Positions 1 through 55,742 are shown, counted from the stretch's first letter. The stretch: 55,742 nt of DNA from an uncultured Bacilli bacterium (GCA_944372415.1 CALVZA010000014.1:1-55742); one strand, 5' to 3'. A program made the numbers and translations. Notes: generated from the letters alone by a model not told the origin.

Positions 1-81
1 TGTATTTTTTAGCATTTTTTTTAGCTTTTTTAGCAATTTTTCACTTTTTTCAAAATTTGTCAAATCCTTTTGTATCAAGGG

Positions 82-1299
82 TTACAAGTGTTCTTTCAAA
101 ATCATAGCAACCACGCATTCGACGTGAAATGTATTACTAAACATATCTAATAAATATATTTTTTCAATATTATAAATATCTTTTAACTGATTTAAATCTC
201 TTGCTAAACTTATAGGATTACAAGAAACATATAATATTCTTTTAGCTTTAAAACTCATCACATCCCTAACCATATCTTTAACTAATCCAGTTCTTGGAGG
301 ATCAATTATTAAAGTATCGATATCATCTTTAATATACTTATATGCGTTGCTACTATCAGAACAAATATAATAACTATTTTTTATATTATTTAACTTAGAA
401 TTATTTATAGCATCTAAAATACTATTTTTATTTATTTCAACGCCATATATCTTATCAAATTTATATTCTATTACTTGCCCTAAAAAACCAACACCACAAT
501 ATAAATCAAGTAATACTTTACCAACACAGTTTTTGTTTATTATATTAATCATTTCTTTAGTTACCATATAATTAACTTGAAAAAAAGAATTATAATTAAC
601 TTTAAAAAACTTATTATTAAATTTTTCTATAAAATAATTTTCTCCATAATATTTTATATCGTTAATAATTATTCCAACTAACTTAATATGTGTTTTTAAA
701 TTATCTATATCAACAAAAACTTCTTCATTAGTAGTTATATTTATTAATATTTCATCATTATAATTACTTCTAATAACAATACTACCATTATTCAATTTAA
801 AATATTTTTTATATTTAATAACTTTATTAATTGAAGATTTAGCAATTAAACATTTATCTATAGAAATAAAATCATGAGTACTATTATTATAATAACCCCA
901 TAATCCATTATTAACTTTTAAATCTACTTTATTTCTATACTCAAAATTATTTTTATTTTTTATAACTTCTATATCATTATCTATACTTGCATATTTAAAT
1001 AAAATATTTTTTAACTTATTGTATTTATATTCAAGTTGATCACTATAACTCATATGAAGTAAATTACATCCTCCACATTTATCATAATAAGGACAATTAA
1101 CATAAATTCTTTTAGAACTTTTTTTTATGTATTTAATAACATTACCTATAAAATATTTAGTAGTTTCTTTTACTATTACTATATCTACTATTTCTCCTAC
1201 TAAAGCATTAGGAATAAAAACGATTTTATTATTAATATAACCTATTCCACGAGCTTGATCATCTAGTCTTAATATTTCTATATTATTTTTTATATTCAT
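82..1299 (-). CDS. rlmD: 23S rRNA (uracil-C5)-methyltransferase, RlmD/RumA family
   Basis: The 405-residue protein is an SAM-dependent enzyme that methylates C5 of a uracil in 23S rRNA (U1939 and/or U747 by family knowledge). An N-terminal TRAM-like beta domain (about residues 1-60) is followed by CPYYDKCGGC near residue 69, which with a later Cys near 150 matches the four [4Fe-4S] ligands. The methyltransferase domain has DLYCGVGFLG (SAM site), IIDPPRTG, the catalytic Cys in YVSCNP and a general-base Glu in FHVECV. It starts 17 bases inside the end of rluB, so the two are translationally coupled. The exact target uracil cannot be read from sequence; RlmCD-type dual specificity is possible. 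Confidence 0.93.
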   Translation of the reverse strand: MNIKNNIEILRLDDQARGIGYINNKIVFIPNALVGEIVDIVIVKETTKYFIGNVIKYIKKSSKRIYVNCPYYDKCGGCNLLHMSYSDQLEYKYNKLKNILFKYASIDNDIEVIKNKNNFEYRNKVDLKVNNGLWGYYNNSTHDFISIDKCLIAKSSINKVIKYKKYFKLNNGSIVIRSNYNDEILINITTNEEVFVDIDNLKTHIKLVGIIINDIKYYGENYFIEKFNNKFFKVNYNSFFQVNYMVTKEMINIINKNCVGKVLLDLYCGVGFLGQVIEYKFDKIYGVEINKNSILDAINNSKLNNIKNSYYICSDSSNAYKYIKDDIDTLIIDPPRTGLVKDMVRDVMSFKAKRILYVSCNPISLARDLNQLKDIYNIEKIYLLDMFSNTFHVECVVAMILKEHL

Positions 1300-1999
1300 A
1301 TAATTTTTTAACTTCTTTAATAGATAATTTTCTATATTCCCCGCTTTTTAATCCATTTAAATTTAAAAAAACATACTCTATTCTAGTTAATTTATCTACT
1401 AAATACCCCAATTTCATAAATACTTTTTTTATAATATGATTACGGCCTTCTATAATAGATATTTCTACTATACTATAATCTTTTTCCTTATTATTAGTTT
1501 TTATTTTAACACGAGTAGGAATACATTTAACTCCATCTATTTCTATACCTTTCTCTAATTTTTTTAAATCATCTATCATAAAAAATCTATTTAATTTAGC
1601 AACATATTTTTTTTCTATACCATTTTTAGGATGCATTAAATTATTGGCTAAATCTCCATCATTAGTTAAAATTAAAATACCTGTTGTATCATAATCTAAT
1701 CTACCTACTGGATAAATACGTTTATCTGTATCAATTAAATCTACTACAGTTTTTCGTCCCAATTCATCATTAACAGAACTTATTACACCTCTAGGTTTAT
1801 TTAACAAGTAATAAACTTTATCTTCTTCTAATTTTAAAATGTTTCCATTAACTTCTATAGCGTCATTTAAATTTACTTTAGTTCCAAGTTCAGTAACTTT
1901 TCTTCCATTAACATAAACTTTTCCTAAACTAATTAATTCTTCTGCTTTTCTTCTTGAACAGTATCCACTATTTGCTATAACTTTCTGTAATCTTTCCAT
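1283..1999 (-). CDS. rluB: 23S rRNA pseudouridine synthase, RluB/RsuA family
   Basis: The 238-residue protein isomerises a uridine in the 23S rRNA peptidyl-transferase region. An N-terminal S4 RNA-binding domain (MERLQKVIANSGYCSRRKAE, then a KVYVNG-type turn) precedes the catalytic domain, with GRLDYDTTGILILTNDG carrying the catalytic Asp near residue 103. An upstream in-frame Met exists, but the chosen Met is where the S4 domain begins and where family members start. A terminator lies between spmB and this gene, so it probably has its own promoter, which I could not place confidently. Bacillus has the same dacB-spmA-spmB-rluB order. RsuA (16S) specificity is less likely given that synteny. 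Confidence 0.92.
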   Translation of the reverse strand: MERLQKVIANSGYCSRRKAEELISLGKVYVNGRKVTELGTKVNLNDAIEVNGNILKLEEDKVYYLLNKPRGVISSVNDELGRKTVVDLIDTDKRIYPVGRLDYDTTGILILTNDGDLANNLMHPKNGIEKKYVAKLNRFFMIDDLKKLEKGIEIDGVKCIPTRVKIKTNNKEKDYSIVEISIIEGRNHIIKKVFMKLGYLVDKLTRIEYVFLNLNGLKSGEYRKLSIKEVKKLYEYKK

Positions 2000-2040
2000 A
2001 AAAAACCAACTTTCTGTAAGTATTTTATCATATATAATTA

Positions 2041-2068
2041 AATAAAAAAATAGTGATTTAACACTATT
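2041..2068 (-). terminator. Rho-independent terminator after spmB
   Basis: On the minus strand a 7-bp stem AATAGTG/CACTATT with a 6-base loop is followed directly by a run of T. It lies between spmB and rluB and closes the dacB-spmA-spmB transcript. Confidence 0.75.
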
Positions 2069-2091
2069 CAAAATAATAAACTTTTAAATTA

Positions 2092-2613
2092 TTAATAAAA
2101 GAATAAATACACAAGTAAAAAACTCATAACTATACCTACAAAATCTGCAAATAATCCTACTGGTAATGCATATCTAGTCTTTTTAATACCTATACTTCCA
2201 AAATATAATGCTAATACATAAAAAGTAGTATCAGTAGAACCTTGTATGGTACTAGCTAATCTTCCCATTAAAGAATCTGGTCCAAAATTAGAAAATATAT
2301 TATCCATAATAGCTAAACTTGCATTTCCAGAAATAGGTCTAAAAAAAGCCATTGAAATTATATCTGTACTTAAATTATACCTACTAAGTGCTGGATTTAA
2401 AAAAGAACTTATATAATCAATAAAACCACTTTTTATTAATAAATTAACAGCAAAAATCATTGCTAATATATTTGGAAAAATACTAACGCAGGTTTTAAGA
2501 CCTTCTAATACACCTTTTAAAAAAGAATCATAAATATTTATCTTACTTTTATAACCATATATAACTATAATTAAAACAATAATAGGTAATATTACTATAC
2601 TAACTGTTGCCAT
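2092..2613 (-). CDS. spmB: Spore maturation protein B-like membrane protein (SpmB)
   Basis: This 173-residue polytopic protein carries the nucleoside-recognition/Gate-type fold of SpmB. The segment PISGNASLAIMDNIF with a following GPDS is characteristic, and four to five hydrophobic helices fill the rest. In Bacillus, SpmA and SpmB are needed for full core dehydration and heat resistance of spores, but homologues also occur in bacteria not known to sporulate. It overlaps spmA by 14 bases, as expected for partner subunits. Substrate and mechanism are unknown for the family. Confidence 0.85.
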   Translation of the reverse strand: MATVSIVILPIIVLIIVIYGYKSKINIYDSFLKGVLEGLKTCVSIFPNILAMIFAVNLLIKSGFIDYISSFLNPALSRYNLSTDIISMAFFRPISGNASLAIMDNIFSNFGPDSLMGRLASTIQGSTDTTFYVLALYFGSIGIKKTRYALPVGLFADFVGIVMSFLLVYLFFY

Positions 2614-3184
2614 TTTTTCTCCTTATAAAATAATCTAATAACAAACCTGCTATACAAGATGAAAATGTAGCTAATATACATGTAGGAATAACTTCAGTAG
2701 GTGCTGCACTACCATGAAGAACACGAAGTGATATGATAGTAGTAGGTATTATTGTAACACCACCAGTATTTAATACTAAAAAAGTAATCATTGCTGTACT
2801 AGCCGTATCTTTTTTATCATTAATTTTTTGTAGTTCCTTCATTGCTTTTAAACCACAAGGAGTTGCTGCACTACCAAGACCAGCCATATTAATAGCAACA
2901 TTACTCGCAATAAGTCCTAGTGCTTCATTATCTTTAGGTACGCTTGGAAATAACTTATTTAGGACAAAACTTAACTTACGCGCAACAAATTTTAATAAAC
3001 CACTATCTTCTGCAATCCTCATTAACCCCATCCATAAAGCAAGCATTGGTAACATTTCTAACATTAAATTAACTGCATTTTTACCACTGACTATTATTTC
3101 ATTATTAATTAAATCTACTTTACCATTAAAAAAACTAAATATAATTCCAATGATTATAAATACTCCCCAAATAACATTTACCAT
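2600..3184 (-). CDS. spmA: Spore maturation protein A-like membrane protein (SpmA)
   Basis: The protein has 194 residues and several membrane helices. The conserved stretch NMAGLGSAATPCGLKAMKEL in the middle and the later LNTGGVTIIPTT are typical of SpmA. It pairs with SpmB, whose start lies inside this gene's last codons. It begins 9 bases after dacB with an AGGATG-type SD, so the three genes form one transcript. In sporulating relatives the set acts at the forespore membrane/cortex. Whether this organism sporulates cannot be decided from the window. Confidence 0.87.
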   Translation of the reverse strand: MVNVIWGVFIIIGIIFSFFNGKVDLINNEIIVSGKNAVNLMLEMLPMLALWMGLMRIAEDSGLLKFVARKLSFVLNKLFPSVPKDNEALGLIASNVAINMAGLGSAATPCGLKAMKELQKINDKKDTASTAMITFLVLNTGGVTIIPTTIISLRVLHGSAAPTEVIPTCILATFSSCIAGLLLDYFIRRKNGNS

Positions 3185-3193
3185 TAAATCATC

Positions 3194-4252
3194 CTAATCT
3201 ATATGAAAAAATTGTTTTAATTTATCAAAAAAACTAACCTTATTTTCTTTATCTTTTTCAAATATTTCATATATATATTCTTTAACTAAAACATCATTAT
3301 TTAACTTTACTAACATATAACCAACTATATCACTAACATTATCATCATAGATTACTATTTCTTTATTAATTTTCTTATACTCATCATTAGTTAGCGTTAA
3401 ATATCTATCATTTTTTATATAATATTTTTTATCACTCAAATCTTCCTTATTCTTATCTATTACTTTATAGCTTTTATATTTTTTAAAATATTCTTCATAC
3501 AAGTTTTCATGATCTTTAAAATCATTTGGATCATTTAATGTTACTATTACAAAATTCATATTATCTTTACTTGCTGTTGTAACCAAAGTACGTCTTGCTT
3601 TTTCTGTAAATCCAGTTTTACCACCAGTACAATATTTATAATTTTTAAGTAATTTATTTTTGTTATACCATAAATAAGTTTTATAATTAGTTTTAACTGT
3701 TTTTTCTTTAGTACTTACAATAGTTCTAAATAACTTATTTTTCATTGCATAACTCATCAATATTGCCATATCATAACTAGTACTCATATTCCCTTTACCA
3801 TTATCATTTTCTAGCCCACTTGAATTTATAAAAGTAGTTCTTTTCATTCCAATATTTTTAGCAGTTTCATTCATAAGAGAAACAAAACTTTCCATTGAAC
3901 CACCAACATAATTAGCAATTTGTATTGCAGCATCATTTCCACTTCTAAGCATTAATCCATATAATAAATTTTCTAAACTCATCTTCTCTCCAACCTCTAC
4001 ATAAATACCACTACCATAACTTTTTAAAACACTTTTATCTATTTTAACTATATCACTAATATTTGAATTGTTTATAGCAACTATAGCAGTCATAATCTTA
4101 CTTATAGATGCTATTAATCTAGGATCATTTTGATTATATGAATAAAGTACTCTATTAGTATCCATATCCATTAAAGTAACACTACTAGCACTTAATGCTT
4201 TTGTATTAATAGGAATTATAATTAATAAAAGAAAAAACATATATTTCTTCAT
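3194..4252 (-). CDS. dacB: D-alanyl-D-alanine carboxypeptidase (DacB/DacF-type PBP, peptidase S11)
   Basis: This low-molecular-weight penicillin-binding protein trims the terminal D-Ala of peptidoglycan stem peptides outside the membrane. A signal peptide (about residues 1-19) precedes the S11 active-site triad of motifs: SISK (catalytic Ser and Lys, near residue 48), SGN (near 103) and KTG in GGKTGFTEKA (near 209). A C-terminal beta domain follows, then a short amphipathic tail KVSFFDKLKQFF typical of membrane association. Length (352) fits the family. It is followed by spmA and spmB as in Bacillus, which suggests the spore-cortex type (DacB), though a vegetative DacF/DacA role is equally compatible with the sequence. 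Confidence 0.92.
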   Translation of the reverse strand: MKKYMFFLLLIIIPINTKALSASSVTLMDMDTNRVLYSYNQNDPRLIASISKIMTAIVAINNSNISDIVKIDKSVLKSYGSGIYVEVGEKMSLENLLYGLMLRSGNDAAIQIANYVGGSMESFVSLMNETAKNIGMKRTTFINSSGLENDNGKGNMSTSYDMAILMSYAMKNKLFRTIVSTKEKTVKTNYKTYLWYNKNKLLKNYKYCTGGKTGFTEKARRTLVTTASKDNMNFVIVTLNDPNDFKDHENLYEEYFKKYKSYKVIDKNKEDLSDKKYYIKNDRYLTLTNDEYKKINKEIVIYDDNVSDIVGYMLVKLNNDVLVKEYIYEIFEKDKENKVSFFDKLKQFFHID

Positions 4253-4274
4253 ACATTCACCTATAAAATTGTAT

Positions 4275-4299
4275 GAAAAAAAAGACTTAATTAGTCCTT
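4275..4299 (-). terminator. Rho-independent terminator upstream of dacB
   Basis: On the minus strand AAGGACT/AGTCTTT (7 bp with one G-U pair, 5-base loop) is followed by eight T. It ends the pilC-pilD-C39-coiled-coil transcript and separates it from dacB. Confidence 0.7.
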
Positions 4300-4323
4300 A
4301 TATAAAACTTTTAATAAAACTAG

Positions 4324-4644
4324 TTACTTTAACTTGTTCTTAACTTTCTCTATTTTCTTAGTTAAATCATCATTATCTTCTTTTAAATCTTTTACTTTAT
4401 TTTTATATTCTTTTAACTCTTGATTACCCTCTTTTAACTTTTCACTAATTTCATTTACTTCCTTATTAAGTTTTTCTAACTTTTTATTCTCTTCTTTTAT
4501 TTTTATTATGTTACTATATCTATCATCATATATCTTACAAAACTTAATTCTATTACATATCATAAAAATAAAAAATGATATTAATATAATAGATATAAAC
4601 AAATATAAAAACAAAATAATTTTATTATTAACTATTCTTTTCAT
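4324..4644 (-). CDS. Small membrane-anchored coiled-coil protein
   Basis: I do not recognise a family for this 106-residue protein. One N-terminal membrane helix (about residues 9-29) is followed by a highly charged, Lys/Glu-rich coiled coil to the C-terminus (ENKKLEKLNKEVNEISEKL and following heptads). The layout is helix-in, coiled coil outside or inside, with no enzymatic motif. Its ATG directly abuts the stop codon of the interrupted C39 gene. The first half of that gene has the same architecture (membrane helix plus coiled coil), so the two may be related or interact. Confidence 0.6.
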   Translation of the reverse strand: MKRIVNNKIILFLYLFISIILISFFIFMICNRIKFCKIYDDRYSNIIKIKEENKKLEKLNKEVNEISEKLKEGNQELKEYKNKVKDLKEDNDDLTKKIEKVKNKLK

Positions 4645-5601
4645 CTAATAATAAATAGCTCTCTTTCCTAAAGAATTATATCTACTTTTAAAAGTATTTT
4701 TATCAAAATATCTTATCGTTCCAGTTAAAGTATCACTTGTAATAACTTGAATATCATTATAACCAATAACATTTATAGCGTGTAATCCACTAATCCATTC
4801 TATAACTTTATTAGTTTCTTTATAAATCCACCTATTACCATACGTAGGAATTTTTAAATTACTTGTAACCCATACAAGAACTGGTCTACCACTTTTAACT
4901 TTTTCTAAAACACTTTCAAAACTCATACCAGTTCCATTAATAATACCCCCTTTAAAACTATTAGCAATATTAAATATAGGCTTTTCATAAACTCCAAAGC
5001 TAGAACTATCAGTAGGATCACCAATAAACTCTATTTCTGGATTACCGCCATATCTAACTCCATTATCATAATAAGGTTTATCACCTTTAGGTAACTTATT
5101 TACAATATCTCTAACACTAACATTTACTCCATAATAATTTAATAATAAAGTTAATGCTACACTTTCACACTCTGTTGGATAACCTAAAGAATATTGATTT
5201 AATTTAGGAAAATTATCTATTATAAAAGTTGTTTCCTATATATATAGTTTTTCTTTATATTCTTTATATTGATTCTCTAATGTATTATTTTGTTGTTTTA
5301 AATTATCATACTCTTTTTTTATATTATCTATTTCTATCTCTATATTGCTTAATCTATCTATTAATTTTTTTGTATCAACCTCATCAATATCATTAATAGA
5401 AATATTTAAAATATCTACTATATTTTTTTTATAAGATTCATTTTGTTCTTTAATAAATTTTAGATATTCATCATAATTTTTAATTTCTAATGTATTATAA
5501 ATTTGTTTAGAATTCATATATTTTTTATTAACAAAGAAAAATATAATAATACTAATAAATAATATTGTCATAAATAATATAATAATAATTTTTTTCTTCA
5601 T
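4645..5601 (-). pseudogene. Membrane-anchored C39-like cysteine peptidase, interrupted by one in-frame TAG
   Basis: Read in one frame, 318 codons encode a membrane helix (MKKKIIIILFMTILFISIII), a coiled coil to about residue 120, and a peptidase_C39_2-type papain-like domain. That domain has YSLGYPTECESVALTLLLNY (catalytic Cys in ECES) and GLHAINVIGYND (catalytic His). A single TAG at 5236-5238 separates the coiled coil from the peptidase; no frameshift is present and both halves keep full coding character. The Met at 5601 is preferred because GGTGG lies at the right distance. No good start follows the TAG (first in-frame Met is inside the domain, at 4926), so the peptidase should not be made unless the TAG is read through or is an error. 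A recent nonsense mutation is the simplest reading. Confidence 0.75.
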
Positions 5602-5641
5602 AAATACCACCATAGTATTATACTAGTATAATTATTTTAAG

Positions 5642-6391
5642 TTATATTATTAAATCTATTATATCCTTAAAGTAATTCATATTTAAAAAAACTATTAATA
5701 AACTACTAACTAAAAAAGGTCCAAAAGGTAACATATTATCTTTATTTTTAATTGTAATATATACTGCATATGGAAAAGCTAAAAAAGAGGCTAGTACTAT
5801 ATATAAAATACCAAACTTTATACCAAGTACCATTCCAGCAATAAAAGATAATTTAATATCTCCTCCACCTAAAGCTTCTTGTTTAAATGCAATATATCCA
5901 AATATTTTAAGTAAATATGCTACTCCAAATATAACTAATCCATATAATATTGATAATAAAGCACTCTCAATATCACTACTCATAATTTTTATTATAAATA
6001 TTAATATTGCACTTACTATCAATGGACTATCATTTATTATCATGTATTTTGAATCACTAACAAATATTATAATAACTAAACTAGAAATTATTACCGCTAT
6101 AAAAAAATCATAACTTATTCCAAAAACTTTATAACAAAGAGCAAATAAAGTACCACTTAACAACTCAGTAAGAAAATATATAAAACCAATAGGTTGTTTA
6201 CATTTACTACATAAACCTCCTAAAAATATATAACTTAATATTGGAACATTTTCATACCAGTTTAAAACATGACCACACTTTTCACAATGACTACCAGGTT
6301 TAACAATACTTCTTTCTTCTGGTAAACGAGTACCAACTACTCCGTAAAAAGAACCCATCATTGCTCCAATAATAAATATTAAATATAACAT
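5642..6391 (-). CDS. pilD: Prepilin peptidase (A24 family, PilD/ComC type)
   Basis: This membrane aspartic protease cleaves the leader of type IV prepilins and N-methylates the new N-terminus. The N-terminal methylase region has GSFYGVVGTRLP and two zinc Cys pairs, CEKC (about 36) and CSKC (about 60). The peptidase region has one catalytic Asp in VSDSKYMII (about 112) and the second in GGGDIKLSF (about 174). Seven to eight membrane helices fill the 249 residues, the usual length. SD AGGTGATG precedes the ATG. It follows pilC in the same transcript, but no PilB-type ATPase or canonical pilin is adjacent, so its substrates are encoded elsewhere or in the pilin-like genes near 39 kb. Confidence 0.93.
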   Translation of the reverse strand: MLYLIFIIGAMMGSFYGVVGTRLPEERSIVKPGSHCEKCGHVLNWYENVPILSYIFLGGLCSKCKQPIGFIYFLTELLSGTLFALCYKVFGISYDFFIAVIISSLVIIIFVSDSKYMIINDSPLIVSAILIFIIKIMSSDIESALLSILYGLVIFGVAYLLKIFGYIAFKQEALGGGDIKLSFIAGMVLGIKFGILYIVLASFLAFPYAVYITIKNKDNMLPFGPFLVSSLLIVFLNMNYFKDIIDLII

Positions 6392-6399
6392 AACATCAC

Positions 6400-8025
6400 C
6401 TAACTTATCTGTCCATATAAACTAAACATTGGAATAATAACAGATAATACAACACCGCCAACTACTACTGCTAAAAATATAATCATAATCGGTTCTATTA
6501 AAGACTTCAAAGAATTAATTATATTTCTATGTTCTTCTTGATAATAAACACTAACTTTTGCCATCATTTCAGAAAGTTCTCCTGTTGATTCACCTGTTAC
6601 AATCATATAATAAGCAACTTCAGGTATAGCCCAATTATCTTTAAAAGAAGTACTAATCTTCTCACCTACTGCTATATTATTTATTGTATTAAACATAATT
6701 TCTTTATATATTTCATTCTTAGTTATTCTACTTAATATCTCAATACTATCAGTTATAAAAACATTATTTTTTAATAAAGAAGCAAATGTTTTAGTAAATA
6801 TAGTCATCTCATTATAAATGATTATTTTACCAAATAAAGGTAAATGCATAGCAAATTTTTGTAATGAATATTTAACAGCCTTAACATTAATATATAAATA
6901 ATATATTATCATAACTATTATAACTAATCCTAATATAATATACATTATATTTCCCTTTAAAAAATCACTTGCACCTAAAACAAATAAAGTTAATCCATTT
7001 AATTCTACACCAGCTGATTCATAAATTCCCTGAAATTGTGGAACAACATATAATAAAATAAATGTAACAACTGCAATCGAAAATATAAAAACTGCTGTCG
7101 GATAAGTTAAAGCGCTTATCATTTGTTTTCTAGTAGCTTCTATCTCATTATAATAATTAGCCATATCATCCAATGTTTCTTCTAATTCCCCTGTTGCCTC
7201 TGCGGCTCTTATCATATTAACCAATAAAGATGGAAAAGCATTTCCCTGCTTATTTAAAGCTTCACTAAAACTCTCTCCCATTATTAACTGATAAACTATT
7301 GCATCAAATAAACGTTTTTTATATGGATCTTTTTTACCCATTTGCATACCTAAAATTCTCATAGAATCCGTTAAAGGTATTCCGCTTTTTAGATACGTAG
7401 ATAACTGTGTTAACCAAAATATCAAATCTTTAATCTTTAATTTTCTTTTTACAAATTGTTTCTGTCCATAAAACAATTCAATAAATTTGTTGTTTTCTAA
7501 CTTATAAACAGTATATCCCTCAGACTCTAAAAAATTAAAAACCTCTTGCTTAGTATAAGCAACTATATAACCAACAGTATCATGTCCATCGGAATCTTTA
7601 GCAGTATATTTATAAGTATTAGGATATTCTGTTCTTACATTATCTTGTTTACTTATTTCAGAAATTAAAATATCCCTTTCTTTTAACTTCTTTTCATTTA
7701 ATTTTTTTTGTTTTAAAGTTTCCTCTTTTTTCTTTTTCTTTAATTCAGCTTTATTCAAAGTCTGAGCTTCTTTAATTTCATTGTTCTTCTTTATTTTATC
7801 ATCAATAGTATCCATCTCTAAATTAACTGCTTTAATTACTTCTTTCTTTTCTTTTTTATTTTTATTATTTGCATATACTTTATAAATAGAAGAAGTAATT
7901 ATATTATAAATAATTATAAAAGGATATAAAATACCATATAAAGTATAGAAACACCCTAAACAAAAGTATTTAAAAGGAGATAATAATACAAAAAATATAT
8001 TTTTTTTACTTTTATTCTTCTTCAT
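6400..8025 (-). CDS. pilC: Type II secretion/type IV pilus inner-membrane platform protein, GspF/PilC family
   Basis: This polytopic platform protein couples the assembly ATPase to pilus or pseudopilus growth. From about residue 190 it carries the two T2SS-F repeats, with LTQLSTYLKSGIPLTDSM and the parallel MTIFTKTFASLLKNNVFIT, each followed by the AAEATGELEE / VTGESTGELSEMM signature and a membrane helix pair. The first ~190 residues are unusual. They hold a hydrophobic segment (about 10-45), a Lys/Glu-rich stretch and a small domain DSDGHDTVGYIVAYTKQEVF resembling the N-terminal fold in some PilC proteins. Total length (541) exceeds the common ~400. SD AGAAGGAGA and an extended -10 promoter lie upstream. 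Confidence 0.9.
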   Translation of the reverse strand: MKKNKSKKNIFFVLLSPFKYFCLGCFYTLYGILYPFIIIYNIITSSIYKVYANNKNKKEKKEVIKAVNLEMDTIDDKIKKNNEIKEAQTLNKAELKKKKKEETLKQKKLNEKKLKERDILISEISKQDNVRTEYPNTYKYTAKDSDGHDTVGYIVAYTKQEVFNFLESEGYTVYKLENNKFIELFYGQKQFVKRKLKIKDLIFWLTQLSTYLKSGIPLTDSMRILGMQMGKKDPYKKRLFDAIVYQLIMGESFSEALNKQGNAFPSLLVNMIRAAEATGELEETLDDMANYYNEIEATRKQMISALTYPTAVFIFSIAVVTFILLYVVPQFQGIYESAGVELNGLTLFVLGASDFLKGNIMYIILGLVIIVMIIYYLYINVKAVKYSLQKFAMHLPLFGKIIIYNEMTIFTKTFASLLKNNVFITDSIEILSRITKNEIYKEIMFNTINNIAVGEKISTSFKDNWAIPEVAYYMIVTGESTGELSEMMAKVSVYYQEEHRNIINSLKSLIEPIMIIFLAVVVGGVVLSVIIPMFSLYGQIS

Positions 8026-8054
8026 ATGTATCTCCTTCTATTCTTATCAACAAT

Positions 8055-8085
8055 ATTATAACATACAATAATTAATAACTGTAAA
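8055..8085 (-). promoter_or_regulatory. Promoter of the pilC-pilD transcript
   Basis: The minus strand has TTTACA, 19 bases, then TGTTATAAT, a perfect -10 with the extended TG element that tolerates a poor -35 spacing. It is the only good candidate upstream of pilC. Confidence 0.5.
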
Positions 8086-8112
8086 GTTTTTTATTAATTT
8101 ACATATAATTAA

Positions 8113-8141
8113 TTGAGTATATTTATCTAAAAAAATACATT
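8113..8141 (+). promoter_or_regulatory. Possible promoter of the small plus-strand gene
   Basis: TTGAGT and TACATT are separated by 17 bases, about 45 bases ahead of the start codon. The match is moderate and AT-rich sequence gives such hits by chance. Confidence 0.3.
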
Positions 8142-8188
8142 GCTCATAACTATATACATCTTAAATATAGAGAGGAATGATACTTTAT

Positions 8189-8482
8189 ATGAATAACGAT
8201 CCTACAACATTAACTAAAATATTAAGTGGTATTAATAATTCGTTAAATATTGCAAATAAAGCAATGCCACTTTATAAAGAAGCAAAACCCATTTTTAAAA
8301 CAATTACTAATACATATAAAAATATAAAAAATAATAGAAATGATTTAACTAACATAATAAAATTAATAAAAGTAAAAAACGCTATTAATAATGATTTAAA
8401 CAAAACTAAACTAATAGAAACACCTAAATTAATTACAAATAATACATATAGTAATAAAAATAACCCAACTTTCTTTATATAA
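8189..8482 (+). CDS. Small protein, possibly YqfQ/VrrA-like
   Basis: This 97-residue basic protein has no signal peptide or membrane helix. The central segment IANKAMPLYKEAKPIFKTIT, with Pro and aromatic residues spaced along amphipathic helices, resembles the helical repeat region of Bacillus YqfQ (VrrA), whose role is unclear. The similarity is by eye only. The second of two in-frame ATGs is preferred: AGAGGA touches the first ATG (too close) but sits about 12 bases from the second. It is the only plus-strand gene between 1 and 22 kb, facing rplQ and divergent from pilC. Confidence 0.5.
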   Translation: MNNDPTTLTKILSGINNSLNIANKAMPLYKEAKPIFKTITNTYKNIKNNRNDLTNIIKLIKVKNAINNDLNKTKLIETPKLITNNTYSNKNNPTFFI

Positions 8483-8512
8483 AAAAAGACTAGAACTAAA
8501 CTAATTCTAATC
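8481..8512 (-). terminator. Terminator of the S10-spc-alpha operon
   Basis: On the minus strand GATTAGAAT/GTTCTAGTC form a 9-bp stem with two G-U pairs and a 7-base loop, followed by seven T. The rplQ stop codon (TAG) is inside the stem. The G-U pairs become C-A mismatches on the plus strand, so it works in one direction only. Confidence 0.8.
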
Positions 8513-8837
8513 TTACCATTAAAGCATCGTCTCCGATTCTTTCTTTTAATTTTATAATACGAGTATATCCACCATTACGAGACTCATATTTTGGTGCTAA
8601 TTCATTAAATATTTTGCTAACAACTGCTTTATCATTATGTAAGAAAGCTAAAGCCTGTCTACGACTAACTAAAGTACCTTTCTTTCCATAAGTAATCATT
8701 TTATCTACAAACTTACGAGCCTCTTTTGCTCTAGCCTCAGTTGTAACCACATAACCATGATTTATAACATCTTTAGTAATACCAGCCAATATGCTTCTTC
8801 TAATACGTGATTCTCTTCCTAATTTTCTATAAGCCAT
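8496..8837 (-). CDS. rplQ: 50S ribosomal protein L17
   Basis: The 113-residue protein is a bacterial L17, with the family start MAYRKLGR and the RRSILAGITKDVINHG segment. L17 lies near the peptide exit tunnel. It is the last gene of the alpha part of the operon, right after rpoA as in nearly all bacteria. The downstream genes usual in Bacilli (ecfA1, ecfA2, ecfT, truA, rplM, rpsI) are absent; the transcript ends here. Confidence 0.98.
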   Translation of the reverse strand: MAYRKLGRESRIRRSILAGITKDVINHGYVVTTEARAKEARKFVDKMITYGKKGTLVSRRQALAFLHNDKAVVSKIFNELAPKYESRNGGYTRIIKLKERIGDDALMVRLELV

Positions 8838-8848
8838 TATCTCACTCC

Positions 8849-9790
8849 TTACTCGTGGAACTTAAGTCCCATTTCTTTTACTTTATCAATTACTTCTTTT
8901 AATGATTTTTTGCCTAAATTACGTATCTTAGTAACTTCAACTTCTTTTTTATCAATTAAATCTTGCATAGTATTAATTCCTGCTCTTTTTAAACAGTTAT
9001 ATGCTCTAACACTAAATTCAATTTCTTCTATTGGAGTTTCTAAAGTTTTTGTAATTGTATCTACTTTTTTCTCTGCTATGATACCAGTAATATCTGAAAT
9101 TTGATTTAAGTCTGCTATTATATTTAAATGTTCAATTAAAATCTTACTCGCTAGAGCCATAGCCTCTTCAGGAGTCATTGATCCATTTGTATATACATTC
9201 ATTATTAATTTATCAAAATTTTCATTTTGTCCAACACGAGCACTTTCAACTTCATAAGATACTCTTTCAATTGGAGAATATAATGAATCTATAGGAATAA
9301 CACCTACACTAGCATTTTCTAATAATTCTTTATTTTGTTTAGAATCAACATATCCACGACCATTTCCAACAGTCATTTCAATATCAATTTTTCCTCCCTC
9401 AACTAAATTACAAATAACTAAATCAGGGTTAACAATTTCAATATCAGCATCATGTTCTATCATACTTGCAGTAACAGCGCCTTCACTATCAGCAAAAAGT
9501 CTCATAGTTTTATTAGAAGAAGTATGATTCTTAACAACTAAACTTTTTAAATTAATAATAATTGTAGTAACATCTTCTCTAATTCCATCAATTTTTTGGA
9601 ATTCATGTAAAACTCCATCAATTTTTACACTAGTTACAGCACTTCCAGGTAAACTAGAAAGCATGACTCTTCTTAAAGCATTACCAATAGTAGTTCCAAA
9701 ACCTCTTTCTAAAGGTTCTAATTCAAATTTTCCATAACTGTTTTTTTCAACATATTCAGTTATTTTATATTCTGGTTTCTCGAAATTCAT
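8849..9790 (-). CDS. rpoA: DNA-directed RNA polymerase alpha subunit
   Basis: Alpha dimerises to nucleate RNA polymerase assembly and contacts activators and UP elements. The N-terminal domain (about 1-230) begins FEKPEYKITEYVE and contains LERGFGTTIGNALRRVMLSS, the classic assembly motif. A flexible linker leads to the C-terminal domain, with FSVRAYNCLKRAGINTMQDL and NLGKKSLKEV (helix-hairpin-helix, DNA binding). Length 313 is normal. The SD AGGAGG-type site sits in the 11-base gap after rpsK. Confidence 0.98.
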   Translation of the reverse strand: MNFEKPEYKITEYVEKNSYGKFELEPLERGFGTTIGNALRRVMLSSLPGSAVTSVKIDGVLHEFQKIDGIREDVTTIIINLKSLVVKNHTSSNKTMRLFADSEGAVTASMIEHDADIEIVNPDLVICNLVEGGKIDIEMTVGNGRGYVDSKQNKELLENASVGVIPIDSLYSPIERVSYEVESARVGQNENFDKLIMNVYTNGSMTPEEAMALASKILIEHLNIIADLNQISDITGIIAEKKVDTITKTLETPIEEIEFSVRAYNCLKRAGINTMQDLIDKKEVEVTKIRNLGKKSLKEVIDKVKEMGLKFHE

Positions 9791-9801
9791 GATTTTCCTC
9801 C

Positions 9802-10185
9802 TTAATTTCTTGGACGTTTAGGTGGTCTACAACCATTATGTGGAACTGGTGTTTCATCGTTAATAGCAGTTATTTCAAGTCCAACAGCTTGTAATGAACG
9901 AATAGCATTTTCTCTTCCGCCACCCATTCCTCTAACAAATACTTCAACTTTTTTAACTCCAGAATCTAGTGCAACACGACCAGCTTGTTCAGCAGCCATT
10001 CCTGCAGCAAAAGGAGTTTTCTTTTTTGATCCCTTATAACCAATTGTACCTGCAGAAGCCCAACTAATTACATTACCTTCAACATCTGTAATAGATACAA
10101 CTGTATTATTATAAGTTGAATGAATATGCGCTTGACCTTCTGGAATATTTTTCTTTACTTTTCTTTTTCTTCTATTATAAGCCAT
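9802..10185 (-). CDS. rpsK: 30S ribosomal protein S11
   Basis: S11 (127 residues) sits on the platform of the small subunit and binds the mRNA exit region. Diagnostic segments are [34 protein letters not shown] and the C-terminal [12 protein letters not shown]. There is a basic N-terminus and no odd features. It follows rpsM by 20 bases. Confidence 0.98.
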
Positions 10186-10205
10186 ATTTCTTTTCCTCCT
10201 AAATA

Positions 10206-10580
10206 CTATTTACCAACTTTTTTCTTGTTAGCAACAACTTTTCCTCTACCTTTACGAGTTCTAGCATTTCTATTAGTTCTTTGACCACGAACTGGTAAAC
10301 CTTTTTTATGTCTAATACCTTCATAAGAACCAATTTCCATTTTATTTTTTATATTCATATTAACTTCACGACGAAGTTCACCTTCAACTAAATATTTATC
10401 TACTTCTTTTCTTAATTTGACTTCTTCCTCTTCAGTTAAAGCATTTACCTTTTTAAAACAATCAACATTTGCATCATCACAAATAGTCTTAGCCAAACTT
10501 CTTCCAATTCCATAAATACTAGTAAGTCCAGTTTGAATATTTTTATCTTTTGGTAATTCTATATTTTTAATACGTGCCAT
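10206..10580 (-). CDS. rpsM: 30S ribosomal protein S13
   Basis: S13 (124 residues) forms the head-to-50S bridge and contacts P-site tRNA through its basic tail. The segment [15 protein letters not shown] is the helix-two-turn-helix, and [18 protein letters not shown] is the conserved C-terminal tRNA-contacting region. The ordinary starting motif R-I-x-N-I-E-L-P is present. It begins 13 bases after rpmJ with an AGGAGG SD. Confidence 0.98.
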
Positions 10581-10593
10581 TTTTTACCTCCTA

Positions 10594-10707
10594 TTAACCT
10601 TGTCTTTGTTTATGTTTTGGATTTTCACAAATAACCATAACTTTACCTTTTCTTCTAATTATTCTACATTTAGCACAAATTTTCTTTACTGATGGTCTAA
10701 CTTTCAT
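10594..10707 (-). CDS. rpmJ: 50S ribosomal protein L36 (zinc-binding form)
   Basis: The 37-residue reading frame starts [14 protein letters not shown] and continues with [20 protein letters not shown]. The C-x2-C ... C-x4-H ligands of the zinc form are complete. It lies between infA and rpsM, its normal place. An AGGAGG-type SD sits before the ATG. Confidence 0.96.
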
Positions 10708-10721
10708 AATTAATTCCTCCA

Positions 10722-10934
10722 TTATTTTCTATAAGTTATACGCCCACGTTTTAAATCATATGGTGAAAACTCTACTGTAACCTTGTCACCTGGTAAGACA
10801 CGAATCATATTCATTCGCATTTTACCAGAAACGCGAGCCATTACAATAGTTCCATTCTCTAATTCCACTTTATAATCGTCTTTGATACTGTCAATAACTT
10901 TACCTTCGACTTCTATTGTAGCTTCTTTAGCCAT
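10722..10934 (-). CDS. infA: Translation initiation factor IF-1
   Basis: IF-1 is a single OB-fold protein (70 residues) that occupies the ribosomal A site during initiation. It shows the family pattern, with I-E-V-E-G-K-V near the start, [20 protein letters not shown] in the middle and [13 protein letters not shown] at the end. It sits 3 bases after map and 14 before rpmJ, the usual Firmicutes order. Confidence 0.98.
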
Positions 10935-10937
10935 TTT

Positions 10938-11684
10938 TCACTCTCCTGTTAATATTTCATATCCATCATCACGAACAACAATAGTATGTTCAAAATGTGC
11001 ACTAGGTTTACCATCTTGAGTAATTATTGTCCAATCATCATCTAGGATATAAATTTTTCTAGTTCCTAAATTTAACATCGGTTCAACAGCCAACGTCATT
11101 CCAGTTTTTAATGTTATACCAGTATTGTATTTACCATAATTTGGAACATCCGGTTCTTCATGTAAACTAGTTCCAACGCCGTGACCAACTAATTCTCTTA
11201 CAACACCTAAATTATGTTTTTTTGCATACTGTTCAATTCTCGCACCGACATTACCTAGTTTAGCACCATTTTTAATTTCTTTAAGACCAGCAAACAAAGC
11301 TTTCTCAGTATGGTGCAATAAATATTTTTTTTCTTGATTAATATTCCCAACTGGATAAGTCCAAGCCGAATCTGAATGATATCCATCCTTAATGACACCA
11401 ATATCTAAGGATACAATGTCACCATCTTTTAAAACCCTATCTCCAGGTATTCCATGAACAACTTCCTCATTTACAGAAACACATATACTTCCAGGATAAT
11501 CATATAAACCTAAAAACCCAGGTACACAGCCATTTCTTCTTATAAATTTATCAGCCTCATCATTTAAATATTTAGTTGTAACACCAGGTTTTATTAGTGA
11601 TTTTAAATACTGATGAGTCAAATAATTAATATGACCTGCCTCTTTCATTTTTTGTATTTCTTCTTCAGATTTTATAGATATCAT
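10938..11684 (-). CDS. map: Methionine aminopeptidase, type I
   Basis: This dinuclear metalloenzyme removes the initiator Met from nascent proteins. The five ligands are visible: Asp in VSLDIGVIKDGYHSD (two), His in LVGHGVGTSLHEEP, Glu in AVEPML and Glu in AHFEHTIVV. The substrate-pocket SVNEEVVHGIPG is also present. Length 248 fits type Ia without an N-terminal extension. Its ATG overlaps the adk stop by one base. Confidence 0.97.
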   Translation of the reverse strand: MISIKSEEEIQKMKEAGHINYLTHQYLKSLIKPGVTTKYLNDEADKFIRRNGCVPGFLGLYDYPGSICVSVNEEVVHGIPGDRVLKDGDIVSLDIGVIKDGYHSDSAWTYPVGNINQEKKYLLHHTEKALFAGLKEIKNGAKLGNVGARIEQYAKKHNLGVVRELVGHGVGTSLHEEPDVPNYGKYNTGITLKTGMTLAVEPMLNLGTRKIYILDDDWTIITQDGKPSAHFEHTIVVRDDGYEILTGE

Positions 11685-12328
11685 TAATCAATCACTTTCT
11701 TTACTTCTTCAAATGTTTCATTTGGAGTATCTACTTTATTAATAATTACTAACTTACCCTTATTATCATAATAATCTAATAAAGGTTTAGTATTTTCTAT
11801 ATAAGTTGCAAATCTTTCTTTAAATGATTCTTCATTATCATCACTTCGACTTACTAAACTTACATTACAACAATCACAAATGCCTTCTACTTTAGGCATC
11901 TTCTCTTTTATATATTTGTTATAAATTCTATTACAATTAGGACAACTAATACGACCTAATGCACGCTTCATTGCTGTATCACTATCAACATTTAAATATA
12001 TAACTACATCAACAGTCAAATTTAGTTCTTCTAATATTTTATCTAATATACTAGCCTGATTTAAATTTCTAGGATATCCATCTAATATAAATGGACTACT
12101 TATACTAGTTAATTTTTCTCTTAAAAGTTTAGTAATAATATCATCATCAACAAGTAATCCCTTTGCTAACAAATGTTTAATTTTATTACCTAATTCACTA
12201 TTTTCATTTTGTTTTTCACGAAGTAAATCACCAGTAGAAATATGAATATAGTTATAATTTTCAATTAACAATTCACTTTGCGTCCCCTTACCAGCAGCTG
12301 GAGGTGCAATAAAGATTATATTCTTCAT
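11684..12328 (-). CDS. adk: Adenylate kinase with zinc-binding lid
   Basis: The enzyme interconverts ATP + AMP and 2 ADP. The P-loop reads APPAAGKGTQSE; the usual first Gly and fourth Gly of GPPGAGKGTQ are Ala here, a mild deviation that keeps the catalytic Lys. FILDGYPRNLNQA is the AMP-binding segment. The lid carries four Cys (CPNC ... CDCC), as in Gram-positive long-form enzymes that bind structural zinc. RSDDNEESFKERF follows. Start and stop each overlap a neighbour (secY, map) by one base, indicating tight coupling. Confidence 0.97.
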   Translation of the reverse strand: MKNIIFIAPPAAGKGTQSELLIENYNYIHISTGDLLREKQNENSELGNKIKHLLAKGLLVDDDIITKLLREKLTSISSPFILDGYPRNLNQASILDKILEELNLTVDVVIYLNVDSDTAMKRALGRISCPNCNRIYNKYIKEKMPKVEGICDCCNVSLVSRSDDNEESFKERFATYIENTKPLLDYYDNKGKLVIINKVDTPNETFEEVKKVID

Positions 12329-13596
12329 TATCTTCTGCGTCTCTTTCTTGCACCACTATAACTTCTACTTACTATAGAACTTTCTAATTGCTTATAAGTT
12401 TCTAATGCAACTCCTACAACAATCAATAACCCTGTTCCTCCTAAAGTTACAGAACTTGATAAATGAGGAATCTTACTCATTAAAATAGGTAAAGCAGCAA
12501 TTATAATTAAAAATATAGAACCAACAACTGTAAGTCTAGTTATAACATATTTTAAATAACTACTAGTTTGTGATCCAGGAGTAACTCCAGGAATATAACT
12601 TCTATTTTTATCTAAATTTTCACTCATTTCATCTGGATTTAATTCCATTAATGTATATACATAACCAAATACAAAGATTAATACAATATAAAGAATAAAA
12701 CCTGTGAGTGAAGTATAATTTATATAATTATTAACAAAATTTTTAAAAGCCTCATTATTAATAACTTGAGCAATCAAGGATGGTATTCCAACAAATGCAG
12801 AAGCAAATATTACAGGCATAACACTAGCACTATTTAATTTAATAGGAATATAAGATTGTTCTTTATTATATGCAGTACTTGTTCTACTACTATATTGAAT
12901 CGGTATTCTTCTTTGAGCAGATTCGACAAATATTACACCTACCAATATAAAGATATAAACTAAAACAAATAATATAAACAAACTAATACCTGCTAAAGTA
13001 CCAAAGTTACCAGAAGTAACTAAATCATTAAATGCTGTTAAAAATATATTAGGTAATTGTTGAACAATACCCGCCATAATTAGTAATGACATTCCATTAC
13101 CAATACCCTTATTAGTAACTTGATCAGCAAGCCATATAAGTAATGAACTTCCTGCAGTTAATATTAAAGTGGTTTTTAAAACTGTTAAAGTACCATATCC
13201 TTTTAAATAAGCATAACTAAATATATAACCTTGTACAAATGCAAATAATATACCTAAATATCTATTTATCCTATTAATTTTTTGCCTACCTGTTGCTCCT
13301 TGATCCTTGAGTTCTTTAAAGTACGGTATTATATCCATTTGTAATAATTGCGTAATGATTGATGCTGAAATATAAGGCATAACCCCCAACGCAAATATTG
13401 AAAATGTTTTTAAACTACCGCCACTCATTAAATTTAAAAGTTCTAAGAATCCTAAATCACTTGTGATTGCCTTAGCACCAGGAACCACTATAGTAGTACC
13501 TGCAACAAATATAGCCAAAATAGCCAAAGTGAATAGAATTCTTTTTCTTAAATCTTTATTAGTAGGACTAAATAATCCTTTAAGATTAGAAAACAT
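12328..13596 (-). CDS. secY: Preprotein translocase channel subunit SecY
   Basis: SecY forms the protein-conducting channel with SecE/SecG. The 422 residues hold ten membrane helices, including SIFALGVMPYISASIITQLL (helix 2), GNGMSLLIMAGIV and the cytoplasmic loop ending QRRIPIQYSSR before helix 6. The late MSENLDKNRSYIPGVTPGSQ loop is also typical. The C-terminus is Arg-rich (GARKRRRR). It overlaps rplO and adk by one base each. Confidence 0.98.
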   Translation of the reverse strand: MFSNLKGLFSPTNKDLRKRILFTLAILAIFVAGTTIVVPGAKAITSDLGFLELLNLMSGGSLKTFSIFALGVMPYISASIITQLLQMDIIPYFKELKDQGATGRQKINRINRYLGILFAFVQGYIFSYAYLKGYGTLTVLKTTLILTAGSSLLIWLADQVTNKGIGNGMSLLIMAGIVQQLPNIFLTAFNDLVTSGNFGTLAGISLFILFVLVYIFILVGVIFVESAQRRIPIQYSSRTSTAYNKEQSYIPIKLNSASVMPVIFASAFVGIPSLIAQVINNEAFKNFVNNYINYTSLTGFILYIVLIFVFGYVYTLMELNPDEMSENLDKNRSYIPGVTPGSQTSSYLKYVITRLTVVGSIFLIIIAALPILMSKIPHLSSSVTLGGTGLLIVVGVALETYKQLESSIVSRSYSGARKRRRR

Positions 13597-14036
13597 TAAA
13601 TCACCTCAGCAGTTCCGCCAGCACTCTCTATCTTAGTAACAGCAGTGCTTGAAAATCTCTGAGCCCTAACTGTTAATTTCTTTTCTAAAGTACCATTACC
13701 TAGTACTTTAATTCCACAAAGTTGTTTTTTAACAATACCTTTTTCCTTTAATAATTCAGGAGTAACAACATCCCCATCATTAAATCTATTTAAATCACTT
13801 AAATTTATAGTAGCAAATTCAATTCTAAATCTAGCATTATTAAATCCTCTTTTAGGAATTCTTCTATATAAAGGACTTTGTCCACCTTCGAACCATGCTG
13901 AAACACCTGCTCCACTTCTAGACTTTTGTCCATTTTCTCCACGAGTAGATGTTTTACCCATACCAGATCCAGGTCCACGTCCTACTCTTTTTCTAGATTT
14001 TTTTTCTGGAGTAACACATAAATTTTCTAACTTCAT
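13596..14036 (-). CDS. rplO: 50S ribosomal protein L15
   Basis: L15 (146 residues) is a late-assembly large-subunit protein with a long basic tail: [20 protein letters not shown] and the following KSRSG and [11 protein letters not shown]. The start is the Met of MKLENL, preceded by GAGGAG inside the end of rpsE; a longer frame adds nine residues without family support. In most bacteria rpmD (L30) lies between rpsE and this gene; here only one base separates them, so rpmD is missing. Confidence 0.97.
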
Positions 14037-14037
14037 A

Positions 14038-14547
14038 TTATAACTCCTCAACTTTCTTACCACGTAATTCTGCTATATGTTCTGCAGTACGTTCTGATTT
14101 TAAAGCTTCTAATGTAGCCTTTGCCATATTAACTTTTGTATTAGAACCAAGTGATTTAGATACTATATCTTTAACACCGGCTAATTCCAAAATAACACGA
14201 ACAGCACCACCAGCTATAACTCCAGTACCTTCTTTAGCAGGTTTAATTAATACTCTTGCTTTTCCACAAACACCAATTGCATCATGTGGTATAGTTCTAT
14301 TATCAACAATAGAAACCTTGCATAAATTTTTATTTGCTGCTTGGATACCTTTTTTTATAGCCTCTGGAACTTCATTAGCCTTACCTGTTCCAATTCCAAC
14401 AAGTCCCTTTCCATCTCCTACTGCCATAGTAGCAGAAAAACGGAAATGACGACCTCCTTTAGTAACCTTAGTTACACGAGAGATAGAAACAACTCTTTCT
14501 TCAAGAAGTTTCTTTCTAGAGTCCATATTTTTTTCTTGTCTTGCCAT
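14038..14547 (-). CDS. rpsE: 30S ribosomal protein S5
   Basis: S5 (169 residues) helps maintain decoding accuracy and mRNA unwinding. The double-stranded RNA-binding domain has [20 protein letters not shown]. The C-terminal domain shows [18 protein letters not shown] and [18 protein letters not shown]. It follows rplR by 15 bases and its last codons contain the SD for rplO. Confidence 0.98.
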
Positions 14548-14562
14548 ATACTATCCTCCCAC

Positions 14563-14919
14563 TTAAAATTCTAATCCGTTTTCACGTGCAGCCTCTGCTA
14601 AAGCCTGTACACGTCCATGATAAAGATATCCACCTCTATCAAATACTACTTTAGTTATTCCTGATGCCTTAGCCTTTAAAGCAATATCTTTTCCAACTAA
14701 TTTAGCACCTTCAACATTTCCACCATTTGTTAATTTTAAACTCAAACTTGATGAACTAACTAAGGTAATTCCTTTTTCGTCATCGATTATTTGAGCAAAA
14801 ATTTGTGAATTAGATCTAAATACATTTAGTCTTGGACATGTACTAGTACCATTTACTTTATTACGTACACGAGCATGTCTTACTTTTCTTAATTCATTTC
14901 TTGAAACCTTCTTAATCAT
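14563..14919 (-). CDS. rplR: 50S ribosomal protein L18
   Basis: L18 (118 residues) binds 5S rRNA together with L5. It shows [23 protein letters not shown] in pieces, then the ASG...[20 protein letters not shown] ending that defines the family. The basic N-terminus is the 5S contact. It is ordinary in length and position between rplF and rpsE. Confidence 0.98.
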
Positions 14920-14939
14920 ATACTAAAATCTCCCTTACC

Positions 14940-15479
14940 TTATTTAGCCGCTTTCTTTCCTTCTTTACGTCTAATATGTTCACCCTTAAATCTAATACCT
15001 TTACCTTTATATGGTTCTGGTTTTCTAAGTTTTCTTATATTAGCTGCAAATTCAGAAATCTTTTGTTTATCAATACCACTTATAGCTATTTCAGTAGTAC
15101 TTACTTGTTCAACTTTTAAATCACTTGGCACTATAACTTCTACTGGATGAGAAAAACCAGCATTAACATTAATCTTATTTCCTTGAACATTAAATCTGTA
15201 CCCTACACCAACTATTTCTAATTCCTTTTTATATCCTTCACTAACACCTATAATCATATTTTTAATTAAAGCATTAGTAGTTCCGTGTAAACTTTTTATT
15301 TCTTTTAAATCATTTGGTCTTGTTATTACTACACTATTATCTTCTACTTTAACAGTAATTTCTTTATTAAAAGTATAACTTAATTCTCCTTTAGGCCCTT
15401 TAACAGTAACAGTATTATTATCTACTGTTACATTAACGCCTTCTGGAATATTTAATTTTCTATTACCTATTCTACTCAT
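14940..15479 (-). CDS. rplF: 50S ribosomal protein L6
   Basis: L6 (179 residues) has two similar alpha/beta domains and sits near the factor-binding site. Diagnostic segments are SRIGNRKLNIPEGV at the start, GVSEGYKKELEIVGVGYRF in the middle, and RKLRKPEPYKGKGIRFKGE at the end. Confidence 0.98.
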   Translation of the reverse strand: MSRIGNRKLNIPEGVNVTVDNNTVTVKGPKGELSYTFNKEITVKVEDNSVVITRPNDLKEIKSLHGTTNALIKNMIIGVSEGYKKELEIVGVGYRFNVQGNKINVNAGFSHPVEVIVPSDLKVEQVSTTEIAISGIDKQKISEFAANIRKLRKPEPYKGKGIRFKGEHIRRKEGKKAAK

Positions 15480-15491
15480 AACATATTTTCC

Positions 15492-15890
15492 TTACCAAAT
15501 ATAGGCAAGTACTTCTCCTCCTAGATGTTTACTTCTAGCATCTCTATCTGTCATTAATCCTTCTGATGTAGAAATAATAGCAATTCCTAATCCATTTAAA
15601 ACTCTAGGAAGTTCATCATGTTTTGCGTAAACTCTAAGTCCAGGTTTACTAATTCTTTTAAGACCAGTAATAACTCTTTCTTTTTTTCCTTCAGAATATT
15701 TAAGATCTAAAATAATTGTATCTCCATTACTATTCTTATTTACCTTATAATTACTAATGTAACCTTCAGATACTAATATTTTAGAAATTTCTTCAATCAT
15801 TTTAGAACCTAATACTTCAACAGTATCATATTTCATTTGATTTGCATTACGAATTCTTGTAAGCATATCTGCTATTCTATCATTTACCAT
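15492..15890 (-). CDS. rpsH: 30S ribosomal protein S8
   Basis: S8 (132 residues) is a central-domain primary binder of 16S rRNA. It starts MVNDRIADMLTRIRNANQ, matching the family, with GAAAGGAAGGG at good SD distance; a longer frame adds seven unsupported residues. The C-terminal STSEGLMTDRDARSKHLGGE motif is intact. Confidence 0.98.
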   Translation of the reverse strand: MVNDRIADMLTRIRNANQMKYDTVEVLGSKMIEEISKILVSEGYISNYKVNKNSNGDTIILDLKYSEGKKERVITGLKRISKPGLRVYAKHDELPRVLNGLGIAIISTSEGLMTDRDARSKHLGGEVLAYIW

Positions 15891-15904
15891 AATTCCCTTC
15901 CTTT

Positions 15905-16090
15905 CTACCAACTAGACTTTTTAACACCAGGTATCTGTCCTTGGTTAGCAAGTTCTCTAAAACAAATACGGCATAGACCAAATTTTCTTAAAACCCCGTG
16001 AGGACGTCCACATCTCTCACAACGAGTATAACTTCTTACACTATATTTAGGTGTACGTTTATTTTTAACTTTCATACTTGTTTTTGCCAT
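15905..16090 (-). CDS. rpsZ: 30S ribosomal protein S14, zinc-binding type
   Basis: This 61-residue short S14 carries CERC ... CRIC, the four zinc ligands of the Firmicutes/Actinobacteria housekeeping form. The KSSW C-terminus is typical. It lies between rplE and rpsH, its standard position. A zinc-free paralogue, if present, is outside the window. Confidence 0.98.
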
Positions 16091-16098
16091 AACGTTAC

Positions 16099-16638
16099 CT
16101 ACTTTCTAAATGGCATTCCGAATCCGCTTAATAATTCAAACGCTTCTTCGTTAGTTTTTGCAGTTGTAACAAAAACTATATCCATTCCTCTCAATTTTAC
16201 TATTTCATCATAATTAATTTCAGGGAAAATTAATTGTTCTTTAATACCTAAAGTATAATTACCAAAACCATCAAAAGCTTTTGGTGATACACCTCTAAAA
16301 TCTCTTACACGAGGAAGTGCAACTTTAATTAATTTTTCCATAAAATTATACATAGCCTCTCCTCTTAAAGTTACTTTAACTCCAATAGATTGACCTTCCC
16401 TTAACTTAAATCCCGCTATAGATTTTTTAGCTTTAGTAATTACAGGTTTTTGTCCAGCTATTAACTCTAAGTCTTTTGCTGCAGCTTCAATGAATTTTGA
16501 ATCATGACTAGCTTCACCTACACCTATATTGATAACTATCTTATCTATCTTAGGAACTTCCATTATTGATGAATAATTGAACTTTTCCATTAAGTTTTTC
16601 TTAATTTCATTATTATATAAATCTTTTAATGTACTCAT
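16099..16638 (-). CDS. rplE: 50S ribosomal protein L5
   Basis: L5 (179 residues) binds 5S rRNA and contacts P-site tRNA. Family marks are [20 protein letters not shown] near the start, [20 protein letters not shown], and the [20 protein letters not shown] loop. Its start overlaps the rplX stop by one base. Confidence 0.98.
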
Positions 16639-16925
16639 TATTTTTCACCTACTTCTTTCTTAGTAGATTTTTTTGTAGTAGTTTTTTTAGTTTCAGCCTT
16701 ATCTTTTGCTTCGATAACTTTTACATTAGATACATGAATTGGTGCTTCAACACTAAGTATACCACCAGTTTCGTTCATTTGATTTGGTTTCATATGTTTT
16801 TTAACAATATTAATACCTTCAACTACAACTTTATCCTTCTTTTTAAGAGTAAGAATTACTTTGCCTTCCTTACCTCTATCTTTTCCAGCTAAAATACGTA
16901 CTTTATCTCCAACTCTAACTTTCAT
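16638..16925 (-). CDS. rplX: 50S ribosomal protein L24
   Basis: L24 starts assembly of the large subunit through its KOW domain: [20 protein letters not shown]. The conserved NIVKKHMKP and [15 protein letters not shown] follow. At 95 residues it has a Lys/Thr-rich C-terminal tail ([13 protein letters not shown]) that ordinary L24 lacks or has shorter; it looks like a simple low-complexity extension. Confidence 0.97.
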
Positions 16926-16933
16926 ATATCCTC

Positions 16934-17302
16934 CTATAATACCTCAGGTGCTAGTGAAATTATCTTCATATAATCTTTATCACGTAATTCACGAGCAACT
17001 GGTCCAAGAACACGTGTTCCAATTGGACTCTTATCATCTTTTATTAATACACATGCATTATCATCGAATCTTATGTAAGAACCATCTTTACGTCTAACAC
17101 CTTCAACACTTCTTACAATAACAGCCTTAACTACTTTTCCTTTTTTTACATTTGAATTAGGTATAGTTTTCTTAACAGATGCTACTACTACATCTCCAAT
17201 ATTACCATACTTTCTCTTACTTCCGCCCAATACTCTAATAACCATTAGTTCACGAGCGCCAGAGTTATCAGCTACTTTTAATCTAGTTTGTTGTTGTATC
17301 AT
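16934..17302 (-). CDS. rplN: 50S ribosomal protein L14
   Basis: L14 (122 residues) is a five-strand beta-barrel protein at the subunit interface. It begins [20 protein letters not shown], the highly conserved family start, and ends in [29 protein letters not shown] is also present. Confidence 0.98.
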
Positions 17303-17313
17303 AATAACCCTCC

Positions 17314-17574
17314 TTAAAGAATCACAGCTTCTTTGATCACACTTACTAATTCATATCTTTTAGTTTTAGATAATGGACGAGTCATTGCAATCTTAACTGT
17401 GTCTCCTACCTTTGCAATATTTTTTTCATCGTGTGCACGATATTTCTTTGAATATTTAACCATTTTATGGTATAAAGGATGTTTTCTGTGAGTTTCAACT
17501 AAAACAGTAATAGTCTTATCATTTTTATCACTTACAACACGACCAACAAGTTCTGTTCTTTTTGTTTGTTCCAT
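17314..17574 (-). CDS. rpsQ: 30S ribosomal protein S17
   Basis: S17 (86 residues) is an OB-fold 16S rRNA binder. Characteristic parts are [36 protein letters not shown] and [20 protein letters not shown]. Its start overlaps the rpmC stop by one base. Confidence 0.98.
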
Positions 17575-17777
17575 TAGTTTTCACTCCCATCATTCATTTT
17601 TTCTGTTAATACAGTTTTTAATCTAGCTACATCTTTTCTTAATTTATTAATCATATGAGGTTTTTCAAGATTTCCAGTAGCCTGTTTCATACGTAGTTCA
17701 AATAATTCATTCTTTATTTCAACTATTTTTTTATTTATATCTTCAATAGACATTTCTCTAATTTCACTAGTTTTCAT
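17574..17777 (-). CDS. rpmC: 50S ribosomal protein L29
   Basis: L29 (67 residues) is an all-helical protein near the exit tunnel that contributes to the SRP/trigger-factor docking site. It shows the [16 protein letters not shown]-type core ([11 protein letters not shown]). It overlaps rplP by 11 bases. Confidence 0.97.
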
Positions 17778-18201
17778 CTTTTAACCCCTCACTTTCTCTC
17801 ATAACAAATTTAGTTTTAACACTTAATTTATGACTAGCAAGTCTTAATGCTTCACGAGCAATTTCTTCACTAACTCCAGCAATTTCAAACATTACTTTGC
17901 CTTCCTTAACAACTGCTACCCATTCTTCAACGTTACCTTTTCCCTTACCTTGACGAGTTTCTAAAGGTTTTTTAGTTCTAGCCAAATGAGGGAAAATATT
18001 AATCCAAACTTTACCACCACGTTTCATATAACGTGTCATAGCGATACGAGCTGCCTCTATTTGACGAGCACTTACATATCCACCTTCTTTAGCTTGAAGA
18101 CCGTAGTCACCAAATTGTACAGTTAAATTTCCTTTAGCCTTACCATCATAAGTAAGTCTATGTGGCTTTCTATATTTAGTTCTTTTTGGCATTAGTGGCA
18201 T
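17767..18201 (-). CDS. rplP: 50S ribosomal protein L16
   Basis: L16 (144 residues) organises the A-site tRNA region of the large subunit. It carries [37 protein letters not shown] and MGKGKG-like [13 protein letters not shown]. Two in-frame Mets exist; the first (at 18201) is chosen because AAAGGAGG lies 9 bases before it, while the second is 18 bases away. The start therefore lies 26 bases inside rpsC, the longest overlap in the operon. Confidence 0.97.
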
Positions 18202-18853
18202 TACGACCAGCCTCCTTTACCTTTTTATTACCTAAGATTTCTCCTTTGTAAATCCAAACCTTTACACCAATTTTACCATAAGTTGTATTAGCTTCACTTG
18301 TTGCATAATCTATATTGGCTCTAATAGTATGTAGTGGAACAGTACCTTCTGTATAACCTTCTGTACGTGCCATTTCTGCTCCTGCTAATCTTCCTGATAC
18401 AGCAGTCTTAATTCCTTTTGCTCCAGCCTTCATAGTATTTTTGATAGCTTTCTTTTGAACATTACGGAAATTAGCTCTGTTTTCAATTTGTTTAGCAATT
18501 GAATCTGCAACTAATTTTGCATTTAAATCAGGATTTTTTTCTTCAATAATTGTTACATAAATTTCTTCATTAACATGTTTTTTTAAAGCTTTTCTTAATT
18601 TTTCGATATCTTCTCCACCACGGCCAATAATTACACCAGGTTTTGCAGTATGAATTTTTACTTCAACTTTATCTTTTCTTCTTTCAATTTCTACAGTACT
18701 AACTGCAGCATCACTTAAAGTTTTTAATAAATATTCACGAATTTTAATATCGTTATTTAATTTTACAGCATAATCTTTATCAGCAAACCAATTACTTTGC
18801 CATTTTTTATTTACTCCAAGTCTTAATCCATTAGGATTTACTTTTTGTCCCAT
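18176..18853 (-). CDS. rpsC: 30S ribosomal protein S3
   Basis: S3 (225 residues) lines the mRNA entry channel and has helicase activity with S4/S5. It begins [20 protein letters not shown]. The KH domain carries [18 protein letters not shown], and the C-terminal domain has [20 protein letters not shown] and the IDYA...[10 protein letters not shown] ending. Its length and order are standard. Confidence 0.98.
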
Positions 18854-19200
18854 TAGTTTGCCTCCTTAATACCGTCACTAACTTTAACAGTTATATGACT
18901 AGTTCTTTTATCTCTTCTATCAACCTTAGAACGTGATCCAATCTTAGATCTTTTTAAAACAGGTCCAGGATTGATAAAACATTCAGATATTACTAAATCT
19001 TCATATTTCATACCAAAATTATTTGTTGCATTAGCACATGCACTATTTAAAACTTTTTTAATTAATCTACTAGATTTAGTATTTGTATTATTTAATATTG
19101 CTACTGCTTCACTGGCTTTCTTGCCTCTTACTAAATCAAGAGTCATTCTAGCTTTTCTTGGAGCAATCATAGCAGATTTATGTATTGCAAACGTTTCCAT
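18853..19200 (-). CDS. rplV: 50S ribosomal protein L22
   Basis: L22 (115 residues) has a globular domain and a beta-hairpin lining the exit tunnel, where macrolide-resistance changes occur. It shows [20 protein letters not shown], then the hairpin tip region [20 protein letters not shown] with a Ser/Lys sequence in place of the common RAMPRAKGRA. It overlaps rpsC by one base. Confidence 0.97.
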
Positions 19201-19214
19201 CTAATCCTTACCTC

Positions 19215-19478
19215 CTACTTTTGTCCTGCATGTCCGCCGAATTTACGAGTTAAAGCAAATTCGCCTAATTTGTGTCCTACCATATCTTCAGTAACATATA
19301 CCGGAATAAATTCTTTACCATTATGTACTGCAACAGTATGTCCTACAAACTCAGGAAAGATTGTTGAACGACGAGACCAAGTTTTAACAACTTCTTTTTT
19401 ATTTGATTCATTTAATTTAACGATCTTTTTCATAAGACTTTCATCAATGAAAGGACCTTTTTTAATGCTTCTTGCCAT
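19215..19478 (-). CDS. rpsS: 30S ribosomal protein S19
   Basis: S19 (87 residues) sits in the head of the 30S subunit next to S13. Family marks are [33 protein letters not shown] and [18 protein letters not shown]. The gaps of 14 bases on each side hold normal SD sequences. Confidence 0.98.
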
Positions 19479-19492
19479 TTAAACACACTCTC

Positions 19493-20323
19493 CTATTTCT
19501 TTCTCTTACTGATAATTAATCTATCAGAAGCTTTCTTATTTTTACGAGTTTTTAATCCTAATGCTGGTTTACCCCAAGGAGTAACAGGACCTTTTCTTCC
19601 TATTGGTGTACGACCTTCTCCACCACCATGAGGGTGATCATTAGGGTTCATAACACTACCACGGTTAGTAGGTCTAATACCCATATGACGACTACGTCCA
19701 GCTTTACCAATATTTACTAATTCATAATCTTCATTACCAACTACACCAATTGTAGCCATACAAGTACCCAATACTAATCTTGTTTCTCCACTTTGAAGAC
19801 GTATCATCACATACTTGCCTTCTCTACCTAATATCTGAGCACTAGCTCCAGCAGAACGAGCAAGTTCAGCACCTTTTCCTGGTTTTAATTCAACATTATG
19901 AATAACTGTACCTACTGGAATATTCTTTAATAACATTGCGTTACCAACTTTAATATCTACTGCTTCACCACTCTCAACAATAGCACCTACTTGTAAATCT
20001 TTTGGAGCGATAATATATCTTTTTTCTCCATCTTTATAAGTAAGTAATGCTATATTTGCACTACGATTTGGATCATATTCAATAGTCGTTACACGAGCAG
20101 GTACTCCAAATTTATTTCTTTTAAAATCTATTAAACGATATTTTCTCTTAGCTCCTCCACCAATGTGTTGAACAGTCATTCTACCTTGATTATTTCTACC
20201 ACCAGTTTTAGTTTTTTTTACTAATAAACTTTTAGTAGGCTTAGAATTTGTTAACTCTTCATTTGCTAAAGTACTCATACCTCTACGACCATTAGTCGTT
20301 GGTTTATATTTCTTTATAGCCAT
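19493..20323 (-). CDS. rplB: 50S ribosomal protein L2
   Basis: L2 (276 residues) is one of the oldest ribosomal proteins, needed for subunit joining and peptidyl-transferase activity. It contains [20 protein letters not shown], the [20 protein letters not shown] segment and the [20 protein letters not shown] loop with the key His. The C-terminus is basic. Confidence 0.99.
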
Positions 20324-20336
20324 ATCTTACACCGCC

Positions 20337-20612
20337 TTACATTTCTATAGTTTGACCGTCAACTAAAGTAACGATAGCCTTTTTATAAGTCTTAGTTTTC
20401 CCAGTATATCTACCAACTCTTTTATCTTTAGATTTAGTATTTAATGTATTTACACTTTTTACCTTTACTCCAAATAAACTTTCTATAGCATTTTTTATTT
20501 GAATTTTATTAGCATCTTTAGCAACTTTGAAAACATAAGTTTTTCCATTACTTGCTAAAACTTGACTTTTTTCAGTTATAACTGGTGCAATAATAATTTC
20601 ACTATTCATCAT
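20337..20612 (-). CDS. rplW: 50S ribosomal protein L23
   Basis: L23 (91 residues) is at the tunnel exit and docks trigger factor and SRP. It has [19 protein letters not shown] and [19 protein letters not shown], the family core. The start codon overlaps the rplD stop by one base. Two adjacent Mets open the frame; either could be used. Confidence 0.97.
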
Positions 20613-21235
20613 TATTTAAGCACCTCCTCTATATATTTAACTGCTGCTTCTTCTATTACCACAGTATCAGCATTAACAATATCATATACGTTAATTTCAT
20701 TAGCCATTAATACTGCTGCATAACCTAAATTTCTAGTTGCTAAATATAAATTTTCAGCATCTTCTAAAGTTATGAATAAAACTTTACCAGCTAATTTTAA
20801 ATTAACAATTAAATTTTTAATATCTTTAGTTTTTAAACTTTCAATATTTAAATTATCAACTATTACTAATTCTTTATTTTTAACTTTATCAGTTAAAGCA
20901 GAACGAATAGCAAGTCCTCTTTCCTTTTTATTCATTTTGAAAGTATAACTACGTGGTGTTACACCAAATACAACTCCACCACCTCTATAATGAGGAGCAC
21001 GAATAGTACCTTGTCTAGCATTACCAGTACCTTTTTGTCTATAAGGTTTCTTTCCTCCACCACTAACTTCACTACGTGTTTTAGTTTTATGAGTTCCTTG
21101 TCTTAAAGAAGCCATTTGTAAATCTAATGCTTTCTTTAAAACTATTTCATTAGTTTCAATATTCCATATGTTATCATTAAGTTTTAAATCACTAGTTTTT
21201 TCACCATTTAAGTTAATAATATCTATTTTTGCCAT
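20612..21235 (-). CDS. rplD: 50S ribosomal protein L4
   Basis: L4 (207 residues) has a long loop reaching the exit tunnel and in some bacteria represses the S10 operon. It shows [20 protein letters not shown] and [20 protein letters not shown] (the tunnel loop), then [13 protein letters not shown]. Given the structured leader upstream of rpsJ, L4-type feedback is conceivable, but in Firmicutes the regulator is not established. Confidence 0.98.
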
Positions 21236-21258
21236 TTCAAATCTCCTTTCATACTGAA

Positions 21259-22008
21259 TTAAACTTCAGCAGTTTCCTCGATTTCTTTAGTTTCTGTTAC
21301 ATCTTCAGTAACTGGTTCTACAGTATCAACAACAGTTTCTTCTGTTATTTCATACTTAACTAGTTCTTTAGGTTCACTTTTTTTATTTCCCTTAACTGCA
21401 GATTTAATTAAAACTAATGAATTCTTTGCGCCTGGAACATTTCCACTTACTAAAATATAATTTTCATTTACATTAACATCAATGATTTCTAAATTTTGAA
21501 TAGTAACTGTTTCACATCCCATATGACCAGCTAATTTTTTACCTTTTAATACTCTCATTGGTCTCATAGTACCCATTGATCCAGGTCTTCTATGATATCT
21601 CGAACCATGTGTTTCAGGTCCACGAGATTGATTATGACGTTTAATTACACCAGCAAAACCTTTACCTTTACTAGTTCCTGTTACGTCAACCTTTTCTCCA
21701 ATATTAAATGTGTCAGCTTTTATAGTACTTCCTAATTCGTAAGTTGCAATATCTTCAACTCTTATTTCTTTTAAGAAGCGCTTAGGAGCAACACCTGCTT
21801 TTTTAGCATGTCCTATTTCTTGTTTTGTAGCATGTTTTTCCTTTTTATCAACAATTCCTAATTGAATAGCATCATAACCGTCTTTTTCTTTTGTTTTAAT
21901 TTGAGTTATAACATTTGGTTCAACAGAAATTACTGTAACAGGAATAACCTTACCATCTGTCGTAAATTTCTCGGTCATACCGATTTTACGTCCTAAGATT
22001 CCTTTCAT
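21259..22008 (-). CDS. rplC: 50S ribosomal protein L3, with acidic C-terminal tail
   Basis: L3 begins [20 protein letters not shown] and carries the conserved loop [20 protein letters not shown] with [12 protein letters not shown]. The family core ends around residue 212. About 35 further residues (ending [19 protein letters not shown]) form an acidic tail that common L3 lacks, unusual for a ribosomal protein but seen as low-complexity extensions in several AT-rich Firmicutes. Confidence 0.97.
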
Positions 22009-22021
22009 TTTTTACCTCCAA

Positions 22022-22327
22022 TTATTTAGTTTCAATTTTAACATCAACACCACTTGGAACATCTAAGTGAGTTAAAGCATCAATAACTTCCTTACTAGGA
22101 TTTTTTATATCAATAAGTCTTTTATGAGTACGTCTTTCAAATTGTTCTCTACTATCTTTATATTTATGAACTGCTCTTAATACAGTAAATTTTTCAATTT
22201 CTGTAGGAAGAGGAATAGGTCCTGAAATTTCTCCACCTATTCTTTTGATTGTAGTAACAATCTTACTAGCCGTATCATCAAGTACTTTATGATCATAAGC
22301 CTTTAATCTAATTCTTACTTTTGACAT
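22022..22327 (-). CDS. rpsJ: 30S ribosomal protein S10
   Basis: S10 (101 residues) is both a 30S protein and NusE, the NusB partner in antitermination. It shows [40 protein letters not shown] and [18 protein letters not shown]. The Met of MSKVRIRLK is chosen: GGGAGGGC lies just before it, whereas a longer frame runs into the leader. It opens the operon. Confidence 0.98.
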
Positions 22328-22457
22328 TATAAATGCCCTCCCTTCGTTTATATCATTGTATAAACATAGCTCCGTTACGAATTCCCTAATCACTAAACAA
22401 ATTAACAACTCCGCCTAGTGTATCAGCCACCTCGCACATCACAGCCAGTTAAACACA
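22328..22457 (-). promoter_or_regulatory. Structured 5' leader of the S10 operon
   Basis: About 130 bases of predicted transcript precede rpsJ. It is visibly richer in G and C than the flanking intergenic DNA. A perfect 7-bp hairpin GTTTATA/TATAAAC with a 6-base loop (22346-22365) sits just ahead of the SD, and CACTA/TAGTG and TTAAC/GTTAA pairings further up are possible. Several ribosomal operons are autoregulated through such leaders, so a ribosomal-protein-binding element is a reasonable inference. I do not recognise a known leader family here. Confidence 0.45.
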
Positions 22458-22463
22458 ATATTG

Positions 22464-22492
22464 ATTATATACTACTAATGTAAATAATGCAA
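22464..22492 (-). promoter_or_regulatory. Promoter of the S10-spc-alpha operon
   Basis: The minus strand reads TTGCAT, 17 bases, then a perfect TATAAT. This is the only strong promoter upstream of rpsJ and would start a leader of roughly 130 bases. Nothing else was recognised in the roughly 200 bases between here and the plus-strand glycosyltransferase promoter. Confidence 0.75.
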
Positions 22493-22699
22493 GCACAAAT
22501 TGGAAATTTATGAAAATTTCGTGAATTTCTTTCATAACTCTCGATTTACACAATATATATACCATTAAAAAACTATAACAACTATATCAAAAACATTAAT
22601 ACAAACATTTAAATTATATTCACTCATCTCACTTATTAATACCACCAAAATTCACTAACAAATAATAATATTTTAGAAATTTAAAAAAATTTTTCTTAA

Positions 22700-22728
22700 T
22701 TGCTCTACACCACTATTAATGATATAAT
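22700..22728 (+). promoter_or_regulatory. Promoter of the GT2 glycosyltransferase gene
   Basis: TTGCTC and a perfect TATAAT are separated by 17 bases. The -10 ends only 17 bases before the ATG, so the mRNA would begin at or next to the GAGGTG SD, with a leader of about 10 bases. Confidence 0.65.
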
Positions 22729-22745
22729 TACTAAGAGGTGTAAAA

Positions 22746-23681
22746 ATGTTATTAAGCGTAATAATTCCATCTTATAACGAAGAAGGAAATATAATAGAAT
22801 TAAATAAAAAACTAACTAATACTTTAAAAGATTTAGAATATGAATTAATATATATAAATGATGGTTCAACAGATACAACTTTAAATAAAATTAAACAAAT
22901 ATATGAAAAAGATGAACATATAAAATATATATCATTTAGCAAAAATTTTGGTAAAGATGCTGCTATATATGCAGGATTAAAAAAATCATCAGGAGAATAT
23001 ACTTGTATAATAGATTCTGATTTACAACAAAATCCCAAATATATAATCAGCATGTTAAACCATCTAAAAACACATGAAAATACTGACCAAATAGCAATGG
23101 TTATGAAAAATAGAGACAAAGAAAAACTAATTACAAGATTACTAAAAAAAAATTTCTATAAAATAATTAATAAACTATCTGATACTAAATTAATAGATGG
23201 TGCAAGTGATTTTAGAATGTTTAATAAATCTGTTAAAAATGCAATACTTGAATTAAGTGAAAAAAATAGATTTACAAAAGGTATTTTTTCTTGGATTGGA
23301 TTTAATACAGAATATATGTATTACAATGTAGAAAAAAGATTTTCTGGAACAACTAAATTTAATACAAGAAAACAAATAAAATATGCACTAACAGGAATAA
23401 CTAACTATTCTATAAAACCATTACAACTATCAACAATTATAGGCAGTATAATATCACTATTAGCACTAATATATATTATAATAACAATTCTAGAAGTCAT
23501 TATATTTGGAAAGAGTGTTCCAGGTTATGCTTCACTTTTAATAGTGAGTTTATTCTTAGGAGGACTACAATTAATATTTATAGGAATATTAGGTACATAC
23601 TTAGGAAAAACATATACTGAAACAAAAAATAGACCCTTATATATAGAAAAAGAGACTAAAGGATTTGACGACATCCTTTAG
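22746..23681 (+). CDS. Family 2 glycosyltransferase, polyprenyl-phosphate sugar transferase (GtrB/DPM1 type)
   Basis: This membrane enzyme probably transfers a sugar from a nucleotide donor to undecaprenyl phosphate. The GT-A domain (about 1-220) starts SVIIPSYNEEGNI and has IYINDGSTDTT, the FSKNFGKDAAIYAGL loop, the DSD motif in CIIDSDLQQNPKY and DGASDFRMF. Two C-terminal membrane helices (about 235-258 and 268-292) match GtrB, DPM1-like and YkoT-type enzymes. SD GAGGTG precedes the ATG. It faces the T4SS-like block across a shared terminator and its TAG stop lies in that hairpin. The sugar and final acceptor cannot be told; decoration of wall polymers or surface proteins is likely. Confidence 0.9.
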   Translation: MLLSVIIPSYNEEGNIIELNKKLTNTLKDLEYELIYINDGSTDTTLNKIKQIYEKDEHIKYISFSKNFGKDAAIYAGLKKSSGEYTCIIDSDLQQNPKYIISMLNHLKTHENTDQIAMVMKNRDKEKLITRLLKKNFYKIINKLSDTKLIDGASDFRMFNKSVKNAILELSEKNRFTKGIFSWIGFNTEYMYYNVEKRFSGTTKFNTRKQIKYALTGITNYSIKPLQLSTIIGSIISLLALIYIIITILEVIIFGKSVPGYASLLIVSLFLGGLQLIFIGILGTYLGKTYTETKNRPLYIEKETKGFDDIL

Positions 23682-23690
23682 TCTTTTATT
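23654..23690. terminator. Bidirectional terminator between the glycosyltransferase and virD4-like genes
   Basis: A perfect 11-bp stem GACTAAAGGAT/ATCCTTTAGTC with an 8-base loop is flanked by T-rich tails on both strands (TTTTATTTT on plus, TCTTTTT on minus). It serves the two convergent genes. Confidence 0.88.
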
Positions 23691-23694
23691 TTAA

Positions 23695-25974
23695 TTACTC
23701 ATCTTGGAAAAAATCATCAAAATACTGATCATCAGTAATTACATTAGTATTATTAGAAATACTATTATTTTCTATTTCTTTCTTTTCTTCTGGTTTTATA
23801 GAAGAATCTGAATTTTCCATTAACAAATCATTAAATGTTTTATTAATACTACTACTTTCATTATCTTTATCACTAGTCATATCTTTTAAATTTAATGTTT
23901 CAATATTTGATTCTTTTTCCTTATTTAAACTTTCGTCTAAGTCAAACTTAAATTCTTCAAGAACTTTATCTACATCTTTATTAACATCTTGTTCTATTAC
24001 TTGAGGTTTAGTATTTTCTTTCTCTTTTTCTAATCTTTCCTCTTCTTCAAGTTCTGCTATTTTAGCATCTATCTTCTTTAGTAACTCATCGACATCAACT
24101 TCTCCATTTCCCTCAAAAGGATTAGGAAAATTAGTATTATTATTCGACATAGGATTATTTTGAATAAAAGGATTTATCCCTCCACCAAACATGTCAGTTG
24201 CATTCATTCCTCCGAAATTAGAATTTTCAAAAGGATTTGGAGTTCTATTAAGATTATTCATTACTTTATCTTTTTTTCTTTTATTAACAAAATCTTTTAA
24301 ATCAAATAGACCTATCTTACCTTTGGCTCTATCTACAAAATCAGCCTTAGAGTAACTATTTCCCCAATCTATTTCATAACTAGGTTTTAACTTAGTTTTA
24401 AATGGATTTAATCTCGATCTCATTATAATTGCTTCATTCATTTTCATTTTCTGTAAATCACTTACAGTAACTAATGGAGTTGAAGCTGTTTTATCTTTAT
24501 CTTTACTTTTCTTTTCTCCACATAACTTACTAATTTCTTCTAATGCGGCTAACTCAGTAGTTAATAAATAAATCAAATTACCACAATTACTTCGTATAGT
24601 TTCTGCATCTTCTTTACCGTATACATCATTTAATTGAGCAAAATTTTGAATAATAAATGTAAATCTTATTGCTCTACTACGTGCAGCAGTAACCATTGTA
24701 GTAACATCTTTTAATGGAGGCATATTAGCAAACTCATCAAGTATAAAATTAGTTCTAACTGGTAACTCTCCACCACTTTCTTGAGCAACGTCAATTAAAG
24801 TTTCATAACATTGCTTAATAAAAATAGTTGCTAAAGCATGATAAGTAGTTTTTTCATCATGTATTACCATAAAAACAGCAGTTGGCTTTTTACCAATATC
24901 TCGCATATTAAAATCACTGCGACTTAACATTTCTGATAACTGTTCACGACTTGCAAAAAGTCTTATCTTCTGTCTAAAAACAGAAAGAATACCACCCTTA
25001 GTTTCCGTAGGGGAATTTATTGTATTACTTGCAAATACATAAGGTGTACTAGATTCTCCCTTTAAATTAAAATATTCTTTTATATAATTTGATGGCGGAC
25101 ACTTTTCCTCTCCAACAGTAGTTACATAACTAATAGAATTTAAATTTATCTCTTCTTCCTTAGCATCTTCAAATAACCCAAGTGTTACACCAGCAAAATA
25201 ATCCGATGCACTTTTCTCCCAAAATGGATCTTGTGCTTTTTTATCTTGTATAATATTTAATGCAACATCATCTACAAGTTCTGTTGCTTTATCAGTATTA
25301 CCTAACTTATATAATTGATAAGGTAAAGTTAAAGGATTCCAACAATTTCCCTTTTGAGGTTCACGAAAATTTAATACTATAATATTATAACCTCTAGCAC
25401 GCAACAAATTTGAATGATTCTTATAAATTTCTCCCTTAGGATCAGTAATAATCATACTTTCCTTCGCTTTCGCTAAACTGTATACCAAAGGATCTACTAC
25501 ACTAGTAGTTTTACCACTACCAGTTGCACCTATTACTAATGTGTGATTTTCTCCATTATCAACCCACATATCTTTACCGTTATTAATTAGTACTGTTCCA
25601 GCCGCAGTTGAATCAGGACTACTAATAGGAACTTTAACCACTTTAGAGGCATTTTTTATTTCTTTTTCCTTTGACCAACGAGCATACCCTTTTTCATCTT
25701 TTTCACCAATATTAATACCAATTCCTTTACCCTTTTCTCTATTGAAAATATAAGAAGAAACACTAGCAAATATTGCTATCAAAACAACAAAAAATAATAA
25801 AAACGTTCCAAAAATATACTCAGAGCTAAATCCAGCAAAAGGATTTAATCCTAAAAACTCACCTTCATTTATTATACTTACAGCATTACTAACCGCTATA
25901 CTAGATAAAAATAACAAAAAAATACAAAATACTATAAATATAATAAGATCTTTCGAACTAACATTAAATTTCAT
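23695..25974 (-). CDS. VirD4/TraG-type coupling ATPase
   Basis: This membrane-bound ATPase feeds substrates (DNA or protein) into a type IV secretion channel. Two N-terminal helices (about 10-33 and 48-73) are followed by the cytoplasmic motor. Walker A is GATGSGKTTSV (near 155), then IITDPKGEIY and NPLTLPYQL. Walker B is NFILDEFANMP (near 411), with FIIQNFAQL after it. The C-terminal 180 residues are low-complexity, Asn- then Glu/Lys-rich, and may serve as a substrate or partner arm. SD GAAGGG precedes the ATG. It is the last gene of the T4SS-like transcript. No relaxase is nearby, so DNA transfer is not shown. Confidence 0.92.
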   Translation of the reverse strand: MKFNVSSKDLIIFIVFCIFLLFLSSIAVSNAVSIINEGEFLGLNPFAGFSSEYIFGTFLLFFVVLIAIFASVSSYIFNREKGKGIGINIGEKDEKGYARWSKEKEIKNASKVVKVPISSPDSTAAGTVLINNGKDMWVDNGENHTLVIGATGSGKTTSVVDPLVYSLAKAKESMIITDPKGEIYKNHSNLLRARGYNIIVLNFREPQKGNCWNPLTLPYQLYKLGNTDKATELVDDVALNIIQDKKAQDPFWEKSASDYFAGVTLGLFEDAKEEEINLNSISYVTTVGEEKCPPSNYIKEYFNLKGESSTPYVFASNTINSPTETKGGILSVFRQKIRLFASREQLSEMLSRSDFNMRDIGKKPTAVFMVIHDEKTTYHALATIFIKQCYETLIDVAQESGGELPVRTNFILDEFANMPPLKDVTTMVTAARSRAIRFTFIIQNFAQLNDVYGKEDAETIRSNCGNLIYLLTTELAALEEISKLCGEKKSKDKDKTASTPLVTVSDLQKMKMNEAIIMRSRLNPFKTKLKPSYEIDWGNSYSKADFVDRAKGKIGLFDLKDFVNKRKKDKVMNNLNRTPNPFENSNFGGMNATDMFGGGINPFIQNNPMSNNNTNFPNPFEGNGEVDVDELLKKIDAKIAELEEEERLEKEKENTKPQVIEQDVNKDVDKVLEEFKFDLDESLNKEKESNIETLNLKDMTSDKDNESSSINKTFNDLLMENSDSSIKPEEKKEIENNSISNNTNVITDDQYFDDFFQDE

Positions 25975-26005
25975 GATTACATCCCTTCAATTAATTTTAT
26001 TATAA

Positions 26006-26038
26006 AACAAATAGTATATTTTTTCTATACTATTTGTT
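26006..26038 (-). other. Long perfect hairpin between the lipoprotein gene and virD4-like gene
   Basis: AACAAATAGTATA/TATACTATTTGTT is a 13-bp perfect inverted repeat with a 7-base loop. The lipoprotein stop codon is inside it. The minus-strand tail is only TTTAT, so termination would be weak; partial termination or mRNA stabilisation is possible. Confidence 0.5.
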
Positions 26039-26734
26039 TGATTTCTTTATCTTTACATAAATTATAATAGTAAAAAGAACTATTATAATCAATAAAACTA
26101 CAATAATATAATTAATAACATTATTAGCAACATTATTATCAATTTTTGTATATTTATCTAAAATATTATCTGAAAATTGTATACTTATAGATTTATTAGA
26201 ATAATTATCTTTATTTATATACCAATAATAAATTCCATTATCTTCTTTATCAGCATTAGTATGAGAAATATTTTTATCGGTTTTAAAAGATACTGTTATT
26301 TCTTTCAAATAAGGATAACTTTCAAATATATTATTTATACTATTTGCTAATATAATATTATCTGTTACTCTAAATGACTTAAATAAATTATTAACAATAG
26401 AAGAATTTTGATAATCTTCATTTTCTTTAAAATTATAATTTAAATTTAATCCATATTTATTTTGTTCTTTTATCAATTTTTTATTATAATAATTATAATT
26501 TTTTAATATTTCTTCATCTGTCATATCACCAGGCTGATCTTTATAATCTACTAATATTATAGAATTAGTATAATATTCATTAACTAATTCATTAAATTTT
26601 TGATTATATTCATTTTGATTATTTATAACTTCAAAAGATTCATTAAAAATATCGTCTTCATATACAAGATTATAATTTGCTACACAACCAGACATTATAA
26701 TTGTAATAAATACTAAAAGTATAATTTTTCTCAT
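26030..26734 (-). CDS. Membrane lipoprotein with a C-terminal transmembrane helix
   Basis: I do not recognise a family. A lipoprotein signal (lipobox IIMSGC, Cys near 17) starts the 234-residue protein. A soluble extracellular domain with many Tyr and Asn (about 20-200) follows, then a second hydrophobic helix (IIVVLLIIIVLFTIIIYVKI) and a short basic tail. The soluble part could form a TPM-like or pilus-base domain, but no motif decides. Its position between the wall enzymes and virD4 in a T4SS-like transcript suggests a structural or assembly role. A lipid anchor plus a C-terminal membrane helix is a rare topology. Confidence 0.7.
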   Translation of the reverse strand: MRKIILLVFITIIMSGCVANYNLVYEDDIFNESFEVINNQNEYNQKFNELVNEYYTNSIILVDYKDQPGDMTDEEILKNYNYYNKKLIKEQNKYGLNLNYNFKENEDYQNSSIVNNLFKSFRVTDNIILANSINNIFESYPYLKEITVSFKTDKNISHTNADKEDNGIYYWYINKDNYSNKSISIQFSDNILDKYTKIDNNVANNVINYIIVVLLIIIVLFTIIIYVKIKKSNK

Positions 26735-26747
26735 TATATCACCTATT

Positions 26748-27089
26748 CTAATGATGTTTTATAATATTTAAATAAGTTAAAAAGTTAACATCAGTATCTC
26801 TGTTATAAGGTCTCCAAGCTTTATGATAAAATATTTGTGATTTAAACCAAAAGTATGAATATATATGAACAACAGTCTTATCTACTGCTTCAAGTTGTAC
26901 AACTAGGTAATCCTCTCCATAAACATGACACAGCTTAATTTTTACTGAATAAAAATTCATTTCATAAGATGTATAACTAGTATAAACAGCTTTGACGTTC
27001 CTAATAAATCATCGCAATTTCCTTTTCTACAATATTTTCTCCCCCAAATCTTGCATCATAATTTCATTATCAAAACTAGAATCATACAT
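26748..27089 (-). pseudogene. Decayed small gene with frameshifts
   Basis: An ATG that overlaps the stop of the upstream gene (ATGTATGA) opens MYDSSFDNEIMMQDLGEKIL and soon stops. The next frame then continues with RKYCRKGNCDDLLGTS, and the third with KAVYTSYTSYEMNFYSVKIK through to a stop at 26748. The last piece is a 70-residue open frame if read from its own Met, but its coding character extends upstream of that Met. The three pieces together look like one ~110-residue gene with two frameshifts. The family is unknown. Sequence error is an alternative explanation. Confidence 0.5.
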
Positions 27090-28881
27090 TTAAATTAGAA
27101 CTAGCACCACTTTCAGTAGTAGCACCTTCATATCTATAAACAGTTATATAATCATGGCCACTATCCCTAAAATGAACATGCCCTCCACTATTATCTGTTG
27201 TAATAGTATTATTAGTTGGGTAAGTAGATTTTATAGACCCCCACCCAAATGTATGTGCATCATCTATATAAATCTCAGCATGTTGGCCCTTAGTACTATA
27301 TAAAGTTCCAGAGTGTGCAACTAAAACGTCCCCAGTTTGTAAAGTTCCAATATCATCACTAGAATAAGCCTTCCAACCATAATTTCCAACAGTTTTAGCC
27401 CAAGAACCATTTGGATATACCATTTCACCTGAATAACTTTCAGGTAAATCAACTCCACTTACATAAGACATATAAGCAGCCGCAAATTCAGTACAATCGT
27501 CCCCAAAAGCACGTGTACCAAAAGGAGTTTCATAATATTTCCTACTCCCACTACCCTTACCACTTGTTCTATTTTGATAAGTATTTACATTAGCTATATA
27601 CCAATTAGCAATTTCTTCAAGTTTTCCTGCCACATCTCCCGATGCACTACCACACATTATTTTACCAGAATTACTTAGATTAGTAGTAATAAAATTATTA
27701 ACACTTTTATAAGTCTCATCATCATAATGAAGACCATCACTACTTCCAACATTACTTAAACTACTATAAGAATCTATGTAATTAGAAGAAAAATTATCTC
27801 TTAATTTTTTATTAAAACCTTCTATTTCATTATTTGTAATAGAGTAACCATTACTAACAGTTTTACTTTCATCAACAGGATTAACTGATAAAACATAAAA
27901 TTTAGTACTAGGATATTTAGTTATTAAAGATTTATAAGCTTCAATATAATTATCTATATTATATAAATCATTAACACCCAACGATAATATAACAACTCCA
28001 TCAGTTTTTTCTTGCAATTTACTGTCTAATAAACTCAACCCAGTAGTGGTTAACCAATCATAACCTTTACCTGATTCAGCAATATAACTTGCATTTTCAT
28101 TTCCAACTGCAGACTGCATCCCTAAAGCCCTAGAGTCTCCTACATAAATTAATTTATTTTCAACTTCTTCCGGAGTGCAATTTCTCATTCCTTGGCCCTT
28201 TGAAGTCATATTCGTCCCATTTGTTAAAGTTAAGTTTTTAATATCATCACTTGCAAATACAGAAACACATATCATAAATAATAAGAATACTGCTCCACAA
28301 CCAATAACCATTTTAATTTTTAAAGGTGTAGGAAGTTTAGCAAATAAATTACCTAAAACATCACCATTATCTAATGAACTAGTAGATGAACCACCATTAC
28401 TATTACCAAATAGTCCATCCATTTTACTTTTATTATTTCCTTTTGTTCCTCCTGAAGTGCTACCTCCTTGAAAACCACTAGAAGGCTTAGAATTATTTAA
28501 AGCACTGGCTCCTTTACTCCCAGCACTTCCTGCACTAGGACCATTTTTCATCGAAATTAAATCTTTTGCTTGCTTAGCTGTATCTGTTATACCAGCATCA
28601 TCTGCTTTTTTTAACACATTTCCAACTGGACTTTTAGCTAAAGGTTTTGCAACAGTTTTTACAGCTTTATCCCAAGTATTTTTTACAGCAGAACCAACTA
28701 TAGGAACTTGTTCAGCCATATTTTTAATTTGACTTCCTTTACCTCCAGTAAAATAATCTAAAGCAACTTCTCCAGCAAGATCAACTGCCTTTTCAGTAGA
28801 TTCTTGTTTCTGTTCTTTTTTACTTTTTGGTTCTTCTTGTTCCACATCAACATTATTCGGATTAGCCTTATAAGTTCCCAT
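27082..28881 (-). CDS. Bifunctional wall enzyme: SGNH hydrolase plus CHAP/NlpC-like peptidase, membrane-anchored
   Basis: Layout of 599 residues: a cytoplasmic Lys/Gly/Ser-rich arm (1-190), one membrane helix (about 193-214), an SGNH-type esterase domain (about 235-405) and a papain-like amidase/endopeptidase domain (about 420-590). SGNH marks are YVGDSRALG (nucleophile Ser), SLGVNDLYN and SSDGLHYDD (catalytic Asp/His pair). The last domain has GDDCTEFAAAY (Cys) and KGQHAEIYIDD (His). SGNH enzymes of this kind often remove O-acetyl groups from peptidoglycan, so the pair could first deacetylate and then cut the wall to let a secretion channel through, like VirB1/CwlT. The pairing and topology are seen; the substrate is inferred. 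Confidence 0.85.
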   Translation of the reverse strand: MGTYKANPNNVDVEQEEPKSKKEQKQESTEKAVDLAGEVALDYFTGGKGSQIKNMAEQVPIVGSAVKNTWDKAVKTVAKPLAKSPVGNVLKKADDAGITDTAKQAKDLISMKNGPSAGSAGSKGASALNNSKPSSGFQGGSTSGGTKGNNKSKMDGLFGNSNGGSSTSSLDNGDVLGNLFAKLPTPLKIKMVIGCGAVFLLFMICVSVFASDDIKNLTLTNGTNMTSKGQGMRNCTPEEVENKLIYVGDSRALGMQSAVGNENASYIAESGKGYDWLTTTGLSLLDSKLQEKTDGVVILSLGVNDLYNIDNYIEAYKSLITKYPSTKFYVLSVNPVDESKTVSNGYSITNNEIEGFNKKLRDNFSSNYIDSYSSLSNVGSSDGLHYDDETYKSVNNFITTNLSNSGKIMCGSASGDVAGKLEEIANWYIANVNTYQNRTSGKGSGSRKYYETPFGTRAFGDDCTEFAAAYMSYVSGVDLPESYSGEMVYPNGSWAKTVGNYGWKAYSSDDIGTLQTGDVLVAHSGTLYSTKGQHAEIYIDDAHTFGWGSIKSTYPTNNTITTDNSGGHVHFRDSGHDYITVYRYEGATTESGASSNLNV

Positions 28882-28895
28882 AATTCACCGCCTTA

Positions 28896-29396
28896 CTATT
28901 TTATATTCACAGTACTTTCATCTAAATAAACTTCAAAATTCATAATAGATTTTTCCTTAATAATATACTGATTTCCACTTTTATCATATATATTAAAAAC
29001 TTTATTACCATTAATTCTTGAAACGCTGTATTTATCCACATCCATAGAATAAATTGATAAACTCATAATATTTTCTACATATTCTTTATACTTATCAATT
29101 GTTCCAAATCTTATTTCCCTATATTCTTTATTTAAATTATTCCAAGCTTCATCAATATCAAATAACATATTATTCTTATACTCATTCAAATATTTTTTTA
29201 CCATATCTTCTTCAGTAACATAAACTGGAATAAATTCATTATAGTCATACTTTTTTAAATACTTATAATTAGTTGTATCACTTTCACCAATAATTTTATT
29301 TTTACTACTAAGAACAATATATATTATAAAAGTAATAACAACTAATACTATACAAATAAATATTATTTTTTTATTTTTTTTTATATTTTCAATCAT
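28896..29396 (-). CDS. Single-pass membrane protein, possible VirB8/TcpC-like (copy 1)
   Basis: The 166-residue protein has one N-terminal helix (about 11-30) and an extracellular domain of mixed helix and strand. The pattern is a helix ending in VKKYLNEYKNNM, EAWNNLNKEYREIRFG, then a strand-rich end finishing in FEVYLD. Such NTF2-like domains with a single anchor are how VirB8 and TcpC look, but no diagnostic motif exists and similarity is by fold pattern only. Its ATG overlaps the stop of the related upstream gene in ATGA. SD AAGGAGGG. Confidence 0.5.
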   Translation of the reverse strand: MIENIKKNKKIIFICIVLVVITFIIYIVLSSKNKIIGESDTTNYKYLKKYDYNEFIPVYVTEEDMVKKYLNEYKNNMLFDIDEAWNNLNKEYREIRFGTIDKYKEYVENIMSLSIYSMDVDKYSVSRINGNKVFNIYDKSGNQYIIKEKSIMNFEVYLDESTVNIK

Positions 29397-29899
29397 AAAC
29401 CCTCCTTAAATATTTTTCCATCATAAGGAGCAATGCTAAATAATTGATCTTTTAAATCCATATTAACTTTATAATATTCCTCTTGTTTAATAGGACTTTC
29501 ATCAAGTACTTCTTTAACTAAATCACCCATTACATAATAAGTTATATAATTTTTATCAACCTCTTGATAATATATTTTCTTAGATTTAAATGTGTAATTT
29601 CCATCTAACTTATTTAAAAAATTATAAACATTATCTTTAGTAATATTATTTGAATTAACATATTCATCATCTAATACACTCATAAGTGCATCAGAATTAT
29701 TTCCAGATAAATATGTTATATATTTATATATACACGAATTTACAGTAAAAAATCTAGAATAATCATTTAATAAAATATAATTATCTTTCTTAACAACTTC
29801 TACTTTGTCATCATTATTTAAATATAATAAACCAACTATAGATATAAGAATTAAACATATAATAACTAAAATTATATAATTATCTTTTTTCTCATTCAT
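29393..29899 (-). CDS. Single-pass membrane protein, possible VirB8/TcpC-like (copy 2)
   Basis: This 168-residue protein has the same build as its downstream neighbour: an N-terminal helix (about 8-27) and a domain with SRFFTVNSCIYKYITYLSGN, SDALMSVLDDEYV and a strand-rich C-terminal half. Same size, same topology and a four-base overlap suggest a duplicated pair, as found for VirB8-like subunits that form a ring or heteromer. Confident family placement needs a structure-based search. Confidence 0.5.
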   Translation of the reverse strand: MNEKKDNYIILVIICLILISIVGLLYLNNDDKVEVVKKDNYILLNDYSRFFTVNSCIYKYITYLSGNNSDALMSVLDDEYVNSNNITKDNVYNFLNKLDGNYTFKSKKIYYQEVDKNYITYYVMGDLVKEVLDESPIKQEEYYKVNMDLKDQLFSIAPYDGKIFKEGL

Positions 29900-29913
29900 T
29901 ATTTATCACCCTT

Positions 29914-31974
29914 TTATCCATAGACATTCATATTATAATTATTGTTAACAAATAAGTCACACTCTGCTACTCTACGCTTTTTTAACCCACTTAAATAATT
30001 TCCATTAGCATCATGTAAAGCTTTTTGTTCCCACCAATTGCTACATAATGCACTTGTAGAACCATAAGCAGCATACGCTTCAAAAAAGCCATTAATATTT
30101 CCACAATTAAATTGTAAACTTGCCAGAGCAGCAACTTGATTTTCATTTAATGTTATTCCCTTAGTAGATAACATGCCTCGAATATTATTAAATCTTCCTT
30201 GAACATCATCATTATAAATTGCATCAACTATATTTTTAGGAACTAAACTACCAACAGATAAAGTACTAGGATTAATTCCATAAGCCCTAAATGCATCTGC
30301 ATTATATTTTAAAGTAATTCCATGCCCTACTGTTGCAACTCCTCCAGAATCATTATAAACTTTGTAAAAGTCGCCTTCCATAGGTCCAGTTCCTTCCATA
30401 TTACCAATCCACTCTAAAACTTTACTATTTGTTCCACTAGGTCTTGGATTATCAGCAGATACAAAATTCAAAGGATCTTGTACAGAAGAACTATCATTTC
30501 CACCAACTCTTACCTCAAAATGTAAATGAGGTCCAGTAGAACTTCCACTATGTCCAACTTTTGCAATAACTTGACCTTGTTTTACACTATCACCAAGCTC
30601 CACTGTTATACTACCTTCTGCTAAATGAGCATATAAAGTATAATTCCCATCAACATGTTGTATTATGATATGATTCCCATATCCTCCACCGCAAGATTTA
30701 TCTCCACCATCTTTACAGACTATTCCATCAGCCTTTGTAGACTTAACAACAACTCCATCTTTACTAGCTATTACATTAGTAGAATTTAAATCCCCTGGAA
30801 TATCAATTCCAGTATGATTAGAGTTAACCTTACCACTTATAGGATGAGTTCTAAGACCAAAATTACTAGAAACAGAAGTTTTTTCTGGTGTACCTACAGC
30901 CATTAAAACACCACCAGAATCGGTCGTTTCACTACTACCTATTGGCCACCAATATTGATTTGAATTAACACTAGTAAATTGTTCAGATATTTTAGAAAAA
31001 TTATCTAACCCATAAGATTCAATTACACTCTTAATTCCCTTTACAATAGACTCTCTAGCTTTTTTAATCTCATCTTTATATTTTTCTTTTTCTTCAGAAG
31101 ATAATTCAGACATTTTATCATGTCCAGTTCTTTGCAATACAAAATCAAAATAAGACTGCAAATGTTGCTTGTTATCAAAATATTCTCCATTAATTAAATA
31201 GTCCCAAAAAAATTCCTCATTAACAACTTTATCATTAGATGTTTCAAATTTTGATTCTATAAAACCTAATTCTTTAATTTTTTCACTACACTTTTTTTCA
31301 TTTTCACTACCTAAAAAAGTTAATCCAAGAGCATCAAAAAAACTTCCTTTATACGTATCTACTTTAGAAACACATTGGTTACCCATTACTATCATACTTG
31401 ATGAAGAACAAGCCTTATAAGAATTACCATTTGAATCAGTATAAGTTTTAGGCTCTTCGTTTGCAACTCCATAACATACAGAATTATAACCTATAAAACT
31501 GTTTACCAAAGTTTTTAAAGAATCTGTTTCATTCTCAAAATATTTTTTTGCACTTTCTCTATTACCATCATCACTACCAATATATTTATTAATAGTAGAT
31601 TCATTCTCATCTATTTTATAAGGATTATATTCTTTCGCTTCATCCGGATCAGCAAATGAATCAGGATTTAATCCATAAAAAACAGTAGCAATAATCAAAT
31701 TATCATTTATATATCCATATTCCTTTTGAACTTCATCTAACAACTTATATAGTCTAGTATAAAACTTTTCCTTTGTTTTCAAAACTTCATCTATACATTC
31801 TTGATCATCTTCACAAGAACTAGTCCAAAAATTTCTGTTTTGTTCCAACAACTCATCCCAATCAAAATCTGAATAAGCAAAACTAGCAGCACTACTATTT
31901 ATTCTTATAGAAAAAAAAGTTATAAAAAGAAAAACTAACAAAAGTCCATATCTTACCACAAAATTTCTTTTCAT
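29914..31974 (-). CDS. Secreted bifunctional wall hydrolase: M23 metallopeptidase plus GH24 muramidase
   Basis: A signal peptide or anchor (about 1-30) is followed by an N-terminal helical region with paired Cys (to about 350). A LytM/M23 domain then shows GLRTHPISGKVNSNHTGIDI (zinc His and Asp), GYGNHIIIQH and GPHLHFEVRV (catalytic and zinc His). A C-terminal GH24 (T4-lysozyme-like) domain (about 520-686) has the Glu in WIGNMEGTG, then GGVATVGHGITLKYN, and ends with KKRRVAECDLF. It would cut both the glycan and the peptide of peptidoglycan. In T4SS operons such VirB1/CwlT-like proteins open the wall for the channel. Having both a peptidase and a muramidase in one protein is common; this M23+GH24 pair is less so. 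Confidence 0.9.
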   Translation of the reverse strand: MKRNFVVRYGLLLVFLFITFFSIRINSSAASFAYSDFDWDELLEQNRNFWTSSCEDDQECIDEVLKTKEKFYTRLYKLLDEVQKEYGYINDNLIIATVFYGLNPDSFADPDEAKEYNPYKIDENESTINKYIGSDDGNRESAKKYFENETDSLKTLVNSFIGYNSVCYGVANEEPKTYTDSNGNSYKACSSSSMIVMGNQCVSKVDTYKGSFFDALGLTFLGSENEKKCSEKIKELGFIESKFETSNDKVVNEEFFWDYLINGEYFDNKQHLQSYFDFVLQRTGHDKMSELSSEEKEKYKDEIKKARESIVKGIKSVIESYGLDNFSKISEQFTSVNSNQYWWPIGSSETTDSGGVLMAVGTPEKTSVSSNFGLRTHPISGKVNSNHTGIDIPGDLNSTNVIASKDGVVVKSTKADGIVCKDGGDKSCGGGYGNHIIIQHVDGNYTLYAHLAEGSITVELGDSVKQGQVIAKVGHSGSSTGPHLHFEVRVGGNDSSSVQDPLNFVSADNPRPSGTNSKVLEWIGNMEGTGPMEGDFYKVYNDSGGVATVGHGITLKYNADAFRAYGINPSTLSVGSLVPKNIVDAIYNDDVQGRFNNIRGMLSTKGITLNENQVAALASLQFNCGNINGFFEAYAAYGSTSALCSNWWEQKALHDANGNYLSGLKKRRVAECDLFVNNNYNMNVYG

Positions 31975-31990
31975 AACTAATCACCACCTA

Positions 31991-33793
31991 TTATAATCCT
32001 CCACCTGAACCAAATGAATCTAACTCTTCTTGTGTTAAAATTACATTTATTCTCATTCGACGACTACCACAAACGAATAATGCTTCTCCTTGACTATAAC
32101 TTTTTATACTTTCTTTTTCATTGTCATTTAAATCAATTAACTTAGCTAAATCTTCAACAGCTTGTTTTTTAAGCCCCATAACTAAATAATAAGAAGCATT
32201 ATCAAATATTGCCTTACCATGTACAATAACATTTTCTGCAGCAAAATCAGTAGGTTGCTGAGTAATAATTATAGTTCCAGTATTGTATTTTCTAGAACGT
32301 CTTTGCATTTGTGCTAAAAACTCAGCACCAAGTTCATTTCTACCACCTAATAATACATGAGCCTCATCAACCATTAAAACAGTATTTACACTAGGATCTA
32401 AACATAGTCCCCAAGCATATTTTAAAATATTAAAGAATAATGCATTTCTAATACTTTCATCACTATTCATTAACTCACGAATATTAAATACCATAAAGTC
32501 ACTATCTTGACTTATAGTAGTATGCCCATTAAAGTAATAACGTAATTCTTTTACAAAAGGACGAATCTTTAACTCCAATCTTTCCATAACATCTTTTTCA
32601 CGAGTTGCTTCAGGCATAGATAAAAGTCTACCTTTTATAGTACTATAGACATCATCAAATGTAGGATAATCTTTTGAAGTAAAACCACTAAAATCAGTAT
32701 TAAAATCTATATTAAAACGTTTATAAGTATCTTGTACAACTTCACTAAACATTGCAAGTACATCTTCTTCAATATCAGGACTATAATACTTTAAAAACGC
32801 TTTTAAAGATTGCAAAGTACGAGTTAATATCGTATACCCTAAACCTTGCTTAAGTTCATCCTCATCTGCATCAACAACTACTTCCAATGGATTTATAATA
32901 CCAAATTGTCCACCTTTTCCTAAATCAATAAAGTCTCCTCCAAATGATTTAGTCATTTCTTCTAATTCACCTTCAGGATCAATACAAATTAATTGACACC
33001 CATTTCTTATATGAGTTCTAAGCATAAGTTTTGCAGCAGTACTCTTACCACTACCACTTGTACCAAGAATTATCATATTAGCATTATTTCTATTAAATTC
33101 TTTTTTAGTTTGATATAAAAATTGATTAAATAATACAACTCCTCCAGAAAAATCAACTCCTAAAAGAGTTGGAGCAGTAAATTCTCCTCCTGGATCTTTT
33201 ATACTATCAAATACAAAAGGATACATTGCTGCAATTGTTGGACTTGGTATAGGAATACCAACTCTTTCTTCTATATCTTGTTTAGGAAATATTGGTATCA
33301 TAGATTTAAGAACTTTTTCTTGTTCAAACATCATAGGAATACCTCTCATTCCCAAAGCATCCAAATAATTTCTAGTCTGCATTTTTTTCATTTCTAGCTC
33401 TTCTTTAGAATCTGCAGATAACATTATATGCATTTGAAAATCAAATATTTTAGATTGAGTTGCTGCAAGCATTGAAACAAAGCTTTCCAAAGACTCATAA
33501 TCTTGACGAATACTCTCTTGCATAGTTCTATCATTTTCATGTTGATAACGTTCTTTCAAATCAGCAATTTCTTTATTAATCATTTTACTCATAGTACTAA
33601 AATCAATTGGTATATGTTTAACAACAACTTTAACACCAGGTAAATTAGTAATATTACTTAAAAAACCAGGCCCTATTAATTTAGGATAATTAATTACTGT
33701 AAGTATTGTACAATATTTATCACTTATTACAAAATCATTTAATTTAAAATCAATTCCCTTTGGAGCAACTTCACTCTTAAACGTATTAGACAC
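31991..33793 (-). CDS. VirB4-type T4SS ATPase
   Basis: The main energising ATPase of the T4SS, 600 residues. The N-terminal part (to about 200) has YPKLIGPGFLSNITNLPGVK, typical of Gram-positive VirB4 proteins. The motor domain carries Walker A ILGTSGSGKSTAAK (near 244), ICIDPEGELEEM, Walker B TVLMVDEAHVLLGG (near 474) and ITQQPTDFAAENV. It starts with GTG, 8 bases inside the preceding gene, so the two are coupled. That upstream gene seems to encode a detached N-terminal VirB4 module. Confidence 0.93.
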   Translation of the reverse strand: MSNTFKSEVAPKGIDFKLNDFVISDKYCTILTVINYPKLIGPGFLSNITNLPGVKVVVKHIPIDFSTMSKMINKEIADLKERYQHENDRTMQESIRQDYESLESFVSMLAATQSKIFDFQMHIMLSADSKEELEMKKMQTRNYLDALGMRGIPMMFEQEKVLKSMIPIFPKQDIEERVGIPIPSPTIAAMYPFVFDSIKDPGGEFTAPTLLGVDFSGGVVLFNQFLYQTKKEFNRNNANMIILGTSGSGKSTAAKLMLRTHIRNGCQLICIDPEGELEEMTKSFGGDFIDLGKGGQFGIINPLEVVVDADEDELKQGLGYTILTRTLQSLKAFLKYYSPDIEEDVLAMFSEVVQDTYKRFNIDFNTDFSGFTSKDYPTFDDVYSTIKGRLLSMPEATREKDVMERLELKIRPFVKELRYYFNGHTTISQDSDFMVFNIRELMNSDESIRNALFFNILKYAWGLCLDPSVNTVLMVDEAHVLLGGRNELGAEFLAQMQRRSRKYNTGTIIITQQPTDFAAENVIVHGKAIFDNASYYLVMGLKKQAVEDLAKLIDLNDNEKESIKSYSQGEALFVCGSRRMRINVILTQEELDSFGSGGGL

Positions 33794-34346
33794 TACTCAT
33801 CACCGTCCCAAATTCAGTTTTTATATTACCATTAAAAAAACTATCTATAATGACTCTCAAATCATCATCACTTACTTGTCTAGAATTTAACCCACTAGTA
33901 GCCAAATTACTAATTAAAGTATTTATTCGCTTTTGTAATACTTCAACTTTTTTATCTCTAAACAAAATATAATACTCAGTATCTACAGCATTTACAGTAG
34001 TACTTCTAAAACTTTCACCTTTATCAATATCTTGTTTAATAAGTTTTCTTATTTGCTGACTTTGAGCATTTGTATACATTAATTGTAATTGTGCTAAATA
34101 CATATTAATATCAACTGGTCTATCACACACAACTAACCAAAACTCATAATCAATAACATTATAAAAGTTTCTTAAATTAAATATAATATTATTTTGTTCT
34201 TGGTAATCAAGTATAAATATATTCTTAGGTTCAATTCTTATACCAGTAACATAATAATTATTTTCTAACTGTATCATTCCGTTTTTTATATTTTTAATAG
34301 GTACCCAATCTTCAGTATATTTACTTCCATTATTATTTTTCGCCAC
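33786..34346 (-). CDS. Separate N-terminal VirB4/TraC-like module
   Basis: The 186-residue protein begins with a segment of the type TEDWVPIKNIKNGMIQLENN, then YVTGIRIEPKNIFILDYQEQ and LVVCDRPVDINMYLAQLQL. This pattern (PIK-x-I-x-G-x-I-x-L, later R-x2-DI-x2-YL-x2-L) is what precedes VirB4 ATPases in several Gram-positive and CPR T4SS clusters, sometimes as a separate gene. It has no P-loop and no membrane helix. GTG start, 14 bases inside the VirB3/PrgI-like gene. Together with its neighbour it adds up to a normal full-length VirB4 (about 790 residues). Confidence 0.75.
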   Translation of the reverse strand: MAKNNNGSKYTEDWVPIKNIKNGMIQLENNYYVTGIRIEPKNIFILDYQEQNNIIFNLRNFYNVIDYEFWLVVCDRPVDINMYLAQLQLMYTNAQSQQIRKLIKQDIDKGESFRSTTVNAVDTEYYILFRDKKVEVLQKRINTLISNLATSGLNSRQVSDDDLRVIIDSFFNGNIKTEFGTVMSSV

Positions 34347-34647
34347 GACCTATACACCAACCTCTCCAATAATAACTTCTTCTACCAGTAAAATAGTGAT
34401 ATACATTTCCAATAAATGTTCTAATATTGTGATGATTTGGTACTGGAAGTACCAAGAATGCACTTATCAATGCAGGGGTTATAATTAAAAATGCTTGTTT
34501 CAAATTGTTAGTATCAAGTATAAACAATAACAAAAACGTTATTACGCAACCTGTCCCAAATATAATTAAATCCGTTGGATTAAAGAAGCCAAGAATTAAC
34601 ATTGACTTCTTAGAATTAGCTGGTATCAAATAACTATTACTATTCAC
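34333..34647 (-). CDS. PrgI/VirB3-like membrane protein
   Basis: This 104-residue protein has two membrane helices (about 22-42 and 50-67) and a conserved-looking C-terminal stretch with HHNIRTFIGNVYHYFTGRRS and a Trp. The size, the two helices, the start IPANSKKSMLILGFFNPTDL and the position directly before VirB4 are as in PrgI/VirB3 proteins. The start codon is GTG, supported by GGAGG eight bases upstream; there is no ATG alternative. Confidence 0.75.
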   Translation of the reverse strand: MNSNSYLIPANSKKSMLILGFFNPTDLIIFGTGCVITFLLLFILDTNNLKQAFLIITPALISAFLVLPVPNHHNIRTFIGNVYHYFTGRRSYYWRGWCIGRGEK

Positions 34648-34659
34648 TTTTTATTCCTC

Positions 34660-37011
34660 CTATTTATCAGTTTTATTATTTTTACTTGCTTGTTGAGCTT
34701 TTAAAGCTTGATCATTGCTAATTTTAACACCTTTAGCAAGAGATTTAATTTCATCATTTATCATATAAATACTCGCCAAAGCATCTTGATCTGGATTACC
34801 TTCACTATTTTTACGATTAATTAGTTGCTGCATTCTATCTTCTAATTCATCTAAAGATTTAACATTTAAATTCATATCTAATCCATTTACATCTTTTAAA
34901 TGATTTAAATTATCAAATAATTTTTTTGAAAATTCTTCACCAAATTTTGGCATAGCAGCACGTAAATCTTTTAACATGCTTTCATTTGCTCTTTTAAATC
35001 CTTCATAAATTCCCGCTTTGGATTGATTTTGAGCATATGCAGCAGCCAACTTATTTTTATATGAATCTGCAATTTCTGCTCCTAAATTTTTATGTTCAAT
35101 TCTATTTCCATTCTCATCACTCCAATTATTAGCATCAACTTTATGATACTGCTTACCATTAAATTTAAAATCTTGATCAGCATTAAATTTTTTCATAATT
35201 TCTGATCTACCTGCCTTTATATTAGAAATATTGGCATTTGAAAAATCATTTTCCATAGTATCCACATCTACCATAATACTGTTTGCTGCATTTCCTAATT
35301 CACTAGAAGCTACATTGCCATACAAAAAATCGAAAAAATTATCTTTATTATCTTTTAAATTAGATTTAATATGATTTAAAACACCTTCTTGACGTAATGC
35401 CTTATGCTTTTCTCTAGAAGCATCTAAATTATCTGCAGTTGAAGAAATAGTTTGTCCACTTTTGTTAACACCATTTTTATAGCCGGCTGCACCACCTCTA
35501 AAAATTCCTCCAGCAACACCGCCAGCAGCGGATAATATTTTAGCTCCTTTATCACCTTCGGTTTTTTTATAATTTCTAAATCCGCCAACAACTCCACTAC
35601 CAATTCCACCAGCTATAGCACCAAAGCCTTTCATAGCAAGTTTATTTTCTTGTAATTGTTTTCTAGGGCTCTTAATACTAAAGTTACCAGAATTTCCAAC
35701 AAACTCTTTAATAAGTCCTGGGGCATCTCCTGCAAACTTTAAAATACCCAAAATAACTACTACTGCAGACAAAGATTTAACTATAAAATTACCTTCAAAG
35801 GATGTAAATAATGCATTTATAACATCTGGAACTAAACTTATAGCAAACATAGAAAAATATATTATAATTAATCTCATAAATACATCTAAATAAGTATCTT
35901 TAACATTCTTTAACCATTTATCAAAAACTGCTTCTTTCTGTTTAGGAATAACTCTCATCATTACAGCAATAGGAGAAATAATTTGTAAAAATCCTAATTT
36001 AGCGACCCTTACTCCTATAGCTAGGGTATAACAAACAAAAGTATAAACAGCAAAACAACCAGCAACAAAAGCTAATAAATAATTAAATTCAAAGTTATCA
36101 TCATTATTTCTGACTTTAGAATAAAAATAAGATTCTTCATTAAATGGTTTTAAGCTTCCGGAAAAAGTAGCAAGTCTAACATCATAATAATAATAAGCAC
36201 ACATTTTTTTATCATCTTCTTCCTGTATTTTATCAGTTGTACATGAAGAATCACCCTTACATTTTTCAATATATTCTTGACACTCATAAAAACCATAATT
36301 AGTTGGATGATAAAAAGCCAAAAACAAAGTTGGTGCTATAGAAGATGCTCCACGAATAGAAGGAGAAACTGTACTATAATAAAGACAAGAATTATATAAA
36401 TAATCAGTTGGCAAAGTAGGACTTTGAATAAAATAATCAATAACATGAACAGCAGTATTAACAATACCTACTACAGGAGAAGCATTTAATATCCAATCAT
36501 ACCATTCATAATTAAACTTTTTATCACCAATATCAGTTTTATCATTAATAATTGTATATTCTTTATATTTTTCACACTCTCCTACAGTTGTTCCACCTGT
36601 ATCACCAAGTATAATTTGTCCTAAAATATTAGAGTCTAAAACATGTCTTTGTATAATAGCCATATAATTAAATATTGTAGGTAATAATACTATTAATACC
36701 AATGATATTATAGTTTCCTTAACAATTTTAGTCATTTGTCCAGTACTTTTTTTATCTTCAGGATTAATAATCATTAAAACTAAATTATATGCAAAAATAA
36801 ATAACATTGCTATACCCATCACTACATATATCCTAGAAGTAATTTTATTAAAAGCATCTTCACTAAATAAATTTACATTTGCAACAGAAACAAAAACTTT
36901 ATATAAAGCTTCAATTACATTATAAACGAGATTATTTAAACTTAACCAAATACTCATCCAAGTATCAGCTATAGCATCTCCAATAATTCCAGCAAAATTA
37001 AACAAATTCAT
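34660..37011 (-). CDS. VirB6/TrbL-like polytopic channel protein with long cytoplasmic tail
   Basis: This protein (783 residues) forms the inner-membrane part of the channel. The first ~460 residues hold about seven helices, with a large extracellular loop (about 140-310) containing several Cys. RVAKLGFLQIISPIAVMMRV and KWLKNVKDTYLDVFMRLIII are VirB6/TrbL-like. A Gly-rich stretch (about 470-530) leads to a charged, helical cytoplasmic tail. The Met of MNLFNF is used because GAGGTGAG precedes it. It directly follows a VirB2-like gene. Confidence 0.82.
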   Translation of the reverse strand: MNLFNFAGIIGDAIADTWMSIWLSLNNLVYNVIEALYKVFVSVANVNLFSEDAFNKITSRIYVVMGIAMLFIFAYNLVLMIINPEDKKSTGQMTKIVKETIISLVLIVLLPTIFNYMAIIQRHVLDSNILGQIILGDTGGTTVGECEKYKEYTIINDKTDIGDKKFNYEWYDWILNASPVVGIVNTAVHVIDYFIQSPTLPTDYLYNSCLYYSTVSPSIRGASSIAPTLFLAFYHPTNYGFYECQEYIEKCKGDSSCTTDKIQEEDDKKMCAYYYYDVRLATFSGSLKPFNEESYFYSKVRNNDDNFEFNYLLAFVAGCFAVYTFVCYTLAIGVRVAKLGFLQIISPIAVMMRVIPKQKEAVFDKWLKNVKDTYLDVFMRLIIIYFSMFAISLVPDVINALFTSFEGNFIVKSLSAVVVILGILKFAGDAPGLIKEFVGNSGNFSIKSPRKQLQENKLAMKGFGAIAGGIGSGVVGGFRNYKKTEGDKGAKILSAAGGVAGGIFRGGAAGYKNGVNKSGQTISSTADNLDASREKHKALRQEGVLNHIKSNLKDNKDNFFDFLYGNVASSELGNAANSIMVDVDTMENDFSNANISNIKAGRSEIMKKFNADQDFKFNGKQYHKVDANNWSDENGNRIEHKNLGAEIADSYKNKLAAAYAQNQSKAGIYEGFKRANESMLKDLRAAMPKFGEEFSKKLFDNLNHLKDVNGLDMNLNVKSLDELEDRMQQLINRKNSEGNPDQDALASIYMINDEIKSLAKGVKISNDQALKAQQASKNNKTDK

Positions 37012-37021
37012 AATCTCACCT

Positions 37022-37375
37022 CTATTCAACACATACACTACTATTAGTTCCAGCTAAATCTAAAAGAAAATTCAATAATACAGGCAAGAAAAATAAAATA
37101 ATAGCATACATAAATCTTTTTAATAATTTTTGAAAAGCTTTTTTAACATCTTTTTCATCTTTAGCAGTAACAGCCTTTATGAAATCATAAGAGCTTAATC
37201 CTATGACTAATAAAGGAACAACAACCTTTAAAAAATTAAAAATATTTTGCAAATCAGTTTTCAAATCTCCCCAACTATCACAACTTAAACCATCAGCAAA
37301 AACTATAGTTTTAAAGCCAAATAAAACTAAATATATGTACAAAAATATATATATAATTTTTTTATTCTTCTTCAT
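37022..37375 (-). CDS. VirB2/TrbC-like small membrane protein (paralogue A)
   Basis: The 117-residue protein has a signal peptide (cleavage after about residue 27, VFA-DG), then two helices separated by a short charged loop: LKVVVPLLVIGLSSYDFIKA then KLLKRFMYAIILFFLP. This is the VirB2 pilin pattern. The motif V-x-P-L-L-V-I-G-x4-D-x2-K-A-V is shared with two other proteins here (37463 and 41297 genes). Unlike those two it ends in a single Cys (SSVCVE). It opens the transcript that runs through virB6 to virD4. Confidence 0.75.
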   Translation of the reverse strand: MKKNKKIIYIFLYIYLVLFGFKTIVFADGLSCDSWGDLKTDLQNIFNFLKVVVPLLVIGLSSYDFIKAVTAKDEKDVKKAFQKLLKRFMYAIILFFLPVLLNFLLDLAGTNSSVCVE

Positions 37376-37400
37376 TAAATTTCCTCATTCTAAAATTAGT

Positions 37401-37440
37401 ATTATACACATAAAGTATAACACAAAAAAAAACAACAGTA
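37401..37440 (-). promoter_or_regulatory. Promoter region of the virB6-virB4-virD4 transcript
   Basis: Two overlapping candidates lie between a terminator and the start of the VirB2-like gene: TTTACT-17-TATACT and a perfect TATAAT (37401-37406) without a good -35. Transcription of the downstream T4SS block most likely starts here. Confidence 0.4.
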
Positions 37441-37450
37441 AAGTTGTTTT
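37424..37450 (-). terminator. Terminator of the monocistronic VirB2-like gene
   Basis: On the minus strand AAAACAAC/GTTGTTTT (8 bp, 6-base loop) is followed by a long run of T. It separates the 37463-37816 gene from the T4SS transcript. Confidence 0.8.
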
Positions 37451-37462
37451 ATAAGTAAAAAA

Positions 37463-37816
37463 TTATCTACAATTACTTGGATGTAAAAAACATTCTTCAC
37501 AAACAGAGAACCCTGCTGCATCTTTATTAGAATTATAATCATTAACTAATCCAAATACCCATAATATTATATTCGGAATTAAGAAAATAACTATACCAGC
37601 GATAACTCTATAAATTAATCTCTTAGTTTGTTTCTTAATTTCATCTTCTTTTTCTGCAATTACTGCTTTACCAAAATCAAACATACCTAATGCAATAATT
37701 AGCAAAGGAATTGCTATTTTAAACACTAATAAAACATATCCTATTATTTGAATAACGTCTTTCATATTAGTACAAAAAGATGAAATATCAACTGCACCAA
37801 AACTTAATAAACTCAT
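37463..37816 (-). CDS. VirB2-like pilin candidate (paralogue B), monocistronic
   Basis: This 117-residue protein has two membrane helices (about 24-45 and 69-91) and the shared motif A-I-P-L-L-I-I-A-x4-D-x2-K-A-V. No cleavable signal is obvious; the N-terminus SLLSFGAVDISSFCTNM is short. The C-terminus carries CEECFLHPSNC, a C-x2-C-x-L-x-P-S-N pattern also at the end of the 41297 gene product. It has its own near-consensus promoter and its own terminator, while its neighbours are in polycistronic units. This suggests it is made in larger amounts, as expected for the main pilin subunit. Confidence 0.75.
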   Translation of the reverse strand: MSLLSFGAVDISSFCTNMKDVIQIIGYVLLVFKIAIPLLIIALGMFDFGKAVIAEKEDEIKKQTKRLIYRVIAGIVIFLIPNIILWVFGLVNDYNSNKDAAGFSVCEECFLHPSNCR

Positions 37817-37840
37817 AATATACCTCTTCTCTCTACATAT

Positions 37841-37869
37841 ATTTTAAAAAATATAACTATATATGTCAA
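37841..37869 (-). promoter_or_regulatory. Strong promoter of the VirB2-like gene
   Basis: TTGACA, 17 bases and TAAAAT on the minus strand, directly between the TadZ-like gene and the VirB2-like gene. This is one mismatch from the full consensus. Confidence 0.75.
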
Positions 37870-37875
37870 TATTTT

Positions 37876-38910
37876 TTAATTCGATTTGGAAAATAAACCT
37901 TGTTTTTTTAAATTTTCTTCACATTTACTATAACCTAATTTAACTAATAACTTATCAACACTAACAACTCTATCTAAATTATCTCTAAAATTAGATACTA
38001 CACTAAATATCTTAACTTTACTTTCTACTTCAAACTCACTAACTTGTTTATCATCCATATTAGTTCTATTTAAAACAATCTTTTCGCCACTAAGCTCTTG
38101 AAATACTTTTCCATTTCTTTTAATTAACTTAGTTAGCTTAATAACACCAGGTTCTATTAAATATATAACATCTGTACAAAAATCTTTACTATCATAAGTA
38201 TTTAAATCTACAACAACAGCATCCACATCGTGATGTTCTTTTATTTTCTTTAACACTTCATCTTTAGAAGTACATGAATATATACTAGGAACATTAAAGA
38301 ATATAAAATCCTGCTTATTCATTTCAATACCTATTGCCTTATATTTAACATTTAACTGTTTTACCATTTGAACAGTAAGTGTAGTTGCTCCAGCATGACT
38401 AGTTAAATTAACAACACCTATAATTTTTTTATTACCATCATATTCACCAGGCAATATAAAATCTTCAAATGTAAATTCTTTTTCTTCATTATAACCATTT
38501 ATATCATCAATCTCTCGATTAATATCGTAAGTACTCTTACTAATTTGAAAACTAGCAACATCAGTATAACTCTTTGGATTATTAAATAGTTCCATAATTT
38601 CACTATAACTATTAGTAAAATTATATACTCCCAATGTAACCAAATCAGATATATATTCTTTATTATTACAAATATCATTTAAATATAATATTACTTTATT
38701 AGCATCTATATTACTAAATAACTTTTTTAAATTAGTATAATCATTATATTCTTTAATACTAGTTACATCTAAAATCATTTTATTAAAGAAAAAATTAGTA
38801 AACATACCAATTAATTCTTCAACAGAATAAACGCCATCAACACTTTTAATAATATCTATATTTAAATTACTTAATTCATTACGTTTTTCATTAGCAACAA
38901 TAACATTCAT
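37876..38910 (-). CDS. TadZ/CpaE-like ParA/MinD-family ATPase
   Basis: The 344 residues fall into an N-terminal receiver-like domain (about 1-140) and a ParA/MinD-type domain. The P-loop region is VVNLTSHAGATTLTVQMVKQ. It resembles the atypical Walker A of TadZ/CpaE (G-x-T-T) and lacks the usual Lys pair. AVVVDLNTYDSKDFC and VIYLIEPG follow in place of the second motif. TadZ/CpaE proteins place the pilus machinery at the pole, so a localisation role for this secretion or pilus system is a fair guess. The start is the Met after AAGGGG. The longer frame overlaps the neighbour without family support. Confidence 0.65.
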   Translation of the reverse strand: MNVIVANEKRNELSNLNIDIIKSVDGVYSVEELIGMFTNFFFNKMILDVTSIKEYNDYTNLKKLFSNIDANKVILYLNDICNNKEYISDLVTLGVYNFTNSYSEIMELFNNPKSYTDVASFQISKSTYDINREIDDINGYNEEKEFTFEDFILPGEYDGNKKIIGVVNLTSHAGATTLTVQMVKQLNVKYKAIGIEMNKQDFIFFNVPSIYSCTSKDEVLKKIKEHHDVDAVVVDLNTYDSKDFCTDVIYLIEPGVIKLTKLIKRNGKVFQELSGEKIVLNRTNMDDKQVSEFEVESKVKIFSVVSNFRDNLDRVVSVDKLLVKLGYSKCEENLKKQGLFSKSN

Positions 38911-38923
38911 ATTATCACGCCCC

Positions 38924-39403
38924 TTAACAAGTAGTTTCCTCATTTGGAAAATAAATAGATTCTGTCTCTCCCTTTATTCTAAATGTTGCAATATCACCAA
39001 CTACAGGTAAATCTATTTTAAAGAAAACAATTACCCTATAAAAATTTTTCTTCAAAGTTGTGGAATTATCTGTGCTATCTTTGCTAACACAATAATATGC
39101 TTTCCCATTAGGATCGGTACTTTCTGTTCCATCAAGATTATATCCAATGTACTCATAAGGATTATTATTATCTTTTTTAGGACACGTACCAGCGATTAAA
39201 TAACCAGTTTCTCTCAAATATGTTCCTATTTTTTTTCTAGAACAAGGATTATTTCCTTCATATTTGCTAACCAAATCCACTACATTATTTTTAACATTAA
39301 ATGCCTTTGCATAATTTATTGATATAGCTAAAAAAGAGGCAAAGAACACAATAAATGTTATTACCAACCCAAATAACCAAGTTCCTCCAATTGCCTCTCT
39401 CAT
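38924..39403 (-). CDS. TadE-like or pseudopilin-like small exported protein
   Basis: The 159-residue protein starts MREAIGGTWLFGLVITFIVF: a charged few residues and then a long N-terminal helix, like TadE/TadF and pseudopilins. The domain after it has four Cys and no enzymatic motif. The first residues M-(K/R)-E-A-x-G match the neighbouring 83-residue protein. A prepilin-peptidase site is not canonical, so processing by the PilD-like enzyme at 5.6 kb is only possible. Confidence 0.6.
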   Translation of the reverse strand: MREAIGGTWLFGLVITFIVFFASFLAISINYAKAFNVKNNVVDLVSKYEGNNPCSRKKIGTYLRETGYLIAGTCPKKDNNNPYEYIGYNLDGTESTDPNGKAYYCVSKDSTDNSTTLKKNFYRVIVFFKIDLPVVGDIATFRIKGETESIYFPNEETTC

Positions 39404-39435
39404 ATTTTTACCTCACTTTTTAAATAAATTAAACA

Positions 39436-39687
39436 CTATTCCGTAGCAGTAGCATCCTTATCATCACAAATCAAACCAGTTATTACATTTCCTTCATCAT
39501 TATAGTAACTACAAGACAAAGTGCCATCACCGTTAGACTTACAATTAAATGCTTGAGAACAATAAGTTTGCTTTTGCAAAGCTGTTTTTATACTTGGCCA
39601 AATCAATGTAGTAAACAATACTCCTACAGCAGCTATTGCAACTACTGCAACAGCAGTCATACTTAATTCTCCACTTGCTTCTTTCAT
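39436..39687 (-). CDS. Pilin-like small protein
   Basis: The 83-residue protein starts MKEASGELSMTAVAVVAIAA, with a long hydrophobic helix (about 10-29) after a short charged leader. About 45 residues with four Cys (YCSQAFNC, LSCSYY, LICDD) follow. This is the shape of a Flp- or type-IV-like pilin with a small head that may be held by disulphides. It is the first gene after a good promoter. No family was recognised. Confidence 0.6.
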   Translation of the reverse strand: MKEASGELSMTAVAVVAIAAVGVLFTTLIWPSIKTALQKQTYCSQAFNCKSNGDGTLSCSYYNDEGNVITGLICDDKDATATE

Positions 39688-39721
39688 TTATATATCCTAT
39701 CCTTTCTTATTATATATTTTT

Positions 39722-39749
39722 ATTATACCAATTTTATATTTAAATACAA
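39722..39749 (-). promoter_or_regulatory. Promoter of the Tad-like gene group
   Basis: TTGTAT, 16 bases and a perfect TATAAT on the minus strand, 34 bases ahead of the pilin-like ATG. An A/T-only hairpin with a T run at the end of the upstream membrane-protein gene (about 39748-39770) may be its terminator. Confidence 0.6.
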
Positions 39750-39766
39750 GAAAAAAATAACTTTTT

Positions 39767-41230
39767 TTAATCTAATTTTACAATTTTATTATATTTATAA
39801 ATATTAAATTCATCATCTTGATATATATTTTTAATTAATTTGTTATTTTCTAAAAAAATATTTAAATTATTATCTTTAGATATTAAAATATATTCTATAT
39901 TATATTTATCAAATATATCTATATAATTCTTCCCATTTATTTCCATAAACTCAGTAAAATAATCATATTTTTTATTAAATTCTATTGTATATAAATCTGC
40001 TCTACTATCAAACATACATTTAATATCATTAAATAACAAATAACTTCCATACTTATATTCATTATATATTCTTATATTTTTATAATCTAAATTATTTTTT
40101 ATATAATTAACTGCTTCAACTGGATAATTATCTAAAAAATTTTCTTTATTAAATTTATTATAAATATTATTAATACAAGGATACCAAATAAAACAAATAA
40201 TGCAACTACTAATAACTACTGTATAAAAATATTTGTAATTTTTTAATTTAATATTTTTTAATTTTTTTAAATCAATATATTTTACTAATACAAAACTACT
40301 TAATAAAACAAATAAAGTCTCATGCCTTCTAGAAGATAACATCATTATAGTTAATCCTAATAATAAGAAAATATCATTAAGTTTTAATTTTTTATTATGC
40401 AAAATAAACAAAATTATAAAAATATAAACAACTAATAATTTAGTACTCCATAATAATAAAGGTTGATGTTCTATTATATAATATTGAGATACTCCTCTTA
40501 AAGTATTAAATAAATAAGTATAAGGAATAAATTTTAATGGTGTAAGCAATCCCATTAATAAACAAATAATAAATGAAATTATAAGTAATTTAATATTATA
40601 TTTATCATAATAAAATTTAAGATTTAATTTTTTTTGTTTTATTATTTTTACAAATAAATATTCTACAAAGAAAGGTAAAAATAATAAAAATATAAAAGGC
40701 CATACAGCAACATGTAAATTAGCAATTAATAAAGAAATAATAGATAAATAAAATATATATTTTTTATTTTGAGTAACGTTTAATCTAGTAATATTATAAT
40801 AAAACATCATAATTAAACTATATGTAATTATATGTGCTCTACACATTGCATAATTTTTAATTAATATAATTGAAATAATCATTATTATAAAAGAAACTAA
40901 TTTACTATTACATAATTTTTTTAAACAATAATATTGAATAATACCAACAAACATGTAGGCTATTAAAGTAAAAATATATATGCCTTTATAAGAAAAATAT
41001 TTATATATAACAAATACTAATACATCAAATAACCAATGTGGATATGTATAACTTAAACTATTAATCCATGAATAATGATCTTTAAAATCAATGCCATATT
41101 TAAAAATATCTTTACCTATTTTAATCGAATAAAAAGTATCATTAGTAAAATTAATATCTAAAAAATTAACTATAACTAAAATAAAAGTTACTAATAATAA
41201 TATTATTATATAAAAATATTTCTTAGACAT
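39767..41230 (-). CDS. Polytopic membrane protein, GT-C glycosyltransferase-like
   Basis: About ten to eleven membrane helices (residues 5-350) precede a soluble C-terminal domain. The segment between helices 1 and 2 (TNDTFYSIKIGKDIFKYGID then YPHWLFDVL) has the early Asp and the aromatic-His layout seen in GT-C proteins that use lipid-linked sugars. The tail with NEYKYGSYLLFNDIKCMFDS and RADLY is typical of uncharacterised members. It sits between surface-protein genes and pilin-like genes, so it could glycosylate one of them; that is inference. Confidence 0.6.
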   Translation of the reverse strand: MSKKYFYIIILLLVTFILVIVNFLDINFTNDTFYSIKIGKDIFKYGIDFKDHYSWINSLSYTYPHWLFDVLVFVIYKYFSYKGIYIFTLIAYMFVGIIQYYCLKKLCNSKLVSFIIMIISIILIKNYAMCRAHIITYSLIMMFYYNITRLNVTQNKKYIFYLSIISLLIANLHVAVWPFIFLLFLPFFVEYLFVKIIKQKKLNLKFYYDKYNIKLLIISFIICLLMGLLTPLKFIPYTYLFNTLRGVSQYYIIEHQPLLLWSTKLLVVYIFIILFILHNKKLKLNDIFLLLGLTIMMLSSRRHETLFVLLSSFVLVKYIDLKKLKNIKLKNYKYFYTVVISSCIICFIWYPCINNIYNKFNKENFLDNYPVEAVNYIKNNLDYKNIRIYNEYKYGSYLLFNDIKCMFDSRADLYTIEFNKKYDYFTEFMEINGKNYIDIFDKYNIEYILISKDNNLNIFLENNKLIKNIYQDDEFNIYKYNKIVKLD

Positions 41231-41261
41231 ACTTCAATTTTCCTTTCAAAAATAATTATTT

Positions 41262-41286
41262 AAAAAAACTACATTTTTTAATGTAG
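41262..41286 (-). terminator. Terminator after the surface-protein operon
   Basis: On the minus strand CTACATT/AATGTAG (7 bp, 4-base loop) is followed by seven T. It closes the transcript of the 372- and 287-residue proteins. Confidence 0.85.
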
Positions 41287-41296
41287 AAATTTTAAA

Positions 41297-42160
41297 CTAA
41301 TCTTCACTTACACTACAACTAGTTGCATTAGACGGATCTAATAAACAAGAAACACAAGTTTTATACTTATCCTGTTCAATTAAATTTAACTTTTCACTTA
41401 AACCAAATACAGCATAAACCAAATTTGGAATAAAGAATACAAATAACCCAGCAAATAATCTAACTCCTAAAACTTTAAGTTGCTTATTTAAACTTTTCTC
41501 ATCTTTATCTATAACTGATTTAAATAAATCATATGTTCCAAAACCTATAATTAATAACGGAATGCATACCTTAGCAATCATTAAAAGATATCCAAAAAAA
41601 CGTAAAACCTTTTTCATAGAATTTTCATCACAAGGATTTTGTGCTACATACAAGTCTTCACAAGCAGTTTTATTTTTATTCCATTTACATGCATTCCTAG
41701 TACATTCTTCTTCTATTGTTATAGAATCACATGCCTTACCAGTAGCAACATCACTTCCCGCGCCACTTCCACCATTAGTTCCATTATCAGAAACAGTAGC
41801 ATTTTTCTTAGTAAAAGTTACATCTCCAGCAGATTCTCTATTATCATTATTACTTCTAGTCTGAACATGTGCTTGGCAACTATATGTTCCATTACGTAAA
41901 TCACTAGTAGATTTTCTTCCCGTTATTTTTTCTTTAGTATAATCTCCTGCATATAAAGTTATAGTAGTATTAATATTAGCACCAGTACATTCTAACCAAA
42001 CCCTTCTTATACCAGCAACTGAAGCTTCATAAGAATAAATTAATTCTTCAGTACTAGAATCCCATGTAGTACTTGAAGCTATAGCATGTACATCTACTTT
42101 ACAAAAGGTGAATATTATAAATATAAGTAAAAAACAAGATATCTTCTTATTCATACTCAT
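41297..42160 (-). CDS. Secreted domain fused to a VirB2-like membrane module (paralogue C)
   Basis: This 287-residue protein has a signal peptide (to VHA, about residue 26) and a small beta-rich domain with two Cys. A Gly/Ser linker and a Cys-rich stretch (CDSITIEEECTRNACKWN, spacing like a PSI-type knot) follow, then two helices with CIPLLIIGFGTYDLFKSV and LFAGLFVFFIPNLVYAVFG. The C-terminal CVSCLLDPSN matches paralogue B. It looks like a pilin-type module joined to an exposed domain, perhaps a tip or minor subunit. The Met at 42160 is chosen because AGGTGA lies at the right distance inside the end of the upstream gene. Confidence 0.68.
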   Translation of the reverse strand: MSMNKKISCFLLIFIIFTFCKVDVHAIASSTTWDSSTEELIYSYEASVAGIRRVWLECTGANINTTITLYAGDYTKEKITGRKSTSDLRNGTYSCQAHVQTRSNNDNRESAGDVTFTKKNATVSDNGTNGGSGAGSDVATGKACDSITIEEECTRNACKWNKNKTACEDLYVAQNPCDENSMKKVLRFFGYLLMIAKVCIPLLIIGFGTYDLFKSVIDKDEKSLNKQLKVLGVRLFAGLFVFFIPNLVYAVFGLSEKLNLIEQDKYKTCVSCLLDPSNATSCSVSED

Positions 42161-43265
42161 ATTTATCACCTGACTTGCTAGCAACAAACTTTTTATAAAT
42201 ATAATAAGCACCTGCTAATAACGATAATATAAGTATAATTATAAATAATATTTTAATAAAATTAGACTTTTTCTTAACTTTTATATCTATAGTATAAATA
42301 TTAGTAGAACCATCTTCTGCAGTAACAGTAACTTTTATAACACTTCCATCACTTATATTAGAATTTCCTTCAACAACTACTTTTGCTTTTTCATCTTCAA
42401 CTTCATATTTAATATCAAGTTCTTCTACACCATTATCAACGATTAAAGTATAATTGGTAATATTAGAATTAAAATTAATTTGATAATCTTTTATAGTTAA
42501 TGATTTTAACTTAGCATTATTAGATAATTTTTCATTTACTTTCTTTTTAACATTTATTCTATATTCACTTTTATTACCGTCAGTTCCAGTAACAGTAATT
42601 TTTATTATACTTCCATCAACAACATTAGTATTACCACTAATATCTACAGTACTAGTTTTATCCTCTGGAATAGCGCTAACATTAATTGTATTTACCATAG
42701 AATCAACATCAATATTATAATTATAAACATCACTAGAAAAATTTATAGTTCCACTAGATAAAGTTAAAGAAGCTAATTTTGTATTAGAAACTACCCGCTG
42801 TGTCGTAGTAGTTATTTTAGTTGTAGTCTTTGTAGTTACTCTTTTAGTAGTAGTTTTCTTTTTAGTAGTCGTAAAATATTGTGCTCCACTACTTGTTCTT
42901 TCACAGTCATAATAAACTACCATAGAACAATATCTAATCTCATCATTATTACATACTCTAGAATTATATTTTTCACAAGCACTATTATTTATTACTTCAA
43001 AATATGGAGAAGTATTACCATTAGTACATGTAACTTTATTATTAGTATAATACGTTATAATTGGATTATAATTTTCACATCTAACTTCCATACAATGACT
43101 AAAATAAGTAGATTTATCAGTTAATAAACTATTGTCTTGATACTTACTCGTACAAGTATAAACATTTGAGCCTGACCAAACTTCACTATTTCTATCAGTA
43201 GCATATACCATAGTAGGAAATAATAAAATACTTAAAACTATAAAACTTACTATTTTTTTATACAT
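42147..43265 (-). CDS. Surface protein with two cadherin-like beta-sandwich domains, membrane-anchored
   Basis: The signal peptide ends near VYA (residue 22). A Cys-rich domain (about 30-130, eight Cys) is followed by a Thr/Lys-rich stalk (KKKTTTKRVTTKTTTK and so on). Two tandem ~80-residue repeats each begin with L-x-S-L-T-x-S/K-D/G and end with I-x-V-T-x-E-D-G or I-T-V-T-G-T-D-G, the pattern of the Cadherin-like (PF12733-type) domain. A C-terminal helix (FIKILFIIILILSLLAGAYY) anchors it. Such modules are common in surface and adhesion proteins. It follows a terminator but shares the transcript with the VirB2-fused protein. Confidence 0.8.
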   Translation of the reverse strand: MYKKIVSFIVLSILLFPTMVYATDRNSEVWSGSNVYTCTSKYQDNSLLTDKSTYFSHCMEVRCENYNPIITYYTNNKVTCTNGNTSPYFEVINNSACEKYNSRVCNNDEIRYCSMVVYYDCERTSSGAQYFTTTKKKTTTKRVTTKTTTKITTTTQRVVSNTKLASLTLSSGTINFSSDVYNYNIDVDSMVNTINVSAIPEDKTSTVDISGNTNVVDGSIIKITVTGTDGNKSEYRINVKKKVNEKLSNNAKLKSLTIKDYQINFNSNITNYTLIVDNGVEELDIKYEVEDEKAKVVVEGNSNISDGSVIKVTVTAEDGSTNIYTIDIKVKKKSNFIKILFIIILILSLLAGAYYIYKKFVASKSGDKYEYE

Positions 43266-43280
43266 AATTTCAACTCCTAA

Positions 43281-43310
43281 AAAAGAAGATAAATATGATT
43301 ATCTCCTTCT
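43281..43310 (-). terminator. Terminator between the two surface-protein groups
   Basis: On the minus strand AGAAGGAGATAA/TTATCTTCTTTT form a 12-bp stem with two G-U pairs and a 6-base loop; the stem runs into the T run. A second AT-rich hairpin (TATCATATT/AATATGATA) lies just upstream at 43317-43341. Confidence 0.65.
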
Positions 43311-43360
43311 AACAACTATCATATTCTCTATAAATATGATAAACCATTTTAACAATAAAA

Positions 43361-44017
43361 TCAAATATTTTTAAATAAATTAAATTTTTTAACACATACC
43401 ATAAATATAGAAGATATTAAAGCTACAATTCCTAAAACTACAAAGTAAGTATTAACTCCAGTTTTTTCATTATCAACAGTAGAAGAACTACCATAATTTG
43501 AATTATTGTCATTATTATTTTGATTATTATTATTATTGTTTTGATTATCATTAACGACATTATTTAATCCATTATCAGTTTCAAGATTATTACCATTATT
43601 ACTATCAGTTGTACAAGTTACTTGATAATCAACACTCCAATAAGCATCTCCAGAATACTTTTTATTATTATCTTCCATATAATCAGCGGCACCACCAGGT
43701 CCAGAATTTTGATAGTTAATATATTTTTCCCCATTAGTACACTGTACAGTCTTTCTCAAAGCTTCTTCAAAATCAGAAGATACACCCATATAGTCTACAA
43801 CACATTTTGTACCATCACATTTTGAATAACCATATAAAGTTATAATCTCACTTCCAGATACTGGTATTTTATTATTTTTATTTTGTTCATAAGCTGATTT
43901 TAATTCATTAAAATTAGCATCGCCCTCAGCAGCTACTGAATTGGCAGCATTAACAATCAAGCTTATTGAAAATATGCAAAATACTACTGACAAAATAATT
44001 AATACTCTATTTTTCAT
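43361..44017 (-). CDS. Secreted, membrane-anchored Asn/Gln-rich surface protein
   Basis: The signal peptide ends near VNA (residue 24). A ~100-residue domain with four Cys follows, then a low-complexity Asn/Gln spacer (DNQNNNNNNQNNNDNNSNYG). The C-terminus is a small motif EKTGVN, a hydrophobic helix (TYFVVLGIVALISSIFMVCV) and Lys residues. That tail has the outline of a sorting signal but lacks the LPxTG core, so sortase anchoring is doubtful and a simple membrane anchor is more likely. SD AAGGAGG. It sits directly behind the large cadherin-like protein. Confidence 0.65.
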   Translation of the reverse strand: MKNRVLIILSVVFCIFSISLIVNAANSVAAEGDANFNELKSAYEQNKNNKIPVSGSEIITLYGYSKCDGTKCVVDYMGVSSDFEEALRKTVQCTNGEKYINYQNSGPGGAADYMEDNNKKYSGDAYWSVDYQVTCTTDSNNGNNLETDNGLNNVVNDNQNNNNNNQNNNDNNSNYGSSSTVDNEKTGVNTYFVVLGIVALISSIFMVCVKKFNLFKNI

Positions 44018-44028
44018 ACAATACCTCC

Positions 44029-46719
44029 TTACTCTTCAAAATATTCCTTTCTAGCTTTACTATGTTTCTTTATTACTATTATGCAACTACTCATCAAAAT
44101 TATTACAGCACCTACTATAATTGAAGCAATTTCTATAGTTTTATTAAATGGATCTTTTTTAATATCTATAGAATAAGTTTCATATTTTCCATTTTCTGCT
44201 ACAACTTTTATTCTTACAGTACTAAATCCTGTAAGTTCTTCATTGCCTCTAATAAATACTTCTGCTCTATTACTATTTGGAACAGCAGTTATAACTAAGC
44301 TCTTTTCTTGTTTTATTCTTACTGTATAATCTTTTTTATTCGGACTAAATTTTATTTTATGATTTAAAACTTTCAAATCTTTTAAAGTAGTATCATCAGA
44401 AATATCTAAACCAAACTCTTTTCTTATGATTGTTAGTCTATAATAACTTTCTTGATTTTTACTATTTATTATTTTAATTTCTATAAAATTTTCTCCAACA
44501 TCTAATCCTAATCCAACTGAAGAACCAACTTTATATTCAGAATCACTCTTCTTTTTATAACTAACTATTATTTTACTACTATCATCAGCCAAAATACTAT
44601 TTAAATCAATAGAATCAGTTTGATAATCAACACTCAAACTATAATTTGCAACATCTGATTCAAATGGTAAATATACACCTGGTATTGATAAATCACTTAA
44701 TTGTAAAGATTTTTCTTCAATTATATCTTTTCCCTCTTTAATAAAAGTTAAGACATAAGTTCTTGTGCTACCAGTTTGACTAATAACTTTAATTAATTTA
44801 ACAGTAGTATCTCCCTTAATCTCTACCTTACCTGGTTCATAGCCATTTACATAACTAGCTTTATCACTTGCTATTTCTGAATCTACATTAACACTTGTTG
44901 TATTTGATGGTATTTCAATTTTATAATCAGTAATATTAGAATTAAAATCTACCTTACCAACGCTTGTACTTAGTTTACTTAAAGTATTATCACTTGTTCT
45001 ATCATCAACTCTAGTAACTAATATTGTATAAGTTCTTATTTTACCTTCTTTATTTTGTATTTTTAATAATACAGTATTAACACCATAATTTAAGTTTACA
45101 GTTCTAGGCCCATAACCATCAACATATTTTGAGTCTGTACTAGTTAAAGTTGCATAAACAGAAACAGTTGGACCACTAACTTCAAGTTTATATTCCATAT
45201 CAAATGGATTAAATCCATCTGCTAAAACTTCACTATCTTTTTCTAAATCATTACTTAACATAACATATTTTGAAGAATTTACTTTATCAGAGTTGTAAGC
45301 AACTGTTCTACTAGGAGTCTGAGGATTTCCATTACTATCATATAACTCCAATTTTTTTACTGTAGTAGAAACATTAACTGTATCAAACACTGCGCCACTA
45401 ACTGCATCACTGATATTTCCTTTAGAATCTCTAACCCAAATATACATTATTCCAGGAGAACTTTCTATTGTAAAAGTATTACCATTAATTTTAATCCATG
45501 AACTTCTATCTGTTGGTACTAAATATGTATCACTAACAAAATATGAATCTATTTTGCCTTCATTAGCAGTTGCTTTAACAGATATAGTTCCTTTACCACT
45601 ACTATTAACTACACCAGAAGTAACTGATAATGTAGGTTTTGCTTTACTTCCTTTAGTACATGACACAGAATAAGTTTGAGTACAAATACCATTTTTACAA
45701 TCTTTTTTCCCTTGGGCTTTTATTGCTGTTTCATCAAAATAATACCCCGCTTCAGTATCACAAGAGTAATATTCTTCCAATCTATCTTTTATTTCAGAAA
45801 TAGAAGTATCTTCATCATAACATAGTGGATAACTGCCTTTTTTTCTCATTTTAGTAATTATCTTATTAGAACATTTTTTTTGATTATCTTCTATTTCAAG
45901 CTTTTTACATGCTTTTTTTGCATCATCTGAACTATTTTTAAAAGAATCTATATCAATAGTTCCATTCACATTTTTTTCAGTTTCATCAAATTTCAAAATT
46001 TTTGTGTAATTACAAGCATCATCATCACAAGTTGTTACATATATAGCTTCACCGCAAGAATAATCCGACCCATTAATAGTAACATATTTCCACCCTTCAT
46101 CTTCTTCTGTAGCGGTCGCATTTGAACAAGTACGATTAGCCCCTTCAAATGTATTAGCTATTCTATCTCTTCTAATTTTTCTTAATTCACCTTCTCTTGT
46201 TCCATAGCAATATTCACCATCAGACTCTTTATTACAATAATCTATCCAAAATTCATTACCACATTCTAAATCTTGTAACCCTTCTGGCTTAGAAACTTCA
46301 GCATCTTCTTGTAAATATCTCCAACCACCTACTTCTTCTCTGTAACAAGCATAATAAACAGTATCACCATAAATTTCTGCAGTCTTATCACCTTTTTCAA
46401 TAGTTACGTCAGTAATAGTGCCATCGCCACCTTGGCATAATGGTTTACCATTCCATACAGTCTTAGTCCATCCAATTAAATAACCTTCATCATATTTACT
46501 ATACATTTCTGATGATTTATAAGGAAAATCTAAAGTTTGACCACTAGGAACAGTCCCAGAACAAAAACCATCTCTAACCCAATTAGTTCCATTATCACAT
46601 TCTAAACCATATCCATAATTTTCATCAAAAGAAACAGTAAAATCATCTGCATTTACATTGATATTAAGAAAACCACACACAGTAAAAGTAATCAACAAAC
46701 TAAACAATATCTTCTTCAT
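44029..46719 (-). CDS. Large surface protein with tandem cadherin-like domains
   Basis: The protein (896 residues) has a signal peptide (to about 25, VNA) and an N-terminal part with many Cys (about 30-370), including FDENYGYGLECDNGTNW and a Cys pair in CSGTV. From about 480 there are four repeats of the cadherin-like type, each starting D/T-x-L-x-x-L with G-x-V-x-F-x-S-x-I-x-x-Y. Examples are TLSKLSTSVGKVDFNSNITD and TLKDLKVLNHKIKFSPNKKD. A C-terminal helix (IASIIVGAVIILMSSCIIVI) anchors it. The ATG is used because AAAGTGAG precedes it; an upstream GTG lacks an SD. It may form the outermost part of the surface structure. Transcribed from a promoter just upstream. Confidence 0.8.
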   Translation of the reverse strand: MKKILFSLLITFTVCGFLNINVNADDFTVSFDENYGYGLECDNGTNWVRDGFCSGTVPSGQTLDFPYKSSEMYSKYDEGYLIGWTKTVWNGKPLCQGGDGTITDVTIEKGDKTAEIYGDTVYYACYREEVGGWRYLQEDAEVSKPEGLQDLECGNEFWIDYCNKESDGEYCYGTREGELRKIRRDRIANTFEGANRTCSNATATEEDEGWKYVTINGSDYSCGEAIYVTTCDDDACNYTKILKFDETEKNVNGTIDIDSFKNSSDDAKKACKKLEIEDNQKKCSNKIITKMRKKGSYPLCYDEDTSISEIKDRLEEYYSCDTEAGYYFDETAIKAQGKKDCKNGICTQTYSVSCTKGSKAKPTLSVTSGVVNSSGKGTISVKATANEGKIDSYFVSDTYLVPTDRSSWIKINGNTFTIESSPGIMYIWVRDSKGNISDAVSGAVFDTVNVSTTVKKLELYDSNGNPQTPSRTVAYNSDKVNSSKYVMLSNDLEKDSEVLADGFNPFDMEYKLEVSGPTVSVYATLTSTDSKYVDGYGPRTVNLNYGVNTVLLKIQNKEGKIRTYTILVTRVDDRTSDNTLSKLSTSVGKVDFNSNITDYKIEIPSNTTSVNVDSEIASDKASYVNGYEPGKVEIKGDTTVKLIKVISQTGSTRTYVLTFIKEGKDIIEEKSLQLSDLSIPGVYLPFESDVANYSLSVDYQTDSIDLNSILADDSSKIIVSYKKKSDSEYKVGSSVGLGLDVGENFIEIKIINSKNQESYYRLTIIRKEFGLDISDDTTLKDLKVLNHKIKFSPNKKDYTVRIKQEKSLVITAVPNSNRAEVFIRGNEELTGFSTVRIKVVAENGKYETYSIDIKKDPFNKTIEIASIIVGAVIILMSSCIIVIKKHSKARKEYFEE

Positions 46720-46751
46720 ATTAATTCTCACTTTCTTATTTTTCTAATTTA

Positions 46752-46780
46752 ATAATACTATAATTAAATTAATAATTCAA
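46752..46780 (-). promoter_or_regulatory. Promoter of the large surface-protein gene
   Basis: TTGAAT, 17 bases and TATTAT on the minus strand, about 33 bases ahead of the start codon. Confidence 0.5.
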
Positions 46781-46792
46781 TATAAATCTCAT

Positions 46793-46823
46793 AAAAAAAT
46801 GATTACTCACAAGAATAATCATT
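46793..46823 (-). terminator. Terminator of the rnj-lipoprotein transcript
   Basis: On the minus strand AATGATTA/TAATCATT (8 bp, 10-base loop) is followed by a T run. The lipoprotein stop codon lies at its edge. Confidence 0.75.
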
Positions 46824-47231
46824 TATATAATTTCTAAATAAATTATAATTTAACTTATTATCTTTAATATAACTAAAATCATCTTCTTTAATAGATAATA
46901 ATTTAAATAATTCACTTTTTAAATTAATATAACTTTCTAAATCACTATAAACATATTCTAAAGTTGTATCATCATATTTAATTTCCATATTAGAATACTT
47001 ATTAACATCAATCTTCTTCATATAATTATTAATATTATAATCAAATATATAACTAAATCCCATATAACTTATATCATTATCACTATATTCTATACTTATA
47101 TATTCTTCATAATTATTGTATTCTTTATAACAATATAAATTATATTTTTCAGTATCACTTTTATTTATATCTTCAACTTTTTTACACCCAATAAGACATA
47201 AAAAACATATAACAACTATAATCTTCTTCAT
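46803..47231 (-). CDS. Small lipoprotein of unknown function
   Basis: The 142 residues start with a lipoprotein signal (ICFLCLIGCKK; Cys near 16). The mature part is rich in Tyr, Asp, Asn and Lys and holds no recognisable motif. It directly follows the RNase J-like gene (2 bases) in the same transcript, so it is co-expressed with it, but no functional link is apparent. Confidence 0.65.
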   Translation of the reverse strand: MKKIIVVICFLCLIGCKKVEDINKSDTEKYNLYCYKEYNNYEEYISIEYSDNDISYMGFSYIFDYNINNYMKKIDVNKYSNMEIKYDDTTLEYVYSDLESYINLKSELFKLLSIKEDDFSYIKDNKLNYNLFRNYINDYSCE

Positions 47232-47233
47232 AA

Positions 47234-48865
47234 CTAAACTTCTTGAATAACAGCAATAATCATAGGCTTACACTCAGTTTCATTATAAAAATATTTACTT
47301 AAACTTTCTCTTATTTCGAGCTTAATATTATTAAAATCAACAAAATTATTACTAATATTATTTTCTATTATTTCTAAACTTATTTTCTTTACAGTATCTA
47401 TCATTTCTTTACTATCTTTTATATATATAAATCCACGTGTAGTAACTTCAGGACCAACTAACACATTCTTAGTAATCTTATCTAAAGTAGCACTTATTAG
47501 TACAATACCATTTTCACTTAACATTTCTCTATCTTTAATTACTAATTCTCCTATATCATCATTAGAATTACCATCTATTAGAACATCATTTATTTCTATT
47601 TTATCATAACATTCTACAAGTTTTTTATTTTCTATTTTAACAACTTCTCCATTAGTTTTTAAAATAATATTATTACTATCTATTCCTAAACTGTTAGCTA
47701 AATTAGCATTATTAACCATATATCTATATTCACCTTCAACAGGCATATAATATTTAGGTTTTAATAAATTTATCATAAGCATTAAATCTTCTTGTGAAGC
47801 ATGATGAGTTATTTCTTTATCTTTAGATATATTAATAGTATCAGCTCCTAACATAGCTATTTCATTTTCTAATTTAACTATTATTTTTTCGTTTTCATCA
47901 TACCTTGGCTCAGCAAAAACAATAGTATCATCTTTAGTTAATTTAATAAACTTATCATAACCACTAACAATTCTGTCTATAGCCGCATAAGGCTTTTCTT
48001 TATCATCACAAACTAATAATAAAGCATTAGCATCATTTACATTACTTAAATCTCCCATAATATCTTTATAGTTTTCTAAATATCCCTCATCAATAGCCAT
48101 ATTTATAACACTTTGTAACTTTTTACCCATAACTACTACTTTTCTTCGAGTAGATTTTGCAGCCTCAAATATTTCTTCAATCGTAAATAAATGAATTGGT
48201 AAAACAGTAAATATTATTCTACCTTCACTTCTATTTATAGAATCTCTAAAAAAATTAGTTAATCTATGATCAGGACTAGTATGTCCAGGTCTTTCTGAAA
48301 AAGCAGAATCACTTAACATACATAATACCCCTTGTTTACCAATATAAGCAATTTTTCCTATATCCATACTGTATTTTCCACTCATAGATGGATCTATAAT
48401 AAAGTCCCCAGTGTAAACAATAGCACCATCTTTTGTATTAATTACATACATAACAGCATCTGGAACACTATGAGTTACACTTATAGGAAATAAAGATATA
48501 TCATCAAAAGTAATTTTTTTATGAGGTTGTATTTCATAAATGTTAGAACCAAATCCTTCTAACTCTAAATATTTTTTAGTATACTTTGTACAATATACTT
48601 TTACATTAGGTAAAAGTTCACATAAATCTTTAACACCACCCATATTCTCAGGATGTGCATGTGTTAAAAATATACCAACAATTTTATCTTTATTTTGAAC
48701 TAAATAACTATAATCAGGAATAATATAATCAATTCCAAACATAGTATCATTAGCATACTTTAAACCACAATCTAAAATAAATAATTTATTATCAATTTCA
48801 ATTACATATGTATTTTTACCATTTTCGTTTAATCCACCTAAACTAACTATTTTAATCTTATTCAT
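47234..48865 (-). CDS. RNase J-family protein with degenerate active site (RNase J2-like)
   Basis: This is a metallo-beta-lactamase/beta-CASP protein of 543 residues, length and order as in RNase J. It begins KIVSLGGLNENGKNTYVIEI and shows TGDFIIDPSMSG, LSDSAFSERPGH, ASQEDLMLMINLLKPKYYMP and the J-type C-terminal domain. The catalytic HxHxDH motif reads HAHPEN near residue 70, so the Asp-His pair is replaced, and the last metal-binding HGEYR is EGEYR. Such losses are typical of RNase J2 paralogues, which support RNase J1 but have little activity alone. Its own promoter overlaps an upstream terminator. Confidence 0.88.
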   Translation of the reverse strand: MNKIKIVSLGGLNENGKNTYVIEIDNKLFILDCGLKYANDTMFGIDYIIPDYSYLVQNKDKIVGIFLTHAHPENMGGVKDLCELLPNVKVYCTKYTKKYLELEGFGSNIYEIQPHKKITFDDISLFPISVTHSVPDAVMYVINTKDGAIVYTGDFIIDPSMSGKYSMDIGKIAYIGKQGVLCMLSDSAFSERPGHTSPDHRLTNFFRDSINRSEGRIIFTVLPIHLFTIEEIFEAAKSTRRKVVVMGKKLQSVINMAIDEGYLENYKDIMGDLSNVNDANALLLVCDDKEKPYAAIDRIVSGYDKFIKLTKDDTIVFAEPRYDENEKIIVKLENEIAMLGADTINISKDKEITHHASQEDLMLMINLLKPKYYMPVEGEYRYMVNNANLANSLGIDSNNIILKTNGEVVKIENKKLVECYDKIEINDVLIDGNSNDDIGELVIKDREMLSENGIVLISATLDKITKNVLVGPEVTTRGFIYIKDSKEMIDTVKKISLEIIENNISNNFVDFNNIKLEIRESLSKYFYNETECKPMIIAVIQEV

Positions 48866-48913
48866 ATAATCTCTTCTTTCTAAAAAATAATTCCAAGTTA
48901 AAAACGCATTGTA

Positions 48914-48942
48914 ATTATAGCAAAAAAAAAAGCATTTGACAA
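48914..48942 (-). promoter_or_regulatory. Promoter of the rnj-like gene, embedded in a terminator
   Basis: TTGTCA, 17 bases (holding the T run of the terminator) and a perfect TATAAT on the minus strand. Confidence 0.7.
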
Positions 48943-48958
48943 TATTAAATACTTTTAA
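48922..48958 (-). terminator. Terminator of the transglutaminase-like gene
   Basis: On the minus strand AAAAGTATTT/AAATGCTTTT (10 bp with one G-U, 9-base loop) is followed by T. The loop and second arm double as the -35 region of the next promoter. Confidence 0.75.
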
Positions 48959-48961
48959 AAA

Positions 48962-49789
48962 TTAATATAAAATTTTCATTAATTTCTTTTCATTAGTTGG
49001 TAAATCCTCTACAAAATCATAAGTTTCTTTTTGAGATTCTATTCCAAATTGATTTCCTAAAGACATAATATCATTCGTAGAACAGAAAAAAGATTTCAAA
49101 TAAGTAGATAATACTTCAAACAATTTTTCATTTGTATATGTATAATTATCTTCAATATCATAATTAAATAAATATTCATTACAATTAAACATATAAACTT
49201 TACCATTTTTCAAAATACCAAGCATTAAATTAGTAGTATCCACAATTAAAGTTACATCTTTATCAGGTAAATCTATAGCTGTTACCATATGTTTTGTATA
49301 ATTATCTAAATTATTAGACTTTTCATCATCAGACTCAATTATAACTCTATCAACATCTATTCTATCTATTTTTACATCATTATTCATATTTTTAAGTATT
49401 ACATTTCGAGCATTATATTCCCAATTTATTTTATTCATTCTATTAGTAAATTCATCAGCAAAACTTGTACAAACACCAACACCTTCTCTAATAAAAGAAA
49501 GATTATATAAACCAATAACTGTTTCTTTTGGAACACCATACCCCTTTACTTCACTCCAAATATCACTCATAACCTTAATTATTATCTCAATATCATTTAA
49601 TTCTAACGAATTAATTTGAGCAACATATTCATTTAAAAACTTATTATAAACATCTAAATCTTCAGAATTTGTATACCTATTATAACTTACTATTTTTTTA
49701 TAATTTTGTTTTAAATTATATTTAGAAACAAAACTAAAAGCCATTGCTCCTACTAAAAGCGCTGAAACACTCCTTTTAAAATATTTCAT
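48962..49789 (-). CDS. Secreted transglutaminase-like protein next to the T7SS genes
   Basis: The 275-residue protein has an N-terminal helix or signal (SVSALLVGAMAFSFVSK). The domain shows REGVGVCTSFADEFTNRM (Cys), YTKHMVTAIDL (His) and TLIVDTTNLMLG (Asp), in the order of the transglutaminase-like Cys-His-Asp triad. Such folds act as peptidases, amidases or cross-linkers; which one is not clear. It lies behind the WXG100 genes but has its own consensus promoter. It is a candidate partner, substrate or wall-related helper of the secretion system, by position only. Confidence 0.65.
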   Translation of the reverse strand: MKYFKRSVSALLVGAMAFSFVSKYNLKQNYKKIVSYNRYTNSEDLDVYNKFLNEYVAQINSLELNDIEIIIKVMSDIWSEVKGYGVPKETVIGLYNLSFIREGVGVCTSFADEFTNRMNKINWEYNARNVILKNMNNDVKIDRIDVDRVIIESDDEKSNNLDNYTKHMVTAIDLPDKDVTLIVDTTNLMLGILKNGKVYMFNCNEYLFNYDIEDNYTYTNEKLFEVLSTYLKSFFCSTNDIMSLGNQFGIESQKETYDFVEDLPTNEKKLMKILY

Positions 49790-49812
49790 AATACCCCCTT
49801 AAATATGCATTA

Positions 49813-49841
49813 ATTATAGCACAAATGTTCTTGTCTGTCAA
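49813..49841 (-). promoter_or_regulatory. Full-consensus promoter of the transglutaminase-like gene
   Basis: TTGACA, 17 bases and TATAAT on the minus strand: a perfect match to the sigma-A/sigma-70 consensus, the strongest promoter in the window. Confidence 0.85.
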
Positions 49842-49851
49842 AAAACACATC

Positions 49852-49890
49852 AAAAAAAGCCATAATAAGAATATCACGACTTTATTATTA
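49852..49890 (-). terminator. Probable terminator of the WXG100 gene pair
   Basis: On the minus strand a weak AT stem (ATAATAA/TTATTAT) is followed by GGC and seven T. It is of low stability but well placed. Confidence 0.4.
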
Positions 49891-49916
49891 AAATTTAAAA
49901 ATACTTTACATATTAA

Positions 49917-50261
49917 TTATTGAAAATAAGAACCTAGTGATGAAATCTCTTGTGAAACTTGACTAGTTTGACTAGCTGTTGTTGTTTCATTTACTTGAGT
50001 TTCAGCAGCATATTTATTTAAAGCAGATTTCATTTTATTCCCACAATCTTCAATACTTTTACCACAAGCTTTAAAAGCAGCTGAAAGGCCTTCCCAATCT
50101 CTTGCCAAAGATGCAGAAGAGTCATCTCCTGCACTTCTAATTAATTGAGCCATTGTTGCTGCGTTTGTAGCAGCATTATTAGTTTGAGCTTGAATTGTAA
50201 CTGTTGCAGTTGCAGCTCTTCCTGCTAAATTTCTAATTTCTAATGAACTAAAAGTTGCCAT
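49917..50261 (-). CDS. WXG100-type secreted protein (EsxA-like)
   Basis: The 114-residue helical protein with WEG in the middle (ARDWEGLSAAF) matches the W-x-G turn between two amphipathic helices. There is no signal peptide, as expected for T7SS substrates. The C-terminal tail is Ser/Thr/Gln-rich and carries no clear Y-x3-D/E export motif. It lies 24 bases after a second WXG100-size protein, so the two may form a dimer. A promoter in front of the pair makes them separate from essC. Confidence 0.8.
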   Translation of the reverse strand: MATFSSLEIRNLAGRAATATVTIQAQTNNAATNAATMAQLIRSAGDDSSASLARDWEGLSAAFKACGKSIEDCGNKMKSALNKYAAETQVNETTTASQTSQVSQEISSLGSYFQ

Positions 50262-50285
50262 TTTATTCCTCCTTTACTTTATATA

Positions 50286-50570
50286 TTAATACCTTGTATT
50301 ATTTAATTGTCGTTGTTGTTCTAAAAAAGCATTTGTTCTTGATTGTAAACTTTCTATACTTCCACCAAATTTACTAATACCTTCCAAAGCTTTAGTTAAT
50401 TTTTGTTGAGTTTCACTACCAAAAGAAGTATCTTCAGCAAATTTAACAAATTCCCCATTACCCATAATAGCAGTAAAAGTTTGAGAATCATTTTGAATTG
50501 AACTATTAGCTTGAACAATATGCCCCATTGTTTGTCTTGCTGTTTCAATAGCAGAATTACCTAGTGCCAT
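50286..50570 (-). CDS. WXG100-size secreted protein lacking the Trp (EsxB-like partner)
   Basis: The 94-residue protein has helix-turn-helix pattern but no W-x-G; the turn region is NGEFVKFAEDTSFGSETQQK. The size, the lack of signal peptide and the place beside a WXG100 gene and essC suggest a partner or substrate of the T7SS. No family motif beyond that is visible, so confidence is lower. Confidence 0.65.
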   Translation of the reverse strand: MALGNSAIETARQTMGHIVQANSSIQNDSQTFTAIMGNGEFVKFAEDTSFGSETQQKLTKALEGISKFGGSIESLQSRTNAFLEQQRQLNNTRY

Positions 50571-50598
50571 ACAAATCTCCTTTCTATTTTACAAATAC

Positions 50599-50627
50599 AT
50601 TATCGCATATATAATAACAATTAGCAA
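50599..50627 (-). promoter_or_regulatory. Promoter of the WXG100 pair
   Basis: TTGCTA, 17 bases and GATAAT on the minus strand with an extended TGC next to the -10. It sits in the gap after essC. Confidence 0.55.
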
Positions 50628-50657
50628 GAGATTTAACAGAAATATTTACAAATTTAA

Positions 50658-53600
50658 TTATTTATTTGATTTATTATTAGAACAAATTAATTTTACTTCC
50701 TCAACATTAGAATTTTTTATAATATATCCTTGACTTATATTTTTATTATTATTTTTATAAAAATTTACAGGATAAATATACTGTTCTGTTATTTTATTTC
50801 CTATATAAATTGCAGTATTAGTATTTGAAGAACTAAACCAATTATCTCCTTTATACATTGCTAAACCATTAACAGTATCAGATATTATAACACCTACTTT
50901 TTCTTTAGCAAAAACAGTATTAATACTACTATTTAATACTTCAGTTATATCAGACTGACTTTGAACAATATTTTGTAAACCAATAAAATATAATATTGTA
51001 TCCCTTGACTGTTCGTCCAAATTGCCTACCTTATTTAATATTTGTGAAAGAGAGACTAAATAATTATCAGATATGTATAAAACTTTTTTATCCTCTTTTA
51101 AAAATTCATACTCTTTTAATCCATCAATAACAACAATATTATAATTAATTTTAGAATTTTCTAATAAAAACAATAATGCTTTATTAAAATCTAATAACAC
51201 ATCTGAATAATCAGCCATAATAACAGTAAATTTAGGCTTAAAAAAATTATAATATAATATGTCCAAAGACTCTACATACATTCCAATTGGTATATTATGA
51301 CCATCATTAAAATAATTAAATAAATAATTACTATCAATTATTGGTGGTAAAACTTTTATAGAAGAAGCTTTCTCACCATACTTTTCTAATAAAGATATAG
51401 AGAAATTTGATAAATATTCATTAATATCTAAAACTTGTTTTGGTAAAGCAGTTTGAAATTCAAAGAAATTTTTGTCTTTTTTAACTATTCCTCTACCTTT
51501 AATTGATGAAGGAATAACTTTACAAGAATTTCCCATTATTGTTATATATTCAAAACTATCTTTCATTTGTAAACAAATACTTTGTTTAAAATTTTGTGAT
51601 AATTTAAATCTAATTCCATTTGAAGACATAGCCGTTATGATAAAACGCATACCATATTTTTCTGAATCTCTAGTTAATTTAACCAAATTATCATCATACT
51701 TGTCTTGATATACCTCATAAAAATTTTCATAATTATTAATAATTACTAAAATATTTGGAAGAGTTTTCCCACTATTTTTTATAAAATAGTCATAACTGCC
51801 ATTAAAATCTTGAAATAATTTTTTTCTTCTAATAAATTCATCATTTAAATATTTGAAACAATTTTTTATTTTTTCATCCTCTGTAACAGTCATTACATCT
51901 CCAACTATTGGAGAATTTTTAAAACAGCTTAATATCTCAGCTCCAAAATCCATAACATATACATTTACTTCTTTTGAAAAATGAAATAATGATAATGAAT
52001 ATATAATTGTTTGTAATAAATTTTCTTTCCCACTTCCTGCCAATCCATAAATTATAGTATTACCATTAACACTTAATGGTAAAGTTAACAACTCTTGTTT
52101 TTGATATTGGGGAGCATCATACTCACCAATAATAGGATTTAAAACAAAATTTTCTTTTTTATAACTATATTTTTGTAATAATTCATCAATATAAATTTTA
52201 GCAGGTATAGCATCTAACCATAATTTTTTTACATGAAATTCAGTCTTATTGCCTATTTCAATGATTTCTTTTAAAATATTTGGAAGCTCTTCACCCTTAT
52301 AAACAGAAGTTACCGTTTTATTTTCTGAATTTATTTGTTTATAAACATCTCCTAAATTATCAACAAATTCAATTTCAGTATTAATTACTTTCTTATGTCT
52401 ATCACTTTCATAATAAGGTCCTCCAGCATATGCGCTTTGCCCTTTTGCAAAAAATTCATTATATCCAACTTGTAAATAAAATCTTCCAACTTCTTTTAAA
52501 TAGGCCGCATCAGGAACTAATATCATCTCTTTACTATCTGCTTTTTCTTGAACTTTTAAACATACCCTAAATTTAGAATTTGACCATATTTGGTCATTAA
52601 CCACTCCGCTAGGTTTTTGAGTTGCCAAAATCAAATGAACACCCAAACTTCTTCCAATACGTGCTGTTGAAATCAACTCATCCATAAACTCAGGTTGCTG
52701 AGCTTTTAACTCTGCAAACTCATCAGAAATAAGAAATAAATGACTAATTGGTTCATCAATTTTTCCTTCTCTATACCATCGTTGATATTTATAAATATCA
52801 ACACTACTCTCACCCAACTTATCACGTGCTTGATTAAATAAAGATTGTCTTCGTTTTAATTCACTATTTATACTTGCTAAACTTCTATTTATTTCTGCAA
52901 CATCCAAATTTGTTATAGTTCCTGCTAAATGAGGTAATCTAAAACCACTCTCCTTGTTCTCAAAAGTTCCTGCTAAACCACCACCTTTATAATCTATCAA
53001 TACAAATTGTACTTCATCAGGGTGATAATTAATACTCATAGATAAAATATATGTAATTATCCATTCTGATTTACCGCTACCAGTCATACCAGCTACCAAA
53101 CCATGCGGACCATGATATTTTTCATGTAAATCTATTTTAAATAATTCACCTTGTTCATTTATACCAACTGGCGCAGCTAAACTTTGTATAGGATTATTAT
53201 TTTTCCATCTATTCTGAATATTTAGTTGTTTTACATTTCCAACATCATACATTTCTAAAAAACTATATGTCTTAGGTAATTGAAATTTACCTTCTGAAAC
53301 ATCAATAGGAATATTACATAAATTTATATAACACATATTCATATTAAAATAAGGAATATCTGGTTTAAAACTTCTTTGATTACTAGACAATAGTTCATTT
53401 TCAAATATACCACTATTTTGAGGTCCTATATTAATAAAAGTAGTACATTCATCAGGTAATTTATCAACCTTTTCTGTAATTATTATCATACTAAATCCAT
53501 AATTTGTATCTTTATTTAATAACTCATTATAAATAGTAGTACTAGTTAAATAATCTACCTCATCACATATAATCAAATAATAGTCTTTATAATCCTTATA

Positions 53601-55271
53601 TTTATCAACCTTATTATTTTGTTTTTCTTTGTCATCATCATTGTTGTATCTTTCATTTAGTATTTGCACTAACATATTTGAAACACTATTTATACCATCA
53701 GAATCAATTCCAAAAAATCTAAATGTTTTATCATTATTCCAAAAATGCGGTATATTTCTATACTTTTCCCAGGTATTTTTTTTCTCATTACTTGAAATTA
53801 TTGCTATTTTTAACATATCATAACTATGAAATGCTAAAATTTGTAACATAAAACCATCTAAGAACTTCTTGACATAATTATAACTACCTATAATACCTGT
53901 AATTCTATTTTCAATTAAATTAACTGTTACAGGAACATTATTTATAATTTTTATATTTTTAAATAACTCATCATAAAGATCTTTTAAATCATCTTCATCC
54001 ATAGTAAAATGTTCTTCTGGCAAATTTATCTCTATTTCAGGATTTACACTTCCAATACCCAATCTTATATTCAAAAAATCAGGATGTTCTATTTTTCTAT
54101 CCCAAAGAGTTCTCTGTCTATTTAATATAACCTTAGCTACTTCTTCTAAAGGAATATTATTTTCTATTAAAATTTGTCTTTGAATTTCATACTCTTGCAA
54201 AATTTCTTCACGCTTTTTATCTATATATTTTTTATATTTTTTTCTTCGCTTTATTTCATTTTTTTTCTGAATATGTTTTCTATAAATATTTTGCAAAAAA
54301 GGAAAAACAATCATTCCTCCCATCATACCAAGTGCAGTCATAATAGGAACTAAATTTTGTTTAAAAGAAGATTCACCATTAATTACATTAATAACTGCTA
54401 AAACACCAGACATTATAGATGTCATCCCCATCAACATCATAGGCCCCATAGTATATACTAATGGCATTTCATCATCTTTTATTTCACTTTCCGTTGGAGG
54501 ATCAATATTAAATTCTTTTTTTTCAATTATTCTCTTAAAACGTGGTGGTCTTTGAAAATACTCACTTCTATTAAAAACCTCAACAAAAACATCAGTTTCT
54601 GCTGTATATTCTAAAACTTTATTAATAGGTAATATTCTCTTAGATAATTTTAACGAATCATAAAATATACAATTATTAGGATTATTAATTAATAACAAAT
54701 TCCCAACAACATAAAATACAATTCCATTTATAAAAAGCATATCTCCATTTGAAATAAACTGTTCATTCTCTAAAATATTATTTATAAATAAAGGCACTTT
54801 AACATTATTATTTTTTACACTATACTTGCCATTTTCAAAATTTATTAAAACTTGCTCTTTCGCAAAATCGCTTAAAGAACAATTAATTGTAGCACTTTTA
54901 TCATTTCCTATAATTATATTCTTTATATTTTTAAAATCTATAACTAATTGTATTAAAGATTTATCATAAACTGGCATACAATAAATTTTATACTGTGTAT
55001 TAGTAGACAATTCAATTATACAAAAAGATAAATAATCTTTTAGCTCAATAAATTCTAATTGATTTACATTTGTTAATAGTTCATTTTCTTTATATTCAGC
55101 ATTTTTAACAATCCTAAAATCGACATTGCTTTTTAAAAGCCATTTGCCATTTTCAGCTTCAATATTGACTAAATTATTTCTTTTAGAATTACTAACCCAA
55201 TAATTACCTATTACTTCTTTTGGTAATTTAAATGTTATTAACTCTTTTTCTTCTTGTAATATTATTTTCAT
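50658..55271 (-). CDS. essC: T7SSb ATPase EssC/YukB
   Basis: This FtsK/SpoIIIE-type motor of 1537 residues drives type VII secretion in Firmicutes. The N-terminal part (about 1-230) has the two FHA-like beta domains of EssC. Two helices follow (about 268-292 and 303-325). ATPase domain 1 has Walker A GMTGSGKSEW (near 724), LIDYKGGGLA and Walker B FLISDEFAEL (near 850), followed by LATQKPSGV. Domain 2 has GLAGSGKEN, where Glu replaces the usual Thr/Ser after Lys, and domain 3 lacks a P-loop. So domain 1 is the fully canonical motor. It follows esaB by 8 bases. Confidence 0.95.
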   Translation of the reverse strand: MKIILQEEKELITFKLPKEVIGNYWVSNSKRNNLVNIEAENGKWLLKSNVDFRIVKNAEYKENELLTNVNQLEFIELKDYLSFCIIELSTNTQYKIYCMPVYDKSLIQLVIDFKNIKNIIIGNDKSATINCSLSDFAKEQVLINFENGKYSVKNNNVKVPLFINNILENEQFISNGDMLFINGIVFYVVGNLLLINNPNNCIFYDSLKLSKRILPINKVLEYTAETDVFVEVFNRSEYFQRPPRFKRIIEKKEFNIDPPTESEIKDDEMPLVYTMGPMMLMGMTSIMSGVLAVINVINGESSFKQNLVPIMTALGMMGGMIVFPFLQNIYRKHIQKKNEIKRRKKYKKYIDKKREEILQEYEIQRQILIENNIPLEEVAKVILNRQRTLWDRKIEHPDFLNIRLGIGSVNPEIEINLPEEHFTMDEDDLKDLYDELFKNIKIINNVPVTVNLIENRITGIIGSYNYVKKFLDGFMLQILAFHSYDMLKIAIISSNEKKNTWEKYRNIPHFWNNDKTFRFFGIDSDGINSVSNMLVQILNERYNNDDDKEKQNNKVDKYKDYKDYYLIICDEVDYLTSTTIYNELLNKDTNYGFSMIIITEKVDKLPDECTTFINIGPQNSGIFENELLSSNQRSFKPDIPYFNMNMCYINLCNIPIDVSEGKFQLPKTYSFLEMYDVGNVKQLNIQNRWKNNNPIQSLAAPVGINEQGELFKIDLHEKYHGPHGLVAGMTGSGKSEWIITYILSMSINYHPDEVQFVLIDYKGGGLAGTFENKESGFRLPHLAGTITNLDVAEINRSLASINSELKRRQSLFNQARDKLGESSVDIYKYQRWYREGKIDEPISHLFLISDEFAELKAQQPEFMDELISTARIGRSLGVHLILATQKPSGVVNDQIWSNSKFRVCLKVQEKADSKEMILVPDAAYLKEVGRFYLQVGYNEFFAKGQSAYAGGPYYESDRHKKVINTEIEFVDNLGDVYKQINSENKTVTSVYKGEELPNILKEIIEIGNKTEFHVKKLWLDAIPAKIYIDELLQKYSYKKENFVLNPIIGEYDAPQYQKQELLTLPLSVNGNTIIYGLAGSGKENLLQTIIYSLSLFHFSKEVNVYVMDFGAEILSCFKNSPIVGDVMTVTEDEKIKNCFKYLNDEFIRRKKLFQDFNGSYDYFIKNSGKTLPNILVIINNYENFYEVYQDKYDDNLVKLTRDSEKYGMRFIITAMSSNGIRFKLSQNFKQSICLQMKDSFEYITIMGNSCKVIPSSIKGRGIVKKDKNFFEFQTALPKQVLDINEYLSNFSISLLEKYGEKASSIKVLPPIIDSNYLFNYFNDGHNIPIGMYVESLDILYYNFFKPKFTVIMADYSDVLLDFNKALLFLLENSKINYNIVVIDGLKEYEFLKEDKKVLYISDNYLVSLSQILNKVGNLDEQSRDTILYFIGLQNIVQSQSDITEVLNSSINTVFAKEKVGVIISDTVNGLAMYKGDNWFSSSNTNTAIYIGNKITEQYIYPVNFYKNNNKNISQGYIIKNSNVEEVKLICSNNKSNK

Positions 55272-55279
55272 ATTAACAC

Positions 55280-55534
55280 CTATATTAAAATTAATCTACT
55301 TCCATTTTTTATTTTATTATTTTTTACACTATAATCAAAATTATATAAAGTACATGTATACAAATCAATTAAAGATAGATCATTTTTTATAGGAAATTCT
55401 CCATCTGTTAAATCATTTATTGCTTGATTAACTAATTTTACAATTTCACCTACCGTTTTATTCACTGGAATAAAAAGATTATAAGTTTCATTAATACTAG
55501 GAACCAATATATCAACATTTATCTTATTCTTCAA
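55280..55534 (-). CDS. esaB: EsaB/YukD ubiquitin-like T7SS protein
   Basis: This 84-residue ubiquitin-fold protein begins KNKINVDILVPSINETYNLF and ends with GSRLILI, as in EsaB/YukD. The start is TTG: AGAGGG lies 9 bases before it. An upstream GTG in frame would overlap the SD itself. EsaB is a regulatory/assembly part of T7SSb. EsaA, EssA and EssB are not in the window and may lie beyond the right end or elsewhere. Confidence 0.82.
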   Translation of the reverse strand: MKNKINVDILVPSINETYNLFIPVNKTVGEIVKLVNQAINDLTDGEFPIKNDLSLIDLYTCTLYNFDYSVKNNKIKNGSRLILI

Positions 55535-55559
55535 CTGAAACACCCTCTAATCTAAATTA

Positions 55560-55588
55560 ATTTTATAATAAAAAAAAGCATTTGACAA
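55560..55588 (-). promoter_or_regulatory. Promoter of the T7SS esaB-essC operon
   Basis: TTGTCA, 17 bases and TAAAAT on the minus strand. The spacer holds the T run of a terminator, as at 48.9 kb. Confidence 0.6.
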
Positions 55589-55600
55589 TACTAAATGCTA
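55571..55600 (-). terminator. Terminator of a gene to the right of the window
   Basis: On the minus strand AGCATTT/AAATGCT (7 bp, 9-base loop) is followed by a T run; it nearly matches the terminator at 48922-48958. Confidence 0.65.
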
Positions 55601-55616
55601 TTTTACAGTAAAATAG
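55598..55616. promoter_or_regulatory. Perfect 19-base palindrome near the T7SS promoter
   Basis: CTATTTTAC-A-GTAAAATAG is symmetric with one central base. It lies about ten bases upstream of the -35, a place for a regulator. It overlaps nothing coding. Confidence 0.4.
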
Positions 55617-55631
55617 TAACTATTCAGACAT

Positions 55632-55666
55632 TAAATAGATAATTATTAATAAATTGTCTATTTTTT
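55632..55666 (+). terminator. Possible plus-strand terminator near the right edge
   Basis: AAATAGATAATT/AATTGTCTATTT form a 12-bp stem with one G-U and a 7-base loop, followed by four T on the plus strand. No plus-strand gene ends here, so its role is unknown. Confidence 0.35.
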
Positions 55667-55706
55667 TGATGTTGATAAATATAACTTTAATAACAACTTT
55701 TAATAG

Positions 55707-55715
55707 TTATCCACA
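55707..55715 (+). other. Single perfect DnaA box
   Basis: TTATCCACA is the exact consensus DnaA box. Only one is seen in the last 150 bases, so no origin is claimed. The rest of the intergenic stretch holds only AT-rich sequence. Confidence 0.35.
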
Positions 55716-55742
55716 AAATGACTTTATTCTATTGTTTAATTT

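Follow-up and report, generated by a model that had tools for sequence, protein, structure and literature searches.

A type IV secretion locus with Tad-like genes and no linked relaxase, apparently resident in an order of uncultured gut Bacilli

Nearly all known functions of Gram-positive type IV secretion systems (T4SS) concern DNA transfer, with the Patescibacteria as a notable newcomer (FEMS review, PMC12857230). What purpose does such a system serve in a chromosome where no relaxase accompanies it? The question is raised by a block of genes, all on the minus strand, in a 55,742-nucleotide contig (C14, hereafter the window) from the draft genome, 987 kb in size and 83% complete, of an uncultured Bacilli bacterium. 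A preliminary description, made from the sequence of the window, had correctly located the block, which extends from 46731 down to 23695, and proposed a fixed chromosomal T4SS combined with Tad-like parts and cadherin-like surface proteins. Our analysis confirms that the block encodes a Gram-positive-type T4SS and that TadZ-like and pilin-like genes adjoin it, along with genes for cadherin-like surface proteins, two of which carry PF12733 domains (Table 1).

Table 1. Genes of the T4SS/Tad-like block and the prepilin peptidase gene of the same window.
Feature	Length (aa)	Position	Strand	Basis
VirD4-type coupling ATPase, CD1115 family	759	23695..25974	-	PF02534 5.7e-58
Small lipoprotein with C-terminal TM	234	26030..26734	-	lipobox by eye
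Putative second wall/surface hydrolase, a membrane protein with a GDSL-like enzymatic region	599	27082..28881	-	PF00657 7e-4, under cut-off
VirB8-like protein b	166	28896..29396	-	tandem with VirB8-like a
VirB8-like protein a, one TM + NTF2-like domain	168	29393..29899	-	AlphaFold model, Foldseek
VirB1-type wall hydrolase, M23 peptidase + phage lysozyme	686	29914..31974	-	PF01551 2.9e-25, PF00959 4.2e-9
VirB4 ATPase, C-terminal part	600	31991..33793	-	NF045975 1.6e-105
VirB4 N-terminal module (VirB4N), separate ORF	186	33786..34346	-	NF045975 positions 96-282, 4e-18
PrgI/VirB3-like membrane protein	104	34333..34647	-	NF045975 positions 2-79, E 0.05
VirB6-like polytopic protein	792	34660..37038	-	NF045848 1.5e-15, NF045889 6e-13, below curated cut-offs
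VirB2-like protein a	117	37022..37375	-	PF18895 5.8e-4
VirB2-like protein b	117	37463..37816	-	PF18895 1.6e-3
TadZ/CpaE-like protein, receiver-like + MinD-like domain	355	37876..38943	-	AlphaFold, Foldseek, alignment
TadE-position pilin-like protein, short M-R-E-x-x-G leader	159	38924..39403	-	alignment
Short Flp-like pilin, M-K-E-A-[TS]-G leader	83	39436..39687	-	leader, size, position, alignment
Polytopic membrane protein, accessory, glycosyltransferase-like by eye	487	39767..41230	-	no Pfam match
VirB2-like C-terminal hairpin + secreted Cys-containing ectodomain	304	41297..42211	-	own HMM 5e-88
Membrane-anchored protein with cadherin-like (PF12733) domains	372	42147..43265	-	PF12733 1.2e-14
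Surface protein, signal peptide + C-terminal TM	218	43361..44017	-	sequence; kept within genus
Surface protein, four cadherin-like domains + C-terminal TM	900	44029..46731	-	PF12733 1.7e-17
Prepilin peptidase (type IV leader peptidase), outside block	–	5642..6391	-	PF06750 1.7e-30, PF01478 1.4e-12

By their Pfam and NCBIfam matches, the identities of VirD4, VirB4, and the M23-lysozyme hydrolase are certain. VirD4, at 299.5 bits, exceeds the cut-off of the CD1115-family model NF045973, and the C-terminal part of VirB4 matches the solved VirB4 structure 4ag5 (E 5e-63). Three successive stretches of the mycoplasma-ICE VirB4 model NF045975 (positions 2-79, 96-282, and 294-891) are matched, the first of them weakly, by the VirB3-like protein, VirB4N, and VirB4, and thus the window divides among three ORFs what this model treats as one protein. 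Partly because it is split, VirB4 scores 353.7 bits, below the model's cut-off of 590. The separate N-module named in the preliminary description is a separate ORF in 97 of 97 resident loci; the PrgI/VirB3-like protein, weak when taken alone, lies immediately 5' of it in 96 of 96. VirB6 is found in 80 of 89 loci and a VirB2-like protein in 70 of 82, with VirD4 no more than 6.5 kb downstream of VirB4 in 49 of 67. All three of VirB4, VirD4, and VirB6 are homologous to their conjugative (MPF-FATA) counterparts, and the profile matches of VirB6, albeit below curated cut-offs, bear out its assignment. The small lipoprotein matched no Pfam family; with our own HMM it was detected in 37 of 74 loci at a distance of no more than 5 kb from VirB4, and it stands beside VirD4 in many relatives.

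Of the two VirB8-like proteins suggested earlier, one now has structural backing. The AlphaFold model of protein a (pLDDT 88.8) combines a TM segment with an NTF2-like fold, and Foldseek returns modest NTF2-like matches with TcpC of a conjugative plasmid (3ub1) among the first five (E 5.8e-3). Protein b, however, owes its assignment to position and tandem arrangement, and in several relatives a single protein of 290-300 aa replaces the pair. The three VirB2-like proteins are singly below threshold or unmatched, but 25 of 41 members of their family match PF18895 (T4SS_pilin), one model used for the pilins of Patescibacteria. These hairpin proteins form tandem arrays, with as many as eight at a single locus, and many have a signal peptide and a large ectodomain that can be of the Amidase_3 (2.5e-12), NlpC/P60 (3e-9), or C39-like peptidase (2e-4) type. 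Hairpins fused to amidase, NlpC/P60, or C39-like ectodomains are encoded at L111 2851-6801, L112 4965-6218, and L130 4620-6955, and the 304-aa protein of the window has the same build as the VirB2-amidase/NlpC fusions of relatives. As for the two wall hydrolases first proposed, the M23-lysozyme protein stands, but the second has a weak GDSL match, and a further enzymatic region in it was seen by eye only. The hydrolase slot after VirB4 varies by genus, being filled by M23/lysozyme, SpoIID-type, or other hydrolases. Because different enzymes fill this slot and others are fused to VirB2-like hairpins, cutting and crossing the wall would appear to be a constant need of the machine, and the fusions suggest a new way of placing wall-cutting enzymes.

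No relaxase or integrase was matched among the 20 block proteins in our Pfam and NCBIfam scans, in agreement with the preliminary description, and the window contains no tRNA. We extended the relaxase search to three families (PF03432, PF02486, and PF03389) in 145 sampled genomes of one family, nearly all of different genera and represented by draft assemblies with short contigs. PF03432 occurs in 33 of these genomes, PF02486 in 2, and PF03389 in none; the genome of the window and its sister genome have no match to any of the three. Many of the PF03432 matches have, at a distance of 2-10 kb, an additional VirB4 that is unsplit, measures ~780-840 aa, and shares 27-36% identity (for example, G114 contig 10, G019 contig 6, G134 contig 13, and G143 contig 11); these relaxase-bearing ICEs serve as a positive control within the data. 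No PF03432 match was seen close to a resident VirB4, the nearest on the same contig being ~70 kb away (G008). We looked in relatives for a relaxase adjoining the block, and for identity of the block to an ICE, and found neither.

The resident type of split VirB4 (~600 aa, 66-91% identical) is present in 121 of the 145 genomes. A search of the whole order drew genomes of this one family and no other, 220 of 241 of which gave a match, and among 300 genomes from other families of the class the best VirB4 match was 35%. The family, which comprises gut and other MAGs plus 'Candidatus Caccenecus', is probably RF39, as judged from the Bacilli/Tenericutes labels, the small genomes, and the one-family order. 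Across 30 genomes, the mean identity of VirB4 is 73% vs 59% for SecY (in the window at 31991-33793 and 12328-13596, respectively), and the distances of the one protein correlate with those of the other (Spearman 0.61, p 0.002). With conservation above that of SecY and distances that parallel it, VirB4 marks the locus as resident and as passed on mainly by vertical descent. Of 41 loci with sufficient flanking sequence, 31 have beside or after VirD4 a rhodanese, DedA, or RmuC gene, named by inspection of G013; the genus of the window differs in having a glycosyltransferase there instead. Together, the conservation, the SecY correlation, and the flanks fit long vertical inheritance at few sites. 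The proposal of a fixed chromosomal T4SS and Tad-like system without relaxase is therefore supported across ~120 genera, usually at a conserved site. The argument once drawn from the S10 operon fares differently: the operon is indeed one gene away from the block in the window, but the adjacency is not conserved, the rhodanese/DedA/RmuC site being the common context. Even within the genus another stretch intervenes, with SecY and VirB4 of the sister genome sharing a contig at a greater distance. We rejected this adjacency as proof of residence; it is a local accident. In one relative (G102 contig 18, L035/L034, ~56074-60488), a longer second VirB4 of 778 aa, 43% identical, lies between the resident VirB6 and VirB3.

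These distributions bear on the idea that the block is a domesticated or decaying ICE whose T4SS serves passing ICEs and plasmids in trans. Some genomes do hold relaxase-bearing ICEs as well, and Tad and T4SS genes also meet on a plasmid-like contig of another family. A PF03432 match is nevertheless found in far fewer genomes than the T4SS (33 vs 121 of 145), passing ICEs bring their own VirB4 and VirD4, and conservation above that of SecY is not expected of decay. We regard this explanation as highly doubtful.

The second half of the question concerns the Tad-like genes. In relatives, a single strand carries, upstream of TadZ, genes for a DUF5411 protein, a CpaB-like protein, a T2SSE ATPase, and two membrane proteins in the TadB and TadC places, and continues through the pilin-like proteins and TadZ into the T4SS genes. 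The CpaB-like protein exceeds the cut-off for SAF and falls just under that for RcpC (2e-6). The ATPase is of the TadA/CpaF type (T2SSE 3.9e-28; CpaF structures 1e-18) and matches CpaF and FlaI structures better than VirB11. It is found in 118 of the 145 genomes. In 52 of them it shares a contig with VirB4, and 49 of these place it upstream in the same orientation, at a distance of 6.4-12.6 kb. Both genes are present in 108 genomes, VirB4 only in 13, the TadA-like gene only in 10, and neither in 14 (odds ratio 11.6, uncorrected for phylogeny). The combination of T4SS and Tad-like parts was thus correctly perceived, but the window itself has the pilin/TadZ end only, because the CpaB, TadA, and TadB/TadC-position genes lie elsewhere in its genus: in the sister genome a different contig (L170) carries the motor set, together with CpaB and DUF5411. 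The draft of the window has no TadA-like ortholog, perhaps from incompleteness. A prepilin peptidase is encoded in 132 of the 145 genomes, and in the window as well. The 487-aa polytopic protein of the block has a relative beside the Tad set of G123.

The TadZ/CpaE-like ATPase anticipated from sequence is predicted to combine receiver-like and MinD-like folds (AlphaFold pLDDT 79.9), with Foldseek matches including MinD, FlhG, and ParA; its Walker A motif is degenerate (SHAGATT, no lysine). The proteins in the TadB and TadC positions gave no T2SSF match, the pilins match no Tad family by sequence, and 18 members of the TadE-position family gave no Tad-related Pfam match. Profiles of TadB, TadC, TadZ, and TadE were also compared with those of a canonical Tad locus that the same genome carries, and this gave no sequence proof of their identity. 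The Tad-like label rests on the ATPase, CpaB, the TadZ fold, the leader peptides, and the gene order, with the Flp-like pilin and the TadE-position protein contributing leader peptide and position. The canonical locus, on contig 46 of the genome of the window (L171, G000; 7888-12647), encodes T2SSE, two T2SSF, TadE, and MinD-like proteins. With this second locus in the genome, the linked Tad set may serve adhesion only. In small samples, the distances of TadA, TadB, TadC, and CpaB follow VirB4 less closely than those of VirD4 and VirB6.

Tad genes adjoining T4SS genes are not unique to this order, being found also in Cutibacterium acnes plasmids, on a 98-kb plasmid-like contig of G342, and on G298 contig 17. 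We rejected a common origin with the latter loci, as the VirB4 tree groups the RF39 residents with f13/f19 rather than with G342/G298; TadA of G342 groups with canonical Tad. Branches are long in these trees, which suggest repeated, separate origins of the pairing. The G342 contig (contig 2; L251, L158, L252) encodes VirB4, VirD4, a ParM-like protein, a full Tad set, and canonical Flp pilins, along with a relaxase-like ORF recognized by eye, and is possibly a conjugative plasmid with a Tad pilus.

As the best explanation of the machine, for which we see the chances of being right and wrong as even, we propose that the RF39-like order possesses in this block a contact-and-transport machine, resident and inherited vertically. 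We hold in equal balance the further proposal that it derives from a conjugative Gram-positive (MPF-FATA/mycoplasma-ICE) T4SS, no longer transfers itself, and operates jointly with parts of a Tad-like pilus. A Tad-type pilus, with its CpaF-like motor and its CpaB-, TadZ-, and pilin-like parts, would hold a neighboring cell together with the membrane-anchored surface proteins. Wall hydrolases, some of them fused in relatives to VirB2-like hairpins, would then open the wall at the contact, the VirB2/3/6/8-like proteins would form a channel or short pilus, and VirB4 and VirD4 would power transport and select the cargo. Since a relaxase is not linked, the cargo is most likely not the element's own DNA; we favor exchange of protein or another macromolecule with neighboring cells, by analogy with what is supposed for the Patescibacteria T4SS. 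The data demonstrate the gene content of the block, its residence and conservation, its Tad linkage, and the absence of three relaxase families from its vicinity; the joint action of the Tad and T4SS parts, every step of this scheme, and the cargo are inferred. Several counts weigh against the explanation: no more than 32 of 72 loci have TadZ at a distance of 8 kb or less from VirB4, VirD4 is close downstream in 49 of 67, and VirB4 stands alone in 13 genomes and the TadA-like gene in 10.

The family matches of the T4SS genes also suit a different function, relaxase-less exchange of chromosomal DNA as in the Ups/Ced system of Sulfolobales or the chromosomal transfer of mycoplasmas. For each of the 18 resident VirB4s scanned, the best match is the mycoplasma ICE model (Mbov_0397), and the neighboring genes, in matching order, correspond to Mbov_0396 and, weakly, to Mbov_0395. 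Mycoplasma ICEs are able to transfer chromosomal DNA (PMC12857230), type IV pili with VirB4-like import constitute the Ups/Ced arrangement, and VirD4 is retained here. Tad pili would in that case aggregate cells of the same species, and the T4SS would move chromosomal DNA between them. ComEC, however, is encoded by 129 of 145 genomes irrespective of whether they have the T4SS, and so uptake has its own route; this led us to reject loss of ComEC as a reason for T4SS-based uptake. Nor is any DNA-processing gene linked to the locus. We consider DNA exchange possible, if rather improbable, and the same applies to the proposed division of labor between pilus and T4SS.

A T4SS with dedicated protein toxins, directed at other bacteria or at the host, has a Gram-positive precedent in Streptococcus suis 89K (PMC12857230), and a Tad and T4SS locus of another family precedes six genes with a common C-terminal motif. 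Such a motif family is absent from the near-complete relative G013, where no shared C-terminal secretion signal was found genome-wide, and we recognized no effector/immunity pairs beside the locus. We accordingly rate an effector system as unlikely.

Returning to the contact-and-transport machine, its closest known counterpart is the resident relaxase-less T4SS of Patescibacteria, which has the same core, VirB2 arrays, and no relaxase, and which is essential along with pili in tested species (PMC12102498, PMC12857230). As in the Patescibacteria/CPR systems (Quinonero-Coronel 2025, PMC12102498; Southlakia T4SS), the locus is chromosomal and lineage-wide with relaxase mostly absent, it joins a monoderm VirB3/4/6/8/D4 core to arrays of PF18895-type VirB2-like pilins, and it occurs with a type IV-like pilus in the same cells and with reduced genomes. 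Unlike those systems, it belongs to another phylum, its split VirB4 matches the mycoplasma-ICE model best, Tad-like genes often adjoin it, some VirB2-like proteins have wall-hydrolase ectodomains, and wall hydrolases are kept. Because the phylum differs, we do not class the block as a Patescibacteria-type member; it resembles a second version of such a system, found in Bacilli and linked to Tad genes.

The mycoplasma ICE T4SS (Mbov_0395/0396/0397) shares the best NCBIfam VirB4 match, a VirB6 match, and the order pilin-VirB6-VirB3/VirB4, but belongs to mobile elements of wall-less cells and has one fused VirB4, whereas here VirB4 is split and the locus is resident, with wall hydrolases and VirB8-like and Tad-like parts. 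The MPF-FATA systems of Gram-positive ICEs and plasmids (CD1110/CD1115, pCW3) have the same VirB1/3/4/6/8/D4 set, with VirD4 over the CD1115 cut-off; the block differs from them in the absence of relaxase, integrase, and att, in its VirB2-like arrays, and in its fixed chromosomal site. With Tad/Flp pili it shares a CpaF-type ATPase, RcpC/CpaB-like and TadZ-like proteins, a prepilin peptidase, and short pilin-like proteins with short leaders, but its candidate TadB/TadC and pilin proteins are diverged beyond Pfam, the genes are continuous with the T4SS operon, and a canonical Tad locus exists separately. The linear plasmid p15.1.R1 of C. acnes (Flp pilus and VirB4/TcpC, PMC5696575) likewise has a Tad locus and T4SS-type genes on one replicon; in contrast, it is mobile and strain-variable rather than fixed and uses an FtsK-type translocase. 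We treat the block as a variant because it scores below the ICE-model cut-off, has no mobility genes, and belongs to a phylum other than Patescibacteria. Our literature search found no paper describing the RF39-like resident locus.

A whole order of abundant gut Bacilli thus apparently keeps a T4SS for its own use, conserved above SecY. That a fixed transfer machine stands without the enzyme for self-spreading, and often with adhesive-pilus genes, suggests that it has been turned into a cell-contact device. Action at cell contacts, if true, would help to explain the life of uncultured, auxotrophic RF39-like bacteria, and a relaxase-free T4SS with type IV-like pili can now be tested as a repeated solution in small-genome bacteria. 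RF39 has reduced genomes without fatty-acid synthesis (PMC6784871), which makes the comparison with Patescibacteria biologically tempting, if unproven. Taken to its end, the comparison would have RF39-type gut Bacilli live by direct cell contact, the composite Tad-pilus/T4SS machine attaching, opening the wall by means of hydrolases tethered to pilins, and exchanging or taking up material. We think this lifestyle improbable, slightly more so than the effector system; if real, it would be a second phylum's convergent counterpart, here in the animal gut, of the lifestyle of epibiotic Patescibacteria.

Several further genes were observed in or near such loci. A few genes from the T4SS block, at 49917-55271 of the window, lie T7SS-like genes encoding a 114-aa WXG100-like protein (by size and sequence) and a 1537-aa FtsK/EssC-like protein; no such genes were seen next to the other resident loci. 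We rejected the T7SS as a part of the machine, as in the gene maps an EssC-type gene occurs elsewhere only in the unrelated G342. In G013, contig 1 encodes TM-anchored proteins ending in a common KSGxGTxxxPYxI motif at 199368, 221923, 262987, and 286382, two of which flank the Tad/T4SS locus. The six genes of the other family mentioned above (L162, G298 contig 17) are nearly consecutive ORFs of 121-606 aa at 12911-19162, behind the Tad and T4SS set. Their common C-terminal motif, of the form [LM]xxFCxVTxx[ED][VI]...ER, occurs in no other ORF in 415 kb sampled of that genome and looks like a shared T4SS secretion signal.
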